A stretch of DNA of 64,000 nucleotides from Liolophura sinensis (lineage: Eukaryota; Mollusca; Polyplacophora; Chitonida; Chitonidae): assembly GCF_032854445.1 (NCBI RefSeq), contig NC_088300.1:80205084-80269083 (forward strand), in the 5' to 3' direction. The position numbers and the translations under genes were made by a program. Of this stretch, positions 1 through 64,000 are shown piece after piece (position 1 is the stretch's first letter; each line of letters begins with the position of its first letter). The notes beneath the pieces were generated by a model. That model saw only the letters and a list, made by a program, of their open reading frames with translations, ran no database searches and was not told the DNA's origin.

Positions 1-1590
1 GTGTAGTTACACACCTGTTAGCAACAACTCACATACAGGGACAAGGAAACCTGTCAGCAACAAGTCACCTGTAACCACAGGGAAACATTGATGTAGTTAT
101 ACACCTGTCAGCAACAACTTTACTGTATGTACAGTAACTTTGCATTTGACCTGAATTTTCAAGACAGGTCAGTGGATAGCACCTTTCTAAGCTCTGTTAA
201 ACAGCTACTTAAATATGTGACAAGGAGACTGAAAGCATCCAAAATGGTGGGATCTTGGGCACGGTATGCAATTTATATATTAAACCATGGAACAACCCAA
301 TTCTACATGTTGTGTTATCTCAGTGATATAGCATATGTCAGTTTAGGTAAAATGTGCATTAGACTAAAATCTGGGTATACCCCAAGTATATATGAAGACA
401 GAATCTGTCATTGTGATCTGATATTGCGTGACCCATTGGGACTGTTATGTTTGTTGATTTAGGATGTATGTGAACATGTTGATGTGATATTCTGTGTACA
501 CTGTATGTTGTAACTTGGTGTTCTGTCGGTACATGTGTGTACACTGTATGTAGAATTGTATATATTGTAAGACAGTGGACTACAAGAAATGTCTAATATT
601 AGGAATGGGTTTCCCTTCAGAACTGTGCATGTTAACATGTTGGTTTGTGACCTACATATATCCATAGTCAATCCACAGTCAAACCCCTCCTCTCCCTCAA
701 CTTTTCCTCCAAGAATTGATGTGTGGGTTGGTGTCTCCGTTGTCTCGAGCCAAATAGGACTAAGAGACTATGACTGATATTGTGCCAATCTCCAGCATAC
801 ATAACTGCAGACACTTGATATGACTGTACTCTTCACACATTTAAACTGCCCTGAGTGGACAAGCACCACAGTAATGTTCAAGTTCTCCTCTCAAACAGGC
901 AGCTGTTGTATGCATGTATTTACACTCCCACAAATAAAATTGTGAAGTATATTTTCAAGTTTCAATGGGTTTTCAAAATTGTAAAAATCCATGGTTTGGG
1001 ATATTGGTGATGATAGTAAAAGTCAGTAACTTTCGTTCGTACATAGTTATATAAACTGAGGAGATTTTTTCTTTCTAAGCATTCCTTCAATTGTTGTGCT
1101 TAGTTTTTGGTTATTTAAGTATTAGTTTTATGTTTATTTGGTGGTGTTTAATATTTGTGAGGTGGGTACTTTGTGAGGTTGGTACTTTACTGAAGCCACC
1201 CCACAGGGTTAATGCACATCTCTGATGTCATCATTGGCAGGAATGGTTATGTACAACGCAACTGAGAGGCACAGTCTGTTTATAAATATTACAGAAAATT
1301 ATGTAAGTTATGGTTCACGGCATAACACCACCATTATAATTAGTACCCATTCTCTAAATATTAACAGTACATATCTTCATTTGAGTTGAAGAAACTCATT
1401 GTGAATCTAATGTTCATAGTTGCTAATGTTGTCATTTGGATTCGCTCTCCAATGAGTTTCCTCAAAATGTCCATATCTGCGTACTCCCAGTTCTCCTGAC
1501 ATCACCAGTATGTGACTACCTCTGTAAGTCAGCTTCATTATGTAGTCCATTGCCCATTGTAATTAATCACATGTATCTGTAATCCTGACA
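1..1590. other. Intergenic, no supported gene
   Basis: AT-rich sequence with only short, unconvincing open frames and no recognisable protein similarity. The first 120 bases contain two copies of a short 'acacctgt(t/c)agcaacaact' segment, so the window may open inside the end of a small repeat. An AATAAA-like hexamer near 935 could be the poly(A) signal of a gene lying upstream, but nothing else supports that. Confidence 0.5.
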
Positions 1591-1659
1591 GTATGTACCA
1601 ATCATATGTTCTGTGAGTTTGTGTTTCTGTAAGTCCTACCATGTTTCACAATCACTTAT

Positions 1660-2470
1660 TATAGCCCTCACAGAAAGTCCCCGTTATGTGCAGTCCTCAC
1701 CCTACGTGTGCAGTCTACCCAGAAAGTCCCAGTTACAGTGTATGTGTAATCTTCACAGTAAGTCCCAGTTATATGTAATCTTGCCAGTAAAGTCCCGGCC
1801 ATGTGCAGTCATATACAACCCTCCTAGTAAGTCCCAGCCATGTGCAATCCTCATAGTAGGTCAGTCATGCAATCCTCACAGTAAGTCCCTGTCATGTGCA
1901 ATCCTCACGGTAAGTCCCAGTTGTGCAATCATTACGGTAAGTCCCAGTTATATGTAATCTTGCCAGTAAAGTCCCGGCCATGTGCAGACCTCACAGTAAG
2001 TCCCAGTCATATACAACCCTCCTAGTAAGCCCCAGCCATGTGCAATCTTCACAGTAAGTCCCAGTCATGTGCAATCCTCACGGTAAGTCCCAGTCATTTG
2101 CAATCCTCATAGTAGGTCAGTCATGCAATCCTCATGTTAGGTCAATCATGTGCAATCCTCACAGTAAGCCCCAGTCATGTGCAATCCTCACAGTAAGCCC
2201 CAGTCATGTGCAATCCTCACAGTAAGCCCCAGTCATGTGCAATCCTCACAGTAAGCCGCTGTCATGTGCAGTCCTCACAGTAAGCCCCTGTCATGTGCAA
2301 TCCTCACAGTAAGCCCCTGTCATGTGCAGTCCTCACAGTAAGCCCCAGTCATGTGCAGTCCTCACAGTAAGCCCCAGTCATGTGCAGTCCTCACAGTAAG
2401 CCCCAGTCATGTGCAATCCTCACAGTAAGCCCCTGTCATGTGCAATCCTCATTGTTAGTCATGTGAAATC
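1660..2470. repeat. Minisatellite, ~29-bp unit
   Basis: Tandem copies of a unit like 'gtcatgtgcaatcctcacag' + 'taagcccca'. The array is irregular on the left (1660-2150, with variants lacking parts of the unit) and very regular on the right (2150-2450), as expected of recent expansion at one end. No coding content. Confidence 0.9.
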
Positions 2471-3570
2471 ATCACTGAGCCACAGCCATACGTAATATGC
2501 GTAATGTATACAGGGTATTTAATAAATTGTTTGTTATTTTTGTTAAGTAATTTTAAGTATGTGTACATACATCAGTCTCCTCTTGTATATTGTCTTATTT
2601 CCTACACAAAGACTGCAATGAGATCTGTTTGTGATAAGGTAAGGTTATCACATCTGGGAATATTGTCACACATAACTACACTGAATGGTAATATTGTAAA
2701 CTTCTTAAACTTCTCACATTTATGACTTTGTCACAGGCTCGTCCTTTTTTCCTCGTGGATTTGAGAGGGGGTGGGGGGAGGGGATGTATACTGGAATCAC
2801 CCTGTCTGCCTCTAGGTATGATTTTGTCTGGGCCTCTCCTCCCAACTGCTGCACTCATCTGGGTGTAACTTACATGTACATGTTGCCTATCATCTGGACT
2901 TTTGCGTGCTTAAGTTTAATGGCAATCCCGTAATTATGAATAATTAGCGTTCTGGAAATGCGTGTGTAATTATTGAGAAGGTACGGTACCCCCATTTTGG
3001 ACTTTTCGTGCTTTCAGATTTTGTCCACGCAACTCTTCCTAAAGTATGGAACCTATTTCCTATTTTTAATTACAATGGGGTAGTTATTTTCATAGTCAGA
3101 GGGAACTTTCAGTTTAATGAGTTATTGACCTTCTATAAACATAATGGCAGATTCTCAAAAGAAGGTAGAACAGGTAGTTGGTGTTTATCCACACATTGAT
3201 TTGTGACATATTTTGCAACATTGTCTTGAAAGAAATTCACCAACTGTAGGCTACACGATGTACAATTTTAAGCACAGTCACATACCCGATCATGATACCC
3301 TGAACAATGCTTGTGCAAATAAAATGAAGAATTTTAGAAATACATGCAACATAATCTGTGATGAAAATATTACTAAACAATAAAAAACACAAATACATTT
3401 GTTCTTTGAATAGGATGATTGTGACTTTCGGCAGTTATAAAAGAGGTCTTGGTCAGAATTTCTTGAATTATATTATATTAAATATTATATGTAGTAAAAG
3501 AAAAGAAAATCACTGGGTGAAATATAACAGTATTAACATTAAAATAAATGTGATTTCCGTACGCCATGTA
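2471..3570. other. Intergenic, nothing recognised
   Basis: Unique-looking AT-rich sequence. The open frames here are short, lack similarity to any family I know and have no splice-site support. Confidence 0.4.
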
Positions 3571-3584
3571 TCTAAGCATTTACC

Positions 3585-4600
3585 ATAAATCCTGGGCATA
3601 TACCACAAATCCTGGGCATATACCATAAATTCTGGACATACACTACAAATCCTGGGCATATACCACAAATCCTGGACGTATACCACAAATCCTGAGTATA
3701 CACCACAAATTCTGAACATATACCACAAATCTTGGGCATTTACCACAAATCCTGGGTAAACACCACAAATTCTGGAAATTACCACAAATCCTGGGCATAT
3801 ACCTCAAATCTTGGGGAAGTTGTGGCTTCCTCCCTTGGCGTTCAGCGTGGAGGGGATAGTGCAATGACTGGTTTACCCGTATCAGTGTAATGGCTCAGGC
3901 AGGGCGGCTTACTTGCCTTCGGTAAGTGAAGCAGCACTAGATAAAAGAGCGGTGGAAATCCGTCCTGCAAAAGGGAGGTACATACATTACATACCCCCTA
4001 AGGATTCCTTCGTCGTCATATGACCGAAAAATTGTTGAGCACGACGTTAAACCCCATTCACTCACTCACTCACTCAAATCCTGGGCATATACCATAAATT
4101 CTGAACATACACCACAAATCCTGGACGTATACCACAAATCCTGAATATACACCGTAAATTATGAACATACACCACAAATCCTGGGCATACACTACAAACC
4201 ATAGAGATATACCACATGCCCGACAGGTCCATATATAACAAATCCTGGGCATACATTTATACATGTACCACATGCCCCGCAGGGGTGTATGCCACAAATC
4301 CTGGGCAGGCAGGTATACATGTACCTCATGCCCTGCAGGGGTATATACCACAATTCCTGGGCAGGCAGGTGTACATGTACCACATGCCCTGCAGGGGTGT
4401 ATACCACAATTTCTGGGCAGGCAGGTATACATGTACCACATGCCCTGCAGGGGTGTATACCACAAATCCTGGGCAGGCAGGTATACATGTACCACATGCC
4501 CCCTGCAGGGGTATATGCCACAAATCCTGGGCAGGCAGGTATACATGTACCACATGCCCTGCAGGGGTGTATACCACAATTCCTGGGCACCATATCAGAT
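3585..4600. repeat. Minisatellite (~20-bp then ~57-bp units) split by a SINE
   Basis: From 3585 the unit is about 20 bp ('ataccacaaatcctgggcat'). After the SINE at 3812-4076 the same unit resumes. From about 4262 it becomes part of a longer ~57-bp unit that adds a 'ggcaggcaggtatacatgta' / 'ccacatgccctgcaggggtg' segment, giving six copies. The open frames on both strands are by-products of the repetition. Confidence 0.9.
3812..4076 (+). mobile_element. SINE, family B (poly 'cactcactc' tail)
   Basis: A roughly 260-bp element ending in 'aacccc' + 'attcactcactcactcactc', inserted in the minisatellite. A closely related copy lies in reverse orientation at 13487-13800 and a more distant copy at 5445-5697. 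The shared core reads 'catatgaccgaaaaattgtt' followed by 'gagcacgacgttaaacccc'. Non-autonomous retroposon; the family name cannot be given without a repeat library. Confidence 0.75.
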
Positions 4601-5339
4601 CACTTCACTGTAAACTCCCTTATTTAGATACTCAATGACAATGTCTTCTTAGCTGACAGCATGGTCAATGCTGTCCGTGTGGTCTGACCACCAGCTTCTG
4701 ACTCAGGAGGTGGTGTGTGTGTCCAGCTTGCTGCCCACGTGTGGTGTCCTTCGCCCATACACCTAACCACCAGCTCCTGACTCAGGAGGTCACACCACCC
4801 ATATACCTGGCCACTGCCAAATTAGTCAGATATTCTGTAGACAACACTCATCAAATAACGATGTAAATATTTGTTATTAATTGATGAATGTATGCACTTT
4901 GTGAAGGTCTGCAGTTGGCAATCCAGCCCATACAAAGCAGCTTTACCTCATACATATGTATTGTATTATCCCATAGTTCAGACAGGCTGCTGGAGCATCT
5001 GATGTACACAATGATTGTGAGTTACATTTACGTATTTGGTGTTCTTTCAGTGACCTGCCACTGAATCTATCATATTTCAAATGATTACTTTATGAACCAA
5101 TGTTATAAAATAAAAATATATGTCAAGTACAGGTTTTGAGAATGTTGAATAGAGGTACAGAAATAATATTTGTGTGTGCAAAAGTGTATGTAGATTATTA
5201 AAGTACAAATACAAGAATATGTTTTATGAAATGGATGTGTAGTTAAAGGATGGAGTAAAAAACAAAAAAGTATTGTAGCAGAACTACCTCTTGGGCTTGA
5301 GTGTGTTCCTTTTGAAGACTTTTTCACATTAGTTACTCG
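4601..5339. other. Intergenic, small duplication only
   Basis: No gene recognised. A short segment containing 'ccaccagctcctgactcagg' occurs twice (near 4689 with one difference, and near 4769). The rest is AT-rich single-copy sequence. Confidence 0.4.
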
Positions 5340-5444
5340 TTTTGATTATGTACACATATACAGTTGATAAAGACAATTTGACCAATGGGACCAGCTTCAA
5401 GCAGACTTTATTATGTGTATGCACATACAGTTGGTAAAGGCAAC

Positions 5445-5697
5445 AGACTTCCTCACTTGGTGCTCAGCACTTAGAGGTTAGGGCAAGGAAAAAGGGCTGG
5501 CTGACCCAGTATAACATGACTGGGTGGGATGTCGTGTCTGGTGTCTTCAGCACGATACTTCAGTGGAGGCAGCACTTTGGCACCCTGCCACAAGAAGACA
5601 CAGTATATATACACACACCTAATGACTCCTTGGCTTCATATGACTGAAAAATTGTTAGGTACAACGTTAAACCCAAACCGTTCAATCATTCATTCAA
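5445..5697 (+). mobile_element. SINE, family B, diverged copy
   Basis: Diverged copy of the element at 3812-4076, recognisable by 'atgactgaaaaattgttagg' followed by 'acaacgttaaaccc'. It ends in 'attcattcaag' instead of the cactcactc tail. Its 3' end is the seed of the adjoining tandem array. Confidence 0.65.
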
Positions 5698-6100
5698 GCA
5701 GACTTTACTATGTGTGCATTCAATTGATAAACTGTTAGGTACAATGTTAAACCCAAAGCATTCAATCATTCATTCAAGCAGACTTTACTATGTGTGCATT
5801 CAATTGATAAACTGTTAGGTACAACGTTAAACCCAAAGCATTCAATCATTCATTCAAGCAGACTTTACTATGTGTGCATTCAATTGATAAACTGTTAGGT
5901 ACATCGTTAAACCCAAAGCATTCAATCATTCATTCAAGCAGACTTTACTATGTGTGCATTCAATTGATAAACTGTTAGGTACAACGTTAAACCCAAAGCA
6001 TTCAATCATTCATTCAAGCAGACTTTACTATGTGTGCATTCAATTAAACCCAAAGCATTCAATCATTCATTCAAGCAGACTTTACTATGCCTGCAATCAA
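5655..6100. repeat. 80-bp tandem array seeded by a SINE 3' end
   Basis: Five copies with an exact 80-bp step ('gactttacta' at 5701, 5781, 5861, 5941 and 6021). Each copy contains the SINE B tail 'aacgttaaaccc' plus flanking unique DNA ('gcagactttactatgtgtgc'), so the array spans the SINE-genome junction. Further single copies of the flank lie at 5400-5440 and 6118-6240. Confidence 0.9.
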
Positions 6101-6240
6101 TTGATAAATGCAATTAGTCCAGGCTTGACCAATGGGACCGGCTTTAAGCAGACTTTATTATGTGTATGCACATACAGTTGGTAAAGGCAATTAGTCCGAG
6201 CTTGACCAATGGGACCAGCCTCAAGCAAACTTTATATCAG

Positions 6241-7870
6241 CCGTGCAGAGTGAAGTTAGTCCAATTTGTTTATGAAATCAACAATGAACCTGTTCTGTGA
6301 AAACAATGAAGCCACCATAGTGAGTCTGGAACATCAAAATCTTGCATAAGGTGAATAATGGCATGTTGTAGGGTGATACTGTACTTTTTAGAACAAGAAA
6401 ATGTCTGACATACATGTCTTGAGCTTATAGATAAACTTTGCTACTTGCATGTACATACATGAACCAGTGCCTGGAACTGTGCAGTCAGTTTTCCCTTCTT
6501 GTGGTCGTATGTGAAGATCACAGTGCAGGTAGAAAAAGTCATTTGTATCTCATTTTACTGTGTTAATTTGTGCAGCATCGCTGCTGTGGCTCATCATAAT
6601 TAAAGCCCTAAATTACAAGATTTCCTCTTATATTTCTGTTTCATGGTAAACATCTATTTACTGGATTGTTGCTGAATATCATACTTTTCTAACTTAATTT
6701 TCAACTTAACACAAAGACTGTCATATTTGAGGGTGGAAGAAACCAAGCTGCCTGGCATAAACCACTGTCCTTTGGCAAGTTACAGACAAACTTTCCCACA
6801 TGACACACCAATATGCACATGAAAGACAGTAGTAGTAGCTGTTATTGTCGCAAAGCACGACAAACTGTAAGATAATTGGAGTCTACAAATTCCTAGACCA
6901 AGGTTATATGTATATATGTGTGCCTATCTACATCATTGTTGGAGTTTCATCCAAAGTCGATGGGTTGGGGGACATTTGCAAAATTACTATCCCAGCTGGC
7001 AGCAGATAAACAGGCAAGCTTCTAGAGGCTCTCTTGTGCCCTGAGGCTCTGGTCTTTAAAATAGCCAGAGGTGAAATTTATGCCATGACTGATGACTAAA
7101 ATTAGATATAGGAAGCCTGCATAAACTGCATGTTTGTCCTGTTCTTCATTTTTTTTTTACCTTCTAGATTCATCACTTGCTTTTTTTCTATCTAATTATT
7201 TTTAAGGTGTTGACTACCACATCCTGCATTCCCAAAGAAATGAAAACTACCTCAACAATGTGAACCGTATAAAATATTCTCCATGCTCAAAACATCATCT
7301 CCAACAAATTTGGTAAAATTTGGCCCATACTCACATTCCTGCATTTTTTAGTCCCAGTCATGTTTCAACAACATCATATTAAGGATTACAATGATATGGT
7401 CATTCTGGATTATATTAATTAGCAGTCCCTATCAGATTTGTGAGCTCTTTCAAAAGAGGTAGTTGAGGGTTCACTCTTTATGGTGCAATATGCAGCTTTT
7501 AAGATTACGACAAAGAGTGCTGTCCCTTTGTGATGGCACTATGTTCCCCAGTAGGGTCAATCAATTTTAACATGGGGTGGTATACAGAATATACTATACA
7601 ATACTACTTAAACAAGGTTACATTGAAGAACTGAATTATCTTCTTGGGTGGGTATGTCTTCCCAGTATTGCAAAAATAATTAGATTTTCTTGGTAGTTTG
7701 ATCCAAATGAAATCACAATGTTAACAGATAGGGAAGTAGCCCTACTGTAATTGTGAAGCAGTGCATCACTTTGCATTAGGACATCATCCTGTTGTCATAA
7801 TGACCTAACTTGAAAACTACCTATTATTCCCCACACTGATGTTTTCACTTCTACATGTATATCCCACACT
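6241..7870. other. Intergenic, nothing recognised
   Basis: AT-rich sequence without repeats or supportable coding regions; it separates the 80-bp array from the 3' end of TMEM101. Confidence 0.4.
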
Positions 7871-7897
7871 GATTACAAGTAAGTTAATTAAATAAGC

Positions 7898-7903
7898 TTT
7901 ATT
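7898..7903 (-). promoter_or_regulatory. TMEM101: TMEM101 poly(A) signal
   Basis: AATAAA on the minus strand (TTTATT on plus), 215 bases beyond the TMEM101 stop codon. It gives a 3' UTR of roughly 230-250 bases. No other hexamer closer to the stop was noticed. Confidence 0.6.
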
Positions 7904-8117
7904 TGACATCCACATGAGAACAGAAAAAACATTAAAAATTTGATGCATAGATGTAATGATAATCATTGAGAAATGCCAAGAATTATGCGACAAAGAATAT
8001 TACTGCCATAAGAGGGTTAATGTTGGAAATTTGTGTACAAAACTCATCAGCCCAGTGCCTTCCATGCAGATTACCTCCACCATGATAACAAGATATTTTC
8101 ACCTGATGGAAACAGAC

Positions 8118-8582
8118 TTAATCTGATTTCATAACTCTGTTACCAAATTTCCTGAAGATCATAATAAAACCAGTCAAAATGAGGATGTTATCAGCAATAA
8201 GTCTGACTTGGTTCCAGTAGTCCATGTGGAGACGCACTGTCCAGTAAGAAATGTCACTTTCCACAAAGGAGGTCATGAAGGCGGTGGTGATCACCATACA
8301 CAAGGCAATGTCTCTGAGAAAATAGCCTGACATAAAGCACAGTGAACTGGTCAGGTACATGATGGTGATGGCATAACGACTCCAGTCCCCACCTGGCACA
8401 TGCCACAGGAATGCTTTCTTGTCCTCAGTCGTGCTGTTCAGAAGGTACGCACAGCAGAACAGGTAGATCCCCACCAAACCCTCGCCCAATTTTCGTAAGA
8501 ACCCCTGACGCTTGGGGTCATTCAGGTGAGCAAACAGCAGACACATTCCAATTGTTCCAACATGTCTTGTTGCCATTCTTAC
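8118..8582 (-). CDS. TMEM101: TMEM101 coding exon 3 (C-terminal)
   Basis: Acceptor 'ttttacag', then VRMATRHVG and on to the stop codon, 154 residues. It holds about five hydrophobic segments and the conserved GIYLFCCAYLL, HVPGGDW, SGYF and YW-x-VRLHMDYWNQVRL regions. Confidence 0.95.
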   Translation of the reverse strand, partial: VRMATRHVGTIGMCLLFAHLNDPKRQGFLRKLGEGLVGIYLFCCAYLLNSTTEDKKAFLWHVPGGDWSRYAITIMYLTSSLCFMSGYFLRDIALCMVITTAFMTSFVESDISYWTVRLHMDYWNQVRLIADNILILTGFIMIFRKFGNRVMKSD

Positions 8583-11500
8583 CTGTAAAACGCAAAAAAA
8601 TTGGTAGATTAGCACAGCAGAAATCCTCCAATCAAAGTTGGACACTAGGGGGAATAACCAGTTATAACATAACATGAGTTACCTCCTCCTGGATGAGACA
8701 ACAATAAATAAACCCCAAGACTCAACAAGAATGAAGATATACATAAGGTAAATGCCTATTCCAAACACCCGGAATCTGAACTTCATTGACTGTTAAATAC
8801 ATCATGCAAATTGAGGTGCTGTTTCACTTAAAAGTATATAAATTATATATATATATAACCATATAATTCCTAAGTTCTAATTCCTAGCAACGTATAATTC
8901 ATACATGTGGTAAAGGCCCTTCCTCGATCCTGGCTCAGGAGGTACATTTAGTTACAGTCCAAACATTCAGCTCCAGCTCTAAATGCTTAGGCAGCGACAT
9001 TAAGTCAACAGGTGTGTTATGTAAGTGATCAGGGGTTGTGGTTTACTTCGGACACTTCAGTTTCCTCCCCCCATATACTGGACCACCATCAATAAGCAGA
9101 GTTTCACATTTTAATACCGATGTAATTGACAGTTGAGAAAAAATTACTTCACTGACCAATGATTTATTTATTTAGTACTTTCATTGGTGTTTTACACCGT
9201 ACTCAAGAATATTTAACCTATACGATGATGGCCAGTAAATTGACCGACTGACTGTACTGCATATAATCATGATTTAACACTCATAGCTGAAAACTTAGTA
9301 CACCAGATGAGAATCAGAACTTCAAAACTGCAATCGGAATACTACGATGTAGAAATTGTCATGGTTTTCTTGTTTTTCTTACATCATTATCTGTTCTCCA
9401 AATCAGAAAGTTCAACTATTTACCTACACACATTGATATACATTGATCAAAAACTTTGAAAAACCTTTGAGATACAGTGAAACTAGTCAGCTAAATCAAG
9501 TAAGCTGAGTTTGTCACACTTTTTTTCAAATCATGACTCCGCATATTCTTAACACTTCTATGTAAATAGGACTTCTTTGTAGCGAGTGAATAAAGTTTTG
9601 AAAACTTCAAGGTAGGTATATCACAGGTATACATGTACATACCCTCATCCATTCCTTGTATTTCAAGCTACTGTTAGTGTACATATTGTAGGCGAAGAAT
9701 GCCAGCTGGCCAGCATAAACCACTGTGGCTTCCTTTCTTTTCCATCTCAATGACATGAAGAATCCACAAATAACGTACAAGCCAACATGAATATAGATTA
9801 ATCTTGGCTCTACAGGAGGATAGCTGTGAAGAAGCAAAGTCAAAACAGGTTTACTTCTAAATGACAGGTGAAACTGCCTGGTGAATACAAAAGATCCATT
9901 TTCATTCACATAAAACAATGCTAACTTCTGTTCAGATTTCATTATGAAATGATACATGTGAAACTGAAAGCACAAAATCACAATACAGATACAAAATATA
10001 TAGACAGGCTTGCATAAGACAGGACCAACTTTCCCACATATATTTCACTTGCAAAACTCCTACTAGTGAGACAGCTGTCAAGTGCACATGGTCAGGATTT
10101 CCTGGAACTTGAATTGTATCTCTTGGCAGTCACATGTACATGTAGTTCAGGACATTGCATCATTTTATGCAAATCTTGAATACTGAAACTTTGCATGGAC
10201 TCAAGCATGGTTTCAAGCCAAAAACATAGAAAAATACACATCAAAACTTATCTGAATGAGGGAGACAGATTGATGGGTGAGGAAAACTGCAGTGCCTCAA
10301 GTAAACAGGCACCTTTTGTCAGCAGGGCCATATCTAGGACCATTTTAGTTGTGGAAAATGTTTGAGCTTTGTTTGATAAAATTTCTTTTTGCACCCTGTC
10401 CAATGTCACCTTTGAAGTTTGTGGTCAGAAATTTCAATTTTTTTCCAGATATGGCCCTGGTCAGGTACCTGATAAACTTCCTGCCTTAAAGCTGCAGCTC
10501 AAGGAGTGAGAGCTGGATTTGAACATTCAACCTCATTGTTCAAGACTGAAATTTGCAATGAGACAGTGATCTAATTATTTGACTGACATTTCATGGTGGA
10601 AACAGACTGTGGTTCAAGTTGTAGTTGAGACAGCCAATTCTCCTGCCTACAGAACTCACAGTCCTGCTAGCCCATTCTTGTGACATTTTGTCAAAAACGT
10701 ATGTGCCCAAATCCTGTCAAATATGTTTGAGGTCTATATGGTAATTTAAGTCAGCACAGGGTTAAGTTCAATGCTCGCCTTTCGTATTGCTTTCGTAAAA
10801 CAATGGAAGTTGTAAAGACTAGAGTGATATTTATGTGTAACTTTCTATATCACTGCTTACATTAATTACATCAATGCTTTCCTGAATGAGGCTTGCCAAA
10901 TATACAAGAGACCCTTTAAAGATGTAGTCCACGTGACAAAGCATGTGATACACACACGTGCATTCAACCCTTACCATCTGTCTTCAAGACGTCTAAAAAC
11001 CACATCTAAGTACAACAACCTGAGTACAAGCAATCCTCTATGGATCCCGACAGGCTGTCTCATGGAAGTTCAAATCCAGCTCGTTTCACAAGAAACTACT
11101 GAAATCCTTTCAAAAATGTATCAACCGTGAATTATACAATGCAGAATTCTCATATGTAATGGTGACGCATGACAGAGTCTAAAATGATAAACATCTTATT
11201 TACACTGTTTTTCTCTGTAGGCTATGCGAAGTCAACATCTCCCCATTCAATTTTAATCAATGAAAATCAGTTAAAGCATGTGAAAAAAATGGCGTCCGAC
11301 TGCACGTGGAAATCAACACGTAAATATCACCCTAGTCTTTACAATTGCCCAAAAACCATTTTCACAAAGTGATTTGTGTCTACATAACTGGAGACTTATA
11401 CAGTTATATAATGCGAGCGCACGATGCATTTACTTAACCATAGTGTGCGCAGTTTTCGTTAAGTCAATGGCGCGTAACTATCACTGAAAACCTTATGCAC

Positions 11501-11652
11501 ACCCATGCAACTTTATAAATTGACTCGCAACTTTACCTCTCCCTTTTTGCGCGCTCTCCCAGAAGCATGAGCAAAGTGACAGCATTAATAAACGGATATC
11601 TACAGAGGAGAAACACCGTCCCCCGGTCTATCAGCATTCCAGCAGACGCCAT
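8118..11652 (-). CDS. TMEM101: TMEM101, multi-pass membrane protein, three coding exons
   Basis: Coding exons, in order of transcription, are 11652-11537, 9823-9643 and 8582-8118. All introns are GT-AG, and the phases join without a break to give 762 nt and 253 aa (human TMEM101 is 257 aa). Similarity to the vertebrate protein is clear along the whole length. The N-terminus begins MASAGML; the middle has the P-R-L-I-Y and F-M-S motifs; the exon 2/3 joint reads KEWMR-VRMATR, where human has DWLK-VRMYSR; and the C-terminus has GEGLVGIYL, HVPGGDW and YWNQVRL. About eight hydrophobic segments can be seen, so it is an integral membrane protein. Vertebrate TMEM101 is poorly characterised (reported in an NF-kB activation screen), so its molecular role is unknown. 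It is head to head with VPS18. Its introns hold SINE debris and a MITE but none of the splice-junction arrays seen in VPS18. Confidence 0.93.
9165..9250 (-). mobile_element. SINE A 3'-end fragment
   Basis: Reverse-orientation remnant of the tRNA-derived SINE family seen complete at 41558-41823: 'atttatttatttagt', then a copy of 'ggtgttttacaccgtactca' and 'agaatatt'. It lies in TMEM101 intron 2. Confidence 0.6.
9643..9823 (-). CDS. TMEM101: TMEM101 coding exon 2
   Basis: Acceptor 'ttcacag' then one base completing a Ser codon, then 60 codons to donor 'agg|gtatgt'. Encodes YPPVEPRLIYIHVG, a hydrophobic segment ending FFMSLRWKRKE, a second one (VVYAGQLAFFAYNMY) and the conserved KEWMR end. Confidence 0.92.
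10323..10459. mobile_element. MITE-like element with terminal inverted repeats
   Basis: Starts 'cagggccatatctagg' and ends 'ccagatatggccctg', a near-perfect inverted repeat of about 15 bp enclosing 137 bp. 'gtcag' flanks both sides as a possible target duplication. CAGGG ends are common in hAT-type non-autonomous elements. No coding capacity. In TMEM101 intron 1. Confidence 0.65.
11537..11652 (-). CDS. TMEM101: TMEM101 coding exon 1
   Basis: ATG at 11652-11650, 38 codons plus two bases, donor 'ag|gtaaag'. Encodes MASAGMLIDR at the start and a first hydrophobic stretch (FINAVTLLMLLG), ending in the charged GERAKRE, which parallels AERAEARR in vertebrates. This ATG is chosen because of the shared MAS start and the total length. 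Confidence 0.9.
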
Positions 11653-12326
11653 GTTTGTGATATGGACAGGAAGGCTGTGTCTAGCTACTCTCCGTTGACT
11701 CGGTTTTTGTCTTCTGAGTTACTGTTATATCAAGCAAAAAACGCATAAAACCGCGTCCAGGAAATCTTAACTTTGGAGTTTAATGTCCATCACGAACGTC
11801 GGATGTTTCTGGTTAATACCCGGCAAATCATGTAAAAGAAATGTAATTTGGCGGTGGAACTGATTTTTTGCATATTGGAAGTGTGTCGTAAGTTGGCACA
11901 GTTTGCAGATCTTGCAGGTGCTAATAATTTTCTGAAAGAATTTCTCCAATACTCGCTAAAAACACTGGAGGGGGAGGGGTTCCTTGTTGTTTCTGACAGT
12001 CATATTGATGAGTGATGGTCATGAACTGACACCGGCATATATTCTTTGCGAAGGGATGACATACACGCCAGAGATGCAGATGTTTCTGCAACTTAGCCAT
12101 GAAAAATGTTTGATTTACGATTTGATTCCAGCGATAGAATTTTAGACACTTGAAACTGCATGATGAGCGCTCATTTTCTGTAAAGTATGTTTATTAAAAT
12201 GAAATGTTGAGATACCGGTATAGGCCTATCTTGATTTCAAGTTGTTAGAAGATGGATAACTACTATATAATATGACTTGAACATTGATGTATATATTTGT
12301 TCTTAGTAATTTGTGTTTTGTTTCAG
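11653..12326. promoter_or_regulatory. Shared promoter region between TMEM101 and VPS18
   Basis: Region between divergent start codons. The TMEM101 side (about 11400-11760) is visibly richer in CG dinucleotides than the surroundings. The VPS18 5' UTR is split: 'ttgtgttttgtttcag' at 12311-12326 is a strong acceptor 47 bases before the VPS18 ATG, so a non-coding first exon must lie somewhere in this interval. Its donor cannot be placed with confidence. No TATA box is called. Confidence 0.6.
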
Positions 12327-12373
12327 CCATTCAGTTATTGTGTAAAGGCGTCATAAAATTGACATTTTGAAGA
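12327..12373 (+). other. VPS18: VPS18 5' UTR part of the first coding exon
   Basis: Sequence between the acceptor 'gtttcag' (ending 12326) and the ATG at 12374. The ATG context is 'gaagaATGG', a good Kozak match, and the protein start MASILDQYE matches vertebrate MASILDEYE, which fixes the start codon. Confidence 0.75.
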
Positions 12374-12457
12374 ATGGCATCAATCTTGGATCAGTATGAG
12401 CAGGAATCTGCACGAGCAGCATCTAGTCTGACATCTCCTCAGAGCGTAACAGAGCCC
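12374..12457 (+). CDS. VPS18: VPS18 coding exon 1
   Basis: 28 codons, MASILDQYEQESARA..., donor 'ccc|gtaagt'. The first nine residues are nearly identical to vertebrate VPS18; the rest of the N-terminal tail is variable in the family. Confidence 0.93.
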
Positions 12458-15400
12458 GTAAGTATGTCCACATGCAGAGGACAGCCATGTCATAGCTGAA
12501 TATTTCACGTCCATCTGGGCTGCACGGTCTGCATATGCGGGCCAGCTATTGCGGGCCGACCATGGTTGGATCCTGTTTGATTGTGCATACAGCTATTGTC
12601 ACAACAGCACTTAGCACAGAAACAAATTTCCCTGGCCGAATGGTTAGCGTGCCAGTGCAGCACAGTGACTCAGGAGCCTAATACCATTGTGCAGGTTCTG
12701 TGAGTGGAAGTCCAGCTCATGATGGCCTCCTCTCCAGCAACACATGGAAAGGCCTGCCAGCAGCCTGCAGATGGTAGTAGGTTTACTCCAGATTCTTCAC
12801 GGGTTTCCTCCCACCATAATAATGTATAAGTGAAATATTCTTGAGTACCCGTCATATAAATAAATAAATGTAAACAAACTTGTAGGTGTACATTGCAGTT
12901 CTGCAGCTATTTTTGTTTGTTTGTTTGTTTAGTTATTCACTTGGACTTGTTTTATCTCATTACACATGTAATTAAATGTACATACAGTAAGTGTAGACAC
13001 TGGACAAAACTGGACTTACATGTATGTACCGATGTGACAAGATACAAGGCTGGCTTCATGTTGCCTTCCTCTCTGGCTATACATGAGTAGGGTTGGTGCA
13101 GTCTGCGGATGGTCATGGGTTTCCCCCAGGCTGTGCACGGTTTCCTCCCATTGTAATGCTGGCTGTCGTCGTATAAGTGAAATATTCTTGAGTACAGCAT
13201 AAAACACCAATCAAATAAATAAATAACAAGGCTGGCTGATGGTGATAAGATATAAGGGAATTTGTTACTAGAAATCTGATTCTACAGTATTCATGAGCAG
13301 TGTGTATCACTTCCAGGTTTGTTGTTGTACATTATTTATTTATCTGTTTGATTGGTGTGGGAGGAAACCGGGCATAGCCCGAGGGAAACCCACAACCATC
13401 CACAGGTTTATTGCAGATTGGAGGTGCATTGATAATTGTGAGCAGTGTGTATTAGGCCTACTCCCACGCTGTTGTTGTACGTTGAAGATGAGTGAGTGAG
13501 TGAGAGCTTGGGGGTTTAACATCCTGCTTAACAATTTTTCAGTCATATGACGACGAAGGAATCCTTGGAGTGCATGTAATGTGCCTCCTTATTGCAGGAC
13601 GGATTTCCATATCTAGTGCTGCTTCACTGAGATGCCTTACTGAAGGCAAGTAAGCCGCCCCGCCCGAGCCATTATACTGATACGGGTCAACCAGTCATTG
13701 CACTATCCCTTTCATGCTGAACGCCAAACAAGGAGTTACAACTTTCCCTTTCAAGGTCTTAGGTGTGACCCAACCGAGGATCTTCCAAGTGTGCTATCGG
13801 GGCTGGTCATTGAAGATTGAAGGTGCAGGGATAATTGTGTGCAGTGTGTATTACTGGCAGTTTGTTGTTGTACATTTTCAGATTGGAGGTGCAGGGATAA
13901 TTGTGTGCAGTGTGTATTACTGGCAGTTTGTTGTTGTACATTTTCAGATTGGAGGTGCAGGGATAATTGTGAGCAGTGTGTATTACTGACAGTTTGTTGT
14001 TGTTGTACATTTGCAGATTGGAGGTGCAGGGATAATTGATGCTCGTCTAAGGGAAACAGAACAACCTATCTTCAGCAAGAAAAAAGTTAACTTCAAGTAA
14101 GAAGGTTCCAGTGTGTGTCAGTGAAAGGGGTTTCTGCTGTTGGTTTGAAGTAGTGATGTCAGTGAAAGGGGTTTCTCCTGTTGGTCTGAAGTAGTGGTGT
14201 CAGTGAAAGGGGTTTCTCCTGTTGGTCTGAAGTAGTGTTAATCTCAGTCAGTGTCAAAAATTAATAGTGAGATGATGCACAAAGCAAAATAATTGATGAA
14301 AAGAGATAACTGAGTGCTTTACCCAGACAATTTTTGTCATTTTATTTCATCAACTAAAATTGAAGAATTCCATGTTTAGTGTAATGGTGAACAATTAAAT
14401 GAAACAAAGCTTCTTTACTCACCCTCTATAGATTATTTGATATAGTCCCCTTGAATTTTTTTTTGTTTTTTGTTTTTTTTATATTTGTTCAGTGATCCAA
14501 AAAGTTTAGGTTTTGTTGGATTGTGTTTTCAGACCTCCAGACCCAATTGTTCACTTGACGGTGTGTAACAACTACTTGGTGATGGCCATGAGTAGTAATA
14601 TCCTACTGAGACTGGATCTTGAACGCCCTGACCAGCCAGACGGTAAGTACTACTTTATGATCTGTCATATACAAGTACATGTACAGCCAGCCAGCAGAGA
14701 GAAACCCTACATCATAGAGGAAACATCAGCCTTCATTTTGAAAATGTAGAATCTATCCATGGACATTCTGTATGGTATGTATGGTATGAGCAATGAAACA
14801 AGTAACACATGCCACAGTATTAGTTAGTGCTTGCATGGACATTCTGTATGGTATGTATGGTATGAGCAGTGAAACAAGTAACACATGCCACAGTATTAGT
14901 TAGTGCTTGCATGGACATTCTGTATGGTATGAGCAATGAAACAAGTAACACATGCCACAGTATTAGTTAGTGCTTGCATGGACATTCTGTATGGTATGTA
15001 TGGTATGAGCAGTGAAACAAGTAACACATGCCACAGTATTAGTTAGTGCTTGCATGGACATTCTGTATGGTATGTATGGTATGAGCAGTGAAACAAGTAA
15101 CACATGCCACAGTATTAGTTAGTGCTTGCATGGACATTCTGTATGGTATGTATGGTATGAGCAATGAAACAAGTAACACATGCCACAGTATTAGTTAGTG
15201 CTTGCAAGGACATTTGATGAGAGTGGAATGCTGTGTGTAACACAGTATTTACCTGTCCGTGTACCTGTACTGTATTTGATGTGTATACATTGTACATTTA
15301 CAGAGGTGGAAGTAACAAAGGCAGTAGAGGACAGAGTACATAAGATATTCCTGGATCCTACAGGACGTCATCTCATAATCAGCATGGAGTCCACAGAGAA

Positions 15401-18400
15401 TTATTATCTCTCCAGAAACTCCAAGAAACCCAAAAATATTGGAAAATTAAAAGTAAGTTATAATAGTGAATAGTTTGCTGCTGTTTAGTGCTGAAGACTA
15501 CTCTGTGTAGTTTAATTTGTTCTGGTGATTGTTGAACACTGCTGTTTTCTCTTGAGAAAATCAAAGGAATGGAGAGCAGTTGAACATCATTGAATAGCTG
15601 AATTGCTAGCTTATCTTGTACAAGAACGAGTGACAGGTATGAATGTGGTTTTCTCTCACACTTGTCTCTATGATAATAAGCATATCCATTTATATCTGGG
15701 TGATTATTTATATTGTCACACTACCAAAACACTGATAAGATGTCGCTAAAGTGTGTTAGCAAATGTGCATACAATTGTCCAAATGTGAAAACCTTATTTA
15801 AGTATTCATATAATCTGCCTGACGTATGTTGACGGTTTATGCTCTTGTCCACAGGGTCATCATATTGACTCCGTGGGCTGGAATTGGCAGAATGCCAACG
15901 ACAATACAACAGGGGCCATACTGCTGGGGACCAGTAAAGGTGAGTGAAACCAGCAAAGTGATGTAAGTCCAGTTACCATCAATGTCACAGGGGCCATACT
16001 TCTGGGGACCAGTAAAGGTGAGTGAAACCAACAAAGTGATGTAAGTCCAGTTACCATCAATGCCACAGGGGCCATACTTCTGGGGACCAGTAAAGGTGAG
16101 TGAAACCAACAAAGTGATGTAAGTCCAGTTACCATCAGTGTCACAGGGGACATACTGCTGGGGACCAGTAAAGGTGAGTGAAACCAACAAAGTGATGTAA
16201 GTCCAGTTACCATCAATGTCACAGAGAACATACTTCTGGGGACCAGTAAAGGTGAGTGAAACCAACAAACTGATGTAAGTCCAGTTACCATCAATGTCAC
16301 AGGGGACATACTTCTGGGGACCAGTAAAGGTGAGTGAAACCAACAAAGTGATGTAAGTCCAGTTACCATCAATGCCACAGTGGACATACTTCTGGGGGCC
16401 AGTAAAGGTGAGTGAAACCAGCAAAGTGATGTAAGTCCAGTTACCATCAATGTCACAGGGGACATACTTCTGGGGACCAGTAAAGGTGAGTGAAACCAGC
16501 ACAGTGATGTAAGTCCAGTTACCATCAATGTCACACGGGACATACTTCTGGGGACCGGTAAAGGTGAGTGAAACCAGCACAGTGATGTAAGTCCAGTTAC
16601 CATCAATGTCACAGGGGACATACTTCTGGGGACCAGTAAAGGTGAGTGAAACCAGCACAGTGATGTAAGTCCAGTTACCATCAATGTCACAGGGGACATA
16701 CTTCTGGGGACCAGTAAAGGTGAGTGAAACCAGCACAGTGATGTAAGTCCAGTTACCATCAATGTCACAGGGGACATACTGCTGGGGACCAGTAAAGGTG
16801 AGTGAAACCAGCAAAGTGATGTAAGTCCAGTTACCATCAATGCCACACGGGACATACTTCTGGGCACCGGTAAAGGTGAGTGAAACCAGCACAGTGATGT
16901 AAGTCCAGTTACCATCAATGTCACAGGGGACATACTTCTGGGGACCGGTAAAGGTGAGTGAAACCAGCACAGTGATGTAAGTCCAGTTACCATCAATGTC
17001 ACAGGGGACATACTTCTGGGGACCAGTAAAGGTGAGTGAAACCAGCAAAGTGATGTAAGTCCAGTTACCATCAATGCCACACGGGACATACTTCTGGGGA
17101 CCGGTAAAGGTGAGTGAAACCAGCACAGTGATGTAAGTCCAGTTACCATCAATGTCACAGGGGACATCCTTCTGGGGACCAGTAAAGGTGAGTGAAACCA
17201 GCACAGTGATGTAAGTCCAGTTACCATCAATGTCACAGGGGCCGTACTGCTGGGGACCAGTAAAGGTGAATGAAACCAGCACAGTGATGTAAGTCCAGTT
17301 ACCATCAATGTCACAGGGGACATACTTCTGGGGACCGGTAAAGGTGAGTGAAACCAGCAAAGTGATGTAAGTCCAGTTACCATCAATGCCACACGGGACA
17401 TACTTCTGGGGACCGGTAAAGGTGAGTGAAACCAGCACAGTGATGTAAGTCCAGTTACCATCAATGTCACAGGGGACATACTTCTGGGGACCAGTAAAGG
17501 TGAGTGAAACCAGCAAAGTGATGTAAGTCCAGTTACCATCAATATCACAGGGGACATACTGCTGGGGACCGGTAAAGGTGAGTGAAACCAACAAAGTGAT
17601 GTAAGTCCAGTTACCATCAATGCCACAGTGGACATACTTCTGGGGACCAGTAAAGGTGATTGAGGCAGGCAAAGTGATGTAAGTCCAGTTACCATCAATG
17701 TCACAGGGGGCATTCTGCTGGGGACCAGTAAAGGTGATTGAGGCAGGCAAAGTGATGTAAGTCCAGTTACCATCAATGCCACAGGGGACATACTGCTGGG
17801 GACCAGTAAAGGTGATTGAAGCAGGCAAAGTGATGTAAGTCCAATTACCATCAATACCATAGAGGACATACATGTACTGCTGGGTATTTAATGTTTCCTG
17901 CTCTTGTTTAACAGCTGTTGTTCTACAAATGTGATCTGTTTCCACAGGGTTGATATTTGAGACAGAGCTGACAGCAAATGAGGAGACAAAGTTCTTCCAG
18001 GGAAGTTTAGACCAGTATTTAAAACAGGTCAGTTTTGGTAAATGTCTTTCTTTGTCCTAGTCTGACGTTACATTTCAAAGTTATATTGATTTAGTGCTGA
18101 TAATTAAAAAAAAATAAATGAAACAACTGCTATCACTTGCATACTAGGAGAACATACTGTAATTGGTTGACTTTTTGGGCCAGCTGACCAGCACTCATGG
18201 TCAGAAGGCTTGAGGGAAAGTTGGCAGAACAAGATCAAGGGCTGTAGGGGAATCTGATCAGAAAGGTTGAATAGCCCTCTGCGTACAGTTGATGTTCTCA
18301 CTCAAATAACTATAGACAGTATAGAAAGTCGGCACGTGTCAACTGGCTGGCTATGTGCATGGATACACTTTTGCCAGTGAAGGGGCCGCGTAGGCTTTGA

Positions 18401-21400
18401 GTGGTTAGTCTGTCAACGCGCAAGGCCAAAAATTTAGGCTTCGTAGCGTGTGTGATTCCCTGAGCAACATGTCTAACCGACAACACTTGCCGGTCTAGTG
18501 AACGACACAGTAAATTTCTACTCGACCTTGGTCAGTCTCGGTATCTTCAGCCAATGCAATGTATGGTGAAATTAGTCGTCTGTTGCATGTAATCGGACCA
18601 ACCTTCCATAATAAAAATGAGCCACTGCACTCCTCTGCCTTTAAATACAGCAAGTAAATACTCATCATTACAGTGTTTCTTCTCATAAGAAAATCTATTT
18701 TCACCCACTTTGTTTTTCATCAAAACATACATGGGTCTTCACACATGGAGGTTTCACATTCGTTTTGACTTTTTTTTTTCAAGGGGCTAGTCAAAAATAA
18801 TTGGTCAGTGTTGAATTCTGTAAGCTGTCAGTTATCTGTAAGACTACACAGTCACTGAGTTCCCCAAAAATGGGAGTAGGAATAGATTTAGCCTTGCATT
18901 AACACAGTGTTTACAATTGTTGCAATATGAAGCTGGTAAGGGGCATTCATTTCCACACATGCCAACACAATGTTCAATCCATGCACGTTCTGCTTATGAT
19001 CGCCATTTTATGAAACCAGGAATGTCTGGAGATTGTCCTCGCCTACCTATACAGGCTTAATGCAAATTTAGTGATGTACACACATGGCAATGGGCTGTCA
19101 AGATAATACGAGAACTAGGTTTGAACAGGTTTGTAAACAACCGTAGCTTGATACTTTCATCATTGTAATTCATCGATAAAAATAATGGTGTTGTCTAGAA
19201 TTTTTCAAGCCTGTATCCACTGGACTACTTTCATCTCACCAGTCATGTGCACTAGCCTCCCCTGGCGACGTTTGTCCAGCTATCAGTCGAGGCAAGAAAA
19301 CAATCACTCAACCCACCATTGCAGCATGATTTTAAGTTTCGATCCTTTGAAGTAAAAGTGGCAAATTTCATGGTTTGGCACACAGCTGGTGGTTGATGCC
19401 AGCTGGTTGAAAAGGTCAACAAATTATGGTAACAGTCATAATATCATAATGTCAGTCATAATATGACATAATATCATAATGTCAGTCATAATATGACATA
19501 ATATCATAATGTCAGTCATAATATGACATAATATCATAATGTCAGTCATAATATGACATAATATCATAATGTCAGTCATAATATGACATAATATCATAAT
19601 ATCAGTCATAATATGACTGTTACTGCTGAAAGGAAGTCCATAAACTGCATAAAAGCCATTAATATCAATGAGGTGTGATGATGTTATCTCTTTATGTGCT
19701 ACCAATTTACCTTTGTGGTGAATTTATGATTGATTTTAAAATGCATTTTCTTTAGTTAAAGCTGCCAATGAAACCCCAGGAGGTAGTGTATATCACTTAT
19801 CTCACCTGTTAAAGTGTTTTGCACGTGATGTTGTTTGTATTATTCATGTCATTTGTATGACACACAAGTGAAAATGTGCAAAAAACAAAAACAAAACAAA
19901 AAAAAAAACCCAGATAGAAAACAATTTCAGAAAGTTGGATGCACAGTCCTAGCAGTTTCTGCTTATAGTAACCACAATTGAGTTTACAGTCCATTATAAA
20001 GTGTATAGATCAGAACTACATATGCTGTACTGTGTATAGATCAGAACTACATATGCTGTACTGTGTATAGATCAGAACTACATACGCTGTACTGTGTATA
20101 GATCAGAACTACATATGCTGTACTGTGTATAGATCAGAACGACATATGCTGTACTGTGTATAGATCAGAACGACATATGCTGTGCTGTGTATAGATCAGA
20201 ACTACATATGATGTACTGTGTATAGATCAGAACTACATATGCTGTACTGTGTATAGATCAGAACTACATATGCTGTACTGTGTATAGATCAGAACTACAT
20301 ATGCTGTACTGTGTATAGATCAGAACTACATATGCTGTACTGTGTATAGATCAGAACTACATATGCTGTACTGTGTATAGATCAGAACGACATATGCTGT
20401 ACTGTGTATAGATCAGAACTACATATGCTGTACTGTGTATAGATCAGAACTACATATGCTGTACTGTGTATAGATCAGAACTACATATGCTGTACTGTGT
20501 ATAGATCAGAACGACATGTTCTGTACTGTGTATAGATCAGAACTACACATGCTGTACTGTGTATAGATCAGAACTACATATGCTGTACTGTGTTCACTGA
20601 TGATTCCTTGTCAGTTTGATGTCCTATTGTGTTGGTTTGTATACAGTGTACATGCATACCTGTACGTATTTCTCATATACAAAGCACTTCCCATAGCACA
20701 TTTATGGCGCTTTATGAATGGGCAGTAGGTCATGTCTTTCAATGGGGATTCAAAATTTATCGCTGTAAAAAAACTTGGCTTGGATGGTCTTCGCTGGCTT
20801 ATTCATCTAATGGGTCACCATCACTTCAGCTGACCTGCCTGTGAAGACTTTTTCTACAGCATGCATTACATGGATGTACTGGAACGCAGCTGATACAGCT
20901 GTAAATCTTCAACCTTTTCAACCACTCAAACACTGTTTCAGTGGAATTTATGCATACTATTACTACAAATGTGATACTAAACATTGTTTGTTTATGTCAT
21001 TAAAGAAGTAAGCTTCATAAATCTGTGGAAATTATTTCTCTACACTCCATAGTTTTTTAAATATTTCTAAATGCTTCAAAATATTGGTTGAAGAGGTGGT
21101 TGAAAAGGTTGAAGAATGAAGGTATTAGGCTATTGTTTTAAGTTTCATGTGTTAGATAACTAGCCAAGGGTGGGGATTTTCTTTAGGCTAATCTCTACCC
21201 ATAAACCTTACATGTATATGACATACATGTACATGTATAATGAAATTTTCTTCAGTAGGTTAAACACGTCAAATAATCCTTGTCATACAACGGCATTAAA
21301 CCCCAAGCAAACATACATAGATACTCAGAGATGTATCAGAGATGGTCCTATGTGTTGAGGCATAGCTAGACCACATATTAAACTTATTTGAACATTATAA

Positions 21401-24400
21401 TCTGGGTTTATTGTATGTGTAATTAGAAGCTAGAAATACAGGTATCAATAAGAAAATGAGTTGCTGTGAGTTCAAGTCTAGCTCATGCTAGCTTCCTCTC
21501 TCGCCATATGTGGTAACATCTGCAAGCAACCTCTGGTCGTGGAATTCCCTGGGCTGTGCCCAATTTCTCCACCCATGAGACTGGCCTCTGTCATATAGGT
21601 GAAACATTCTTGAGTACAGTGTAAAACACCAATTATATAAATAAATATAATAAGTTGTGTTATACTTGACAGTTGTTCAACCTGGGGAAGGAGAAGGCAG
21701 TACCTGTGACAGGTCTGGAGTTTGACAGGATGCCAGTCAATACAATGACAGAGTACAAGTACTACATACTGGCCACCACACCAGGGTAATACTCATTGTG
21801 TACAGACTTAGTCTGGAGTGTGACAGACTGCTGGCCAGTACAGTGACAGAGTACAAGTACTACATACTGGCCACCACACCAGTGTAATACTCATTGTGTA
21901 CAGACTTAGTCTGGAGTGTGACAGACTGCTGGCCAGTACAATGACAGAGTACAAGTACTACATACTGGCCACCACACCAGGGTAATACTCATTGTGTACA
22001 GACTTAGTCTGGAGTGTGACAGACTGCTGGCCAGTACAGTGACAGAGTACAAGTACTTACATACTGGCCACCACACCAGGGTAATACTCATTGTGTACAG
22101 ACTTAGTCTGGAGTGTGACAGACTGCTGGCCAGTACAATGACAGAGTACAAGTACTTACATACTGGCCACCACACCAGGGTAATACACATTGTGTACAGA
22201 CTTAGTCTGGAGTGTGACAGACTGCTGGCCAGTACAGTGACAGAGTACAAGTACTTACATACTGGCCACCACACCAGGGTAATACACATTGTGTACAGAC
22301 TTAGTCTGGAGTGTGACAGACTGCTGGCCAGTACAATGACAGAGTACAAGTACTTACACACTGGCCACCACACCAGGGTAATACTCATTGTGTACAGACT
22401 TAGTCTGGAGTGTGACAGACTGCTGGCCAGTACAGTGACAGAGTACAAGTACTTACATACTGGCCACCACACCAGGGTAATACACATTGTGTACAGACTT
22501 AGTCTGGAGTGTGACAGACTGCTGGCCAGTACAATGACAGAGTACAAGTACTTACACACTGGCCACCACACCAGGGTAATACTCATTGTGTACAGACTTA
22601 GTCTGGAGTGTGACAGACTGCTGGCCAGTACAGTGACAGAGTACAAGTACTACATTCTTGCCACCACACCAGTGTAATACTCATTGTGTACAGACTTAGT
22701 CTGGAGTGTGACAGACTGCTGGTCAGTACAGTGACAGAGCACAAGTACTTACATACTGGCCACCACACCAGGGTAATACTCATTGTGTACAGACTTAGTC
22801 TGGAGTGTGACAGACTGCTGGCCAGTACAGTGACAGAGTACAAGTACTACATACTGGCCACCACCCCAGGGTAATACACATTGTGTGCAGGTTTACCAGG
22901 AAATACATGTACCTAGGTTTTCCTATCTACAGCCGTTGGAGCATTACTTACCTTGACCTAAATGCTGAACATTCATGTCTTCCTGTTTACAGCCACCTGT
23001 ACCAGTTTAGAAGGAACATCTCCACCTCAGTAGGAGGTGTGTTGACATTATTTAGCTTGACCTAAATGCTGACCAGTCGTGTTTTCCTGTCTACAGTCAC
23101 CTGTACCAGTTTAGAAGGAACATCTCCACCTCAGTAGGAGATGTGTGAACATTATTTAGCTTGACCTAAATGCTGACCAGTCGTGTTTTCCTGTCTACAG
23201 CCGCCTGTACCAGTTTATTGGGAACATCTCCACCTCAGGAGGAGGTGTGTTAACATTATTTAGCTTGACCTAAATGCTGACCAGTCGTGTTTTCCTGTCT
23301 ACAGCCACCTGTACCAGTTTATTGGGAACATCTCCACCTCAGTAGGAGGTGTGTTGACATTATTTAGCTTGACCTAAATGCTGACCAGTCGTGTTTTCCA
23401 GTCTACAGCCACCTGTACCAGTTTAGAAGGAACATGTCCACCTCAGTAGGAGGTGTGTTAACATTATTTAGCTTGACCTAAGTGCCGACCAGTCGTGTTT
23501 TCCTGTCTACAGCCACCTGTACCAGTTTAGAAGGAACATCTCCACCTCAGTAGGAGATGTGTTGACATTATTTAGCTTGACCTAAGTGCTGACCAGTCGT
23601 GTTTTCCTGTCTACAGCCACCTGTACCAGTTTATTGGGAACATGTTCACCTCAGTAGGAGGTGTGTTAACATTATTTAGCTTGACCTAAATGCTGACCAG
23701 TCGTGTTTTCCTGTCTACAGCCACCTGTACCAATTTATTGGGAACATCTCCACCTCAGTTGGAGATGTGTTAACATTATTTAGCTTGACCTAAATGCTGA
23801 CCAGTCGTGTTTTCCTGTCTACAGCCACCTGTACCAGTTTAGAAGGAACATCTCCACCTCAGTAGGAGATGTGTTAACATTATTTAGCTTGACCTAAGTG
23901 CTGACCAGTCGTGTTTTCCTGTCTACAGCCACCTGTACCAATTTATTGGGAACATCTCCACCTCAGTAGGAGGTGTGTTAACATTATTTAGCTTGACCTA
24001 AATGCTGACCAGTCGTGTTTTCCTGTCTACAGCCACCTGTACCAGTTTAGAAGGAACATCTCCACCTCAGTAGGAGGTGTGTTGACATTATTTAGCTTGA
24101 CCTAAATGCTGACCAAACGTGTTTTCCTGTCTACAGCCACCTGTACCAATTTATTGGGAACATGTCCACCTCAGTAGGAGATGTGTTAACATTATTTAGC
24201 TTGACCTAAATGCTGACCAGTCATGTTTTCCTGTCTACAGCCACCTGTACCAATTTATTGGGAACATGTCCACCTCAGTAGGAGGTGTGTTAACATTATT
24301 TAGCTTGACCTAAATGCTGACCAGTTGTGTTGTCCTGTCTACAGCCGCCTGTACCAGTTTTTTGGGAACATCTTCACCTCAGTAGGAGGTGTGTTAACAT

Positions 24401-27400
24401 TATTTAGCTTGACCTAAGTGCTGACCAGCCGTGTTTTCCTGTCTACAGCCACCTGTACCAGTTTATTAGGAACATCTCCACCTCAGTAGGAGGTGTGTTA
24501 ACATTATTTCGCTTGACCTAAATGCTGACCAGTCGTGTTTTCCTGTCTACAGCCGCCTGTACCAGTTTATTGGGAACATCTCCACCTCAGTAGGAGATGT
24601 GTTAACATTATTTAGCTTGACCTAAATGCTGACCAGTCGTGTTTTCCTGTCTACAACCACCTGTACCAGTTTATTGGGAACATCTCCACCTCAGTAGGAG
24701 GTGTGTTAACATTATTTAGCTTGACCTAAATGCTGACCAGTCGTGTTTTCCTGTCTACAGCCACCTGTACCAGTTTATTGGGAACATGTCCACCTCAGTA
24801 GGAGGTGTGTTAACATTATTTAGCTTGACCTAAGTGCTGACCAGTCGTGTTTTCCTGTCTACAGCCACCTGTACCAGTTTATTGGAAACATCTTCACCTC
24901 AGTAGGAGGTGTGTTAACATTATTTGGCTTGACCTAAATGCTGACCAGTCGTGTCTTTCTGTCTACAGCCGCCTGTACCAATTTATTGGGAACATCTCCG
25001 CATCTGCTGAACCTCCCATGTTTCTGCACATATTCCAGCAATATGAACAGATGACAGGTTTGTATCACTAACTCACAACCTACCCTTCTGATGTATATAC
25101 ATGTCTTCTGTCCCAGTAACTGACATTGTTTTTGTTGTATTTGGTGGTGTATTTGGGTTTTGTAATGTTCACAAAACAAGTCAGTATCAGTTACTGTAGA
25201 TTACCTTTTGTTACCTGTCTGATATATAGAACAGTTCCTGGAGCTTCCAGGAAACTTGGGCTATAGTCAGTTAATACCTGTAGATTACCTTTTGTTACCT
25301 GCCTGATGTACAGAACAGTGCCAGAGCTGCCAGGTAAATTTGGTTATAGTCAGCTGATACCTGTATATTACCTTTTATTATCTGTCTGATGTACAGAAGT
25401 GTTCTTGGAGCAGCTGCCTGGTAACTTTGGCTATAGTCAGTTAATACCTGTAGGTTACCTTTTGTTACCTGCCTGATGTACAGAACAGTGCCAGAGCTGC
25501 CAGGTAAATTTGGTTATAGTCAGCTGATACCTGTACATTACCTTTTGTTACCTGTCTGATGTACAGGACAGTTCCTGGAGCTTCCTCGAAATTTTGGCTA
25601 TAGTCAGTTAATACCTGTAGATTACCTTTTGTTACCTGTCTGATGTACAGAACAGTGCCAGAGCTTCCAGGAAACTTTGGCTATAGTCAGTTAATACCTG
25701 TAGATTACCTTTTGTTACCTGCCTGATGTACAGAACAGTGCCAGAGCTGCCAGGTAAATTTGGTTATAGTCAGCTGATACCCTGTACATTACCTTTTGTT
25801 ACCTGTCTGATGTACACGACAGTTTCCGCAGCTTCCTCGAAATTTTGGCTATAGTCAGTTAATACCTGTAGATTACCTTTTGTTACATGCCTGATGTACA
25901 GAACAGTGCCAGAGCTGCCAGGTAAATTTGGTTATAGTCAACTGATACCTGTACATTACCTTTTATTATCTGTCTGATGTACAGAAGTACTCCTGGACCA
26001 GCTGCCTGGTAACTTTGGCTATAGTCAGTTAATACCTGTAGATTACCTTTTGTTACATGTCTGATGTACAGAACAGTGCCAGAGCTGCCAGGTAAATTTG
26101 GTTATAGTCAACTGATACCTGTACATTACCTTTTATTATCTGTCTGATGTACAGAAGTACTCCTGGACCAGCTGCCTGGTAACTTTGGCTATAGTCAGTT
26201 AAGACCTGTAGATTACCTTTTGTTACCTGTCTGTTGTACAGAACAGTTCCTGGAGCTGCCAGGTAACTTCGGCTACAGTGAGTTACGTCTGTACCAGCCC
26301 AAATTCCGTGAACCAGCTCGCAGCTTTGCCTGGATGACTGGCCCGGGAGTGTACTATGGTACCATTGATGTCACAGGAGGGGCAGGACAGCACTCTGTCA
26401 CTACCAACACCAAGCTGATTGCGTATCCTTTCTCTGCAGTGACATAGACGTGTAGAAGTGAAGTATGGGTGATGCTATGCTGATATTACCAGAGATTCAG
26501 AGATCTCTCTGGTTTCTGTATTTCATGCAGAAGTGAAGTATGGGTGATGCTTTGCTGATATTACCAGAGATTCAGAGATCTCTCTGGTTCCTGTATTTCA
26601 TGTAGAAGTGAAGTATGGGTGATGCTTTGCTGATATTACCAGAGATTCAGAGATCTCTCTGGTTTCTGTATTTCATGTAGAAGTGAAGTATGGGTGATGC
26701 TTTGCTGATATTACCAGAGATTCAGAGATCTCTCTGGTTCCTGTATTTCATGTAGAAGTGAAGTATGGGTGATGCTTTGCTGATATTACCAGAGATTCAG
26801 AGATCTCTCTGGTTCCTGTATTTCATGTAGAAGTGAAGTATGGGTGATGCTTTGCTGATATTACCAGAGATTCAGAGATCTCTCTGGTTTCTGTATTTCA
26901 TGTAGAAGTGAAGTATGGGTGATGCTTTGCTGATATTACCAGAGATTCAGAGATCTCTCTGGTTTCTGTATTTCATGTAGAAGTGAAGTATGGGTGATGC
27001 TTTGCTGATATTACCAGAGATTCAGAGATCTCTCTGGTTTCTGTATTTCATGCAGAAGTGAAGTATGGGTGATGCTATGCTGATATTACCAGAGATTCAG
27101 AGATCTCTCTTGTTTCTGTATTTCATGTAGAAGTGAAGTAGGGGTGATGCTTTGCTGATATTACCAGAGATTCAGAGATCTCTCTGGTTCCTGTATTTCA
27201 TGTAGAAGTGAAGTATGGTTGATGCTTTGCTGATATTACCAGAGATTCAGAGATCTCTCTGGTTCCTGTATTTCATGTAGAAGTGAAGTATGGGTGATGC
27301 TTTGCTGATATTACCAGAGATTCAGAGATCTCTCTGGTTCCTGTATTTCATGTAGAAGTGAAGTATGGGTGATGCTTTGCTGATATTACCAGAGATTCAG

Positions 27401-30400
27401 AGATCTCTCTGGTTTCTGTATTTCATGCAGAAGTGAAGTATGGGTGATGCTTTGCTGATATTACCAGAGATTCAGAGATCTCTCTGGTTCCTGTATTTCA
27501 TGTAGAAGTGAAGTATGGGTGATGCTTTGCTGATATTACCAGAGATTCAGAGATCTCTCTGGTGACTGTATTTCATGTAGAAGTGAAGTATGGGTGATGC
27601 TATGCTGATATTACCAGAGATTCAGAGATCTCTCTGGTTTCTGTATTTCATGCAGAAGTGAAGTATGGGTGATGCTTTGCTGATATTACCAGAGATTCAG
27701 AGATCTCTCTGGTTTCTGCATTTCATGCAGAAGTGAAGTATGGGTGATGCTATGCTGATATTACCAGAGATTCAGAGATCTCTCTGGTTTCTGTATTTCA
27801 TGCAGAAGTGAAGTATGGGTGATGCTTTGCTGATATTACCAGAGATTCAGAGATCTCTCTGGTTTCTGTATTTCATGTAGAAGTGAAGTATGGGTGATGC
27901 TATGCTGATATTACTAGAGATTCAGAGATCTCTCTGGTTTCTGTATTTCATGTAGAAGTGAGGTATGGGTGATGCTTTGCTGATATTACCAGAGATTCAG
28001 AGATCTCTCTGGTGACTGTATTTCATGTAGAAGTGAAGTATGGGTGATGCTTTGCTGATATTACTAGAGATTCAGAGATCTCTCTGGTTTCTGTATTTCA
28101 TGTAGAAGTGAATTATGGGTGATGCTATGCTGATATTACCAGAGATTCAGAGATCTCTCTGGTTCCTGTATTTCATGTAGAAGTGAAGTATGGGTGATGC
28201 TTTGCTGATATTACTAGAGATTCAGAGATCTCTCTGGTTTCTGTATTTCATGTAGAAGTGAAGTATGGGTGATGCTTTGCTGATATTACTAGAGATTCAG
28301 AGATCTCTCTGGTTTCTGTATTTCATGTAGAAGTGAAGTATGGGTGATGCTTTGCTGATATTACCAGAGATTCAGAGATCTCTCTGGTTTCTGTATTTCA
28401 TGCAGAAGTGAAGTATGGGTGATGCTATGCTGATATTACCAGAGATTCAGAGATCTCTCTTGTTTCTGTATTTCATGTAGAAGTGAAGTAGGGGTGATGC
28501 TTTGCTGATATTACCAGAGATTCAGAGATCTCTCTGGTGACTGTATTTCATGTACAAGTGAAGTATGGGTGATGCTATGCTGATATTACCAGAGATTCAG
28601 AGATCTCTCTGGTTTCTGTATTTCATGTAGAAGTGAAGTATGGGTGATGCTATGCTGATATTACCAGAGATTCAGAGATCTCTCTGGTGACTGTACTTCA
28701 CCTAAGTTTAGGTGTTGATTGATTCATCTGCCTTATAGATCCATTGAATATTCTTTTGTGAAGCATGTTTATCAGATGTTTGTCACACATGCATATTATT
28801 GGTAGATGTGTACTTACTCATGTGTCCATTGTTACTGTAATTCTTCAACCTTTCGCATGTTTGAAATCTGTTTATTCAAGCATATTTTGAAGGCTTTATT
28901 TTGTGTGGACTGATAAAAATTATACTTTTATACTGATGCCCTGAAAATGTCCAATCCAACCAATATAGTCTCCAAAACCAAATTAAAAGTGTGCATCAGT
29001 TGCACTGAAATTGCTCTTTCATGTGTGAAAAGGTTGAGGAATTAAAGTACATGTATACCTGACTAACAAAGCTAGGTCAATGGTGTACAGTACTGATAAA
29101 GTTTTCCTAGCTCAGCATAGGTCAGTGGCGTACAGTACTGGTAAAGTTTTCCTAGCTCAGCACAAGTCAATGGTGCACCGTACTGGTATAGTTTTCCTAA
29201 CTCAGCACAAGTCAGTGGCGTACAGTACTGGTGAAGTTTTCCTAGCTCAGCACAAGTCAATGGTGCACAGTACTGGTAAAGTTTTCCTAGCTCAGCACAA
29301 GTCAGTGGGGTACAGTACTGGTAAAGTTTTCCTAACTCAGCATAAGTCAGTGGCATACAGTACTGGTAAAGTTTTCCTAACTCAGCCTTGGTCAATGGCA
29401 TACAGTACTGGTGAAGTTTTTCTAACTCAGCATAGGTCAATGGCATACAGTACTGGTAAAGTTTGCCTAACTCAGCATAGGTCAGTGGCGTACAGTACTG
29501 GTAAAGTTTGCCTAAGTCAGCATAGGTCAATGGTGTACAGTACTGGTAAAGTTTTCCTAACTCTGCATAAGTCAATGGTGTACAGTACTGGTAAAGTTTT
29601 CCTTACTCAGCCTAGGTCAATGGCATACAGTACTGGTGAAGTTTTCCTAACTCAGCATAGGTCAGTAGCATACACTACTGATAAAGTTTTCCTAACTCAG
29701 CATAAGTCAATGGCATACAGTACTGGTGAAGTTTTTCTAACTCAGCATAGGTCAGTGGCGTACAGTACTGGTAAAGTTTTCATAAGTCAGCATAGGTCAA
29801 TGGTGTTCAGTACTGGTAAAGTTTTCCTAGCTCAGCACAAGTCAATGGTGTTCAGTACTGGTAAAGTTTTCCTAACTCAGCATAAGTCAGTGGCATACAG
29901 TACTGGTAAAGGTTTCCTAACTCAGCCTTGGTCAATGGCATACAGTACTGGTAAAGTTTTTCTAACTCAGCCTAGGTCAATGGCATACAGTACTGGTAAA
30001 GTTTTCCTAACTCAGCATAAGTCAATGGTGTTCAGTACTGGTAAAGTTTTCCTAACTCAGCCTAGGTCAGTGGTGTACAGTACTGGTAAAGTTTTCCTAA
30101 CTCGGCATAAGTCAGTGGCATACAGTACTGATATAGTTTTCCTAACTCAGCATAAGTCAATGGCATACAGTACTGGTAAAGTTTTTCTAACTCAGCATAG
30201 GTCAGTGGCATACAGTACTGGTACGGTTTTCCTAACTCAGCATAAGTCAATGGTGTACAGTACTGATATAGTTTTCCTAACTCAGCCTTGGTCAGTGGCA
30301 TACAGTACTGGTAAAGTTTTTCTAACTCAGCCTAGGTCAATGGCATACAGTACTGGTACGGTTTTCCTAACTCAGCATAAGTCAATGGTGTACAGTACTG

Positions 30401-33400
30401 GTAAAGTTTTCCTAACTCAGCATAAGTCAGTGGCATACAGTACTGGTAAAGTTTTCCTAACTCAGCATAAGTCAGTGGCATACAGTACTGGTGAAGTTTT
30501 TCTAACTCAGCCTAGGTTAATGGCATACAGTACTGGTAAAGTTTTTCTAACTCAGCATAAGTCAGTGGTGTACAGTACTGGTAAAGTTTTCCTAACTCAG
30601 CCTAGGTCAATGGCATACAGTACTGGTACGGTTTTCCTAAGTCAGCATAGGTCAATGGCATACAGTACTGGTAAAGTTTTCCTAACTCAGCATAAGTCAA
30701 TGGTGTACAGTACTGGTAAAGTTTTCCTAACTCAGCATAAGTCAATGGTGTACAGTACTGGTAAAGTTTTCCTAACTCAGCATAAGTCAGTGGCATACAG
30801 TACTGGTAAAGTTTTCCTAACTCAGCCTAGGTCAGTGGCATACAGTACTGGTAAAGTTTTCCTAACTCAGCATAGGTCAGTGGTGTACAGTACTGTAAGG
30901 TTTTCCTAACTCAGCTGAAGCACTGCACTTCAGCTTTGTCAGTATAATTCTATGTTCTGTTCTGATGTGTCATTCTGTCACATATCCACAAGAATGTTGG
31001 GATGTTTCATCTTAACTGTGCATAGCTACCCACGAGAGGAGAATGAGCGATCCAGCCCCCCTATAGCAATAGTCACCACAGAATTCCATATCTTAATTCT
31101 GTTTCAAGAAAGGTCAGTCAACAAAGTGTGTTTGTCCAAATGTCTCAAATCATTAGTTCAGTTGTAAAATTGCTACATTATTACATAATGACACAGGGAT
31201 TTCTTGAAAAAAGATAAATATTTTGTCATACTGGTCATCATGTTACATGTTACTTTCAATCTTGTCATTTCCCTGTAGTGCCTGGCAAATTCAGGCTGGG
31301 GGTGGGGGGGGGTTGTGTTCTGCAAACTCTCTCTGGCCCTATCTGGCAATAACCCTGAGCTCCATTATAAATGGACAGTCACTGAGCACTGCAGTTAACG
31401 CCAATCAAATGAATGAATATGCCACTTTGGTGTTGTGTTGTTTCAGACTGAAGGCCATCTGTTCGCTGAATGACCAGCTGATTTATGATGACCTGTATGC
31501 TGATGTAAGTCATCTCAACCATCTCACACACGTCACTTCTATCAATGTCTCATCTTTATTTGGTGAGAATACCACCATTGTGTTTTGGGGGTTGAACAGG
31601 CATGACATACTTGTACATGTGAGAATGCATGGCCGGTGAAGCAGTGAGGTTTGTGCGCCATAGTATGTTGTAAGTCATCTATATTCCATAATAAAAACCA
31701 GATAACAGAAAAGAAAGATTATGTAAAACTTGCTGAGTAATAATAAGGTAACTGTATATATCTTTGCTGTTCTTTACCCACTCTTCATTGGCATTTTAAT
31801 CCATGTCCACAAAACGCTGTTTGATCACTTGATTTCTTTCCTGAAAGTGTATGTTTTTATGTTTGTGACAGAGATTTGGCAGGCTGTTAGGTCTGTGTAA
31901 GGACCCTCTCCGGGGCACCATCTGGGCGTACACCCCTCAGTGTGTGTTCAAGTATAAGGTAGTCAGAGAGGCCAGGTAAGAACAGGCTCGCTGGGTATCA
32001 CATACTTTAGCAGGGGTAAGGCCAGTAGGTACATGTACATCTGACATGTTGGATGTGAAATGAACAAGTTTCTTGAGTACAGTACACCATTCTGGCAGAT
32101 AGATAACTACAGTAATTCCTTAACCTTGTCTCATATGAAAGAGCAACTTACAGTACAATTTATGAACCATTTTCATTTGATTTTAGAGACAAACTACATT
32201 GGTTGTCTGTTAATTGTTAAACGCAATGATTGTAGGGATGTATGGCAGATGTACCTGGACAAAGAGGAGTTTGAGCTGGCCAAGGAGTACTGTAAGGTAG
32301 GCAAGTGATGAGTGTGTGTGTGTGTCTGTCTGTCTGTCTGTCTGTCTGTGTGGTGTGTCTGCATGTCTCTCTGTTTGTCTGTCTCTGTGTCTGTCTGTCT
32401 GGTGTGTCTGTGTCTGCGTGCCTGGTGTGTCTGCATGTCTGTTTGTCTGCATGTCTGTCTGCCTGTGTGTCTGGTGCATTGTGGTATACATTGTCCTAAA
32501 AGCTGCATTATCATGACCTGATTTTTAGTATAATTGTGTTGATTTTGGAAAGTGGGATGAAAATTGAAAGCTACTAATCATACGGTGTGATATGTCAAAT
32601 GCGTGAGGTGCATCTTCTTGAGGGGAATTCAGGAAGAGGGCTAACATTTCAGGGTCACACGTTAACCATGGATAACGCCAGCAGTAACTGAAGAAGTTAT
32701 CCATAAATAATGTGTCATCTTGGCAGTTATGTATATGTATAGCTTAAATGTATGGGCACAAATTGGTAGAAGCTGATTTGAATAAACAAAATATCCCGCT
32801 GTAATTATACATGTCCATGTATTGTCCACCTCTTGGGGAGGCACATACATGTAGCACACCCATGTCCAGTCATATCTAAGGCTTTAAAATCTATGGTGTT
32901 GGCACTCATACATTGACTGCTCCTACAAGATTTCCCTCTTCCACTGAGGCACTCACCCCGGATATGTCACACATCTTGTATTCAGGACAACCCTATATAG
33001 ATGTATATATACACAGATATGGTGTAGGTCTGCCTATGTGTTTGGCCACTCTGCTACACCTGAAGCACCCACCCCCAATGTGTCACACATCTTGTGTTCA
33101 GGACAACCCTGTATACATGTATATGTACACAGATAGGGTGTAGGTCTGCCTATGTGTTTGGCCACTCTGCTACACCTGAAGCACCGACCCCCAATGTTTC
33201 ACACATCTTGTGTTTCAGGACAACCCTGTATACATGGATAAGGTTCTGACCAGGCAGGCAGAGTATTTCTTCAACCATTCTGAGTGAGTAACCCCATCAG
33301 CACTGCTACTTTATGTCCTGCTAAAAACATCATGTTTAGCCTATTATTACTTGAGTTAATCTGCAATCTTGTGAAAACATTAAATCATGCAGAGATTATT

Positions 33401-36400
33401 TAAGTTTGATTATTATTATTTTGATTTGGGACATCACTTAAATAATTTCTCAGTCTTTTATTTAGACTTCACACTAGTTCACTGCAATAGTTCCTTCCCT
33501 ACACTCATTTTGTAACACAGTTCTTGAGCCTAACAGTTTATGTACTTGGTGAAATGAAAGAAAGTTTCACTGAAACATTATGAGGAGAATTTTGTTTTAT
33601 GAAGGTATGAAAAGAGTGCCTGACGTTTGCCATGCTCAGAACTCTTTTGAGGAGATCACCCTCAAGTTTATCAAACTGGAACAGAAAGAGGCCTTGAAAT
33701 CATTCCTGCAGAGGAAGATGGGTTCACTGAAAGCTCAGGTACATGTTAACTATGAGAGTATCAGCAGTGTGGCATGGGAGTGATTTATTTGTGGGAGGAG
33801 CGTATGACGTGGGGGTTCACCGGAAGGCTCAAGTAGACTTTTAAAATATCAGTAGTGTGCATGAGAGTGACTTGATGGGTTCACTGAAAGCTAAGGAAGC
33901 TATTTAAGTGTCAGCAATGTTGACTCATTTGTGGGACGGGTCTGGTGACATGATGGATTCACTGAAGGCTAAGGTAGGCTGTTCAAGGTGTCAGCAGTGT
34001 GGCATGAGAGTAACTTATTTGTGGGAGGGTCTGTGATATGATGGGTTCACTGAAGGCTAAGGTAGGCTGTTCAGGTGTCAGCAGTGTGGCCTGAGAGTGA
34101 CTTATTTGTGGGAGGGGTCTGTGATATGATGGGTTCACTGAAGGCTAAGGTAGGCTATTCAGGCGTCAGCAGTGTGGCATGAGAGTGACTTATTTGTGGG
34201 AGGGTCTATTATATGATGGGTTTACCTGAATGCTGAGGTAAGCTGTTCAAGTGTCAGCAGTGAGGCGTGAGATTAACTTGTCCCCAGTGGTCTGTGACAT
34301 GATGGGTACACCTGAAGGCTCAGGCAGACTGTTCAAGTGTCAGCAATGTGTAAGTTACAGTTACCGCCTTTCAGTGTCCAAGTTTCGGGTTTCGGTATCC
34401 AATCAACCAGCCCAGGCTGTCTTTCACAGAGGTCGCGAAGTGACTAAGGTGACAAAAAACTGCCAGGACTGATGATCATCTGGCATGGACACCCATGCCC
34501 AATGAAGTCTGTGAAACAATGAAGCCAGTGTATAATGAGAGTGATCCTAGTCTGTGACCTGCTCATGAAGGCCCTAGTCCTGTCGTGCTCATGATGGCGC
34601 TCGTCTGTGTCCTGCTCATGATGGCACTAGTTTGTGTCCTGCTCATGATGGCCCTCATCTGTGTCCTGCTCATGATGGCCCTAGTCTGTCGTGCTCATGA
34701 TGGCGCTCGTCTGTGTCCTGCTCATGATGGCACTAGTTTTTGTCCTGCTCATGATGGCTGTCGTCTGTGTCCTGCTCATGATAGCCCTAGTCTGTCGTGC
34801 TCATGATGGCACTCGTCTGTGTCCTGCTCATGATGGCACTAGTTTTTGTCCTGCTCATGATGGCTGTCGTCTGTGTCCCTGCTCATGATGGCCCTTGTCT
34901 GTGTCCTGCTCATGATGGCCCTCATCTGTTGTCTTTGCTCATGATGGCCCTCATCTGTCCTGCTCATGATGGCCCTCATCTGTGTCTTGCTTATGATGGC
35001 CCTCATCTCTCCTGCTCATGATGGCCCTCATCTGTGTCTTGCTCATGATGGCCCTAGTCTGTCCTGCTCATGATGGCCCTGGTCTTGCATCCTGCTTGTG
35101 ATGGCTCTAATCTGTGTCCTTCTCATGATGGCCCTAGTGTGTGTTCTGCTCATGATGGCCCTCGTCTTTGTCCTACTCATGACGGCCTTATGTGCCTACG
35201 TGAAGTAATGCTTAGGCAAGAAACCTGAGAGCCATTCTGAATTGACATGTATACTACACATACAGAACCAGTAGGCATTTGTATTGCAATATCTCTTTCA
35301 TTATTTGAGCCTTGTTTACTGTGGAGAATACATTTGCCAGGGTAGTTTAGTGTACTGTCTTTCTCTCCAGTTTATCATTCCGCTGGCTCCTGCACTACAC
35401 CTTCCATCCCTCCCCCCCAACATCCTTCCCTCACCCATTCTATCCTCATCCTCCCCTCCCTCACTCACCCCCGTTCTCTTTCCCTCACCTCATCCCATCC
35501 TTCTCCTCTCTCTCCATCTCAACTGGACCCCCATCTCATTTTCCTTTCCTTGCTCCATCCCACCCTCCTTTCTTTCCCCATCCATCCTCCTCCTTTTCTT
35601 GCCCTATCTCACCCTTGCCCCATCCATCCTCCTCCTTTTCTTGCCCTATCTCACCCTTGCCCCATCCCATCCTCCTCCTTTTCTTGCCCTATCTCACCCT
35701 TGCCCCATCCCATCCTCCTCCTTTTCTTGCTCTATATCACCCTCCTTTCCCTTGACCCATCCATCCTCCTTCCCTCTTTCCATTCCTCCCTCGCCCCTTC
35801 CCATTCTTCTTCCTGTGCCCCATCCCATCCGCCTCCCCTCGCCCCATCCCCATAATCCTTCTCTCACCCCATCCTATCCTTCTTCCTCGCCCCATCCCAT
35901 AATCCTTCTCTCACCCCATCCTATCCTTCTTCCCTCGCCCCATCCCATAATCTCCTCTCCAACCCCATCCTATCCTTCTTCCCTCGCCCCATCCCATAAT
36001 CCTTCTCTCACCCCATCCTATCCTTCTTCCCTCGCCCCATCCCAAAATCCTTCTCTCACCCCATCCCTATCCTTCTTCCCTCGCCCATCCCAAAATCCTT
36101 CTCCCACCCATCCTATCCTTCTTCCCTCGCCCCATCCCATAATCCTTCTCTCACCCCATCCTATCCTTCTCCCTCGCCCCATCCCAAAATCCTTCTCCAA
36201 CCCATCCTATCCTTCTTCCCTCGCCCCATCCCATCCTCCTTCTGCCCTCATCCACCTCTCTTCACTCTTCAAAGACCTCTGTACCTGTTTCAGACAAAAC
36301 TCAGGTGACGATGCTGGTAATTTGGCTGATAGAAATTTACCTGAACAACATGGTGAGCTGAGGAGCAAGGGAAGATATGAGTCAGAAGTATGACGCTGTA

Positions 36401-39400
36401 CAGGAGGAGTTCCAGCGGTTCTCTCCCACTCTAAGGTCAAGGTGAGTCTGGCACTACAGGACTAAGGTACTGTGATACTGTTTGAGTGTATTGAGTGCAT
36501 TGTGTACAGGAGCCGTTGAGAGGTTCCTCTTCCACTCTAAGGTCAAGGAGGAGTCCAGGCACTACAGGACTAAAGTACTAAGCCACCTACCTGCACGTTT
36601 CTGTGATACTCTTTGAGTGTATTGAGTGCATTGTGTACAGGAGTCGTTTGAGAGGTTGGTCTTCCACTCTAAGGTCAAGGTGGGTCAGGCACTGCAGAAC
36701 TGGTACTAGGCCACCTACCTGCACGTTTCTGTGATACTCTGAGTGTATTGAGTGCACCTGTGTGCAGGAGTCGTTTGAGAGGTTGCTCTTCCACTCTAAG
36801 GTCAAGGTACAGGACTAATGTACTAAGCCACCTACCTGCACATTTCTGTGATACTCTCTGAGTGTACTGAGTGCACTGTGTACAGGAGTCGTTGAGAGGT
36901 TCCTCTTCCACCCTAAGATCAAGGTGAGTCTGGCACTGCAGGACTAAGGTACTAAGCCACCTACCTGCACATTTCTGTGATACTCTTGAGTGTATTGAGT
37001 GCATTGTGTACAGGAGTCGTTTGAGAGGTTGCTCTTCCACTCTAAGGTCATGGTGAGTCAGGCACTGCAGAACTGGTACTAGGCCACCTACCTGCACGTT
37101 TCTGTGATACTCTGAGTGTATTGAGTGCACTGTGTACAGGAGTCGTTTGAGAGGTTGCTCTTCCACTCTAAGGTCAAGGTACAGGACTAATGTACTAAGC
37201 CACCTACCTGCACATTTGTGTGATACTCTGAGTGTATTGAGTGCATTGTGTACAGGAGTCGTTTTAGAGTTTCTTCTTCCACTCTGAGGCCAAGGTGAGT
37301 CAGGCACTGCAGGACTAAGGTACTAAGCCACCTACCTGCACATTTCTATGATACTCTTGAGTGTATTGAGTGCATTGTGTACAGGAGTCGTTTGAGAGGT
37401 TGCTCTTCCATTCTAAGGTCAAGGTGAGTCAGGCACTGCAGGACTGGTACTAAGCCACGTACCTGCACATTTCTATGATACTCTTGAGTGTATTGAGTGC
37501 ATTGTGTACAGGAGTCGTTTGAGAGGTTGCTCTTCCACTCTAAGGTCAAGGTGAGTCAGGCACTACAGGACTAATGTACTAAGCCACCTACCTGCATGTT
37601 TCTGTGATACTCTGAGGTGTATTGAGTGCACTGTGTACAGAGTCGTTTGAGAGGTTGCTCTTCCACTCTAAGGTCAAGGTGAGTCAGGCACTACAGGACT
37701 AATGTACTAAGCCACCTACCTGCACGTTTCTGTGATACTCTGAGTGTATTGAGTGCACTGTGTACAGAGTCGTTTGAGAGGTTGCTCTTCCACTCTAATG
37801 TCAAGGTGGAATCTGGCACTACAGGACTAATGTACTAAGCCACCTACCTGCACGTTACTGTGATACTCTTGAGGTATTGAGTGCACTGTGTACAGGAATC
37901 GTTTCAGAGGCTCCTCTTCCACTCCAAGGTCAAGGTGGGTCAGGCACTACAGGACAGGTACTAAGCCACCTACCTGCACATTTCTGTAATACTCTTGAGT
38001 GTATTGAGTGCATTGTGTACAGGAGTCGTTTCACAGGTTTCTCTTCCACTCTTCCAAGATCATCACCTGTTCATACAGGTTCATGTAGATGTATAAATAG
38101 AAATGTTGTTAAATTTACAGTTTTAGATTATATCTATTCCTGTGTACAGTATCTCTGGTTTTGGTTCTGCCAATACAGTCACATTGGTCCTGCTCATACT
38201 GGTTTCCTCTCTGGCTGTATGTGGGAAGGTCTGCCAGCCACCTGCATATGGTCATGGTTTTACTCTAGGCTCTGCCCGGTTTCCTCCCACCATAATGCTG
38301 GCTGCTGTCATATAAGTGAAATATTCTTGAGTATGGTGTAAACTACCAATCAAATAAATAAAATAACTTAGATTGTGAACATGCGTGATGTTGTTTACAG
38401 GAATGTGTGAGTAACAACAGGAGCACGGTGTATGATCTGATAGCCAGCCATGGGGATATTGAGGACATGATCTACTTTGCTGTCCTCATGCAAGGTCTGT
38501 GTCATTTTGGCATCCAATTCAGCAATTCATTTCAATGAATTAAAAAAAAAAAAAAGGTCAAAGATAAACTTTCAACATAAAATTTTGTCTTTTTGCAGCA
38601 GTCTTCCTGGTGAATTGAGTCGAGCAATTTTTTTGTGATACTTAATGCAGGGTGCGCACAGTCCTTGAAACATCTTGAAAGTGCTTGAAAAATACAATTT
38701 CATTTTCAAGTACTTGAAAGTCCTTAAAAAAGACAAATACTCCTGGAAACTCCTTGAAAATCTTAGTTTGTCCTGAACTTCAATATTGTCTTCTGACGGC
38801 CGAACCTGTATATCGGGAGCTCACTGATAATTCTCCCACAATCAGGGCTTCCGCTGGCACTTGCCATTGTCGCAAATTTAGAACAATTGTTTGAAATGGC
38901 GATAAAATTTGAAAAATGCGAATGTTTTTGGCGACAAATTTATTTACCTAAGAAAAAATACAAACGTTATACAAAATTTAGCATGAGAGTTTTCAGGGGT
39001 TTTAAGCAGATTTTCTTACTTTTTCTAATGAAAATAATCCACTTATTTTCATTTTAACCAGCCTCATCTTGGCGAAACAACATCAACACAGTTGTATGGC
39101 GATTACTTGAGAGAATCTACAAAGGGGGTTCAGCATTGTTGCAAGTTGACTGAGATTAAATAACGCTTGAAATCATTTATGTTAAATAACAAATGAGAAT
39201 CATGGCATTTTGTGGGATGCCTTTCATAGCCAATTGTAAAAAAAAAAAAGCATTATCAATGGAGATAAATCAAGGTACACTTACACCTGTAAATAAAGTT
39301 ACCGCCCATGAAAAATTTAAACTTTTCCACTTAATAAACTATTTTTTGGGGGGATCTGAAGAAAATTAAATGTTTCGGAATATGTACCGTCCGTCTGGTT

Positions 39401-42400
39401 TTCTCCTGTCAGACTTTGTTTACTCCAGTGTACTCCAGTGTACTCCAGTGTACTGATCACAAATTAATTTCATAACAAATTGAATTAATTGAAGTTTTCT
39501 GATAGAGGAAATTACATTTTACTAGGATCGTACAGATAGGAGGATAAATTCCAGATATAGCTGGAAGAGACCAAACTGATTTTAGCAGCTACACCAAGGC
39601 AGATAAAAACGAATTACAGAAGGAGACCAACAAGAGTCATGGCCGCTAAGGAAGTATGGCTAAAGAAAAAAAGTAGTCTGAAAAAATCTGATGACTGGCT
39701 AAAATGACTGGCTAAAAAAAAATACTGACCCAGAGGAAGCCCTGCATGATGATATATGGCGTTCATTTTTTTTTACTGAGCATTCAAAGAATGTGTCGCA
39801 TTACAGAGGTGAAGGGCAGATATTTCTTGCAAAAGCAAGTGTACTATTCAATATACATGCATGCAAATTAAAGCATCTATAATTCAGACTTAAAATATAG
39901 TCTATAATTTGCACCATGGTATGTTTAAACTAGCCTTGAAAATGACAAAAAACTCCGGGAAAACTCCCGGAAAACTTGAATTTCATTTTCATAGACCTGT
40001 ACGAACCCTATAATGGCATCGTTTCAACCATACATATTGAATCATTCAGTGTGTATAGTTTGTGTTTGTAGACTTTGATGGAGTTTGTGTTTGTAGACTT
40101 TGATGGAGTGTTTGTGTTTGTAGACTTTGATGGATTGTTTGTGTTTGTAGACTTTGATGGAGTTTGTGTTTGCAGACGTTGATTGAGTGTTTGTGTTTGT
40201 AGACTTTGATGGAGTTTGTGTTTGCAGACTTTGATGGAGTGTTTGTGTTTGTAGACTTTGATGGAATTTGTGTTTGCAGACTTTGATGGAGTGTTTGTGT
40301 TTGCAGACATTGATGGAGTGTTTGTGTTTGCAGACTTTGATGGAGTGTATGTGTTTGCAGATGTTGATAGGGTGTTTGTGTTTGTAGACTTTGATGGAGT
40401 GTTTGTGTTTGTAGACTGATTGAGTGTTTGTGTTTGTAGACTTTGATGGAGTTTGTGTTTGCAGACTTTGATGGAGTGTTTGTGTTTGCAGACTTTGATG
40501 GAGTGTTTGTGTTTGCAGACTTTGATGGAGTGTTTGTGTTTGCAGACATTGATGGAATGTTTGTGTTTGCAGATGTTGATAGGGTGTTTGTGTTTGCAGA
40601 CTTTGATGGAGTGTTTGTGTTTGCAGACTTTGATGGAGTGTTTGTGTTTGTAGACTGATGGAGTGTTTGTGTTTGCAGACTTTGATGGAGTGTTTTTGTT
40701 TGCAGACTTTGATGGAGTGTTTGTGTTTGCAGACTTTGATGGAGTGTTTGTGTTTGCAGACTTTTATGGAGTGTTTGTATTTGCAGATTTTGAGCGTGTA
40801 ATCAGCCACCATCTCCAACATGACAACTACACAGGGGCTTTGGATGTGCTCAGGAAGCAGGTATGTCTTACAGGCTAATTTGGGGTTTTGTTATTTCTGA
40901 AAGTTTTTACCTCATATCTCTAAAAATATTTCTAATTTGCTATAAAAACACATTTTGGAGAAATTTGCAACAAGGATTGATGTATGCATGTAAGAAAATT
41001 GTAACTAAAGATTGGACTATTGTGTAGAAGTTTTATTTTATTGCTTTGTTATAAATGCGATGTTGTGTTATATTTTAGAGTGATGTGGAGCTGTTTTACA
41101 AGTTCTCTCCTCTGCTGATGCAGTACGTGCCCAAGGAAACTGTGAATGCCTGGATAGAGCAAGACACTAAACTGGACCCCAAGAAGTTGATACCCGCCCT
41201 AGTTCAGTATGACCATGAGAAATACAGGGAACAGGTAAAATACTGTGTTTATGACTGATATCAGTCCAGGTTCAGTATGACCATGAGAAATACAGGGAAC
41301 AGGTAAAATACTGTGTTTATGACTGATATCAGTCCAGGATCAGTATGACCATGAGAAATACAGGGAACAGGTAAAATACTGTGTTTATGACTGATATCAG
41401 TCCAGGATCAGTATGACCATGAGAAATACAGGGAACAGGTAAAATACTGTGTTTATGACTGATAACAGTCCAGGATCAGTATGACCATGAGAAATACAGG
41501 GAACAGGTAAAATACTGTGTTCATGACTGATATCTTCCCTAGTATTGTGATCATGAGGGGCCTCCGTGGCTCAGTTGGTTAGCGCGCTAGTGCAGCATAA
41601 TGACCCAGGAGTCTCTCACAAATGCAGTCACTGTGAGTTCAAGTCCAGCTCATGCTGGCTTCCTCTCCGGCCATATGTAGGAAGGTCTTTTAGCAACCTG
41701 TGGATGGTCGTGGGTTTCCCCCGGGCTGTGCCCCGGTTTCCACCCACCATAATGCTGGTCGCCGTCGTATAAGTGAAATATTCTTGAGTACAGCGTAAAA
41801 CACCAATCAAATAAATAAATAAATATTGTGATCATGAGAAATACAGGGAACAGGTAAAATACTGCATTCATGACTGATATCTTCCCTAGTATTGTGACCG
41901 TAAGAAATACAGGGAACAGGTAAAATACTGTGTTGATGACTGATATCTTCCCTAGTATTATGACCATGAGAAATACAGGGAACAGGTAAAATACTGCATT
42001 CATAACTGATATCTTTCCTAGTATTGTGACCATGAGAAGTACAGGGAACAGGTAAAATACTGTGTTGATGACTGATATCTTCCCTAGTATTGTGACCGTG
42101 AGAAATATAGGGAACAGGTAAAATACTGTGTTCATGACTGATATCTTCCCTAGTATTGTGACCATGAGAAGTACAGAGAATAGGTAAGACACTGTGGTAA
42201 TGACTGATATCAGTCCTGGTTCAGTTTGACCATGAGAAATACAGGGAACAGGTAAAATACTGTGTTCATGACTGATATCAGCCCTAGTTCAGTGTGATCA
42301 TGAAAAGTACAGAGAACATGTAAGACACTGTGTTCATGAATGATATCAGCTCTAGTTCAGTGTGATCATAAGAAGTACAGAGAGCAGGTAAGACACTGAC

Positions 42401-45400
42401 TGATATCAGTCTGGTTCTGTATGACCATGAGAAGTACACAGAACAGGTAAGACACAGTGGTAATGACTGATATCAGTCCTAGTTCAGTGTGATCATAAGA
42501 AGTACAGAGAGCAGGTAAGACACTGACTGATATCAGTCTGGTTCTGTATGACCATGAGAAGTACAGAGAACATGTAAGACACTGTGTTCATGAATGATAT
42601 CAGCTCTAGTTCAGTGTGATCATAAGAAGTACAGAGAGCAGGTAAGACACTGACTGATATCAGTCTGGTTCTGTATGACCATGAGAAGTACACAGAACAG
42701 GTAAGACACAGTGGTAATGACTGATATCAGTCCTGTTTCTGTATGACCATGAGAAGTACAGAGAGCAGGTAAGACACTGACTGATATCAGTCTGGTTCTG
42801 TATGACCATGAGAAGTACACAGAACAGGTAAGACACAGTGGTAATGACTGATATCAGTCCTAGTTCAGTGTGATCATAAGAAGTACAGAGAGCAGGTAAG
42901 ACACTGACTGATATCAGTCTGGTTCTGTATGACCATGAGAAGTACACAGAACAGGTAAGACCTGGAATACAGCATTGGGATGTACAGGGAACAGGGAAAT
43001 ATGAAATACTGTTTTAAAGGAGAAGAAAACATAAAAATGATGCCAAGTCAGATGAAAGAGTGTCAAAGCTTATTTGCAAATATGATCTTTAATATTTTTG
43101 GGGATTTTTTTTTTCAGTAGAAAAGAGTATTTGAAAATATTTTTGTATGGTAGGTATTTGGGACCAACATTTGGTATTTATCTTGTTGCATAATAATGTT
43201 CTAAATAAGGATGTGATGCTTCTCTAATCAATTTATTTGAATGTAAATTTGTTGTTTATATCGAAACATGCATTTAACCTAACTTATGATAATATTTATG
43301 AACATATTAAAAATGTAAATATGATCCAAATTGAGGTTTAATACATTCGTTAGCTGAAAAGAACAAATTCTAGTGCAAAAATATTTATTAAACCTGTGTT
43401 ACATCCTCATTTATGACATTATTAAACAAAGACTATAAATACCAAAGGGTGGTCCCAAATAACCACCATACAAAAATTATTTTCAAGTGTCTTTTTCTCC
43501 TTAAGGAAAAATCGGAAAAACTATTGAAGACCATGTTGAGGAATAACTTTTCACACTCTTTCATCTGAACTTTGTGTCATGTTTTCTCCACCTTTAATTA
43601 ATGACTGTTGAAAACTTAGTCTTTCAGCTTGGCCATAACATTTGCTATTACTCAAAGTGTGTCTGTGTGTGTGTGTTTTCAGGGCAACGAGGCTATCCGG
43701 TATTTAGAGTTCTGTATCCAGAAGCTGAACAACAAAGATCAGGCTATTCACAACTACATGTTGTCACTTTATGCCAAGCTGCAGCCCAAACACCTGATGA
43801 AGTACTTGTTGTCCCAGGGGCAGGTAACTTTGTTTGCTTTGTGTTATCTCTGCAGGATTACCTCTGTCAGACTAAGTGTGGATCATAGAACAGTTAACAT
43901 GGAAAAGTTTTAATTTTAGTCTAATGACTTGCCCCAGGTAAAGTGTTGAGATGCACAAGTATGGTGTAATACATATATCTCTCATTTCAGATGCATTGAT
44001 ATTCAGTGGTTCATGTAATAGGAAAATCTGACGTATGATAGAGTTGAAATTTGAATATATGATTCTGTATACGTAGGCATTGGGATATGGAACTGCGAAG
44101 CCCTGTCAAAATTGTTCATACATTTCAAAGTACCCAATGCACATGTAACATATACATCAGAGGCAATTAGTGAGGTCATTCTTTGGTGCAGAACATTCTT
44201 AATTTCATGATAAATTTTTATCATCAGTGTTGAATGTTGTTGGTATTATCTGTACCCAGGATGCTGACAGTATTTGCTATGACCTGAAGTATGGCCTGAG
44301 GCTGTGTGCAGAACACAGTCATAAAGAGGCTTGTGTTCACATCTACTCTGTCATGGGGCTATACGAGGAGGCTGTCGACTTGGCTTTACAGGTAAGCAAG
44401 ACATACCCGGGGGAAAGGGAAGGGGGTGTTCACATCTACTCTGTCATGGGGCTATACGAGGAGGCTGTCGACTTGGCATTACAGGTAAGCAAGACATACC
44501 TGGGGGGAAGGGAAGGGGGTGTTCACATCTACTCTGTCATGGGGCTATACGAGGAGGCTGTCGACTTGGCATTACAGGTAAGCAAGACATACCTGGGGGA
44601 AAGGGAAGGGGGTGTTCACATCTACTCTGTCATGGGGCTATACGAGGAGGCTGTCGACTTGGCTTTACAGGTAAGCAAGACATACCTGGGGGAAAGGGGA
44701 GGGGGTGTTCACATCTACTCTGTCATGGGGCTATATGAGGAGGCTGTCGACTTGGCTTTACAGGTAAGCAAGACATACCTGGGGGAAAGGGAAGGGGGTG
44801 CTCACATCTACTCTGTCATGGGGCTTACCGAGGAGGCTGTCGACTTGGCTTTACAGGTGAGCAAGACATACCTGGGGGAAAGGGGAGGGGGTGTTCACAT
44901 CTACTCTGTCATGGGGCTTACCGAGGAGGCTGTCGACTTGGCTTTACAGGTAAGCAAGACATACCTGGGGGAAAGGGGAGGGGGTGTTCACATCTACTCT
45001 GTCATGGGGCTTACCGAGGAGGCTGTCGACTTGGCTTTACCGGTGAGCAAGACATACCTGGGGGAAAGGGAAGGGGGTGTTCACATCTACTCTGTCATGG
45101 GGCTATACGAGGAGGCTGTCGACTTGGCTTTACAGGTGAGCAAGACATACCTGGGGGAAAGGGGAGGGGGTGTTCACATCTACTCTGTCATGGGGCTATA
45201 CGAGGAGGCTGTCGACTTGGCTTTACAGGTGAGCAAGACATACCTAGGGGAAAGGGGGAGGGGGTGTTCACATCTACTCTGTCATGGGCTTACCGAGGAG
45301 GCTGTCGACTTGGCTTTACAGGTGAGCAAGACATACCTAGGGGAAAGGGAAGGGGGTGTTACATCTACTCTGTCATGGGGCTATACGAGGAGGCTGTCGA

Positions 45401-48400
45401 CTTGGCTTTACAGGTAAGCAAGACATACCTAGGTGAAAGGGGAGGGGGTGTTCACATCTACTCTGTCATGGGGCTATACGAGGAGGCTGTCGACTTGGCT
45501 TTACAGGTAAGCAAGACATACCTGGAGGAAAGGGGAGGGGGTGTTCACATCTACTCTGTCATGGGGCTATACGAGGAGGCTGTCGACTTGGCTTTACAGG
45601 TGAGCAAGACATACCTAGGGGAAAGGGAAGGGGGTGTTCACATCTACTCTGTCATGGGGCTATACGAGGAGGCTGTCGACTTGGCTTTACAGGTAAGCAA
45701 GACATACCTGGGGGAAAGGGGAGGGGGTGTTCACATCTACTCTGTCATGGGGCTTACCGAGGAGGCTGTCGACTTGGCTTTACAGGTAAGCAAGACATAC
45801 CTGGGGGAAAGGGGAGGGGGTGTTCACATCTACTCTGTCATGGGGCTTACCAAGAAGGCTGTCGACTTGGCTTTACAGGTGAGCAAGACATACCTAGGGG
45901 AAAGGGAAGGGGGTGTTCACATCTACTCTGTCATGGGGCTATATGAGGAGGCAGTCGACTTGGCTTTACAGGTGAGCAAGACATGCCTGGGGGAAAGGGG
46001 AGGGGGTGTTCACATCTACTCTGTCATGGGGCTTACCGAGGAGCTGTCGACTTAGCTTTACAGGTAAGCAAGACATACCTGGGGGAAAGGGGAGGGGGTG
46101 TTCACATCTACTCTGTCATGGGGCTTACCGAGGAGGCTGTCGACTTGGCTTTACAGGTAAGCAAGACATACCTGGGGGAAAGGGGAGGGTGTGTTCACAT
46201 CTACTCTGTCATGGGGCTTACCGAGGAGGCTGTCGACTTGGCTTTACAGGTGAGCAAGACATGCCTGGGGGAAAGGGGAGGGGGTGTTCACATCTACTCT
46301 GTCATGGGGCTTACCGAGGAGGCTGTCGACTTGGCTTTACAGGTGAGCAAGACATACCTAGGGGAAAGGGGAGGGGGTGTTCACATCTACTCTGTCATGG
46401 GGCTATATGAGGAGGCTGTCGACTTGGCTTTACAGGTAAGCAAGACATACCTAGGTGAAAGGGGAGGGGGTGTTCACATCTACTCTGTCATGGGGCTATA
46501 CGAGGAGGCAGTCGACTTGGCTTTACAGGCAAGCAAGGACATACCTAGGGGAAAGGGGAGGGGGTGTTCACATCTACTCTGTCATGGGGCTTACCGAGGA
46601 GGCTGTCGACTTGGCTTTACAGGTAAGCAAGACATACCTAGGGGAAAGGGAAGGGGGTGTTCACATCTACTCTGTCATGGGGCTATATGAGGAGGCTGTC
46701 GACTTGGCTTTACCGGTGAGCAAGACATACCTGGGGGAAAGGGAAGGGGGTGTTCACATCTACTCTGTCATGGGGCTTACCGAGGAGGCTGTCGACTTGG
46801 CTTTACAGGTAAGCAAGACATACCTGGGGGAAAGGGGAGGGGGGTGTTCACATCTACTCTGTCATGGGGCTTACCGAGGAGGCTGTCGACTTGGCTTTAC
46901 AGGTAAGCAAGACATGCCTGGGGGAAAGGGGAGGGGTGTTCACATCTACTCTGTCATGGGGCTATACGAGGAGGCTGTCGACTTGGCTTTACAGGTGAGC
47001 AAGACATACTGGGGGAAAGGGAAGGGGGTGTTCACATCTACTCTGTCATGGGGATATACGAGGAGGCTGTCGACTTGGCTTTACAGGTGAGCAAGACATA
47101 CCTGGGGGAAAGGGGAGGGGGTGTTCACATCTACTCTGTCATGGGGCTTACCGAGGAGGCTGTCGACTTGGCTTTACAGGTGAGCAAGACATACCTAGGG
47201 GAAAGGGGAGGGGGGTGTTCACATCTACTCTGTCATGGGGCTATATGAGGAGGCTGTCGACTTGGCTTTACAGGTAAGCAAGACATACCTAGGTGAAAGG
47301 GGAGGGGGTGTTCACATCTACTCTGTCATGGGGCTATACGAGGAGGCAGTCGACTTGGCTTTACAGGCAAGCAAGACATACCTAGGGGAAAGGGGAGGGG
47401 GTGTTCACATCTACTCTGTCATGGGGCTTACCGAGGAGGCTGTCGACTTGGCTTTACAGGTAAGCAAGACATACCTAGGGGAAAGGGAAGGGGGTGTTCA
47501 CATCTACTCTGTCATGGGGCTATATGAGGAGGCTGTCGACTTGGCTTTACCGGTGAGCAAGACATACCTGGGGGAAAGGGAAGGGGGTGTTCACATCTAC
47601 TCTGTCATGGGGCTTACCGAGGAGGCTGTCGACTTGGCTTTACAGGTAAGCAAGACATACCTGTGGGAAAGGGGAGGGGGTGTTCACATCTACTCTGTCA
47701 TGGGGCTTACCGAGGAGGCTGTCGACTTGGCTTTACAGGTAAGCAAGACATGCCTGGGGGAAAGGGGAGGGGTGTTCACATCTACTCTGTCATGGGGCTA
47801 TACGAGGAGGCTGTCGACTTGGCTTTACAGGTGAGCAAGACATACCTGGGGGAAAGGGAAGGGGGTGTTCACATCTACTCTGTCATGGGGATATACGAGG
47901 AGGCTGTCGACTTGGCTTTACAGGTGAGCAAGACATACCTAGGGGAAAGGGGAGGGGGTGTTCACATCTACTCTGTCATGGGGCTTACCGAGGAGGCTGT
48001 CGACTTGGCTTTACAGGTGAGCAAGACATGCCTGGGGGAAAGGGGAGGGGGTGTTCACATCTACTCTGTCATGGGGCTATACGAGGAGGCTGTCGACTTG
48101 GCTTTACAGGTGAGCAAGACATACCTGGGGGAAAGGGGAGGGGGTGTTCACATCTACTCTGTCATGGGGCTATACGAGGAGGCTGTCGACTTGGCTTTAC
48201 AGGTGAGCAAGACATACCTAGGGGAAAGGGAAGGGGGTGTTCACATCTACTCTGTCATGGGGCTACATGAGGAGGCAGTCGACTTGGCTTTACAGGTGAG
48301 CAAGACATACCTGGGGGAAAGGGGAGAGGGTGTTCACATCTACTCTGTCATGGGGCTATATGAGGAGGCTGTCGACTTGGCTTTACAGGTAAGCAAGACA

Positions 48401-51400
48401 TACCTGGGGGAAAGGGAAGGGGGTGTTCACATCTACTCTGTCATGGGGCTATACAAGGAGGCAGTCGACTTGGCTTTACAGGTAAGCAAGACATACCTGG
48501 GGGAAAGGGGAGGGGGTGTTCACATCTACTCTGTCATGGGGCTTACCAAGAAGGCTGTCGACTTGGCTTTACCGGTGAGCAAGACATACCTAGGGGAAAG
48601 GGAAGGGGGTGTTCACATCTACTCTGTCATGGGGCTATATGAGGAGGCAGTCGACTTGGCTTTACAGGTGAGCAAGACATGCCTGGGGGAAAGGGGAGGG
48701 GGTGTTCACATCTACTCTGTCATGGGGCTTACCGAGGAGGCTGTCGACTTGGCTTTACAGGTAAGCAAGACATACCTGGGGGAAAGGGGAGGGGGTGTTC
48801 ACATCTACTCTGTCATGGGGCTTACCGAGGAGGCTGTCGACTTGGCTTTACAGGTAAGCAAGACATGCCTGGGGGAAAGGGGAGGGGGTGTTCACATCTA
48901 CTCTGTCATGGGGCTTACCGAGGAGGCTGTCGACTTGGCTTTACAGGTGAGCAAGACATGCCTGGGGGAAAGGGGAGGGGGTGTTCACATCTACTCTGTC
49001 ATGGGGCTTACCGAGGAGGCTGTCGACTTGGCTTTACAGGTGAGCAAGACATACCTGGGGGAAAGGGGAGGGGGTGTTCACATCTACTCTGTCATGGGGC
49101 TATACGAGGAGGCTGTCGACTTGGCTTTACAGGTAAGCAAGACATACCTAGGTGAAAGGGGAGGGGGTGTTCACATCTACTCTGTCATGGGGCTATACGA
49201 GGAGGCTGTCGACTTGGCTTTACAGGTAAGCAAGACTTACCTGGAGGAAAGGGGAGGGGGTGTTCACATCTACTCTGTCATGGGGCTTACCGAGGAGGCT
49301 GTCGACTTGGCTTTACAGGTGAGCAAGACATACCTAGGGGAAAGGGAAGGGGGTGTTCACATCTACTCTGTCATGGGGCTATATGAGGAGGCTGTCGACT
49401 TGGCTTTACCGGTGAGCAAGACATGCTTGGGGGAAAGGGAAGGGGGTGTTCACATCTACTCTGTCATGGGGCTTACCGAGGAGGCTGTCGACTTGGCTTT
49501 ACAGGTAAGCAAGACATACCTGGGGGAAAGGGGAGGGGGTGTTCACATCTACTCTGTCATGGGGCTTACCGAGGAGGCTGTCGACTTGGCTTTACAGGTA
49601 AGCAAGACATGCCTGGGGGAAAGGGGAGGGGGTGTTCACATCTACTCTGTCATGGGGCTATACGAGGAAGCTGTCGACTTGGCTTTACAGGTGAGGAAGA
49701 CATACCTGGGGGAAAGGGAAGGGGGTGTTCACATCTACTCTGTCATGGGGATATACGAGGAGGCTGTCGACTTGGCTTTACAGGTGAGCAAGACATACCT
49801 AGGGGAAAGGGGAGGGGGTGTTCACATCTACTCTGTCATGGGGCTTACCGAGGAGGCTGTCGACTTGGCTTTACAGGTGAGCAAGACATGCCTGGGGGAA
49901 AGGGGAGGGGGTGTTCACATCTACTCTGTCATGGGGCTATACGAGGAGGCTGTCGACTTGGCTTTACAGGTGAGCAAGACATACCTGGGGGAAAGGGGAG
50001 GGGGTGTTCACATCTACTCTGTCATGGGGCTATACGAGGAGGCTGTCGACTTGGCTTTACAGGTGAGCAAGACATACCTAGGGGAAAGGGAAGGGGGTGT
50101 TCACATCTACTCTGTCATGGGGCTATACGAGGAGGCAGTCGACTTGGCTTTACAGGTGAGCAAGACATACCTGGGGGAAAGGGGAGGGGGTGTTCACATC
50201 TACTCTGTCATGGGGCTATATGAGGAGGCTGTCGACTTGGCTTTACAGGTAAGCAAGACATACCTGGGGGAAAGGGAAGGGGGTGTTCACATCTACTCTG
50301 TCATGGGGCTATACAAGGAGGCAGTCGACTTGGCTTTACAGGTGAGCAAGACATACCTGGGGGAAAGGGAAGGGGGTGTTCACATCTACTCTGTCATGGG
50401 GCTATACGAGGAGGCTGTCGACTTGGCTTTACAGGTGAGCAAGACATACCTGGGGGAAAGGGGAGGGGGTGTTCACATCTACTCTGTCATGGGGCTATAT
50501 GAGGAGGCAGTCGACTTGGCTTTACAGGTGAGCAAGACATACCTGGCGGAAAAGGAAGGGGGTGTTCACATCTACTCTGTCATGGGGCTATACGAGGAGG
50601 CAGTCGACTTGGCTTTACAGGTGAGCAAGACATACCTGGGGGAAAGGGGAGGGGGTGTTCACATCTACTCTGTCATGGGGCTATATGAGGAGGCTGTCAG
50701 CTTGGCTTTACCGGTGAGCAAGACATACCTGGGGGAAAGGGGAGGGGGTGTTCACATCTACTCTGTCATGGGGCTACATGAGGAGGCTAACTTGGCTTTA
50801 CAGGTGAGCAAGACTTATGCCTGATGGAGGGAGGAAGGGGTGTTATCTGTCATGAGGCCGTATGAAAAAAATTATGTCTTAATTCCTAGAATTTTGAGAG
50901 TGGAGTTGGCCCTTGAAATACATTAGTATTTTTTTTTTACATTTTTTTTTACATTTATTTTATATGTGTTTATTACTACTTTGACTATCTGTCAATATCA
51001 GAATCGCCCTGCCACAGCAAACCACAGTATGTGTACACACACCTATTGACACATTGCCATACGACTTAAAAATTGTTAAGTATGACATAAAACCCCAACC
51101 ATACATATATACATGAGTCATATACATTATTGACAAAACTGTAGGTTAGAGAAATCATAGTGGTATGGTAGAAGCCAGCTCAAGGTATACTACTGAAAAG
51201 TTAATGATGAGCTGGGGGTGAGCTAGGGGTGAGCAAGTGGTGAACGACTGGCACACTCGTGAAATTGTTTGACCTGGTTGGTATTGTAATCTTCCTGTGT
51301 GATATTTGTTCATGTCAGGTGGACGTGGAATTGGCCAAGGACCAGGCAGACAAACCTGATGAAGATGATGAGGAGTTGAGGAAGAAACTCTGGTTACGGA

Positions 51401-54400
51401 TAGGTAAGTACATGTACTTAACACATGATACCTACCCACTAGGAATACAGGTATAGGTCAGTACTTAACACATGATACCTACCCACTAGGAATACAGGTG
51501 TAGATCAGTATTTAGCAGGTTATCTACCCACAAATAATACAGGTATAGGTCAGTACTCACCAGGTCACCTACCCACTAGTAATACAAGCGTACATCAGTA
51601 TTAGCAGGTTACCTACCCACTAGTAATACAGGCACAGGTCAGTATTTAGCAGGTCACCTACCCACTAGTAATACAGGCACAGGTCAGTACTCTCCAGGTC
51701 ACCTATCCACTAGTAATACAGGCACAGGTCAGTACTCACCAGGTCATCTACCCACTAGTAATACAGGCACAGGTCAGTAATCAAAAGGTCATCTACCCAC
51801 TAGTAATGCAGATACAAGTCAGTACTCACCAGGTCACCTACCCACTAGTAATACAGGCACATGTCAGTATTAGCAGGTCACCTACCCACTAGTAATACAG
51901 GCACAGGTCAGTATCTAGCAGGTCACCTACCCACTAGTAATACAGGCACAGGTCAGTACTCACCAGGTCACCTACCGACTAGTAGTAATACAGACACAGG
52001 TCAGTACTCACCAGGTCACCTACCCACTAGTAATACAGGTACAGGTCAGTATTTAGCAGGTCACCTACCCACTAGTAATACAGGTACAGGTCAGTATTTA
52101 GAGGGTCACCTACCCACTAGTAATACAGGCACAGGTCAGTATTTAGCGGGTCACCTACCCACTAGTAATACATGTACAGGTCAGTACTCTCCAGGTCACC
52201 TACCCACTAGTAATACAGGTACAGGTCAGTATCTAGCAGGTCACCTACCCACTAGTAATACATGTACAGGTCAGTACTCTCCAGGTCACCTACCCACTAG
52301 TAATACAGGTACAGGTCAGTACTCTCCAGGTCACCTACCCACTAGTAATACATGTATCAGTATTTTGCACCTAACAGTACACGTTCCAGTATATTCAGCA
52401 TGTAATGTATGTATGCGTAAGGCTAAACACGCAACCTTATCAGCTCAGAGCTTATCAATGATAAAGTTTTGACAATTACACACATATGACTCCGAAATGC
52501 CAATACATGGAATGTATGTAATGAAGAGCTGTTTCCATTTTACCAGTAAATTCATCAATTACATTGTATGTTTTGACCATTGATGGACAGTATGCATAAT
52601 ATAGAGGGGTTATATAGCTTTTAAAAATTTCGTTCAAACCGTACTCTTTGGTATGGAGTTTTCTTTTTTCATGTACCCTTTACATATACATGCACATAAT
52701 TTGCCAACATTTCTTTGAACTGACCTCTTTGTTTGTAGCCCGCCATGTTGTGGAAGAAGAAAAGGATGTTAAAAGAGCCATGGCATTCCTGCATGAGTGT
52801 GAGCTCCTCAAGATTGAGGACATTCTTCCATTCTTCCCAGACTTTGTCACCATTGACCATTTCAAGGTAAGGTACATGTCAGGCTTCACAGGGACAGTGC
52901 GTGACTGAGGTACCAGTGTCACCTGGGCACTGACTCAGTGGTTTAAGGTGTTATGTTCCAGGCCACCATCCCCTAACAGATGATCTTGCTTATACCTGTG
53001 TGTTGCTGATTTCTTGTATCCATGAGTCAAACTGATTGTGTGGTTACTGGTATTGTAATCTGCGAAAAACTTAGCTATTATGTGATAAGTATTATGTCAG
53101 GAATTTATCAATAACTTATTCAGATGTGATGTTTGTTGTCTGTACGCCATTATCCAGTCCCTCCATGAATGTAGCCAGCACATACATGTAGACACCCTGA
53201 AGGGGGGTGTGGCTGAGGTACTTCTTGTAGTCTGGTCTGTGGTTTGATGTCTGTTGTCAGGACTCGGTCACCCAGCCCCTACGGGAGTACAGCCAGCACA
53301 TAGACACCCTGAAGGGGAATTTGGCTGTGTTACTTCTTGTAGTCTGGTCTGTGGTTTGATGTCTGTTGTCAGGACTCGGTCACCAAGCCGCTACGGGAGT
53401 ACAGCTAGCACATAGACACCCTGAATGGGGAGTGTGGCTGAGGTACCTCCTGTAGTTTGGTCTGTGATGTGATGCCTGTTGTCGGGGCTCCATCACCTAG
53501 TCCCTACAGGGGTACAGTAAGCGTACAGACACTCTGAAGGGGGGAGGGAGGGTGTGTGGCTGAGGCACCCTCTGTAGTCTGGTTTGTGATGTGATGTCTG
53601 TTCTCAGGACCCCATCACCCATTCCCTACAGAGGCACAACCAGCACAGACACCCTGAATGGGGAGTGTGGCTGAGGTACCTCCGGTAGTCTGGTTTGTGA
53701 TGTGATGTGTGTTGTCAGGACCCCATCACCCAGTCCCTACAGGGGTGCAGCCAGCACACAAGCACTCTGAAGCGGGGTGTGGCTGAAGTACCCCCTGTGG
53801 TCTGGTCTGTGGTGTGATGCCTGTTGTGAGGGTGCCATCATCCGGTCTCTACAGGAGTACAGCCAGCACATAGACATGCTGAAGGGGGATTCTGGCTGAA
53901 GTACCTCCTGTAGTCTGGTCTGTGATGTGACAGAGGTAAGCACTAGTCTGTGATGTGATATCTGTTGTCAGGACGCCATCATCCAGTCCCTACAGGAGTA
54001 CAACCAGCACATAGACACCCTGAAGGAGGAGATGGAGGAAGCGACGCAGAGCGCTGAAGAGATTCGCAAGGAGATCCAGAGCTTCAGAAACAAGTAAATA
54101 TACACATTCCTGTCATGTTGTGATATTTAGTCAGTCTGACCAATATGCAACACTGGGTATTGGCTGTCATGTTGTGATATTTAGTCAGTCTGACCAATAT
54201 GCAACACTGGGATTGGCTGTCATGTTGTGATATTTAGTCAGTCTGACCAATATGCAACACTGGGATTGGCTGTCATGTTGTGATATTTAGTCAGTCTGAC
54301 CAATATGCAACACTGGGATTGGCTGTCATGTTGTGATATTTAGTCAGTCTGACCAATATGCAACACTGGGATTGGCTGTCATGTGATATTTAGTCAGTCT

Positions 54401-57400
54401 GACCAATATGCAACACTGGGATTGGCTGTCATGTTGTGATATTTAGTCAGTCTGACCAATATGCAACACTGGGTATTGGCTGTTATGTTGTGATATTTAG
54501 TCAGTCTGACCAATATGCAACACTGGGTATTGGCTGTCATGTTGTGATATTTAGTCAGTCTGACCAATATGCAACACTGGGATTGGCTGTCATGTTGTGA
54601 TATTTAGTCAGTCTGACCAATATGCAACACTGGGATTGGCTGTCATGTTGTGATATTTAGTCAGTCTGACCAATATGCAACACTGGGATTGGCTGTCATG
54701 TTGTGATATTTAGTCAGTCTGACCAATATGCAACACTGGGTATTGGCATTTCAGGGTCATAGATGTGTAATTGTCAAAACTTTATCATTGATAAGCTCTG
54801 AGTTAATAAGGTTGCGTGTTTAGCCTCGTGTCATGTCAGGAAGGTGTATGTTTAGCCTTGCACCTGTTTTCACCTGTCTTATATCAGGAAGGTGTATGTT
54901 TAACCTCTCACATATTTGCACATTTATATCAGGAAGGTGTACATAAAGGAACAGCAGTGGCCGTCAGTAGACTCTGCTCTAATTACTCAAATTCAGGATA
55001 TCTGTTTCATGTCAGTATGTAAAATTCTTTTTGCCATGTCACCAAACATTGATAATGTGAGAAGTAACTCAGTTGTATTTAACCTGGCAAAGTATGTTTC
55101 ATCGCTGTTCTGTTTCTATACTCGGTGCTGCAGTCTTGTGTAGTGCATCGCCATAATACTTCCTGTTTATAGCCCCTTCCTTTTTACATAAATAACAAAT
55201 AACATTGACCATTGTTTACTTTTCTAAGGTATGCGTTTGTGAGGACTCAGGACAAATGTTCAGCCTGTAACTTCCCTTTACTGACCAGGACATTTTACCT
55301 GTTCCCATGCCAACACAAGTTCCATAATGACTGTCTTATAGGAGAGGTAAGGATGTAATATTTTCCGACATCCACTTGTGTGATTTTAACTGCATGCACT
55401 AGCATAAATAACTGTTCAAACAATATGTATACAAATACATATATATACATATACATCTATGCACATGTACTGTATCTTCAATAATTATAGTACAGCTTTT
55501 CAAGAGGTTGTTGCATGACTAACCATTTAAAATGCAGGGATTCAACTTAAATCATGTACATGTAGTGCTCATTGTATATTGCAAGATGTAAATGTTGAGT
55601 TAGAAATGTACATGTGTATTTAGAGTATATGTGGTACCTGTGTATATTTCACAGAGTTTGTCTTCAGTGCTGGAACGGTTTTCAAGATTGATGATTTTGA
55701 GAGTTTGCCCATGTTAATGGCTATGCTTGTTGGGCATTCTGAAACTGTCCTTGGTTAATTAGCTTAAATCAGTTACTATTGCCTTTGCTGTGTCTTGTCC
55801 AGGTGTTGCCTAACCTGACATTGTCTATCCGGGCTCGTGTTGAGGACTTACAGAGACAGCTTCAGGAGAAGGATGATCCACGCTACGCTTCACGTCTTGC
55901 CGCCACACCTGCCTCCATGCACAGCTCCAAGGAGCAGAACATCAAGGTGAGTACTGTAGATGTCACATGTGATGGTCCATGTCACACTTCACACCAGACC
56001 ACCACACCTGCCTCCATGCACAGCTCCAAGGAGCAGAACACCAAGTTGAGTACTGTAGATGTAACATGTGATGGTACATGTCACACTTCACACCTGACCA
56101 CCACACCTGCCTCCATGCACAGCTCCAAGGAGCAGGACATCAAGGTGAGTACTGTAGATGTCACATGTGATGGTCCATGTCACACTTCACACCTGACCAC
56201 CACACCTGCCTCCATTCACAGCTCCAAGGAGCAGAACATCAAGGTGAGTACTGTAGATGTCACATGTGATGGTACATGTCACACTTCACACCTGACCACC
56301 ACACCTGCCTCCATGCACAGCTCCAAGGAACAGAACATCAAGGTGAGTACTGTAGATGTCACATGTGATGGTCCATGTCACACTTCACACCTGACCACCA
56401 CACCTGCCTCCATGCACAGCTCCAAGGAGGAGAACATCAAGGTGAGTACTGTAGATGTCACATGTGATGGTCCATGTCACACTTCACACCTGACCGCCAC
56501 ACCTGCCTCCATGCACAGCTCCAAGGAGCAGAACATCAAGGTGAGTACTGTAGATGTCACATGTGATGGTCCATGTCACACTTCACACCTGACCACCACA
56601 CCTGCCTCCATGCACAGCTCCAAGGAGCAGAACATCAAGGTGAGTACTGTAGATGTCACATGTGATGGCCCATGTCACACTTCACACCTGACCACCACAC
56701 CTGCCTCCATGCACAGCTCCAAGGAGCAGGACATCAAGGTGAGTTGTTCTGTAGATGTCACATGTGATGGTCCATGTCACACTTCACACCTGACCACCAC
56801 ACCTGCCTCCATGCACAGCTCCAAGGAACAGAACATCAAGATGAGTACTGTAGATGTCACATGTGATGGTCCATGTCACACTTCACACCTGACCACCTTA
56901 CCTGCCTCCATGCACAGCTCCAAGGAGCAGAACATCAAGGTGAGTACTGTAGATGTCACATGTGATGGTCCATGTCACACTTCACACCTGACCACCTTAC
57001 CTGCCTCCATGCACAGCTCCAAGGAACAGAACATCAAGATGAGTACTGTAGATGTCACATGTGATGGTCCATGTCACACTTCACACCTGACCACCTTACC
57101 TGCCTCCATGCACAGCTTCAAGGAGCAGGACATCAAGGTGAGTACTGTAGATGTCACATGTGATGGTCCATGTCACACTTCACACCTGACCACCACACCT
57201 GCCTCCATGCACAGCTCCAAGGAGGAGAACATCAAGGTGAGTACTGTAGATGTAACATGTGATGGTACATGTCACACTTCACACCTGACCACCACACCTG
57301 CCTCCATGCACAGCTCCAAGGAGCAGAACATCAAGGTGAGTACTGTAGATGTCACATGTGATGGTCCATGTCACACTTCACACCTGACCACCACACCTGC

Positions 57401-59794
57401 CTCCATGCACAGCTCCAAGGAGCAGAACATCAAGGTGAGTTGTTCTGTAGATGTAACATGTGATGGTACATGTCACACTTCACACCTGAACACCACGCCT
57501 GCTTCCATGCAAAGCTCCAAGGAGCAGAACATCAAGGTGAGGTCATCACACCTGACCACCACACCTGCCTCCATGCACAGCTCCAAGGAGCAGGACATCA
57601 AGGTGAGTTGTTCTGTAGATGTAACATGTGATGGCCCATGTCACACTTCACACCTGACCACCACACCTGTCCCCATGCATAGCTCCAAGGAGCAGGACGT
57701 CAAGGTGTGTTCTTCAGTACTGTTCCAGGTCTGTTGGTCGCAAGATGTTGTGTAGGCACCAATTTTAGTCCAAAAACCACTTTATACATTTCTTTGGTGT
57801 TTAGCACCCTTCTCAAGAATGTTTCACTTATGACAGTGGTCAGCCGTATGTGGGAAACTCAGCCAGTGGGAAACAACCAGTGGATGTTCGTGGGTTTCCC
57901 CCTGGCTGTGTCTGGTTTTTTTCCACCACAATGCTGGCCGCTGTAGTATAAGTTAAATATTCTTTAGTACGGCATAAAATACCAATCAAATGAATAAATA
58001 AATATGATAGTGGTAGACTTAAGGTGGGGGAAACCTGACTCCCTGGAACGACACACCAACTGCAGCGGCAACAGGCTCCAGACAAACTTGACTTTACAGC
58101 TGGATCTGAAATAGGGAGAGCTTGGTTTAAAAACGTGACTGCCCGATATCCAAAGACCATGTTGTCTGTCATGAAAATTTAATGTTTCTGTTGTATTACA
58201 GTTTAGGTTAACAGGCTTTGCAGATATGTATCATGACAGTAAATGACTGACCTGGATGATATTGTTGGTCTCAGTGTGTGTAGTGTAGATATCTGTGTAT
58301 CATGACAGTAAATGGCTGAGCTGGATGATATTGTTACCCCAGTGTGTCTAGTGTAGATATCTGTTTATCATGACAGTAAATGGCTGAGCTGGATGATATT
58401 GTGACCTCAGTGTGTGTGGTGTAGATATCTGTGTATCATGACAGTAAATGGCTGAGCTGGATGATATTGTTGCCTCAGTGTGTGTAGTGTAGATATCTGT
58501 GTATCATGACAGTAAATGGCTGAGCTGGATGATATTGTGACCTCAGTGTGTCTAGTGTAGATATCTGTGTATCATGACAGTAAATGGCTGAGCTGGATGA
58601 TATTGTTACCTCAGTGTGTAGTGTACAGTTGTCTGTGTTATCGTGACAGTAATTGACTGAGCTGGATGATATTGTTGTCCCAGTGTGTCTAGTGTAGATA
58701 TCTGTGTATCATGACAGTAAATGGCTGAGCTGGATGATATTGTTACCTCAGTGTGTAGTGTACAGTTATCTGTGTATCATGACAGTAATTGACTGACCTG
58801 GATGATATTGTTGTCCCAGTGTGTCTAGTGTAGATATCTGTGTATCATGACAGTAAATGGCTGAGCTGGATGATATTGTTACCTCAGTGTGTAGTGTACA
58901 GATATCTGTGTATCATGACAGTAAATGGCTGAGCTGGATGATATTGTTGCCTCAGTGTGTGTAGTGTAGATATCTGTGTATCATGACAGTAAATGGCTGA
59001 GCTGGATGATATTGTTGCCTCAGTGTGTGTAGTGTAGATATCTGTGTATCATGACAGTAATTGACCGACCTGGATGATATTGTTGTCCCAGTTTGTCTAG
59101 TGTGGATATCTGTGTATCATGACAGTAAATGGCTGAGCTGGATGATATTGTTGCCTCAGTGTGTGTAGTGTATAGATCTGTGTATCATGACAGTAAATGG
59201 CTGAGCTGGATGATATTGTTGCCTCAATGTGTGTAGTGTAGATATCTGTGTATCATGACAGTAAATGACTGACCTGGATGATATTGTTGTCCCAGTGTGT
59301 CTAGTGTAGATATCTGTGTATCATGACAGTAATTGACCGACCTGGATGATATTGTTGTCCCAGTGTGTCTAGTGTAGATATCTGTGTATCATGACAGTAA
59401 ATGGCTGAGCTGGATGATATTGTTGCCTCAGTGTGTGTACTGTATAGATCTGTGTATCATTACAGTATGCCTGATTGTGTGTCCATTCATTTGTCTTTCA
59501 GGCTGAGCTGGATGACATCATTGCCTCAGAGTGTGTGTACTGTGGAGATTTCATGATCAGGTAATTATCATTACTATATTTACACACATGATCTACTTCT
59601 GTAACTTACTTTCACTGCTGTCAGATACAAGAGTCCATGTCAGTTCCCACAACTTTTTCAATATAATAAATATAATTTCCCAAAAAATTTCGTGGCTATT
59701 TTTAAGTGGTAAACAAACATTAATACACTAGTAAATTTTTTTTCTTAGGAATGTGGACAAGGAGTTTGTGGAAGGAGATGAATTTGAAATGTGA
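12374..59794 (+). CDS. VPS18: VPS18, core subunit of HOPS and CORVET tethering complexes, 28 coding exons
   Basis: Homologue of VPS18 / Pep3 / deep orange. Coding exons: 12374-12457, 14017-14096, 14533-14642, 15304-15452, 15855-15939, 17948-18027, 21673-21785, 24969-25057, 26242-26422, 31026-31112, 31447-31504, 31872-31975, 32236-32296, 33219-33283, 33615(or 33605)-33738, 36294-36441, 38401-38494, 40787-40860, 41079-41234, 43683-43823, 44260-44391, 51319-51403, 52739-52866, 53972-54093, 55229-55346, 55803-55946, 59502-59560, 59749-59794. Phases agree throughout except in exons 15-16. The product is about 972 aa (human 973): an N-terminal beta-propeller (about residues 50-400), an alpha-solenoid with clathrin-type repeats (about 400-850), then a RING finger (C861, C864, C878, H880, H883, C886, C949, C952). 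In the family it bridges the Vps-C core on late endosomes, lysosomes and early endosomes and promotes membrane tethering and SNARE assembly. The introns are packed with arrays copied from the gene's own splice junctions. Confidence 0.96.
12630..12868 (+). mobile_element. SINE A copy (tRNA-derived)
   Basis: Starts with the tRNA-like 'ggccgaatggttagcgtgcc' and ends 'aagtgaaatattcttgagta' followed by an 'aaataaataaat' tail. Same family as 41558-41823. In VPS18 intron 1. Confidence 0.75.
13052..13228 (+). mobile_element. SINE A, 5'-truncated copy
   Basis: Lacks the tRNA-like head. Contains the shared body ('ggatggtcatgggtttcccc', 'cggtttcctccca') and tail ('gaaatattcttgagtacag', 'aaacaccaatcaaataaata'). 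Confidence 0.75.
13240..14016 (+). repeat. Array copied from the exon 2 acceptor (66-bp unit), interrupted by SINEs
   Basis: The true exon 2 starts at 14017 after 'tacatttgcag'. Exon-like starts beginning 'attggaggtgcagggataat' also occur at 13948 and 13882 after 'tacattttcag', and at 13816 with changes; the step is 66 bp. An older copy ('gattggaggtgcattgataa') lies near 13417, cut off by a SINE B insertion, and a further decayed copy near 13290. A reversed SINE A fragment lies at about 13335-13400. Confidence 0.85.
13487..13800 (-). mobile_element. SINE B, reverse orientation
   Basis: Reverse complement of the element at 3812-4076: starts 'gagtgagtgagtgagag', then 'gggggtttaacat' and 'cagtcatatgacgacgaagg', and ends 'acgccaaacaagg'. 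It sits inside the exon 2 acceptor array. Confidence 0.75.
14017..14096 (+). CDS. VPS18: VPS18 coding exon 2
   Basis: 80 nt, IGGAGIIDARLRETEQPIF then SKKKVNFK; donor 'ttcaa|gtaagaagg'. Corresponds to the vertebrate segment with EVPIFTKQRIDF. It is the only copy in the 66-bp array that reads on into conserved sequence. Confidence 0.92.
14117..14240. repeat. Short 41-bp tandem triplication
   Basis: Three copies of a unit containing 'cagtgaaaggggtttctcct' and 'gttggtctgaagtagtg', just inside intron 2. No exon sequence included. Confidence 0.8.
14533..14642 (+). CDS. VPS18: VPS18 coding exon 3
   Basis: 110 nt; acceptor 'gtgttttcag', donor 'gacg|gtaagt'. Encodes PPDPIVHLTVCNNYLVMAM and LLRLDLERPDQPD, an early beta-propeller blade (vertebrate ITSLVVSSNQLCMSL ... 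LLRIDL). Confidence 0.93.
14745..15205. repeat. ~73-bp tandem array in intron 3
   Basis: Six copies of a unit containing 'gcttgcatggacattctgta', 'tggtatgagcagtgaaacaa' and 'gtaacacatgccacagtatt'. One copy lacks an internal 8-bp 'tggtatgt' duplication. No exon sequence recognised in it. Confidence 0.92.
15304..15452 (+). CDS. VPS18: VPS18 coding exon 4
   Basis: 149 nt; acceptor 'acatttacag', donor 'aaa|gtaagt'. Encodes EVEVTKAVEDRVHKIFLDP, then TGRHLIISMESTENYYLSR; vertebrate KVHKMFLDHTGSHLLIALSSTE aligns directly. Beta-propeller. Confidence 0.96.
15855..15939 (+). CDS. VPS18: VPS18 coding exon 5
   Basis: 85 nt; acceptor 'cttgtccacag', donor 'aaag|gtgagt'. Encodes GHHIDSVGWNWQNAN and TTGAILLGTSKG, matching vertebrate ESVGWN ... 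STGPILVGTAQG. The last ~30 nt are the source of the following array. Confidence 0.95.
15940..17885 (+). repeat. Array copied from the exon 5 donor (78-bp unit, ~24 copies)
   Basis: Each unit holds 'acaggggccatactgctggg' plus 'gaccagtaaag' (the exon 5 end) and donor 'gtgagtgaaacc', then about 36 bp of intron. The step is 78 bp. The first base after 'acaggg' varies (gcc/gac). The last three copies differ ('gattgaggcaggcaaagtg'). The minus-strand frames of 702 and 669 codons across it are repeat artefacts. Read in the VPS18 frame, the array stops at once (GGT GAG TGA), so retention would truncate the protein. Confidence 0.95.
17948..18027 (+). CDS. VPS18: VPS18 coding exon 6
   Basis: 80 nt; acceptor 'gtttccacag', donor 'cag|gtcagt'. 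Encodes GLIFETELTANEETKFFQG and SLDQYLKQ (vertebrate GHIFEAELSASE). Beta-propeller. Confidence 0.94.
18028..19430. other. Intron 6, unique part
   Basis: No gene, repeat or mobile element recognised in these 1.4 kb; AT-rich intronic sequence. Confidence 0.4.
19432..19622. repeat. 30-bp AT-rich tandem array
   Basis: Six copies of a unit made of 'cataatgtcagtcataatat' + 'gacataatat'. It is partly self-complementary (cataatat / atattatg), so it could form hairpins. Confidence 0.9.
19998..20595. repeat. 31-bp tandem array, ~19 copies
   Basis: Highly homogeneous units of 'tgtgtatagatcagaactac' + 'atatgctgtac'; a few copies carry 'gacat' for 'tacat'. No exon content; in intron 6. Confidence 0.95.
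20596..21460. other. Intron 6, unique part
   Basis: No coding or repeat structure beyond a possible SINE tail fragment near 21270-21310 ('ccttgtcatacaacggcatt' followed by 'aaacccc'). Confidence 0.4.
21462..21652 (+). mobile_element. SINE A, truncated and diverged
   Basis: Contains 'gagttcaagtctagctcatg', 'gaaacattcttgagtacagt' and 'aaacaccaattatataaata'. It lies directly before the exon 7 acceptor region. Confidence 0.7.
21673..21785 (+). CDS. VPS18: VPS18 coding exon 7
   Basis: 113 nt; acceptor 'atacttgacag', donor 'ccagg|gtaata'. Encodes LFNLGKEKAVPVTGLEFDR and TEYKYYILATTPG, matching vertebrate FVIATTRQR. The second half seeds the next array. Confidence 0.94.
21786..22880 (+). repeat. 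Array copied from exon 7 and its donor (98/99-bp unit, ~11 copies)
   Basis: Each copy has 'cattgtgtacag' (acceptor-like), then 78 nt resembling exon 7 (ending 'ctggccaccacaccagg') and the donor 'gtaatac'. The exon-like part keeps EYKYxILATTPG. Some copies have an extra t ('tacttacatac'), giving 99 bp and breaking the frame. Copies with 'agtac-agtg' and 'agtac-aatg' alternate, which hints at a two-unit higher-order repeat. Confidence 0.95.
22930..24968 (+). repeat. Array copied from the exon 8 acceptor (104-bp unit, ~19 copies)
   Basis: Each unit has 'gttttcctgtctacag' followed by a copy of the exon 8 start ('ccacctgtaccagtttattg' plus 'ggaacatctccacctcag'), then 'gtgtgttaacattatttagc'. Two exon variants occur, 'tttattggg' (as in the true exon) and 'tttagaagg'. 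The last unit runs directly into the real exon 8 at 24969. Confidence 0.95.
24969..25057 (+). CDS. VPS18: VPS18 coding exon 8
   Basis: 89 nt; acceptor 'gtctacag', donor 'acag|gtttgt'. Joins exon 7 to give TTPG-RLYQFIGNISASAE (vertebrate TRQRLFQFIGRAAE) and continues PPMFLHIFQQYEQMT. It is the only copy in the array that leads into unique coding sequence. Confidence 0.93.
25205..26241 (+). repeat. Array copied from the exon 9 acceptor (83-84-bp unit, ~12 copies)
   Basis: Exon-like starts lie at 25230, 25314, 25397 and so on to the real one at 26242. Units carry 'ctgatgtacag' + 'aacagt', then a version of 'ctggagctgccaggtaactt' and 'ggctatagtcagtta', i.e. the first ~43 nt of exon 9. Three subtypes are interspersed ('aacagttcctggagcttcc', 'aacagtgccagagctgcc', 'aagtactcctggaccagctg'). 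Confidence 0.93.
26242..26422 (+). CDS. VPS18: VPS18 coding exon 9
   Basis: 181 nt; acceptor 'ctgttgtacag', donor 'attgc|gtatccttt'. Encodes EQFLELPGNFGYSELRLYQ, PKFREPARSFAWMTGPGVY and YGTIDV, nearly colinear with vertebrate FREFPSNLGYSEL ... RAFAWMMGDGVLYGALD. The donor is U12-type. Confidence 0.96.
26423..26431 (+). promoter_or_regulatory. VPS18: U12-type 5' splice site of intron 9
   Basis: GTATCCTTT is the strict consensus of the minor-spliceosome donor. Phase and homology force this junction: A-Y-P is completed only by joining GC to C-TAC-CCA at 31026. Confidence 0.88.
26445..28700. repeat. 75-bp tandem array, ~30 copies, in the U12-type intron
   Basis: Exact 75-bp step (four units per 300 bp). 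The unit includes 'tagaagtgaagtatgggtga', 'tgctttgctgatattaccag' and 'agattcagagatctctctgg'. The last part is an inverted repeat ('ccagaga' ... 'tctctgg', with 'agagatctct' in the centre), so each unit can fold into a hairpin. Very homogeneous. Begins 23 bases after the exon 9 donor but contains no exon sequence. Confidence 0.96.
28701..29074. other. Intron 9, unique spacer
   Basis: About 370 bp of AT-rich single-copy sequence between two arrays. Nothing recognised. Confidence 0.4.
29075..30912 (+). repeat. 45-bp tandem array, ~40 copies, before the exon 10 acceptor
   Basis: Unit of 'gtacagtactggtaaagttt' + 'tcctaactcagcataagtca' + 'atggt' (45 bp, 15 codons), open in one plus frame for 609 codons. 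The open frame has no other support. The part 'ttttcctaactcagcatag' resembles the real intron 9 3' end 'tttcatcttaactgtgcatag', so the array may derive from the U12-type branch site and acceptor. Confidence 0.95.
31007..31025 (+). promoter_or_regulatory. VPS18: Putative U12-type branch site and acceptor of intron 9
   Basis: 'tcatcttaactgtgcatag': the TCTTAAC core fits the U12 branch consensus TTCCTTAAC. Its branch A is about 10-11 bases from the AG, within the short distance typical of minor introns. Confidence 0.75.
31026..31112 (+). CDS. VPS18: VPS18 coding exon 10
   Basis: 87 nt; donor 'gaaag|gtcagt'. Encodes AYPREENERSSPPIAIVTT and EFHILILFQER, matching vertebrate PPLAIVLTQFHFLLLLADR. 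End of the beta-propeller. Confidence 0.95.
31447..31504 (+). CDS. VPS18: VPS18 coding exon 11
   Basis: 58 nt; acceptor 'gttgtttcag', donor 'gat|gtaagt'. Encodes RLKAICSLNDQLIYDDLYA-D (vertebrate RVEAVCTLTGQVV). Confidence 0.93.
31872..31975 (+). CDS. VPS18: VPS18 coding exon 12
   Basis: 104 nt; acceptor 'ttgtgacag', donor 'gccag|gtaaga'. Encodes RFGRLLGLCKDPLRGTIWA, YTPQCVFKYKVVREA-R; vertebrate QLWAYTERAVFRYHVQREAR aligns without gaps. Confidence 0.95.
32236..32296 (+). CDS. VPS18: VPS18 coding exon 13
   Basis: 61 nt; acceptor 'atgattgtag', donor 'aag|gtaggc'. Encodes RDVWQMYLDKEEFELAKEY-CK, a family signature (vertebrate RDVWRTYLDMNRFDLAKEYC) at the start of the alpha-solenoid. Confidence 0.97.
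32300..32480. repeat. (TCTG)n / (TG)n microsatellite
   Basis: Low-complexity run of tg, tctg and tgtctgcatgtctg units beginning a few bases after the exon 13 donor. Frames on both strands are compositional artefacts. Confidence 0.95.
32960..33218 (+). repeat. Array copied from the exon 14 acceptor (~115-bp unit, 2 copies plus the true one)
   Basis: 'catcttgtattcag' + 'gacaaccctatatagatg' at about 32988 and 'catcttgtgttcag' + 'gacaaccctgtatacatg' at about 33103 precede the real acceptor at 33218. The spacer ('tctgcctatgtgtttggcca') is also duplicated. Confidence 0.9.
33219..33283 (+). CDS. VPS18: VPS18 coding exon 14
   Basis: 65 nt; acceptor 'ttgtgtttcag', donor 'tctga|gtgagt'. Encodes DNPVYMDKVLTRQAEYFF then NHSE (vertebrate PDCLDTVLAREADFCFRQR). 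Confidence 0.95.
33615..33738 (+). CDS. VPS18: VPS18 coding exon 15, 5' end uncertain
   Basis: From about 33622 the reading VCHAQNSFEEITLKFIK, EALKSFLQRKMGSLKAQ is certain (vertebrate SYFEEIALKFLEARQEEALAEFLQRK). Donor 'cag|gtacat'. The family places a RYxESA-like motif just before, and YEKSA is indeed encoded at 33606-33620, but in a frame that hits TGA at 33621. An acceptor at 33604 therefore needs a one-base correction near 33621. The acceptor at 33614 keeps the frame but loses four residues. I give the frame-keeping version. Confidence 0.75.
33739..34345 (+). repeat. Array copied from the exon 15 donor (~88-bp unit, ~7 diverged copies)
   Basis: Variants of 'gatgggttcactgaaggcta' + 'ag|gtaggc' recur near 33815, 33875, 33950, 34037, 34127, 34214 and 34300, with 'gtcagcagtgtggcatgaga' spacers. 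Donors are intact in some copies (gtaggc, gtaagc) and lost in others ('ggaagc', 'agtaga'). More diverged than most other arrays here. Confidence 0.88.
34560..35205. repeat. ~27-bp minisatellite
   Basis: Units like 'tgctcatgatggccctagtc' + 'tgtgtcc', with indels among them. Short open frames across it are artefacts; no exon content recognised. Confidence 0.92.
35385..36275 (+). repeat. ~890-bp pyrimidine-rich tandem tract before the exon 16 acceptor
   Basis: Almost entirely C and T on the plus strand. The right part is an array of ~48-bp units including 'ccctcgccccatcccataat' and 'ccttctctcaccccatccta' + 'tccttctt'. It runs to within about 20-50 bases of the exon 16 acceptor (36293), so it is in effect an extended polypyrimidine tract. 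The proline/serine-rich open frame through it is compositional. Confidence 0.93.
36294..36441 (+). CDS. VPS18: VPS18 coding exon 16, frame broken by four one-base indels
   Basis: Acceptor 'acctgtttcag', donor 'aag|gtgagt'. In pieces it encodes KTQVTMLVIWLIEIYLNNM, GELRSKG, DMSQKYDAVQEEFQRF and SHSKVK, the vertebrate RTQATLLTTWLTELYLSRLG ... region. Joining them needs one base more at the start, one more in 'atggtgag', one fewer in 'gggaagat' and one more in 'ggttctctcc'. The corrected length is exactly 50 codons and fits the flanking phases. The downstream tandem copies carry 'aggttcctcttcca', which supports the last correction. Confidence 0.85.
36442..38065 (+). repeat. Array copied from the exon 16 donor (~110-130-bp unit, ~13 copies)
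   Basis: Each unit contains 'gtgtacaggagtcgtttgag' + 'aggttgctcttccactctaa' + 'ggtcaag' (the exon end) and donor 'gtgagtcaggcact', then 'ccacctacctgcacgtttct'. Unit length varies through intron deletions. The exon-like part reads QESFERLLFHSKVK and differs consistently from true exon 16 (QEEFQRFxSHSKVK), so the copies expanded from one already altered duplicate. Confidence 0.93.
38188..38367 (+). mobile_element. SINE A, 5'-truncated copy
   Basis: Body 'ctggtttcctctctggctgt' to tail 'gaaatattcttgagtatggt' and 'ctaccaatcaaataaataaa'. Ends 34 bases before exon 17. Confidence 0.78.
38401..38494 (+). CDS. VPS18: VPS18 coding exon 17
   Basis: 94 nt; acceptor 'gttgtttacag', donor 'caag|gtctgt'. 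Encodes ECVSNNRSTVYDLIASHGD, IEDMIYFAVLMQ (vertebrate SRASIHELLASHGDTEHMVYFAVIMQ). Confidence 0.97.
38649..40010. mobile_element. Non-autonomous DNA transposon (outer element)
   Basis: Begins 'agggtgcgcacagtccttga' and ends 'gacctgtacgaaccct' + 'a'. The two ends are imperfect inverted repeats (AGGGTGCGCACAG against AGGGTTCGTACAG). 'taatg' occurs on both outer sides as a possible target duplication. No transposase frame. It contains a second element at 38843-39744. In intron 17. Confidence 0.6.
38843..39744. mobile_element. Nested hAT-like non-autonomous element
   Basis: Begins 'cagggcttccgctggc' and ends 'gacccagaggaagccctg', inverted repeats sharing CAGGGCTTCC. About 900 bp, AT-rich, no supportable coding region. 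No convincing 8-bp target duplication was seen. It lies wholly inside the element at 38649-40010. Confidence 0.6.
40045..40786 (+). repeat. Array copied from the exon 18 acceptor (~27-bp unit, ~26 copies)
   Basis: Unit 'gtgtttgtgtttgcagactt' + 'tgatgga'. The true exon 18 begins 'ttgcag|attttgagcgtg', so each unit holds the acceptor and the first few exon bases. Copies with 'tttgcag' (usable acceptors) dominate near the exon and 'tttgtag' upstream. In the VPS18 frame the last five copies are open and read DFDGVFVFA. Confidence 0.94.
40787..40860 (+). CDS. VPS18: VPS18 coding exon 18
   Basis: 74 nt; donor 'cag|gtatgt'. Encodes DFERVISHHLQHDNYTGAL, DVLRKQ (vertebrate DYERVVAYHCQHEAYEEALAVLARH). 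Confidence 0.96.
41079..41234 (+). CDS. VPS18: VPS18 coding exon 19
   Basis: 156 nt; acceptor 'tatattttag', donor 'cag|gtaaaa'. Encodes SDVELFYKFSPLLMQYVP, KETVNAWIEQDTKLDPKKL, IPALVQYDHEKYREQ (vertebrate LFYKFSPILIRHIPRQLVDAWIEM ... LIPALVNY). Confidence 0.97.
41235..42960 (+). repeat. Array copied from the exon 19 donor (68-bp unit and variants, ~22 copies)
   Basis: Unit: 'cagtatgaccatgagaaata' + 'cagggaacag' (exon 19 end) + donor 'gtaaaatactg' + 'tgactgatatcagtcc'. The left copies are 68 bp; later copies diverge ('gagaagtacagagagcag|gt' + 'aagacactg') and shorten to about 54-62 bp. A SINE interrupts it at 41558. Confidence 0.94.
41558..41823 (+). mobile_element. SINE A, full-length tRNA-derived copy with 15-bp target duplication
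   Basis: The 5' head is tRNA-like, with A box 'tggctcagttgg' and B box 'gagttcaagtcc', the polymerase III promoter elements. It is followed by a body ('ggtcgtgggtttcccccggg') and tail 'gaaatattcttgagtacagc', 'aaacaccaatcaaataaata'. 'tattgtgatcatgag' flanks both sides (41543-41557, 41824-41838). It may belong to a molluscan V-SINE family such as RUDI; this needs a library search. Confidence 0.88.
42961..43682. other. Intron 19, unique part
   Basis: AT-rich single-copy sequence; nothing recognised. The segments 'ggtccca' ... 'tatttgggacca' and similar stretches near 43150 and 43445 are loosely inverted, possibly an old MITE. Confidence 0.4.
43683..43823 (+). CDS. VPS18: VPS18 coding exon 20
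   Basis: 141 nt; acceptor 'gtgtgttttcag', donor 'cag|gtaact'. Encodes GNEAIRYLEFCIQKLNNKD, QAIHNYMLSLYAKLQPKHL, MKYLLSQGQ (vertebrate AIRYMEFCVN ... EQAIHNYLLSLYA). Alpha-solenoid. Confidence 0.97.
44260..44391 (+). CDS. VPS18: VPS18 coding exon 21
   Basis: 132 nt; acceptor 'ctgtacccag', donor 'cag|gtaagc'. Encodes DADSICYDLKYGLRLCAEH, SHKEACVHIYSVMGLYEEA, VDLALQ (vertebrate YDLKYALRLCAEHGHHRACVHVYKVLELYEEAVDLALQ). The last 57 nt are the exonic part of the following giant array. Confidence 0.97.
44392..50815 (+). repeat. Giant array copied from the exon 21 donor (93-bp unit, ~69 copies)
   Basis: Unit: 36 bp of intron ('gtaagcaagacatacctggg' or gtgagc, then 'ggaaaggggaggggg') plus 57 bp of exon 21 end (VHIYSVMGLYEEAVDLALQ). 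The 93-bp period equals 31 codons and continues the exon 21 frame, so the first roughly nine copies and, separately, 47663-50824 are open in one frame; one-base indels break it near 45255, 46040, 46535 and others. Variants: LYEEA/LTEEA, Q to P before the donor ('ccggtgagc'), TYLGE/TCLGE. The pattern is of repeated unequal exchange with recent homogenisation. Confidence 0.96.
50816..51318. other. Intron 21, unique 3' part
   Basis: About 500 bp before exon 22 with a partial SINE B-like tail near 51050-51100 ('catacgacttaaaaattgtt' + 'aagtatgacataaaacccc'). Otherwise nothing recognised. Confidence 0.5.
51319..51403 (+). CDS. VPS18: VPS18 coding exon 22
   Basis: 85 nt; acceptor 'gttcatgtcag', donor 'atag|gtaagt'. 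Encodes VDVELAKDQADKPDEDDEE, LRKKLWLRI (vertebrate VDVDLAKQCADLPEEDEELRKKLWLKIA). Confidence 0.97.
51404..52365 (+). repeat. ~45-bp array apparently copied from the exon 22 donor (~20 copies)
   Basis: True donor region: 'ggatag|gtaagtac' followed by 'ttaacacatgatacctaccc'. Repeat units read 'acag|gtcagtac' or 'atag|gtcagtac' followed by 'tcaccaggtcacctacccac' and 'tagtaat'. The first unit still has 'ttaacacatgatacctaccc', which links it to the donor. Only a few exon bases are included. Confidence 0.85.
52739..52866 (+). CDS. VPS18: VPS18 coding exon 23
   Basis: 128 nt; acceptor 'ctttgtttgtag', donor 'aag|gtaagg'. Encodes ARHVVEEEKDVKRAMAFLH, ECELLKIEDILPFFPDFVT, IDHFK, the most conserved stretch of the family (vertebrate LLKIEDVLPFFPDFVTIDHFKE). 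Confidence 0.98.
53125..53971 (+). repeat. Array copied from the exon 24 acceptor (~110-120-bp unit, ~7 diverged copies)
   Basis: Each copy has a version of 'tctgttgtcag' + 'gacgccatcatccagtccct' + 'acaggagtacagccagcaca' + 'tagacaccctgaagg', then 'tgtggctgaggtacctcctg'. Copies differ at many positions and several have lost the AG ('gttgtcgggg', 'gttgtgaggg'), so this is among the older arrays. Confidence 0.9.
53972..54093 (+). CDS. VPS18: VPS18 coding exon 24
   Basis: 122 nt; acceptor 'tctgttgtcag', donor 'aacaa|gtaaat'. Encodes DAIIQSLQEYNQHIDTLKE, EMEEATQSAEEIRKEIQSF, RNK (vertebrate KEAICSSLKAYNHHIEELQREMEEATASAQRIRRDLQEL). Predicted helix or coiled coil before the RING. Confidence 0.97.
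54112..54755. repeat. ~52-54-bp tandem array in intron 24, ~12 copies
   Basis: Very homogeneous units of 'tgtcatgttgtgatatttag' + 'tcagtctgaccaatatgcaa' + 'cactgggattggc'. Starts about 20 bases inside the intron; no exon bases are included. Confidence 0.95.
55229..55346 (+). CDS. VPS18: VPS18 coding exon 25 (RING finger, first part)
   Basis: 118 nt; acceptor 'acttttctaag', donor 'gag|gtaagg'. Encodes YAFVRTQDKCSACNFPLLT, RTFYLFPCQHKFHNDCLIG-E with zinc ligands C-x2-C and C-x-H-x2-H-x2-C, as in vertebrate QDKCATCDFPLL ... FLCGHMFHADC. Confidence 0.98.
55803..55946 (+). CDS. VPS18: VPS18 coding exon 26 (RING linker)
   Basis: 144 nt; acceptor 'gtgtcttgtccag', donor 'aag|gtgagt'. Encodes VLPNLTLSIRARVEDLQRQ, LQEKDDPRYASRL and ATPASMHSSKEQNIK. 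This is the variable linker between the two halves of the RING (vertebrate GLPAYKQARLEELQRKLG and a low-complexity stretch), so length changes may be tolerated. Confidence 0.93.
55947..57712 (+). repeat. Array copied from the exon 26 donor (99-bp unit, ~18 copies), open in frame
   Basis: Unit: donor and intron 'gtgagtactgtagatgtcac' + 'atgtgatggtccatgtcaca' + 'cttcacacctgaccaccac', then the exon 26 end (PASMHSSKEQNIK). The 99-bp period is 33 codons and the whole array remains open in the exon 26 frame to a stop at 57753-57755. Some copies have 'gtgagttgttctgtag' (102 bp, still in frame) and some have lost the donor ('aagatgagt', 'aagttgagt'). One copy near 57540 is short. Confidence 0.95.
57775..58006. 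mobile_element. Two SINE A pieces in inverted orientation
   Basis: 57775-57835 resembles the reversed SINE tail ('tttggtgtttagcacccttc', 'tcaagaatgtttcac'). 57838-58006 is a forward 5'-truncated copy ending 'taaatattctttagtacggc', 'aaataccaatcaaatgaata'. Confidence 0.65.
58215..59501 (+). repeat. Array copied from the whole of exon 27 (~68-bp unit, ~19 copies)
   Basis: Unit 'aaatggctgagctggatgat' + 'attgttgcctcagtgtgtgt' + 'agtgtagatatctgtgtatc' + 'atgacagt' parallels true exon 27 ('gctgagctggatgacatcat' + 'tgcctcagagtgtgtgtact' + 'gtggagatttcatgatcag|gt') end to end. The copies carry substitutions and a 2-bp loss that destroy the CVYC zinc-ligand codons and bring in stops, so they cannot replace the exon. 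Confidence 0.92.
59502..59560 (+). CDS. VPS18: VPS18 coding exon 27 (RING finger, last zinc ligands)
   Basis: 59 nt; acceptor 'ttgtctttcag', donor 'atcag|gtaatt'. Encodes AELDDIIASECVYCGDFMI with the final C-x2-C pair (vertebrate ADLDELVAAECVYCGELMIRS). Confidence 0.97.
59749..59794 (+). CDS. VPS18: VPS18 coding exon 28 and stop
   Basis: Acceptor 'ttttttcttag'; encodes RNVDKEFVEGDEFEM then TGA at 59792-59794. Vertebrates continue a few residues further (…YEEEQLSWL). A 'agctggtta' (S-W-L in another frame) follows 5 bases after the stop, so a one-base error here is possible. Confidence 0.85.
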
Positions 59795-60395
59795 TGAAGA
59801 GCTGGTTAATGAACGTCATCCACAGAGTGGCACAAGTGTCAAGGTCATCCACAGAGAAAAACATGCGATTGGTACAAGTGGCAAGAAATTCCAGAAAATT
59901 GGACTCAAGTGACTCCAGCAATTCCCAAGATGAATACTGTAATTAAAACACAAACATAATACTATTATCAAAGCTTGACAGGGATGCAGCTGTTTCAAAC
60001 TTCAGACATGTCCAGCATTGGATGTCACAAGTTGCAGCATGGCAGTGTGCCACAGTCAACAGCGTACCACAGTCTGCTGTATGGCAGTGCTGAATATTCA
60101 ACTAGATTTTGATGAAATTTGTCTAACAGGAAATGTTTATTTCACATGAACCATTCACCAACAAGAAGTGTAATTTATTGTGAAGAGAACTGTGCAATAT
60201 GTTCCTATGTAAATATGAGAAGACTGAATACTAATGTGCATAATGGGTCTGTATATGAAAGTATGATTGGACCACATCCAGATGTAACCATAGCAACATG
60301 AATATTCCTATGTTTTGTATACCAATCTTTTCAGCATGATAGTGCAGATTTGATGTCAAAGTTGAGAAATAAAAACAATACAGAAGGATATAATA
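59795..60395 (+). other. VPS18: VPS18 3' UTR
   Basis: Non-coding sequence from the stop to a poly(A) signal AATAAA at 60368-60373. No further exon similarity. The exact cleavage site is not visible but should lie at about 60385-60400. Confidence 0.7.
60368..60373 (+). promoter_or_regulatory. VPS18: VPS18 poly(A) signal
   Basis: AATAAA in 'gagaaataaaaacaatac', about 575 bases after the stop codon. Confidence 0.65.
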
Positions 60396-60399
60396 CAAA

Positions 60400-61615
60400 G
60401 CAGTGGCTGCATAGTTTATTTCTCAGACTAACACAGGGTTCATAATGGTAAATTACTACATATGTCCGCAGGAAATATTAAAACCTTCACTGAATAGCAA
60501 ATATCAGCAGTACATGTAGTAAACCCTGACACAAGGAATTTATCTTGCTTCTGTTCAGCACAATTTAGCAGTCCAGCTATAAAGCTATCTGCGATCACCT
60601 TGGAGTAACCTTCTATAAAGGTGTATACCAGTCCTTTGTCAAATTTTTACAATTTAAAATGGCACTTTACCTTCATTACCAATTTAAAACAAAAAACTTT
60701 TCAGGAAATCTTAGCGATAAGAATTCTTTTCATGGACATAAATATTATTTAATGCCTTGACCTTCATAAGCAATTTATTGAGGCAATTGTTCATTTAATC
60801 TTTATACGAGAGAATTTTTATGAACATCAAATAGCACTTATTGGGTTGACCTTCACAATCAATTTACAAATACATAAATAGAAATGTGAAGACAACATAA
60901 TTTTCTCAAGACTTGTACAGCTCATGAAATGGTAGAAGAAATAGAAACAGGTTTTGTTTCCTCATATAGGAAGGTCCACTGTGTTTTCTGATTTTTTTAC
61001 CCTGGGATGTCCTGGAAATTCAGACCTCACACAATATTTTTGGAGGTTAGTAAGACAACATTAAGCCTTCTCCCTACCACAAGGATCATCCATAGAGGCA
61101 TAGCCATTTGGTGGGTCATCCGAGTTCAGTACAAATGCAAGTAACATGTTTCAACTAGTAAAGTGCCAGAGGGAAAGAGCTGCTATGGCCAATCAGAGAA
61201 TCTGTCTTAAGTGTATAAGGTAGACTAGAGGTCACATAATCATGCAACACCAATTTAAACACATCACATGATGAAAACATATATATGTGCTGAGAGATTT
61301 CCACTGGCAGACTAAAATAAGCTGTGTTGAACAAGTTGTGGTACTGGACACTGTCCAAGGATCTCCTGTAGTTACTGGACACTGTCCAGGGATCTCCTAT
61401 ACTGATGTGACAATAATCCTTGGCAATGTACACCTGGTAATACGAAGATACTTGTGACAAGTCCTACGTGTACCAGTCATGACTTTGCACAGAATCCAGA
61501 AAGTTCTCACAGCTTGCTCGTGCACTGTTCATATACTGTTTCAAATGGCTTCATTCCAGATTCCTAAAGAGACAGAAATAAACAATTTCAATGAGGGCAT
61601 TTTTGGTTCAATACA
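60400..61615. other. Intergenic, nothing recognised
   Basis: AT-rich, apparently single-copy sequence apart from a short local duplication near 61335-61400 ('actggacactgtccaaggat' / 'actggacactgtccagggat'). No gene supported on either strand. Confidence 0.45.
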
Positions 61616-61624
61616 TACATGTAT

Positions 61625-64000
61625 ACAACGTAAACTCAAAACTGTGACTGATACTAGTATATGTGTGCTATACAGGAAGCCAGATGTAAGCACAAAACTG
61701 TGACTGACACTGGTAGATGTGTGCTATACAGGAAGCCAGATGTAAAACCAAAACTGTGACTGATACTAGTACATGTGTTGCTATACAGGAAGCAGATGTA
61801 AACTCAAAACTGTGACTGATACTGTACATGTGTGCTATACAGGAAGCCAGATGTAAGCACAAAACTGTGACTGACACTGGTACATGTGTGCTATACAGGA
61901 AGCCAGACGTAAACTCAAAACTGTGACTGACACTAGTACATGTGTGCTATACAGGAAGCCAGATGTAAACCCAAAACTGTGACTGACACTAGTATATGTG
62001 TGCTATACGGGAAGCCAGATGTAAGCACAAAACTGTGACTGACACTGGTACATGTGTGCTATACGGGAAGCCAGATGTAAACCCAAAACTGTGACTGATA
62101 CTGGTACATGTGTGCTATACGGGAAGCCAGATGTAAACCCAAAACTGTGACTGACACTAGTATATGTGTGCTATACAGGAAGCCAGATGTAAACCCAAAA
62201 CTGTGACTGACACTAGTATATGTGTGCTATACAGGAAGCCAGATGTAAACCCAAAACTGTGGACTGACACTGGTAGATGTGTGCTATACAGGAAGCCAGA
62301 TGTAACCCAAAACTGTGACTGATACTGGTACATGTGTGCTATACAGGAAGCCAGATGTAAACCCAAAACTGTGACTGACACTAGTACATGTGTGCTATAC
62401 AGGAAGCCAGATGTAAACCCAAAACTGTGACTGACACTGGTACATGTGTGCTATACAGGAAGCCAGATGTAAACCCAAAACTGTGACTGACACTGGTACA
62501 TGTGTGCTATACAGGAAGCCAGATGTAAACCCAAAACTGTGACTGACACTGGTACATGTGTGCTATACAGGGAGCCAGATGTAAACCCAAAACTGTGACT
62601 GACACTGGTAGATGTGTGCTATACAGGAAGCCAGATGTAAACCCAAAACTGTGACTGACACTAGTATATGTGTGCTATACAGGAAACCAGATGTAAACCC
62701 AAAACTGTGGACTGACACTGGTACATGTGTGCTATACAGGAAGCCAGATGTAAACCCAAAACTGTGACTGACACTAGTACATGTGTGCTATACAGGAAGC
62801 CAGATGTAAACCCAAAACTGTGACTGACACTAGTACATGTGTGCTATACAGGAAGCCAGATGTAAAACCCAAAACTGTGACTGACACTGGTACATGTGTG
62901 CTATACAGGAAGCCAGATGTAAACCCCAAAACTGTGACTGACACTAGTACATGTGTGCTATACAGGAAGCCAGATGTAAACCCAAAACTGTGACTGACAC
63001 TAGTACATGTGTGCTATACAGGAAGCCAGATGTAAACCCAAAACTATGACTGACACTAGTAGATGTGTGCTATACAGGAAGCCAGATGTAAACCCAAAAC
63101 TGTGACTGACACTGGTAGATGTGTGCTATACAGGAAGCCAGATGTAAACCCAAAACTGTGACTGGATACTGGTACATGTGTGCTATACAGGAAGCCAGAT
63201 GTAAACCCAAAACTGTGACTGACACTAGTACATGTGTGCTATACAGGAAGCCAGATGTAAACCCCAAAACTGTGACTGACACTAGTACATGTGTGCTAAT
63301 ACAGGAAGCCAGATGGTAAACCCAAAACTATGACTGACACTAGTATATGTGTGCTATACAGGAAGCCAGATGTAAACCCAAAACTGTGACTGACACTAGT
63401 ACATGTGTGCTATACAGGAAGCCAGATGTAAACCCAAAACTGTGACTGACACTGGTACATGTGTGCTATACAGGAAGCCAGATGTAAGCACAAAACTGTG
63501 ACTGACACTGGTAGATGTGTGCTATACAGGAAGCCAGATGTAAACCCAAAACTGTGACTGACACTAGTACATGTGTGCTATACAGGAAGCCAGATGTAAA
63601 CCCAAAACTGTGACTGACACTGGTAGATGTGTGCTATACAGGAAGCCAGATGTAAGCACAAAACTGTGACTGACACTAGTATATGTGTGCTATACAGGAA
63701 GCCAGATGTAAGCACAAAACTGTGACTGACACTACTACATGTGTGTTATACAGGAAGCCAGATGTAAACCCAAAACTGTGACTGACACTAGTATATGTAT
63801 GCTATACAGGAAGCCAGATGTAAACCCAAAACTATGACTGACACTAGTATATGTATGCTATACAGGAAGCCAGATGTAAACCCAAAACTATGACTGACAC
63901 TACTACATGTGTGTTATACAGGAAGCCAGATGTAAGCACAAAACTGTGACTGACACTACTACATGTGTGTTATACAGGAAGCCAGATGTAAACCCAAAAC
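61625..64000. repeat. 56-bp satellite-like array, ~42 copies, runs off the window
   Basis: Unit 'ccaaaactgtgactgacact' + 'ggtacatgtgtgctatacag' + 'gaagccagatgtaaac'. The step is 56 bp with occasional one-base indels. Variants are 'ggtac/agtac/agtat/ggtag' after 'cact' and 'aaaccc/aagcac' at the end. Short frames on both strands are artefacts. It is intergenic, downstream of VPS18, and its right end is not in the window. Confidence 0.96.

Follow-up and report, generated by a model that had tools for sequence, protein, structure and literature searches.

Tandem repeat arrays at the splice junctions of a chiton VPS18 gene, probable "mirage" minisatellites in a mollusc

Why should the introns of one gene be filled with tandem copies of that gene's own splice junctions? 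The question is raised by a VPS18 gene of the chiton Liolophura sinensis, lying within a 64,000-nt stretch of contig NC_088300.1 (hereafter the window, whose numbering is used throughout). A first-pass annotation, made from the letters alone, had reported sixteen arrays at the intron edges of this gene, and here we determined which of them contain exon sequence, whether they favour junctions over other intronic positions, where the repeated units begin and end, and whether comparable arrays occur in other genes.

The VPS18 gene and its tandem arrays

The gene was modelled with 29 exons, and AG and GT are present at all internal edges of the 27 modelled exons. For domain analysis, the draft product was divided into two pieces, with the broken stretch of exon 15 omitted and one copy of exon 17 inserted. 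The N-terminal piece covers positions 1-353 of the 353 of the Pep3_Vps18 beta-propeller profile (Pfam, E 2.6e-111), the C-terminal piece matches Clathrin region/VPS (Pfam, E 3e-8), and the PDB match of the product is VPS18 (8dit_C). The domain layout of VPS18, with an N-terminal Pep3_Vps18 propeller and a C-terminal clathrin-like region, was thus recovered, and on the strength of this predicted product the gene is identified as VPS18. Stop-free frames extend through (i) exons 1-14, (ii) the conserved part of exon 15 together with exon 16, and (iii) exons 18-29, while exon 17 is seen solely as repeat copies. Exon 15 (33605-33640) is in phase with exon 14 at its start and then meets a TGA and a change of frame ahead of its conserved part, which could stem from an erroneous base in the assembly or from genuine decay. 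A DNA search of the assembly with a 251-base stretch including exon 24 returned the VPS18 locus only, and the 64-kb window gave no Rfam match at gathering scores. Upstream of VPS18, the minus strand carries exon-like open frames (8118-8678 and 9607-10044), perhaps of a membrane protein gene.

Tandem Repeats Finder (TRF) identified 27 clusters with a period of at least 20 inside VPS18 (arrays with a period below 20 were excluded from this count), and since the two clusters of intron 20 form one family, the gene contains 26 arrays. Exon sequence of the adjoining junction is present in 14 of them (Table 1): six donor arrays (exons 5, 7, 15, 20, 22 and 27), seven acceptor arrays (exons 2, 8, 9, 14, 19, 25 and 28) and the microexon array of exon 17, so that both boundary types are duplicated about equally. 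The array before exon 28 is a weaker case, as it contains exon bases without the true acceptor and therefore has the character of a boundary-spanning minisatellite in part only. The other 12 arrays are purely intronic, in agreement with the first-pass view that general minisatellite growth is active in the gene. Among 44,376 intron bases, 30,038 are located in arrays and 21,627 (about half) in junction-spanning arrays; arrays cover 63% of the gene vs. 17% of the preceding 12 kb.

Inclusion of the gene's own junctions was confirmed with an exon-edge test, in which the last 40 exonic nt at each edge were compared with the exon's own intron and, as a control, with 25 other introns. Twelve of the 52 edges score over 3 points above their best control (on the acceptor side, exons 2, 8, 9, 14, 25 and 28; on the donor side, exons 5, 7, 15, 20, 22 and 27); in 11 of these the match reaches the exon edge exactly, and at exon 25 it stops 3 nt short. 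The acceptor of exon 23 is weak (12 vs. 11 for the control) and was left out of the count, and at the remaining 39 edges the match to the own intron is no better than to the 25 control introns. The arrays of the exon 19 acceptor and of exon 17, unflagged by this test, were added from sequence inspection. TRF intervals enter an exon at 10 of the 27 clusters, at exon 19 by just 7 nt. The number of junction arrays is hence somewhat lower than the sixteen proposed earlier: the repeats before exon 10 and after exon 23 (exon 22 of the earlier numbering), described as acceptor and donor arrays, are intronic only by both the edge test and inspection. Exons 16, 18, 19, 21, 22, 24, 26 and 27 of the first-pass annotation correspond to exons 17, 19, 20, 22, 23, 25, 27 and 28, respectively, of the present model.

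Further features of the repeats were recorded. The donor arrays of exons 22 (44203-45417) and 27 (55743-57755) are open in the frame of their exon for hundreds of codons, because their units, of 93 and 99 bp, are multiples of three and happen to be without a stop. Just beyond VPS18, an array with a 56-bp unit (42 copies within the window) occupies positions 61630-64000, continues past the window end, and contains an acceptor-like TATACAG inside its unit. A possible distinction between non-integer copy numbers in spanning arrays and integer ones in intronic arrays was set aside, since copies at the outer end of an array may be cut short or degraded, as at exon 8.

Table 1. VPS18 and the tandem arrays of its introns, in window positions
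Feature	Positions	Strand	Unit (bp)	Copies	Exonic nt	Basis and remarks
VPS18 gene, 29 exons	12374-59794	+				Pfam profile, PDB match, exon modelling; last exon 59749-59794
Acceptor-spanning, before exon 2	13814-14038	+	66		22	TRF, edge test
Donor-spanning, after exon 5	15909-17871	+	78	25	31 (TRF)	TRF, edge test
Donor-spanning, after exon 7	21713-22890	+	99	12	73 (TRF)	TRF, edge test
Acceptor-spanning, before exon 8	22942-24999	+	104	20	31 (TRF)	TRF, edge test
Acceptor-spanning, before exon 9	25194-26285	+	83	13	44 (TRF)	TRF, edge test
Purely intronic, intron 9	26451-28700	+	75			One of the 12 non-spanning arrays
Acceptor-spanning, before exon 14	32944-33240	+	116		22 (TRF)	TRF, edge test
Donor-spanning, degenerate, after exon 15	33717-34350	+	88			TRF 33923-34350 only; earlier copies from alignment and inspection
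Exon 17 array	36404-38052	+		12 and a first copy		39-nt microexon segment, 12 copies at 36510-37934; 38-nt first copy at 36404-36441
Acceptor-spanning, before exon 19	40058-40799	+	27	28	~13	TRF end 40793; not flagged by edge test
Donor-spanning, after exon 20	41204-42961	+	66-68 and 127	23		TRF (two blocks), edge test
Donor-spanning, after exon 22	44333-50814	+	93	70	59 (TRF)	TRF, edge test
Purely intronic, after exon 23	51430-52352	+	45			Called donor type in the first-pass annotation
Acceptor-spanning, degenerate, before exon 25	53123-54010	+	112			Edge gap 3; TRF end 53930; last copy from alignment
Donor-spanning, after exon 27	55903-57707	+	99	18	44 (TRF)	TRF, edge test
Array before exon 28	58227-59541	+	68			Matches exon from first base, true acceptor outside unit; TRF end 59467, rest from alignment

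Placement, unit ends and decoy splice sites

The expected number of junction-spanning arrays was obtained from a placement model, in which each intron was collapsed to one unit per array and the unit was placed randomly inside the intron or across its junction, with an array counted as spanning when it included at least 10 exonic nt. At the present non-array intron lengths, 5.80 of the 26 arrays are expected to span a junction vs. 14 observed (P=4.3e-5). When introns are capped at 350, 250, 200 and 150 bp, the expectation rises to 7.5 (P=0.003), 9.0 (P=0.02), 10.2 (P=0.07) and 12.2 (P=0.28), respectively; the eight array-free introns of VPS18 have a median length of 350 bp. The size of the excess thus varies with the intron lengths assumed prior to array growth, and the gene was itself picked for showing the pattern. 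The data are suggestive of a junction preference, and the excess, earlier described as not explained by chance placement, is no longer significant at ancestral introns of 200 bp or less. Base composition shows a weak tendency: non-spanning arrays have an average GC content of 0.429 vs. 0.376 for the remaining introns (0.43 in junction windows), but against random intron windows only one of the 12 arrays is beyond 5%, and another is far below the windows.

A blind sample was taken from 200 kb of the same contig (10.0-10.2 Mb, about 70 Mb from VPS18), in which arrays make up 21% of the sequence. An ab initio exon search over 32 kb of this block yielded 3 exons only, and the genes were therefore anchored by hand; their names are those of the genes we take them to resemble. 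The sample includes: (i) an SPTLC2-like gene (nine 3' exons, open over every join), with junction copies at 3 of 16 edges, all donors; (ii) a TTC13-like gene, incomplete, of which six exons were used (candidates near 15475, 19961 and 32895 were omitted for an unclear edge), with junction copies at 2 of 10 edges (one donor and one acceptor) and an extra acceptor array, unflagged by the edge test, with 11 exonic nt; and (iii) a YLPM1-like gene, of which some exons were used, with none of the 4 tested edges flagged and one borderline donor (14 vs. a control maximum of 13). The junction-array pattern is therefore found in two of the three blind genes. In the SPTLC2-like and TTC13-like genes, 4 of 16 TRF arrays span junctions vs. 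1.38 expected (P=0.02), and in all three genes 4 of 19 vs. 1.75 expected (P=0.065), a small sample, in which a junction preference is suggested. Arrays cover 39% of the three genes vs. 17% of the remaining block, and a link between arrays and transcribed genes is possible. A second blind block (40 kb at 30 Mb), in which no gene was recognisable, contains 4.8% arrays. Introns and intergenic stretches also share a dispersed repeat, possibly a SINE, whose translation is GRKPGRARGKPTTIRRL...HELDLNSQRP or the reverse (window positions 13270-13600 and 57800-57950, and several places in the 10.0-10.2 Mb block).

In the VPS18 arrays, the fraction of the unit that is exonic ranges from 0.19 to 0.74, and a uniform distribution is not rejected (KS P=0.19, n=13 arrays). 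Spanning units (27-127) are longer than non-spanning ones (27-76; P=7e-4), as is predicted by random, length-biased placement. An ungapped scan found AGGT within about 3 nt of the exon-side boundary in none of the 12 arrays yielding copies (exon 19 yielded no copies, and the scan of exon 7 halted early, at 22 nt). The TRF boundary of the exon 7 array falls at CAG/GT, and in five donor arrays (exons 5, 7, 20, 22 and 27) the two ends, judged by eye, share about 0-2 bp. The junction lies at variable depth inside the unit, contrary to the proposal that the duplications start and end at AG-GT.

The extra junction copies of 12 arrays (those of exons 17 and 28 were uncounted), collected only at a match of at least 62%, number 218, of which 207 retain the splice dinucleotide: GT is kept in 142 of 149 extra donors and AG in 65 of 69 extra acceptors. 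In most arrays these dinucleotides are approximately as conserved as the neighbouring bases. The decoys are not undergoing removal, which would fit the use of the first donor and the last acceptor, an idea underlain by exon definition as it is generally understood.

Origin of the arrays and a possible new intron at exon 16

The arrays are probably minisatellites of the type termed mirages, in which an exon-intron junction falls by chance within the unit, and which owe their existence to ordinary birth and selection. In the introns of this chiton, tandem duplications would be frequent events, their ends lying more or less at random. Duplications inside exons would be removed by selection, and those crossing a junction would survive, with the spliceosome, by exon definition, taking the outermost copy and leaving the mRNA unchanged; unequal exchange could then enlarge the arrays, to 70 copies in one of them. 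The moderate junction excess could be due to ancestral introns having been short, with a slight tendency of arrays towards GC-richer DNA as a possible further cause, and a special AGGT mechanism is unnecessary. The view of random ends is based on the junction depths (compatible with uniform), the nearly equal numbers of donor and acceptor arrays and the lack of AGGT boundaries. Counting against plain placement are the 14 spanning arrays vs. 5.8 at present intron lengths, the restriction of the flagged SPTLC2-like edges to donors and the weakness of the GC leaning. The first-pass suggestion that selection retains splicing-neutral duplications stands insofar as no coding exon entirely contains any of the 27 TRF clusters; the AG-GT unit ends that it presupposed were not found in the ungapped scan.

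Two alternatives assign the junction itself a part in the initiation of the duplications. If junctions were true hot spots, at which a GC step, transcription or R-loops, or splice-signal microhomology starts duplication at exon edges, the excess in VPS18 and in two blind genes, together with the denser array cover of the three blind genes relative to the rest of their block, would follow. The excess nevertheless fades at 200-bp and 150-bp ancestral introns, the probability for three blind genes is weaker than for two, VPS18 was ascertained for the pattern and the blind sample is small; we regard this explanation as unlikely, though deserving of consideration. Splice sites as actual breakpoints, with AG-GT at either end of each duplication (the Rogers model, in the version of the first-pass annotation), would account for the CAG/GT boundary that TRF gives for the exon 7 array, but the absence of AGGT at all 12 exon-side boundaries of the ungapped scan (halted early at exon 7), the near lack of shared bases at the ends of five donor arrays and the position of the junction inside the unit make it highly improbable.

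The other alternatives concern the status of the arrays and of the gene. A function for the arrays, in which the decoy sites or the array as such would regulate VPS18 splicing or aid intron removal, agrees with the mostly intact decoy dinucleotides, but in most arrays the conservation of these is similar to that of the adjacent bases, and unrelated genes have arrays with unrelated units, so that we give this idea very little credence. A decaying pseudogene, whose junction copies are simply unselected, could be read from the TGA and frame break of exon 15, the TGA met on reading past exon 16 and the single base missing from the first copy of exon 17; it is very doubtful given that exons 1-14 and 18-29 are open and in phase, the whole Pep3_Vps18 profile is matched and the DNA search of the assembly with the exon 24 stretch returned one place only. 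An assembly artefact is scarcely credible, as the copies are diverged, the flanks are clean and the same pattern appears in genes 70 Mb away, even if the exon 15 break may be a base error and the 6.5-kb array may have been assembled with an incorrect number of copies at the 14x HiFi coverage and mean read of 8.3 kb given for the published Liolophura japonica assembly (PMC11068029). Mirage minisatellites formed by duplication with random ends remain our preferred explanation.

The microexon array between exons 16 and 18 may illustrate a further step. When exon 16 is read past its donor (ATG/GTGAGC), the same frame meets a TGA at 36359-36361, beyond which it continues, with residues that fit VPS18, to the 1-nt loss in the first copy of the exon 17 segment. 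Ten of the 12 later copies are 39 nt long and two are 38 nt long; CAG is directly upstream of 10 of them and GT directly downstream of 11, six of these sites being GTGAGT. Scored with a matrix built from VPS18's own splice sites, five copies (36641, 37014, 37385, 37512 and 37896) combine an acceptor of at least 6.4, a donor of at least 5, a length of 39 and no stop, whereas the donor of exon 16 has a score of 3.7, low in the range of VPS18 donors. Both flanks of exon 17 are in phase 0. We tentatively propose, as a possibility drawn from the sequence, that a spliceosomal intron was born here from a mirage array, the old 3' part of exon 16 being bypassed and its coding role passing to at least one 39-nt microexon copy. 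The simplest form of this reading is that the old end of exon 16 has been given up and one exon 17 copy serves in its place; the alternative is that both places contain a base error and the old exon is read through. As each copy would contribute 13 in-phase residues, VPS18 proteins of varying repeat number could also be produced.

Comparison with known systems

Minisatellites that span exon-intron boundaries have been described in amphioxus under the name of mirages, in the globin genes BflGb6 and BflGb9 (PMC3087553); the same report cites the Adh paper and presents retinol dehydrogenase and presenilin gene cases. A mirage of PGBD5 in amphioxus has also been reported, with Adh and TnC cited (PMC3902484). 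The VPS18 arrays would accordingly be mirages in a mollusc, and the phenomenon itself is already known (PMC3087553, PMC3902484); the first-pass annotation had supposed a gene showing it at over a dozen junctions to be undescribed. In the available text of the literature found, mirages are confined to amphioxus, and their presence in at least three genes of a mollusc indicates that cephalochordates are not alone in having the process. Among the titles and abstract openings of the matches listed for molluscs or chitons (with minisatellites, intron gain, decoys and mirages as topics, and with thin coverage of subscription journals), no junction array in a mollusc was found. Tandem repeats constitute 9.21% of the genome of another chiton, Acanthochiton rubrolineatus, and the accessible part of that report contains nothing on splice junctions (PMC11545220). 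The chiton genome offers a test of the step from junction duplication to a new intron, as well as a natural test of exon definition, with up to 67 intact decoy donors beside one real donor.

The amphioxus mirages (BflGb6, BflGb9, Adh3, TnC and PGBD5), with unit lengths between 10 and about 160 bp, resemble the VPS18 arrays in affecting both sides of exon boundaries and in carrying many AG or GT copies (PMC3087553, PMC3902484). The VPS18 arrays differ in their molluscan host, in their number (14 in one gene vs. one or a few per amphioxus gene) and in including one array of 70 copies and one that repeats a microexon. The ATP2A1 and potato RdRp cases are alike in that duplication supplies splice sites, in potato with the intron-exon structure copied (PMC4974935), whereas in VPS18 existing introns grow without an AGGT-bounded exonic duplication, and a new intron is suspected only at exons 16/17. 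Human segmental duplications provide another parallel, as internal tandem repeats at exon-intron boundaries can yield new introns (PMC2812944); those, however, are recently duplicated paralogs, and VPS18 was found at a single place in one search. Among molluscs, the abalone TSSK1-like gene has a polymorphic intronic minisatellite with a 27-bp unit, which in the available text is described without an exon boundary (PMC6905558). The closest correspondence for exons 16 and 17, if our tentative reading is right, is the model of intron birth drawn for the amphioxus globins (PMC3087553).
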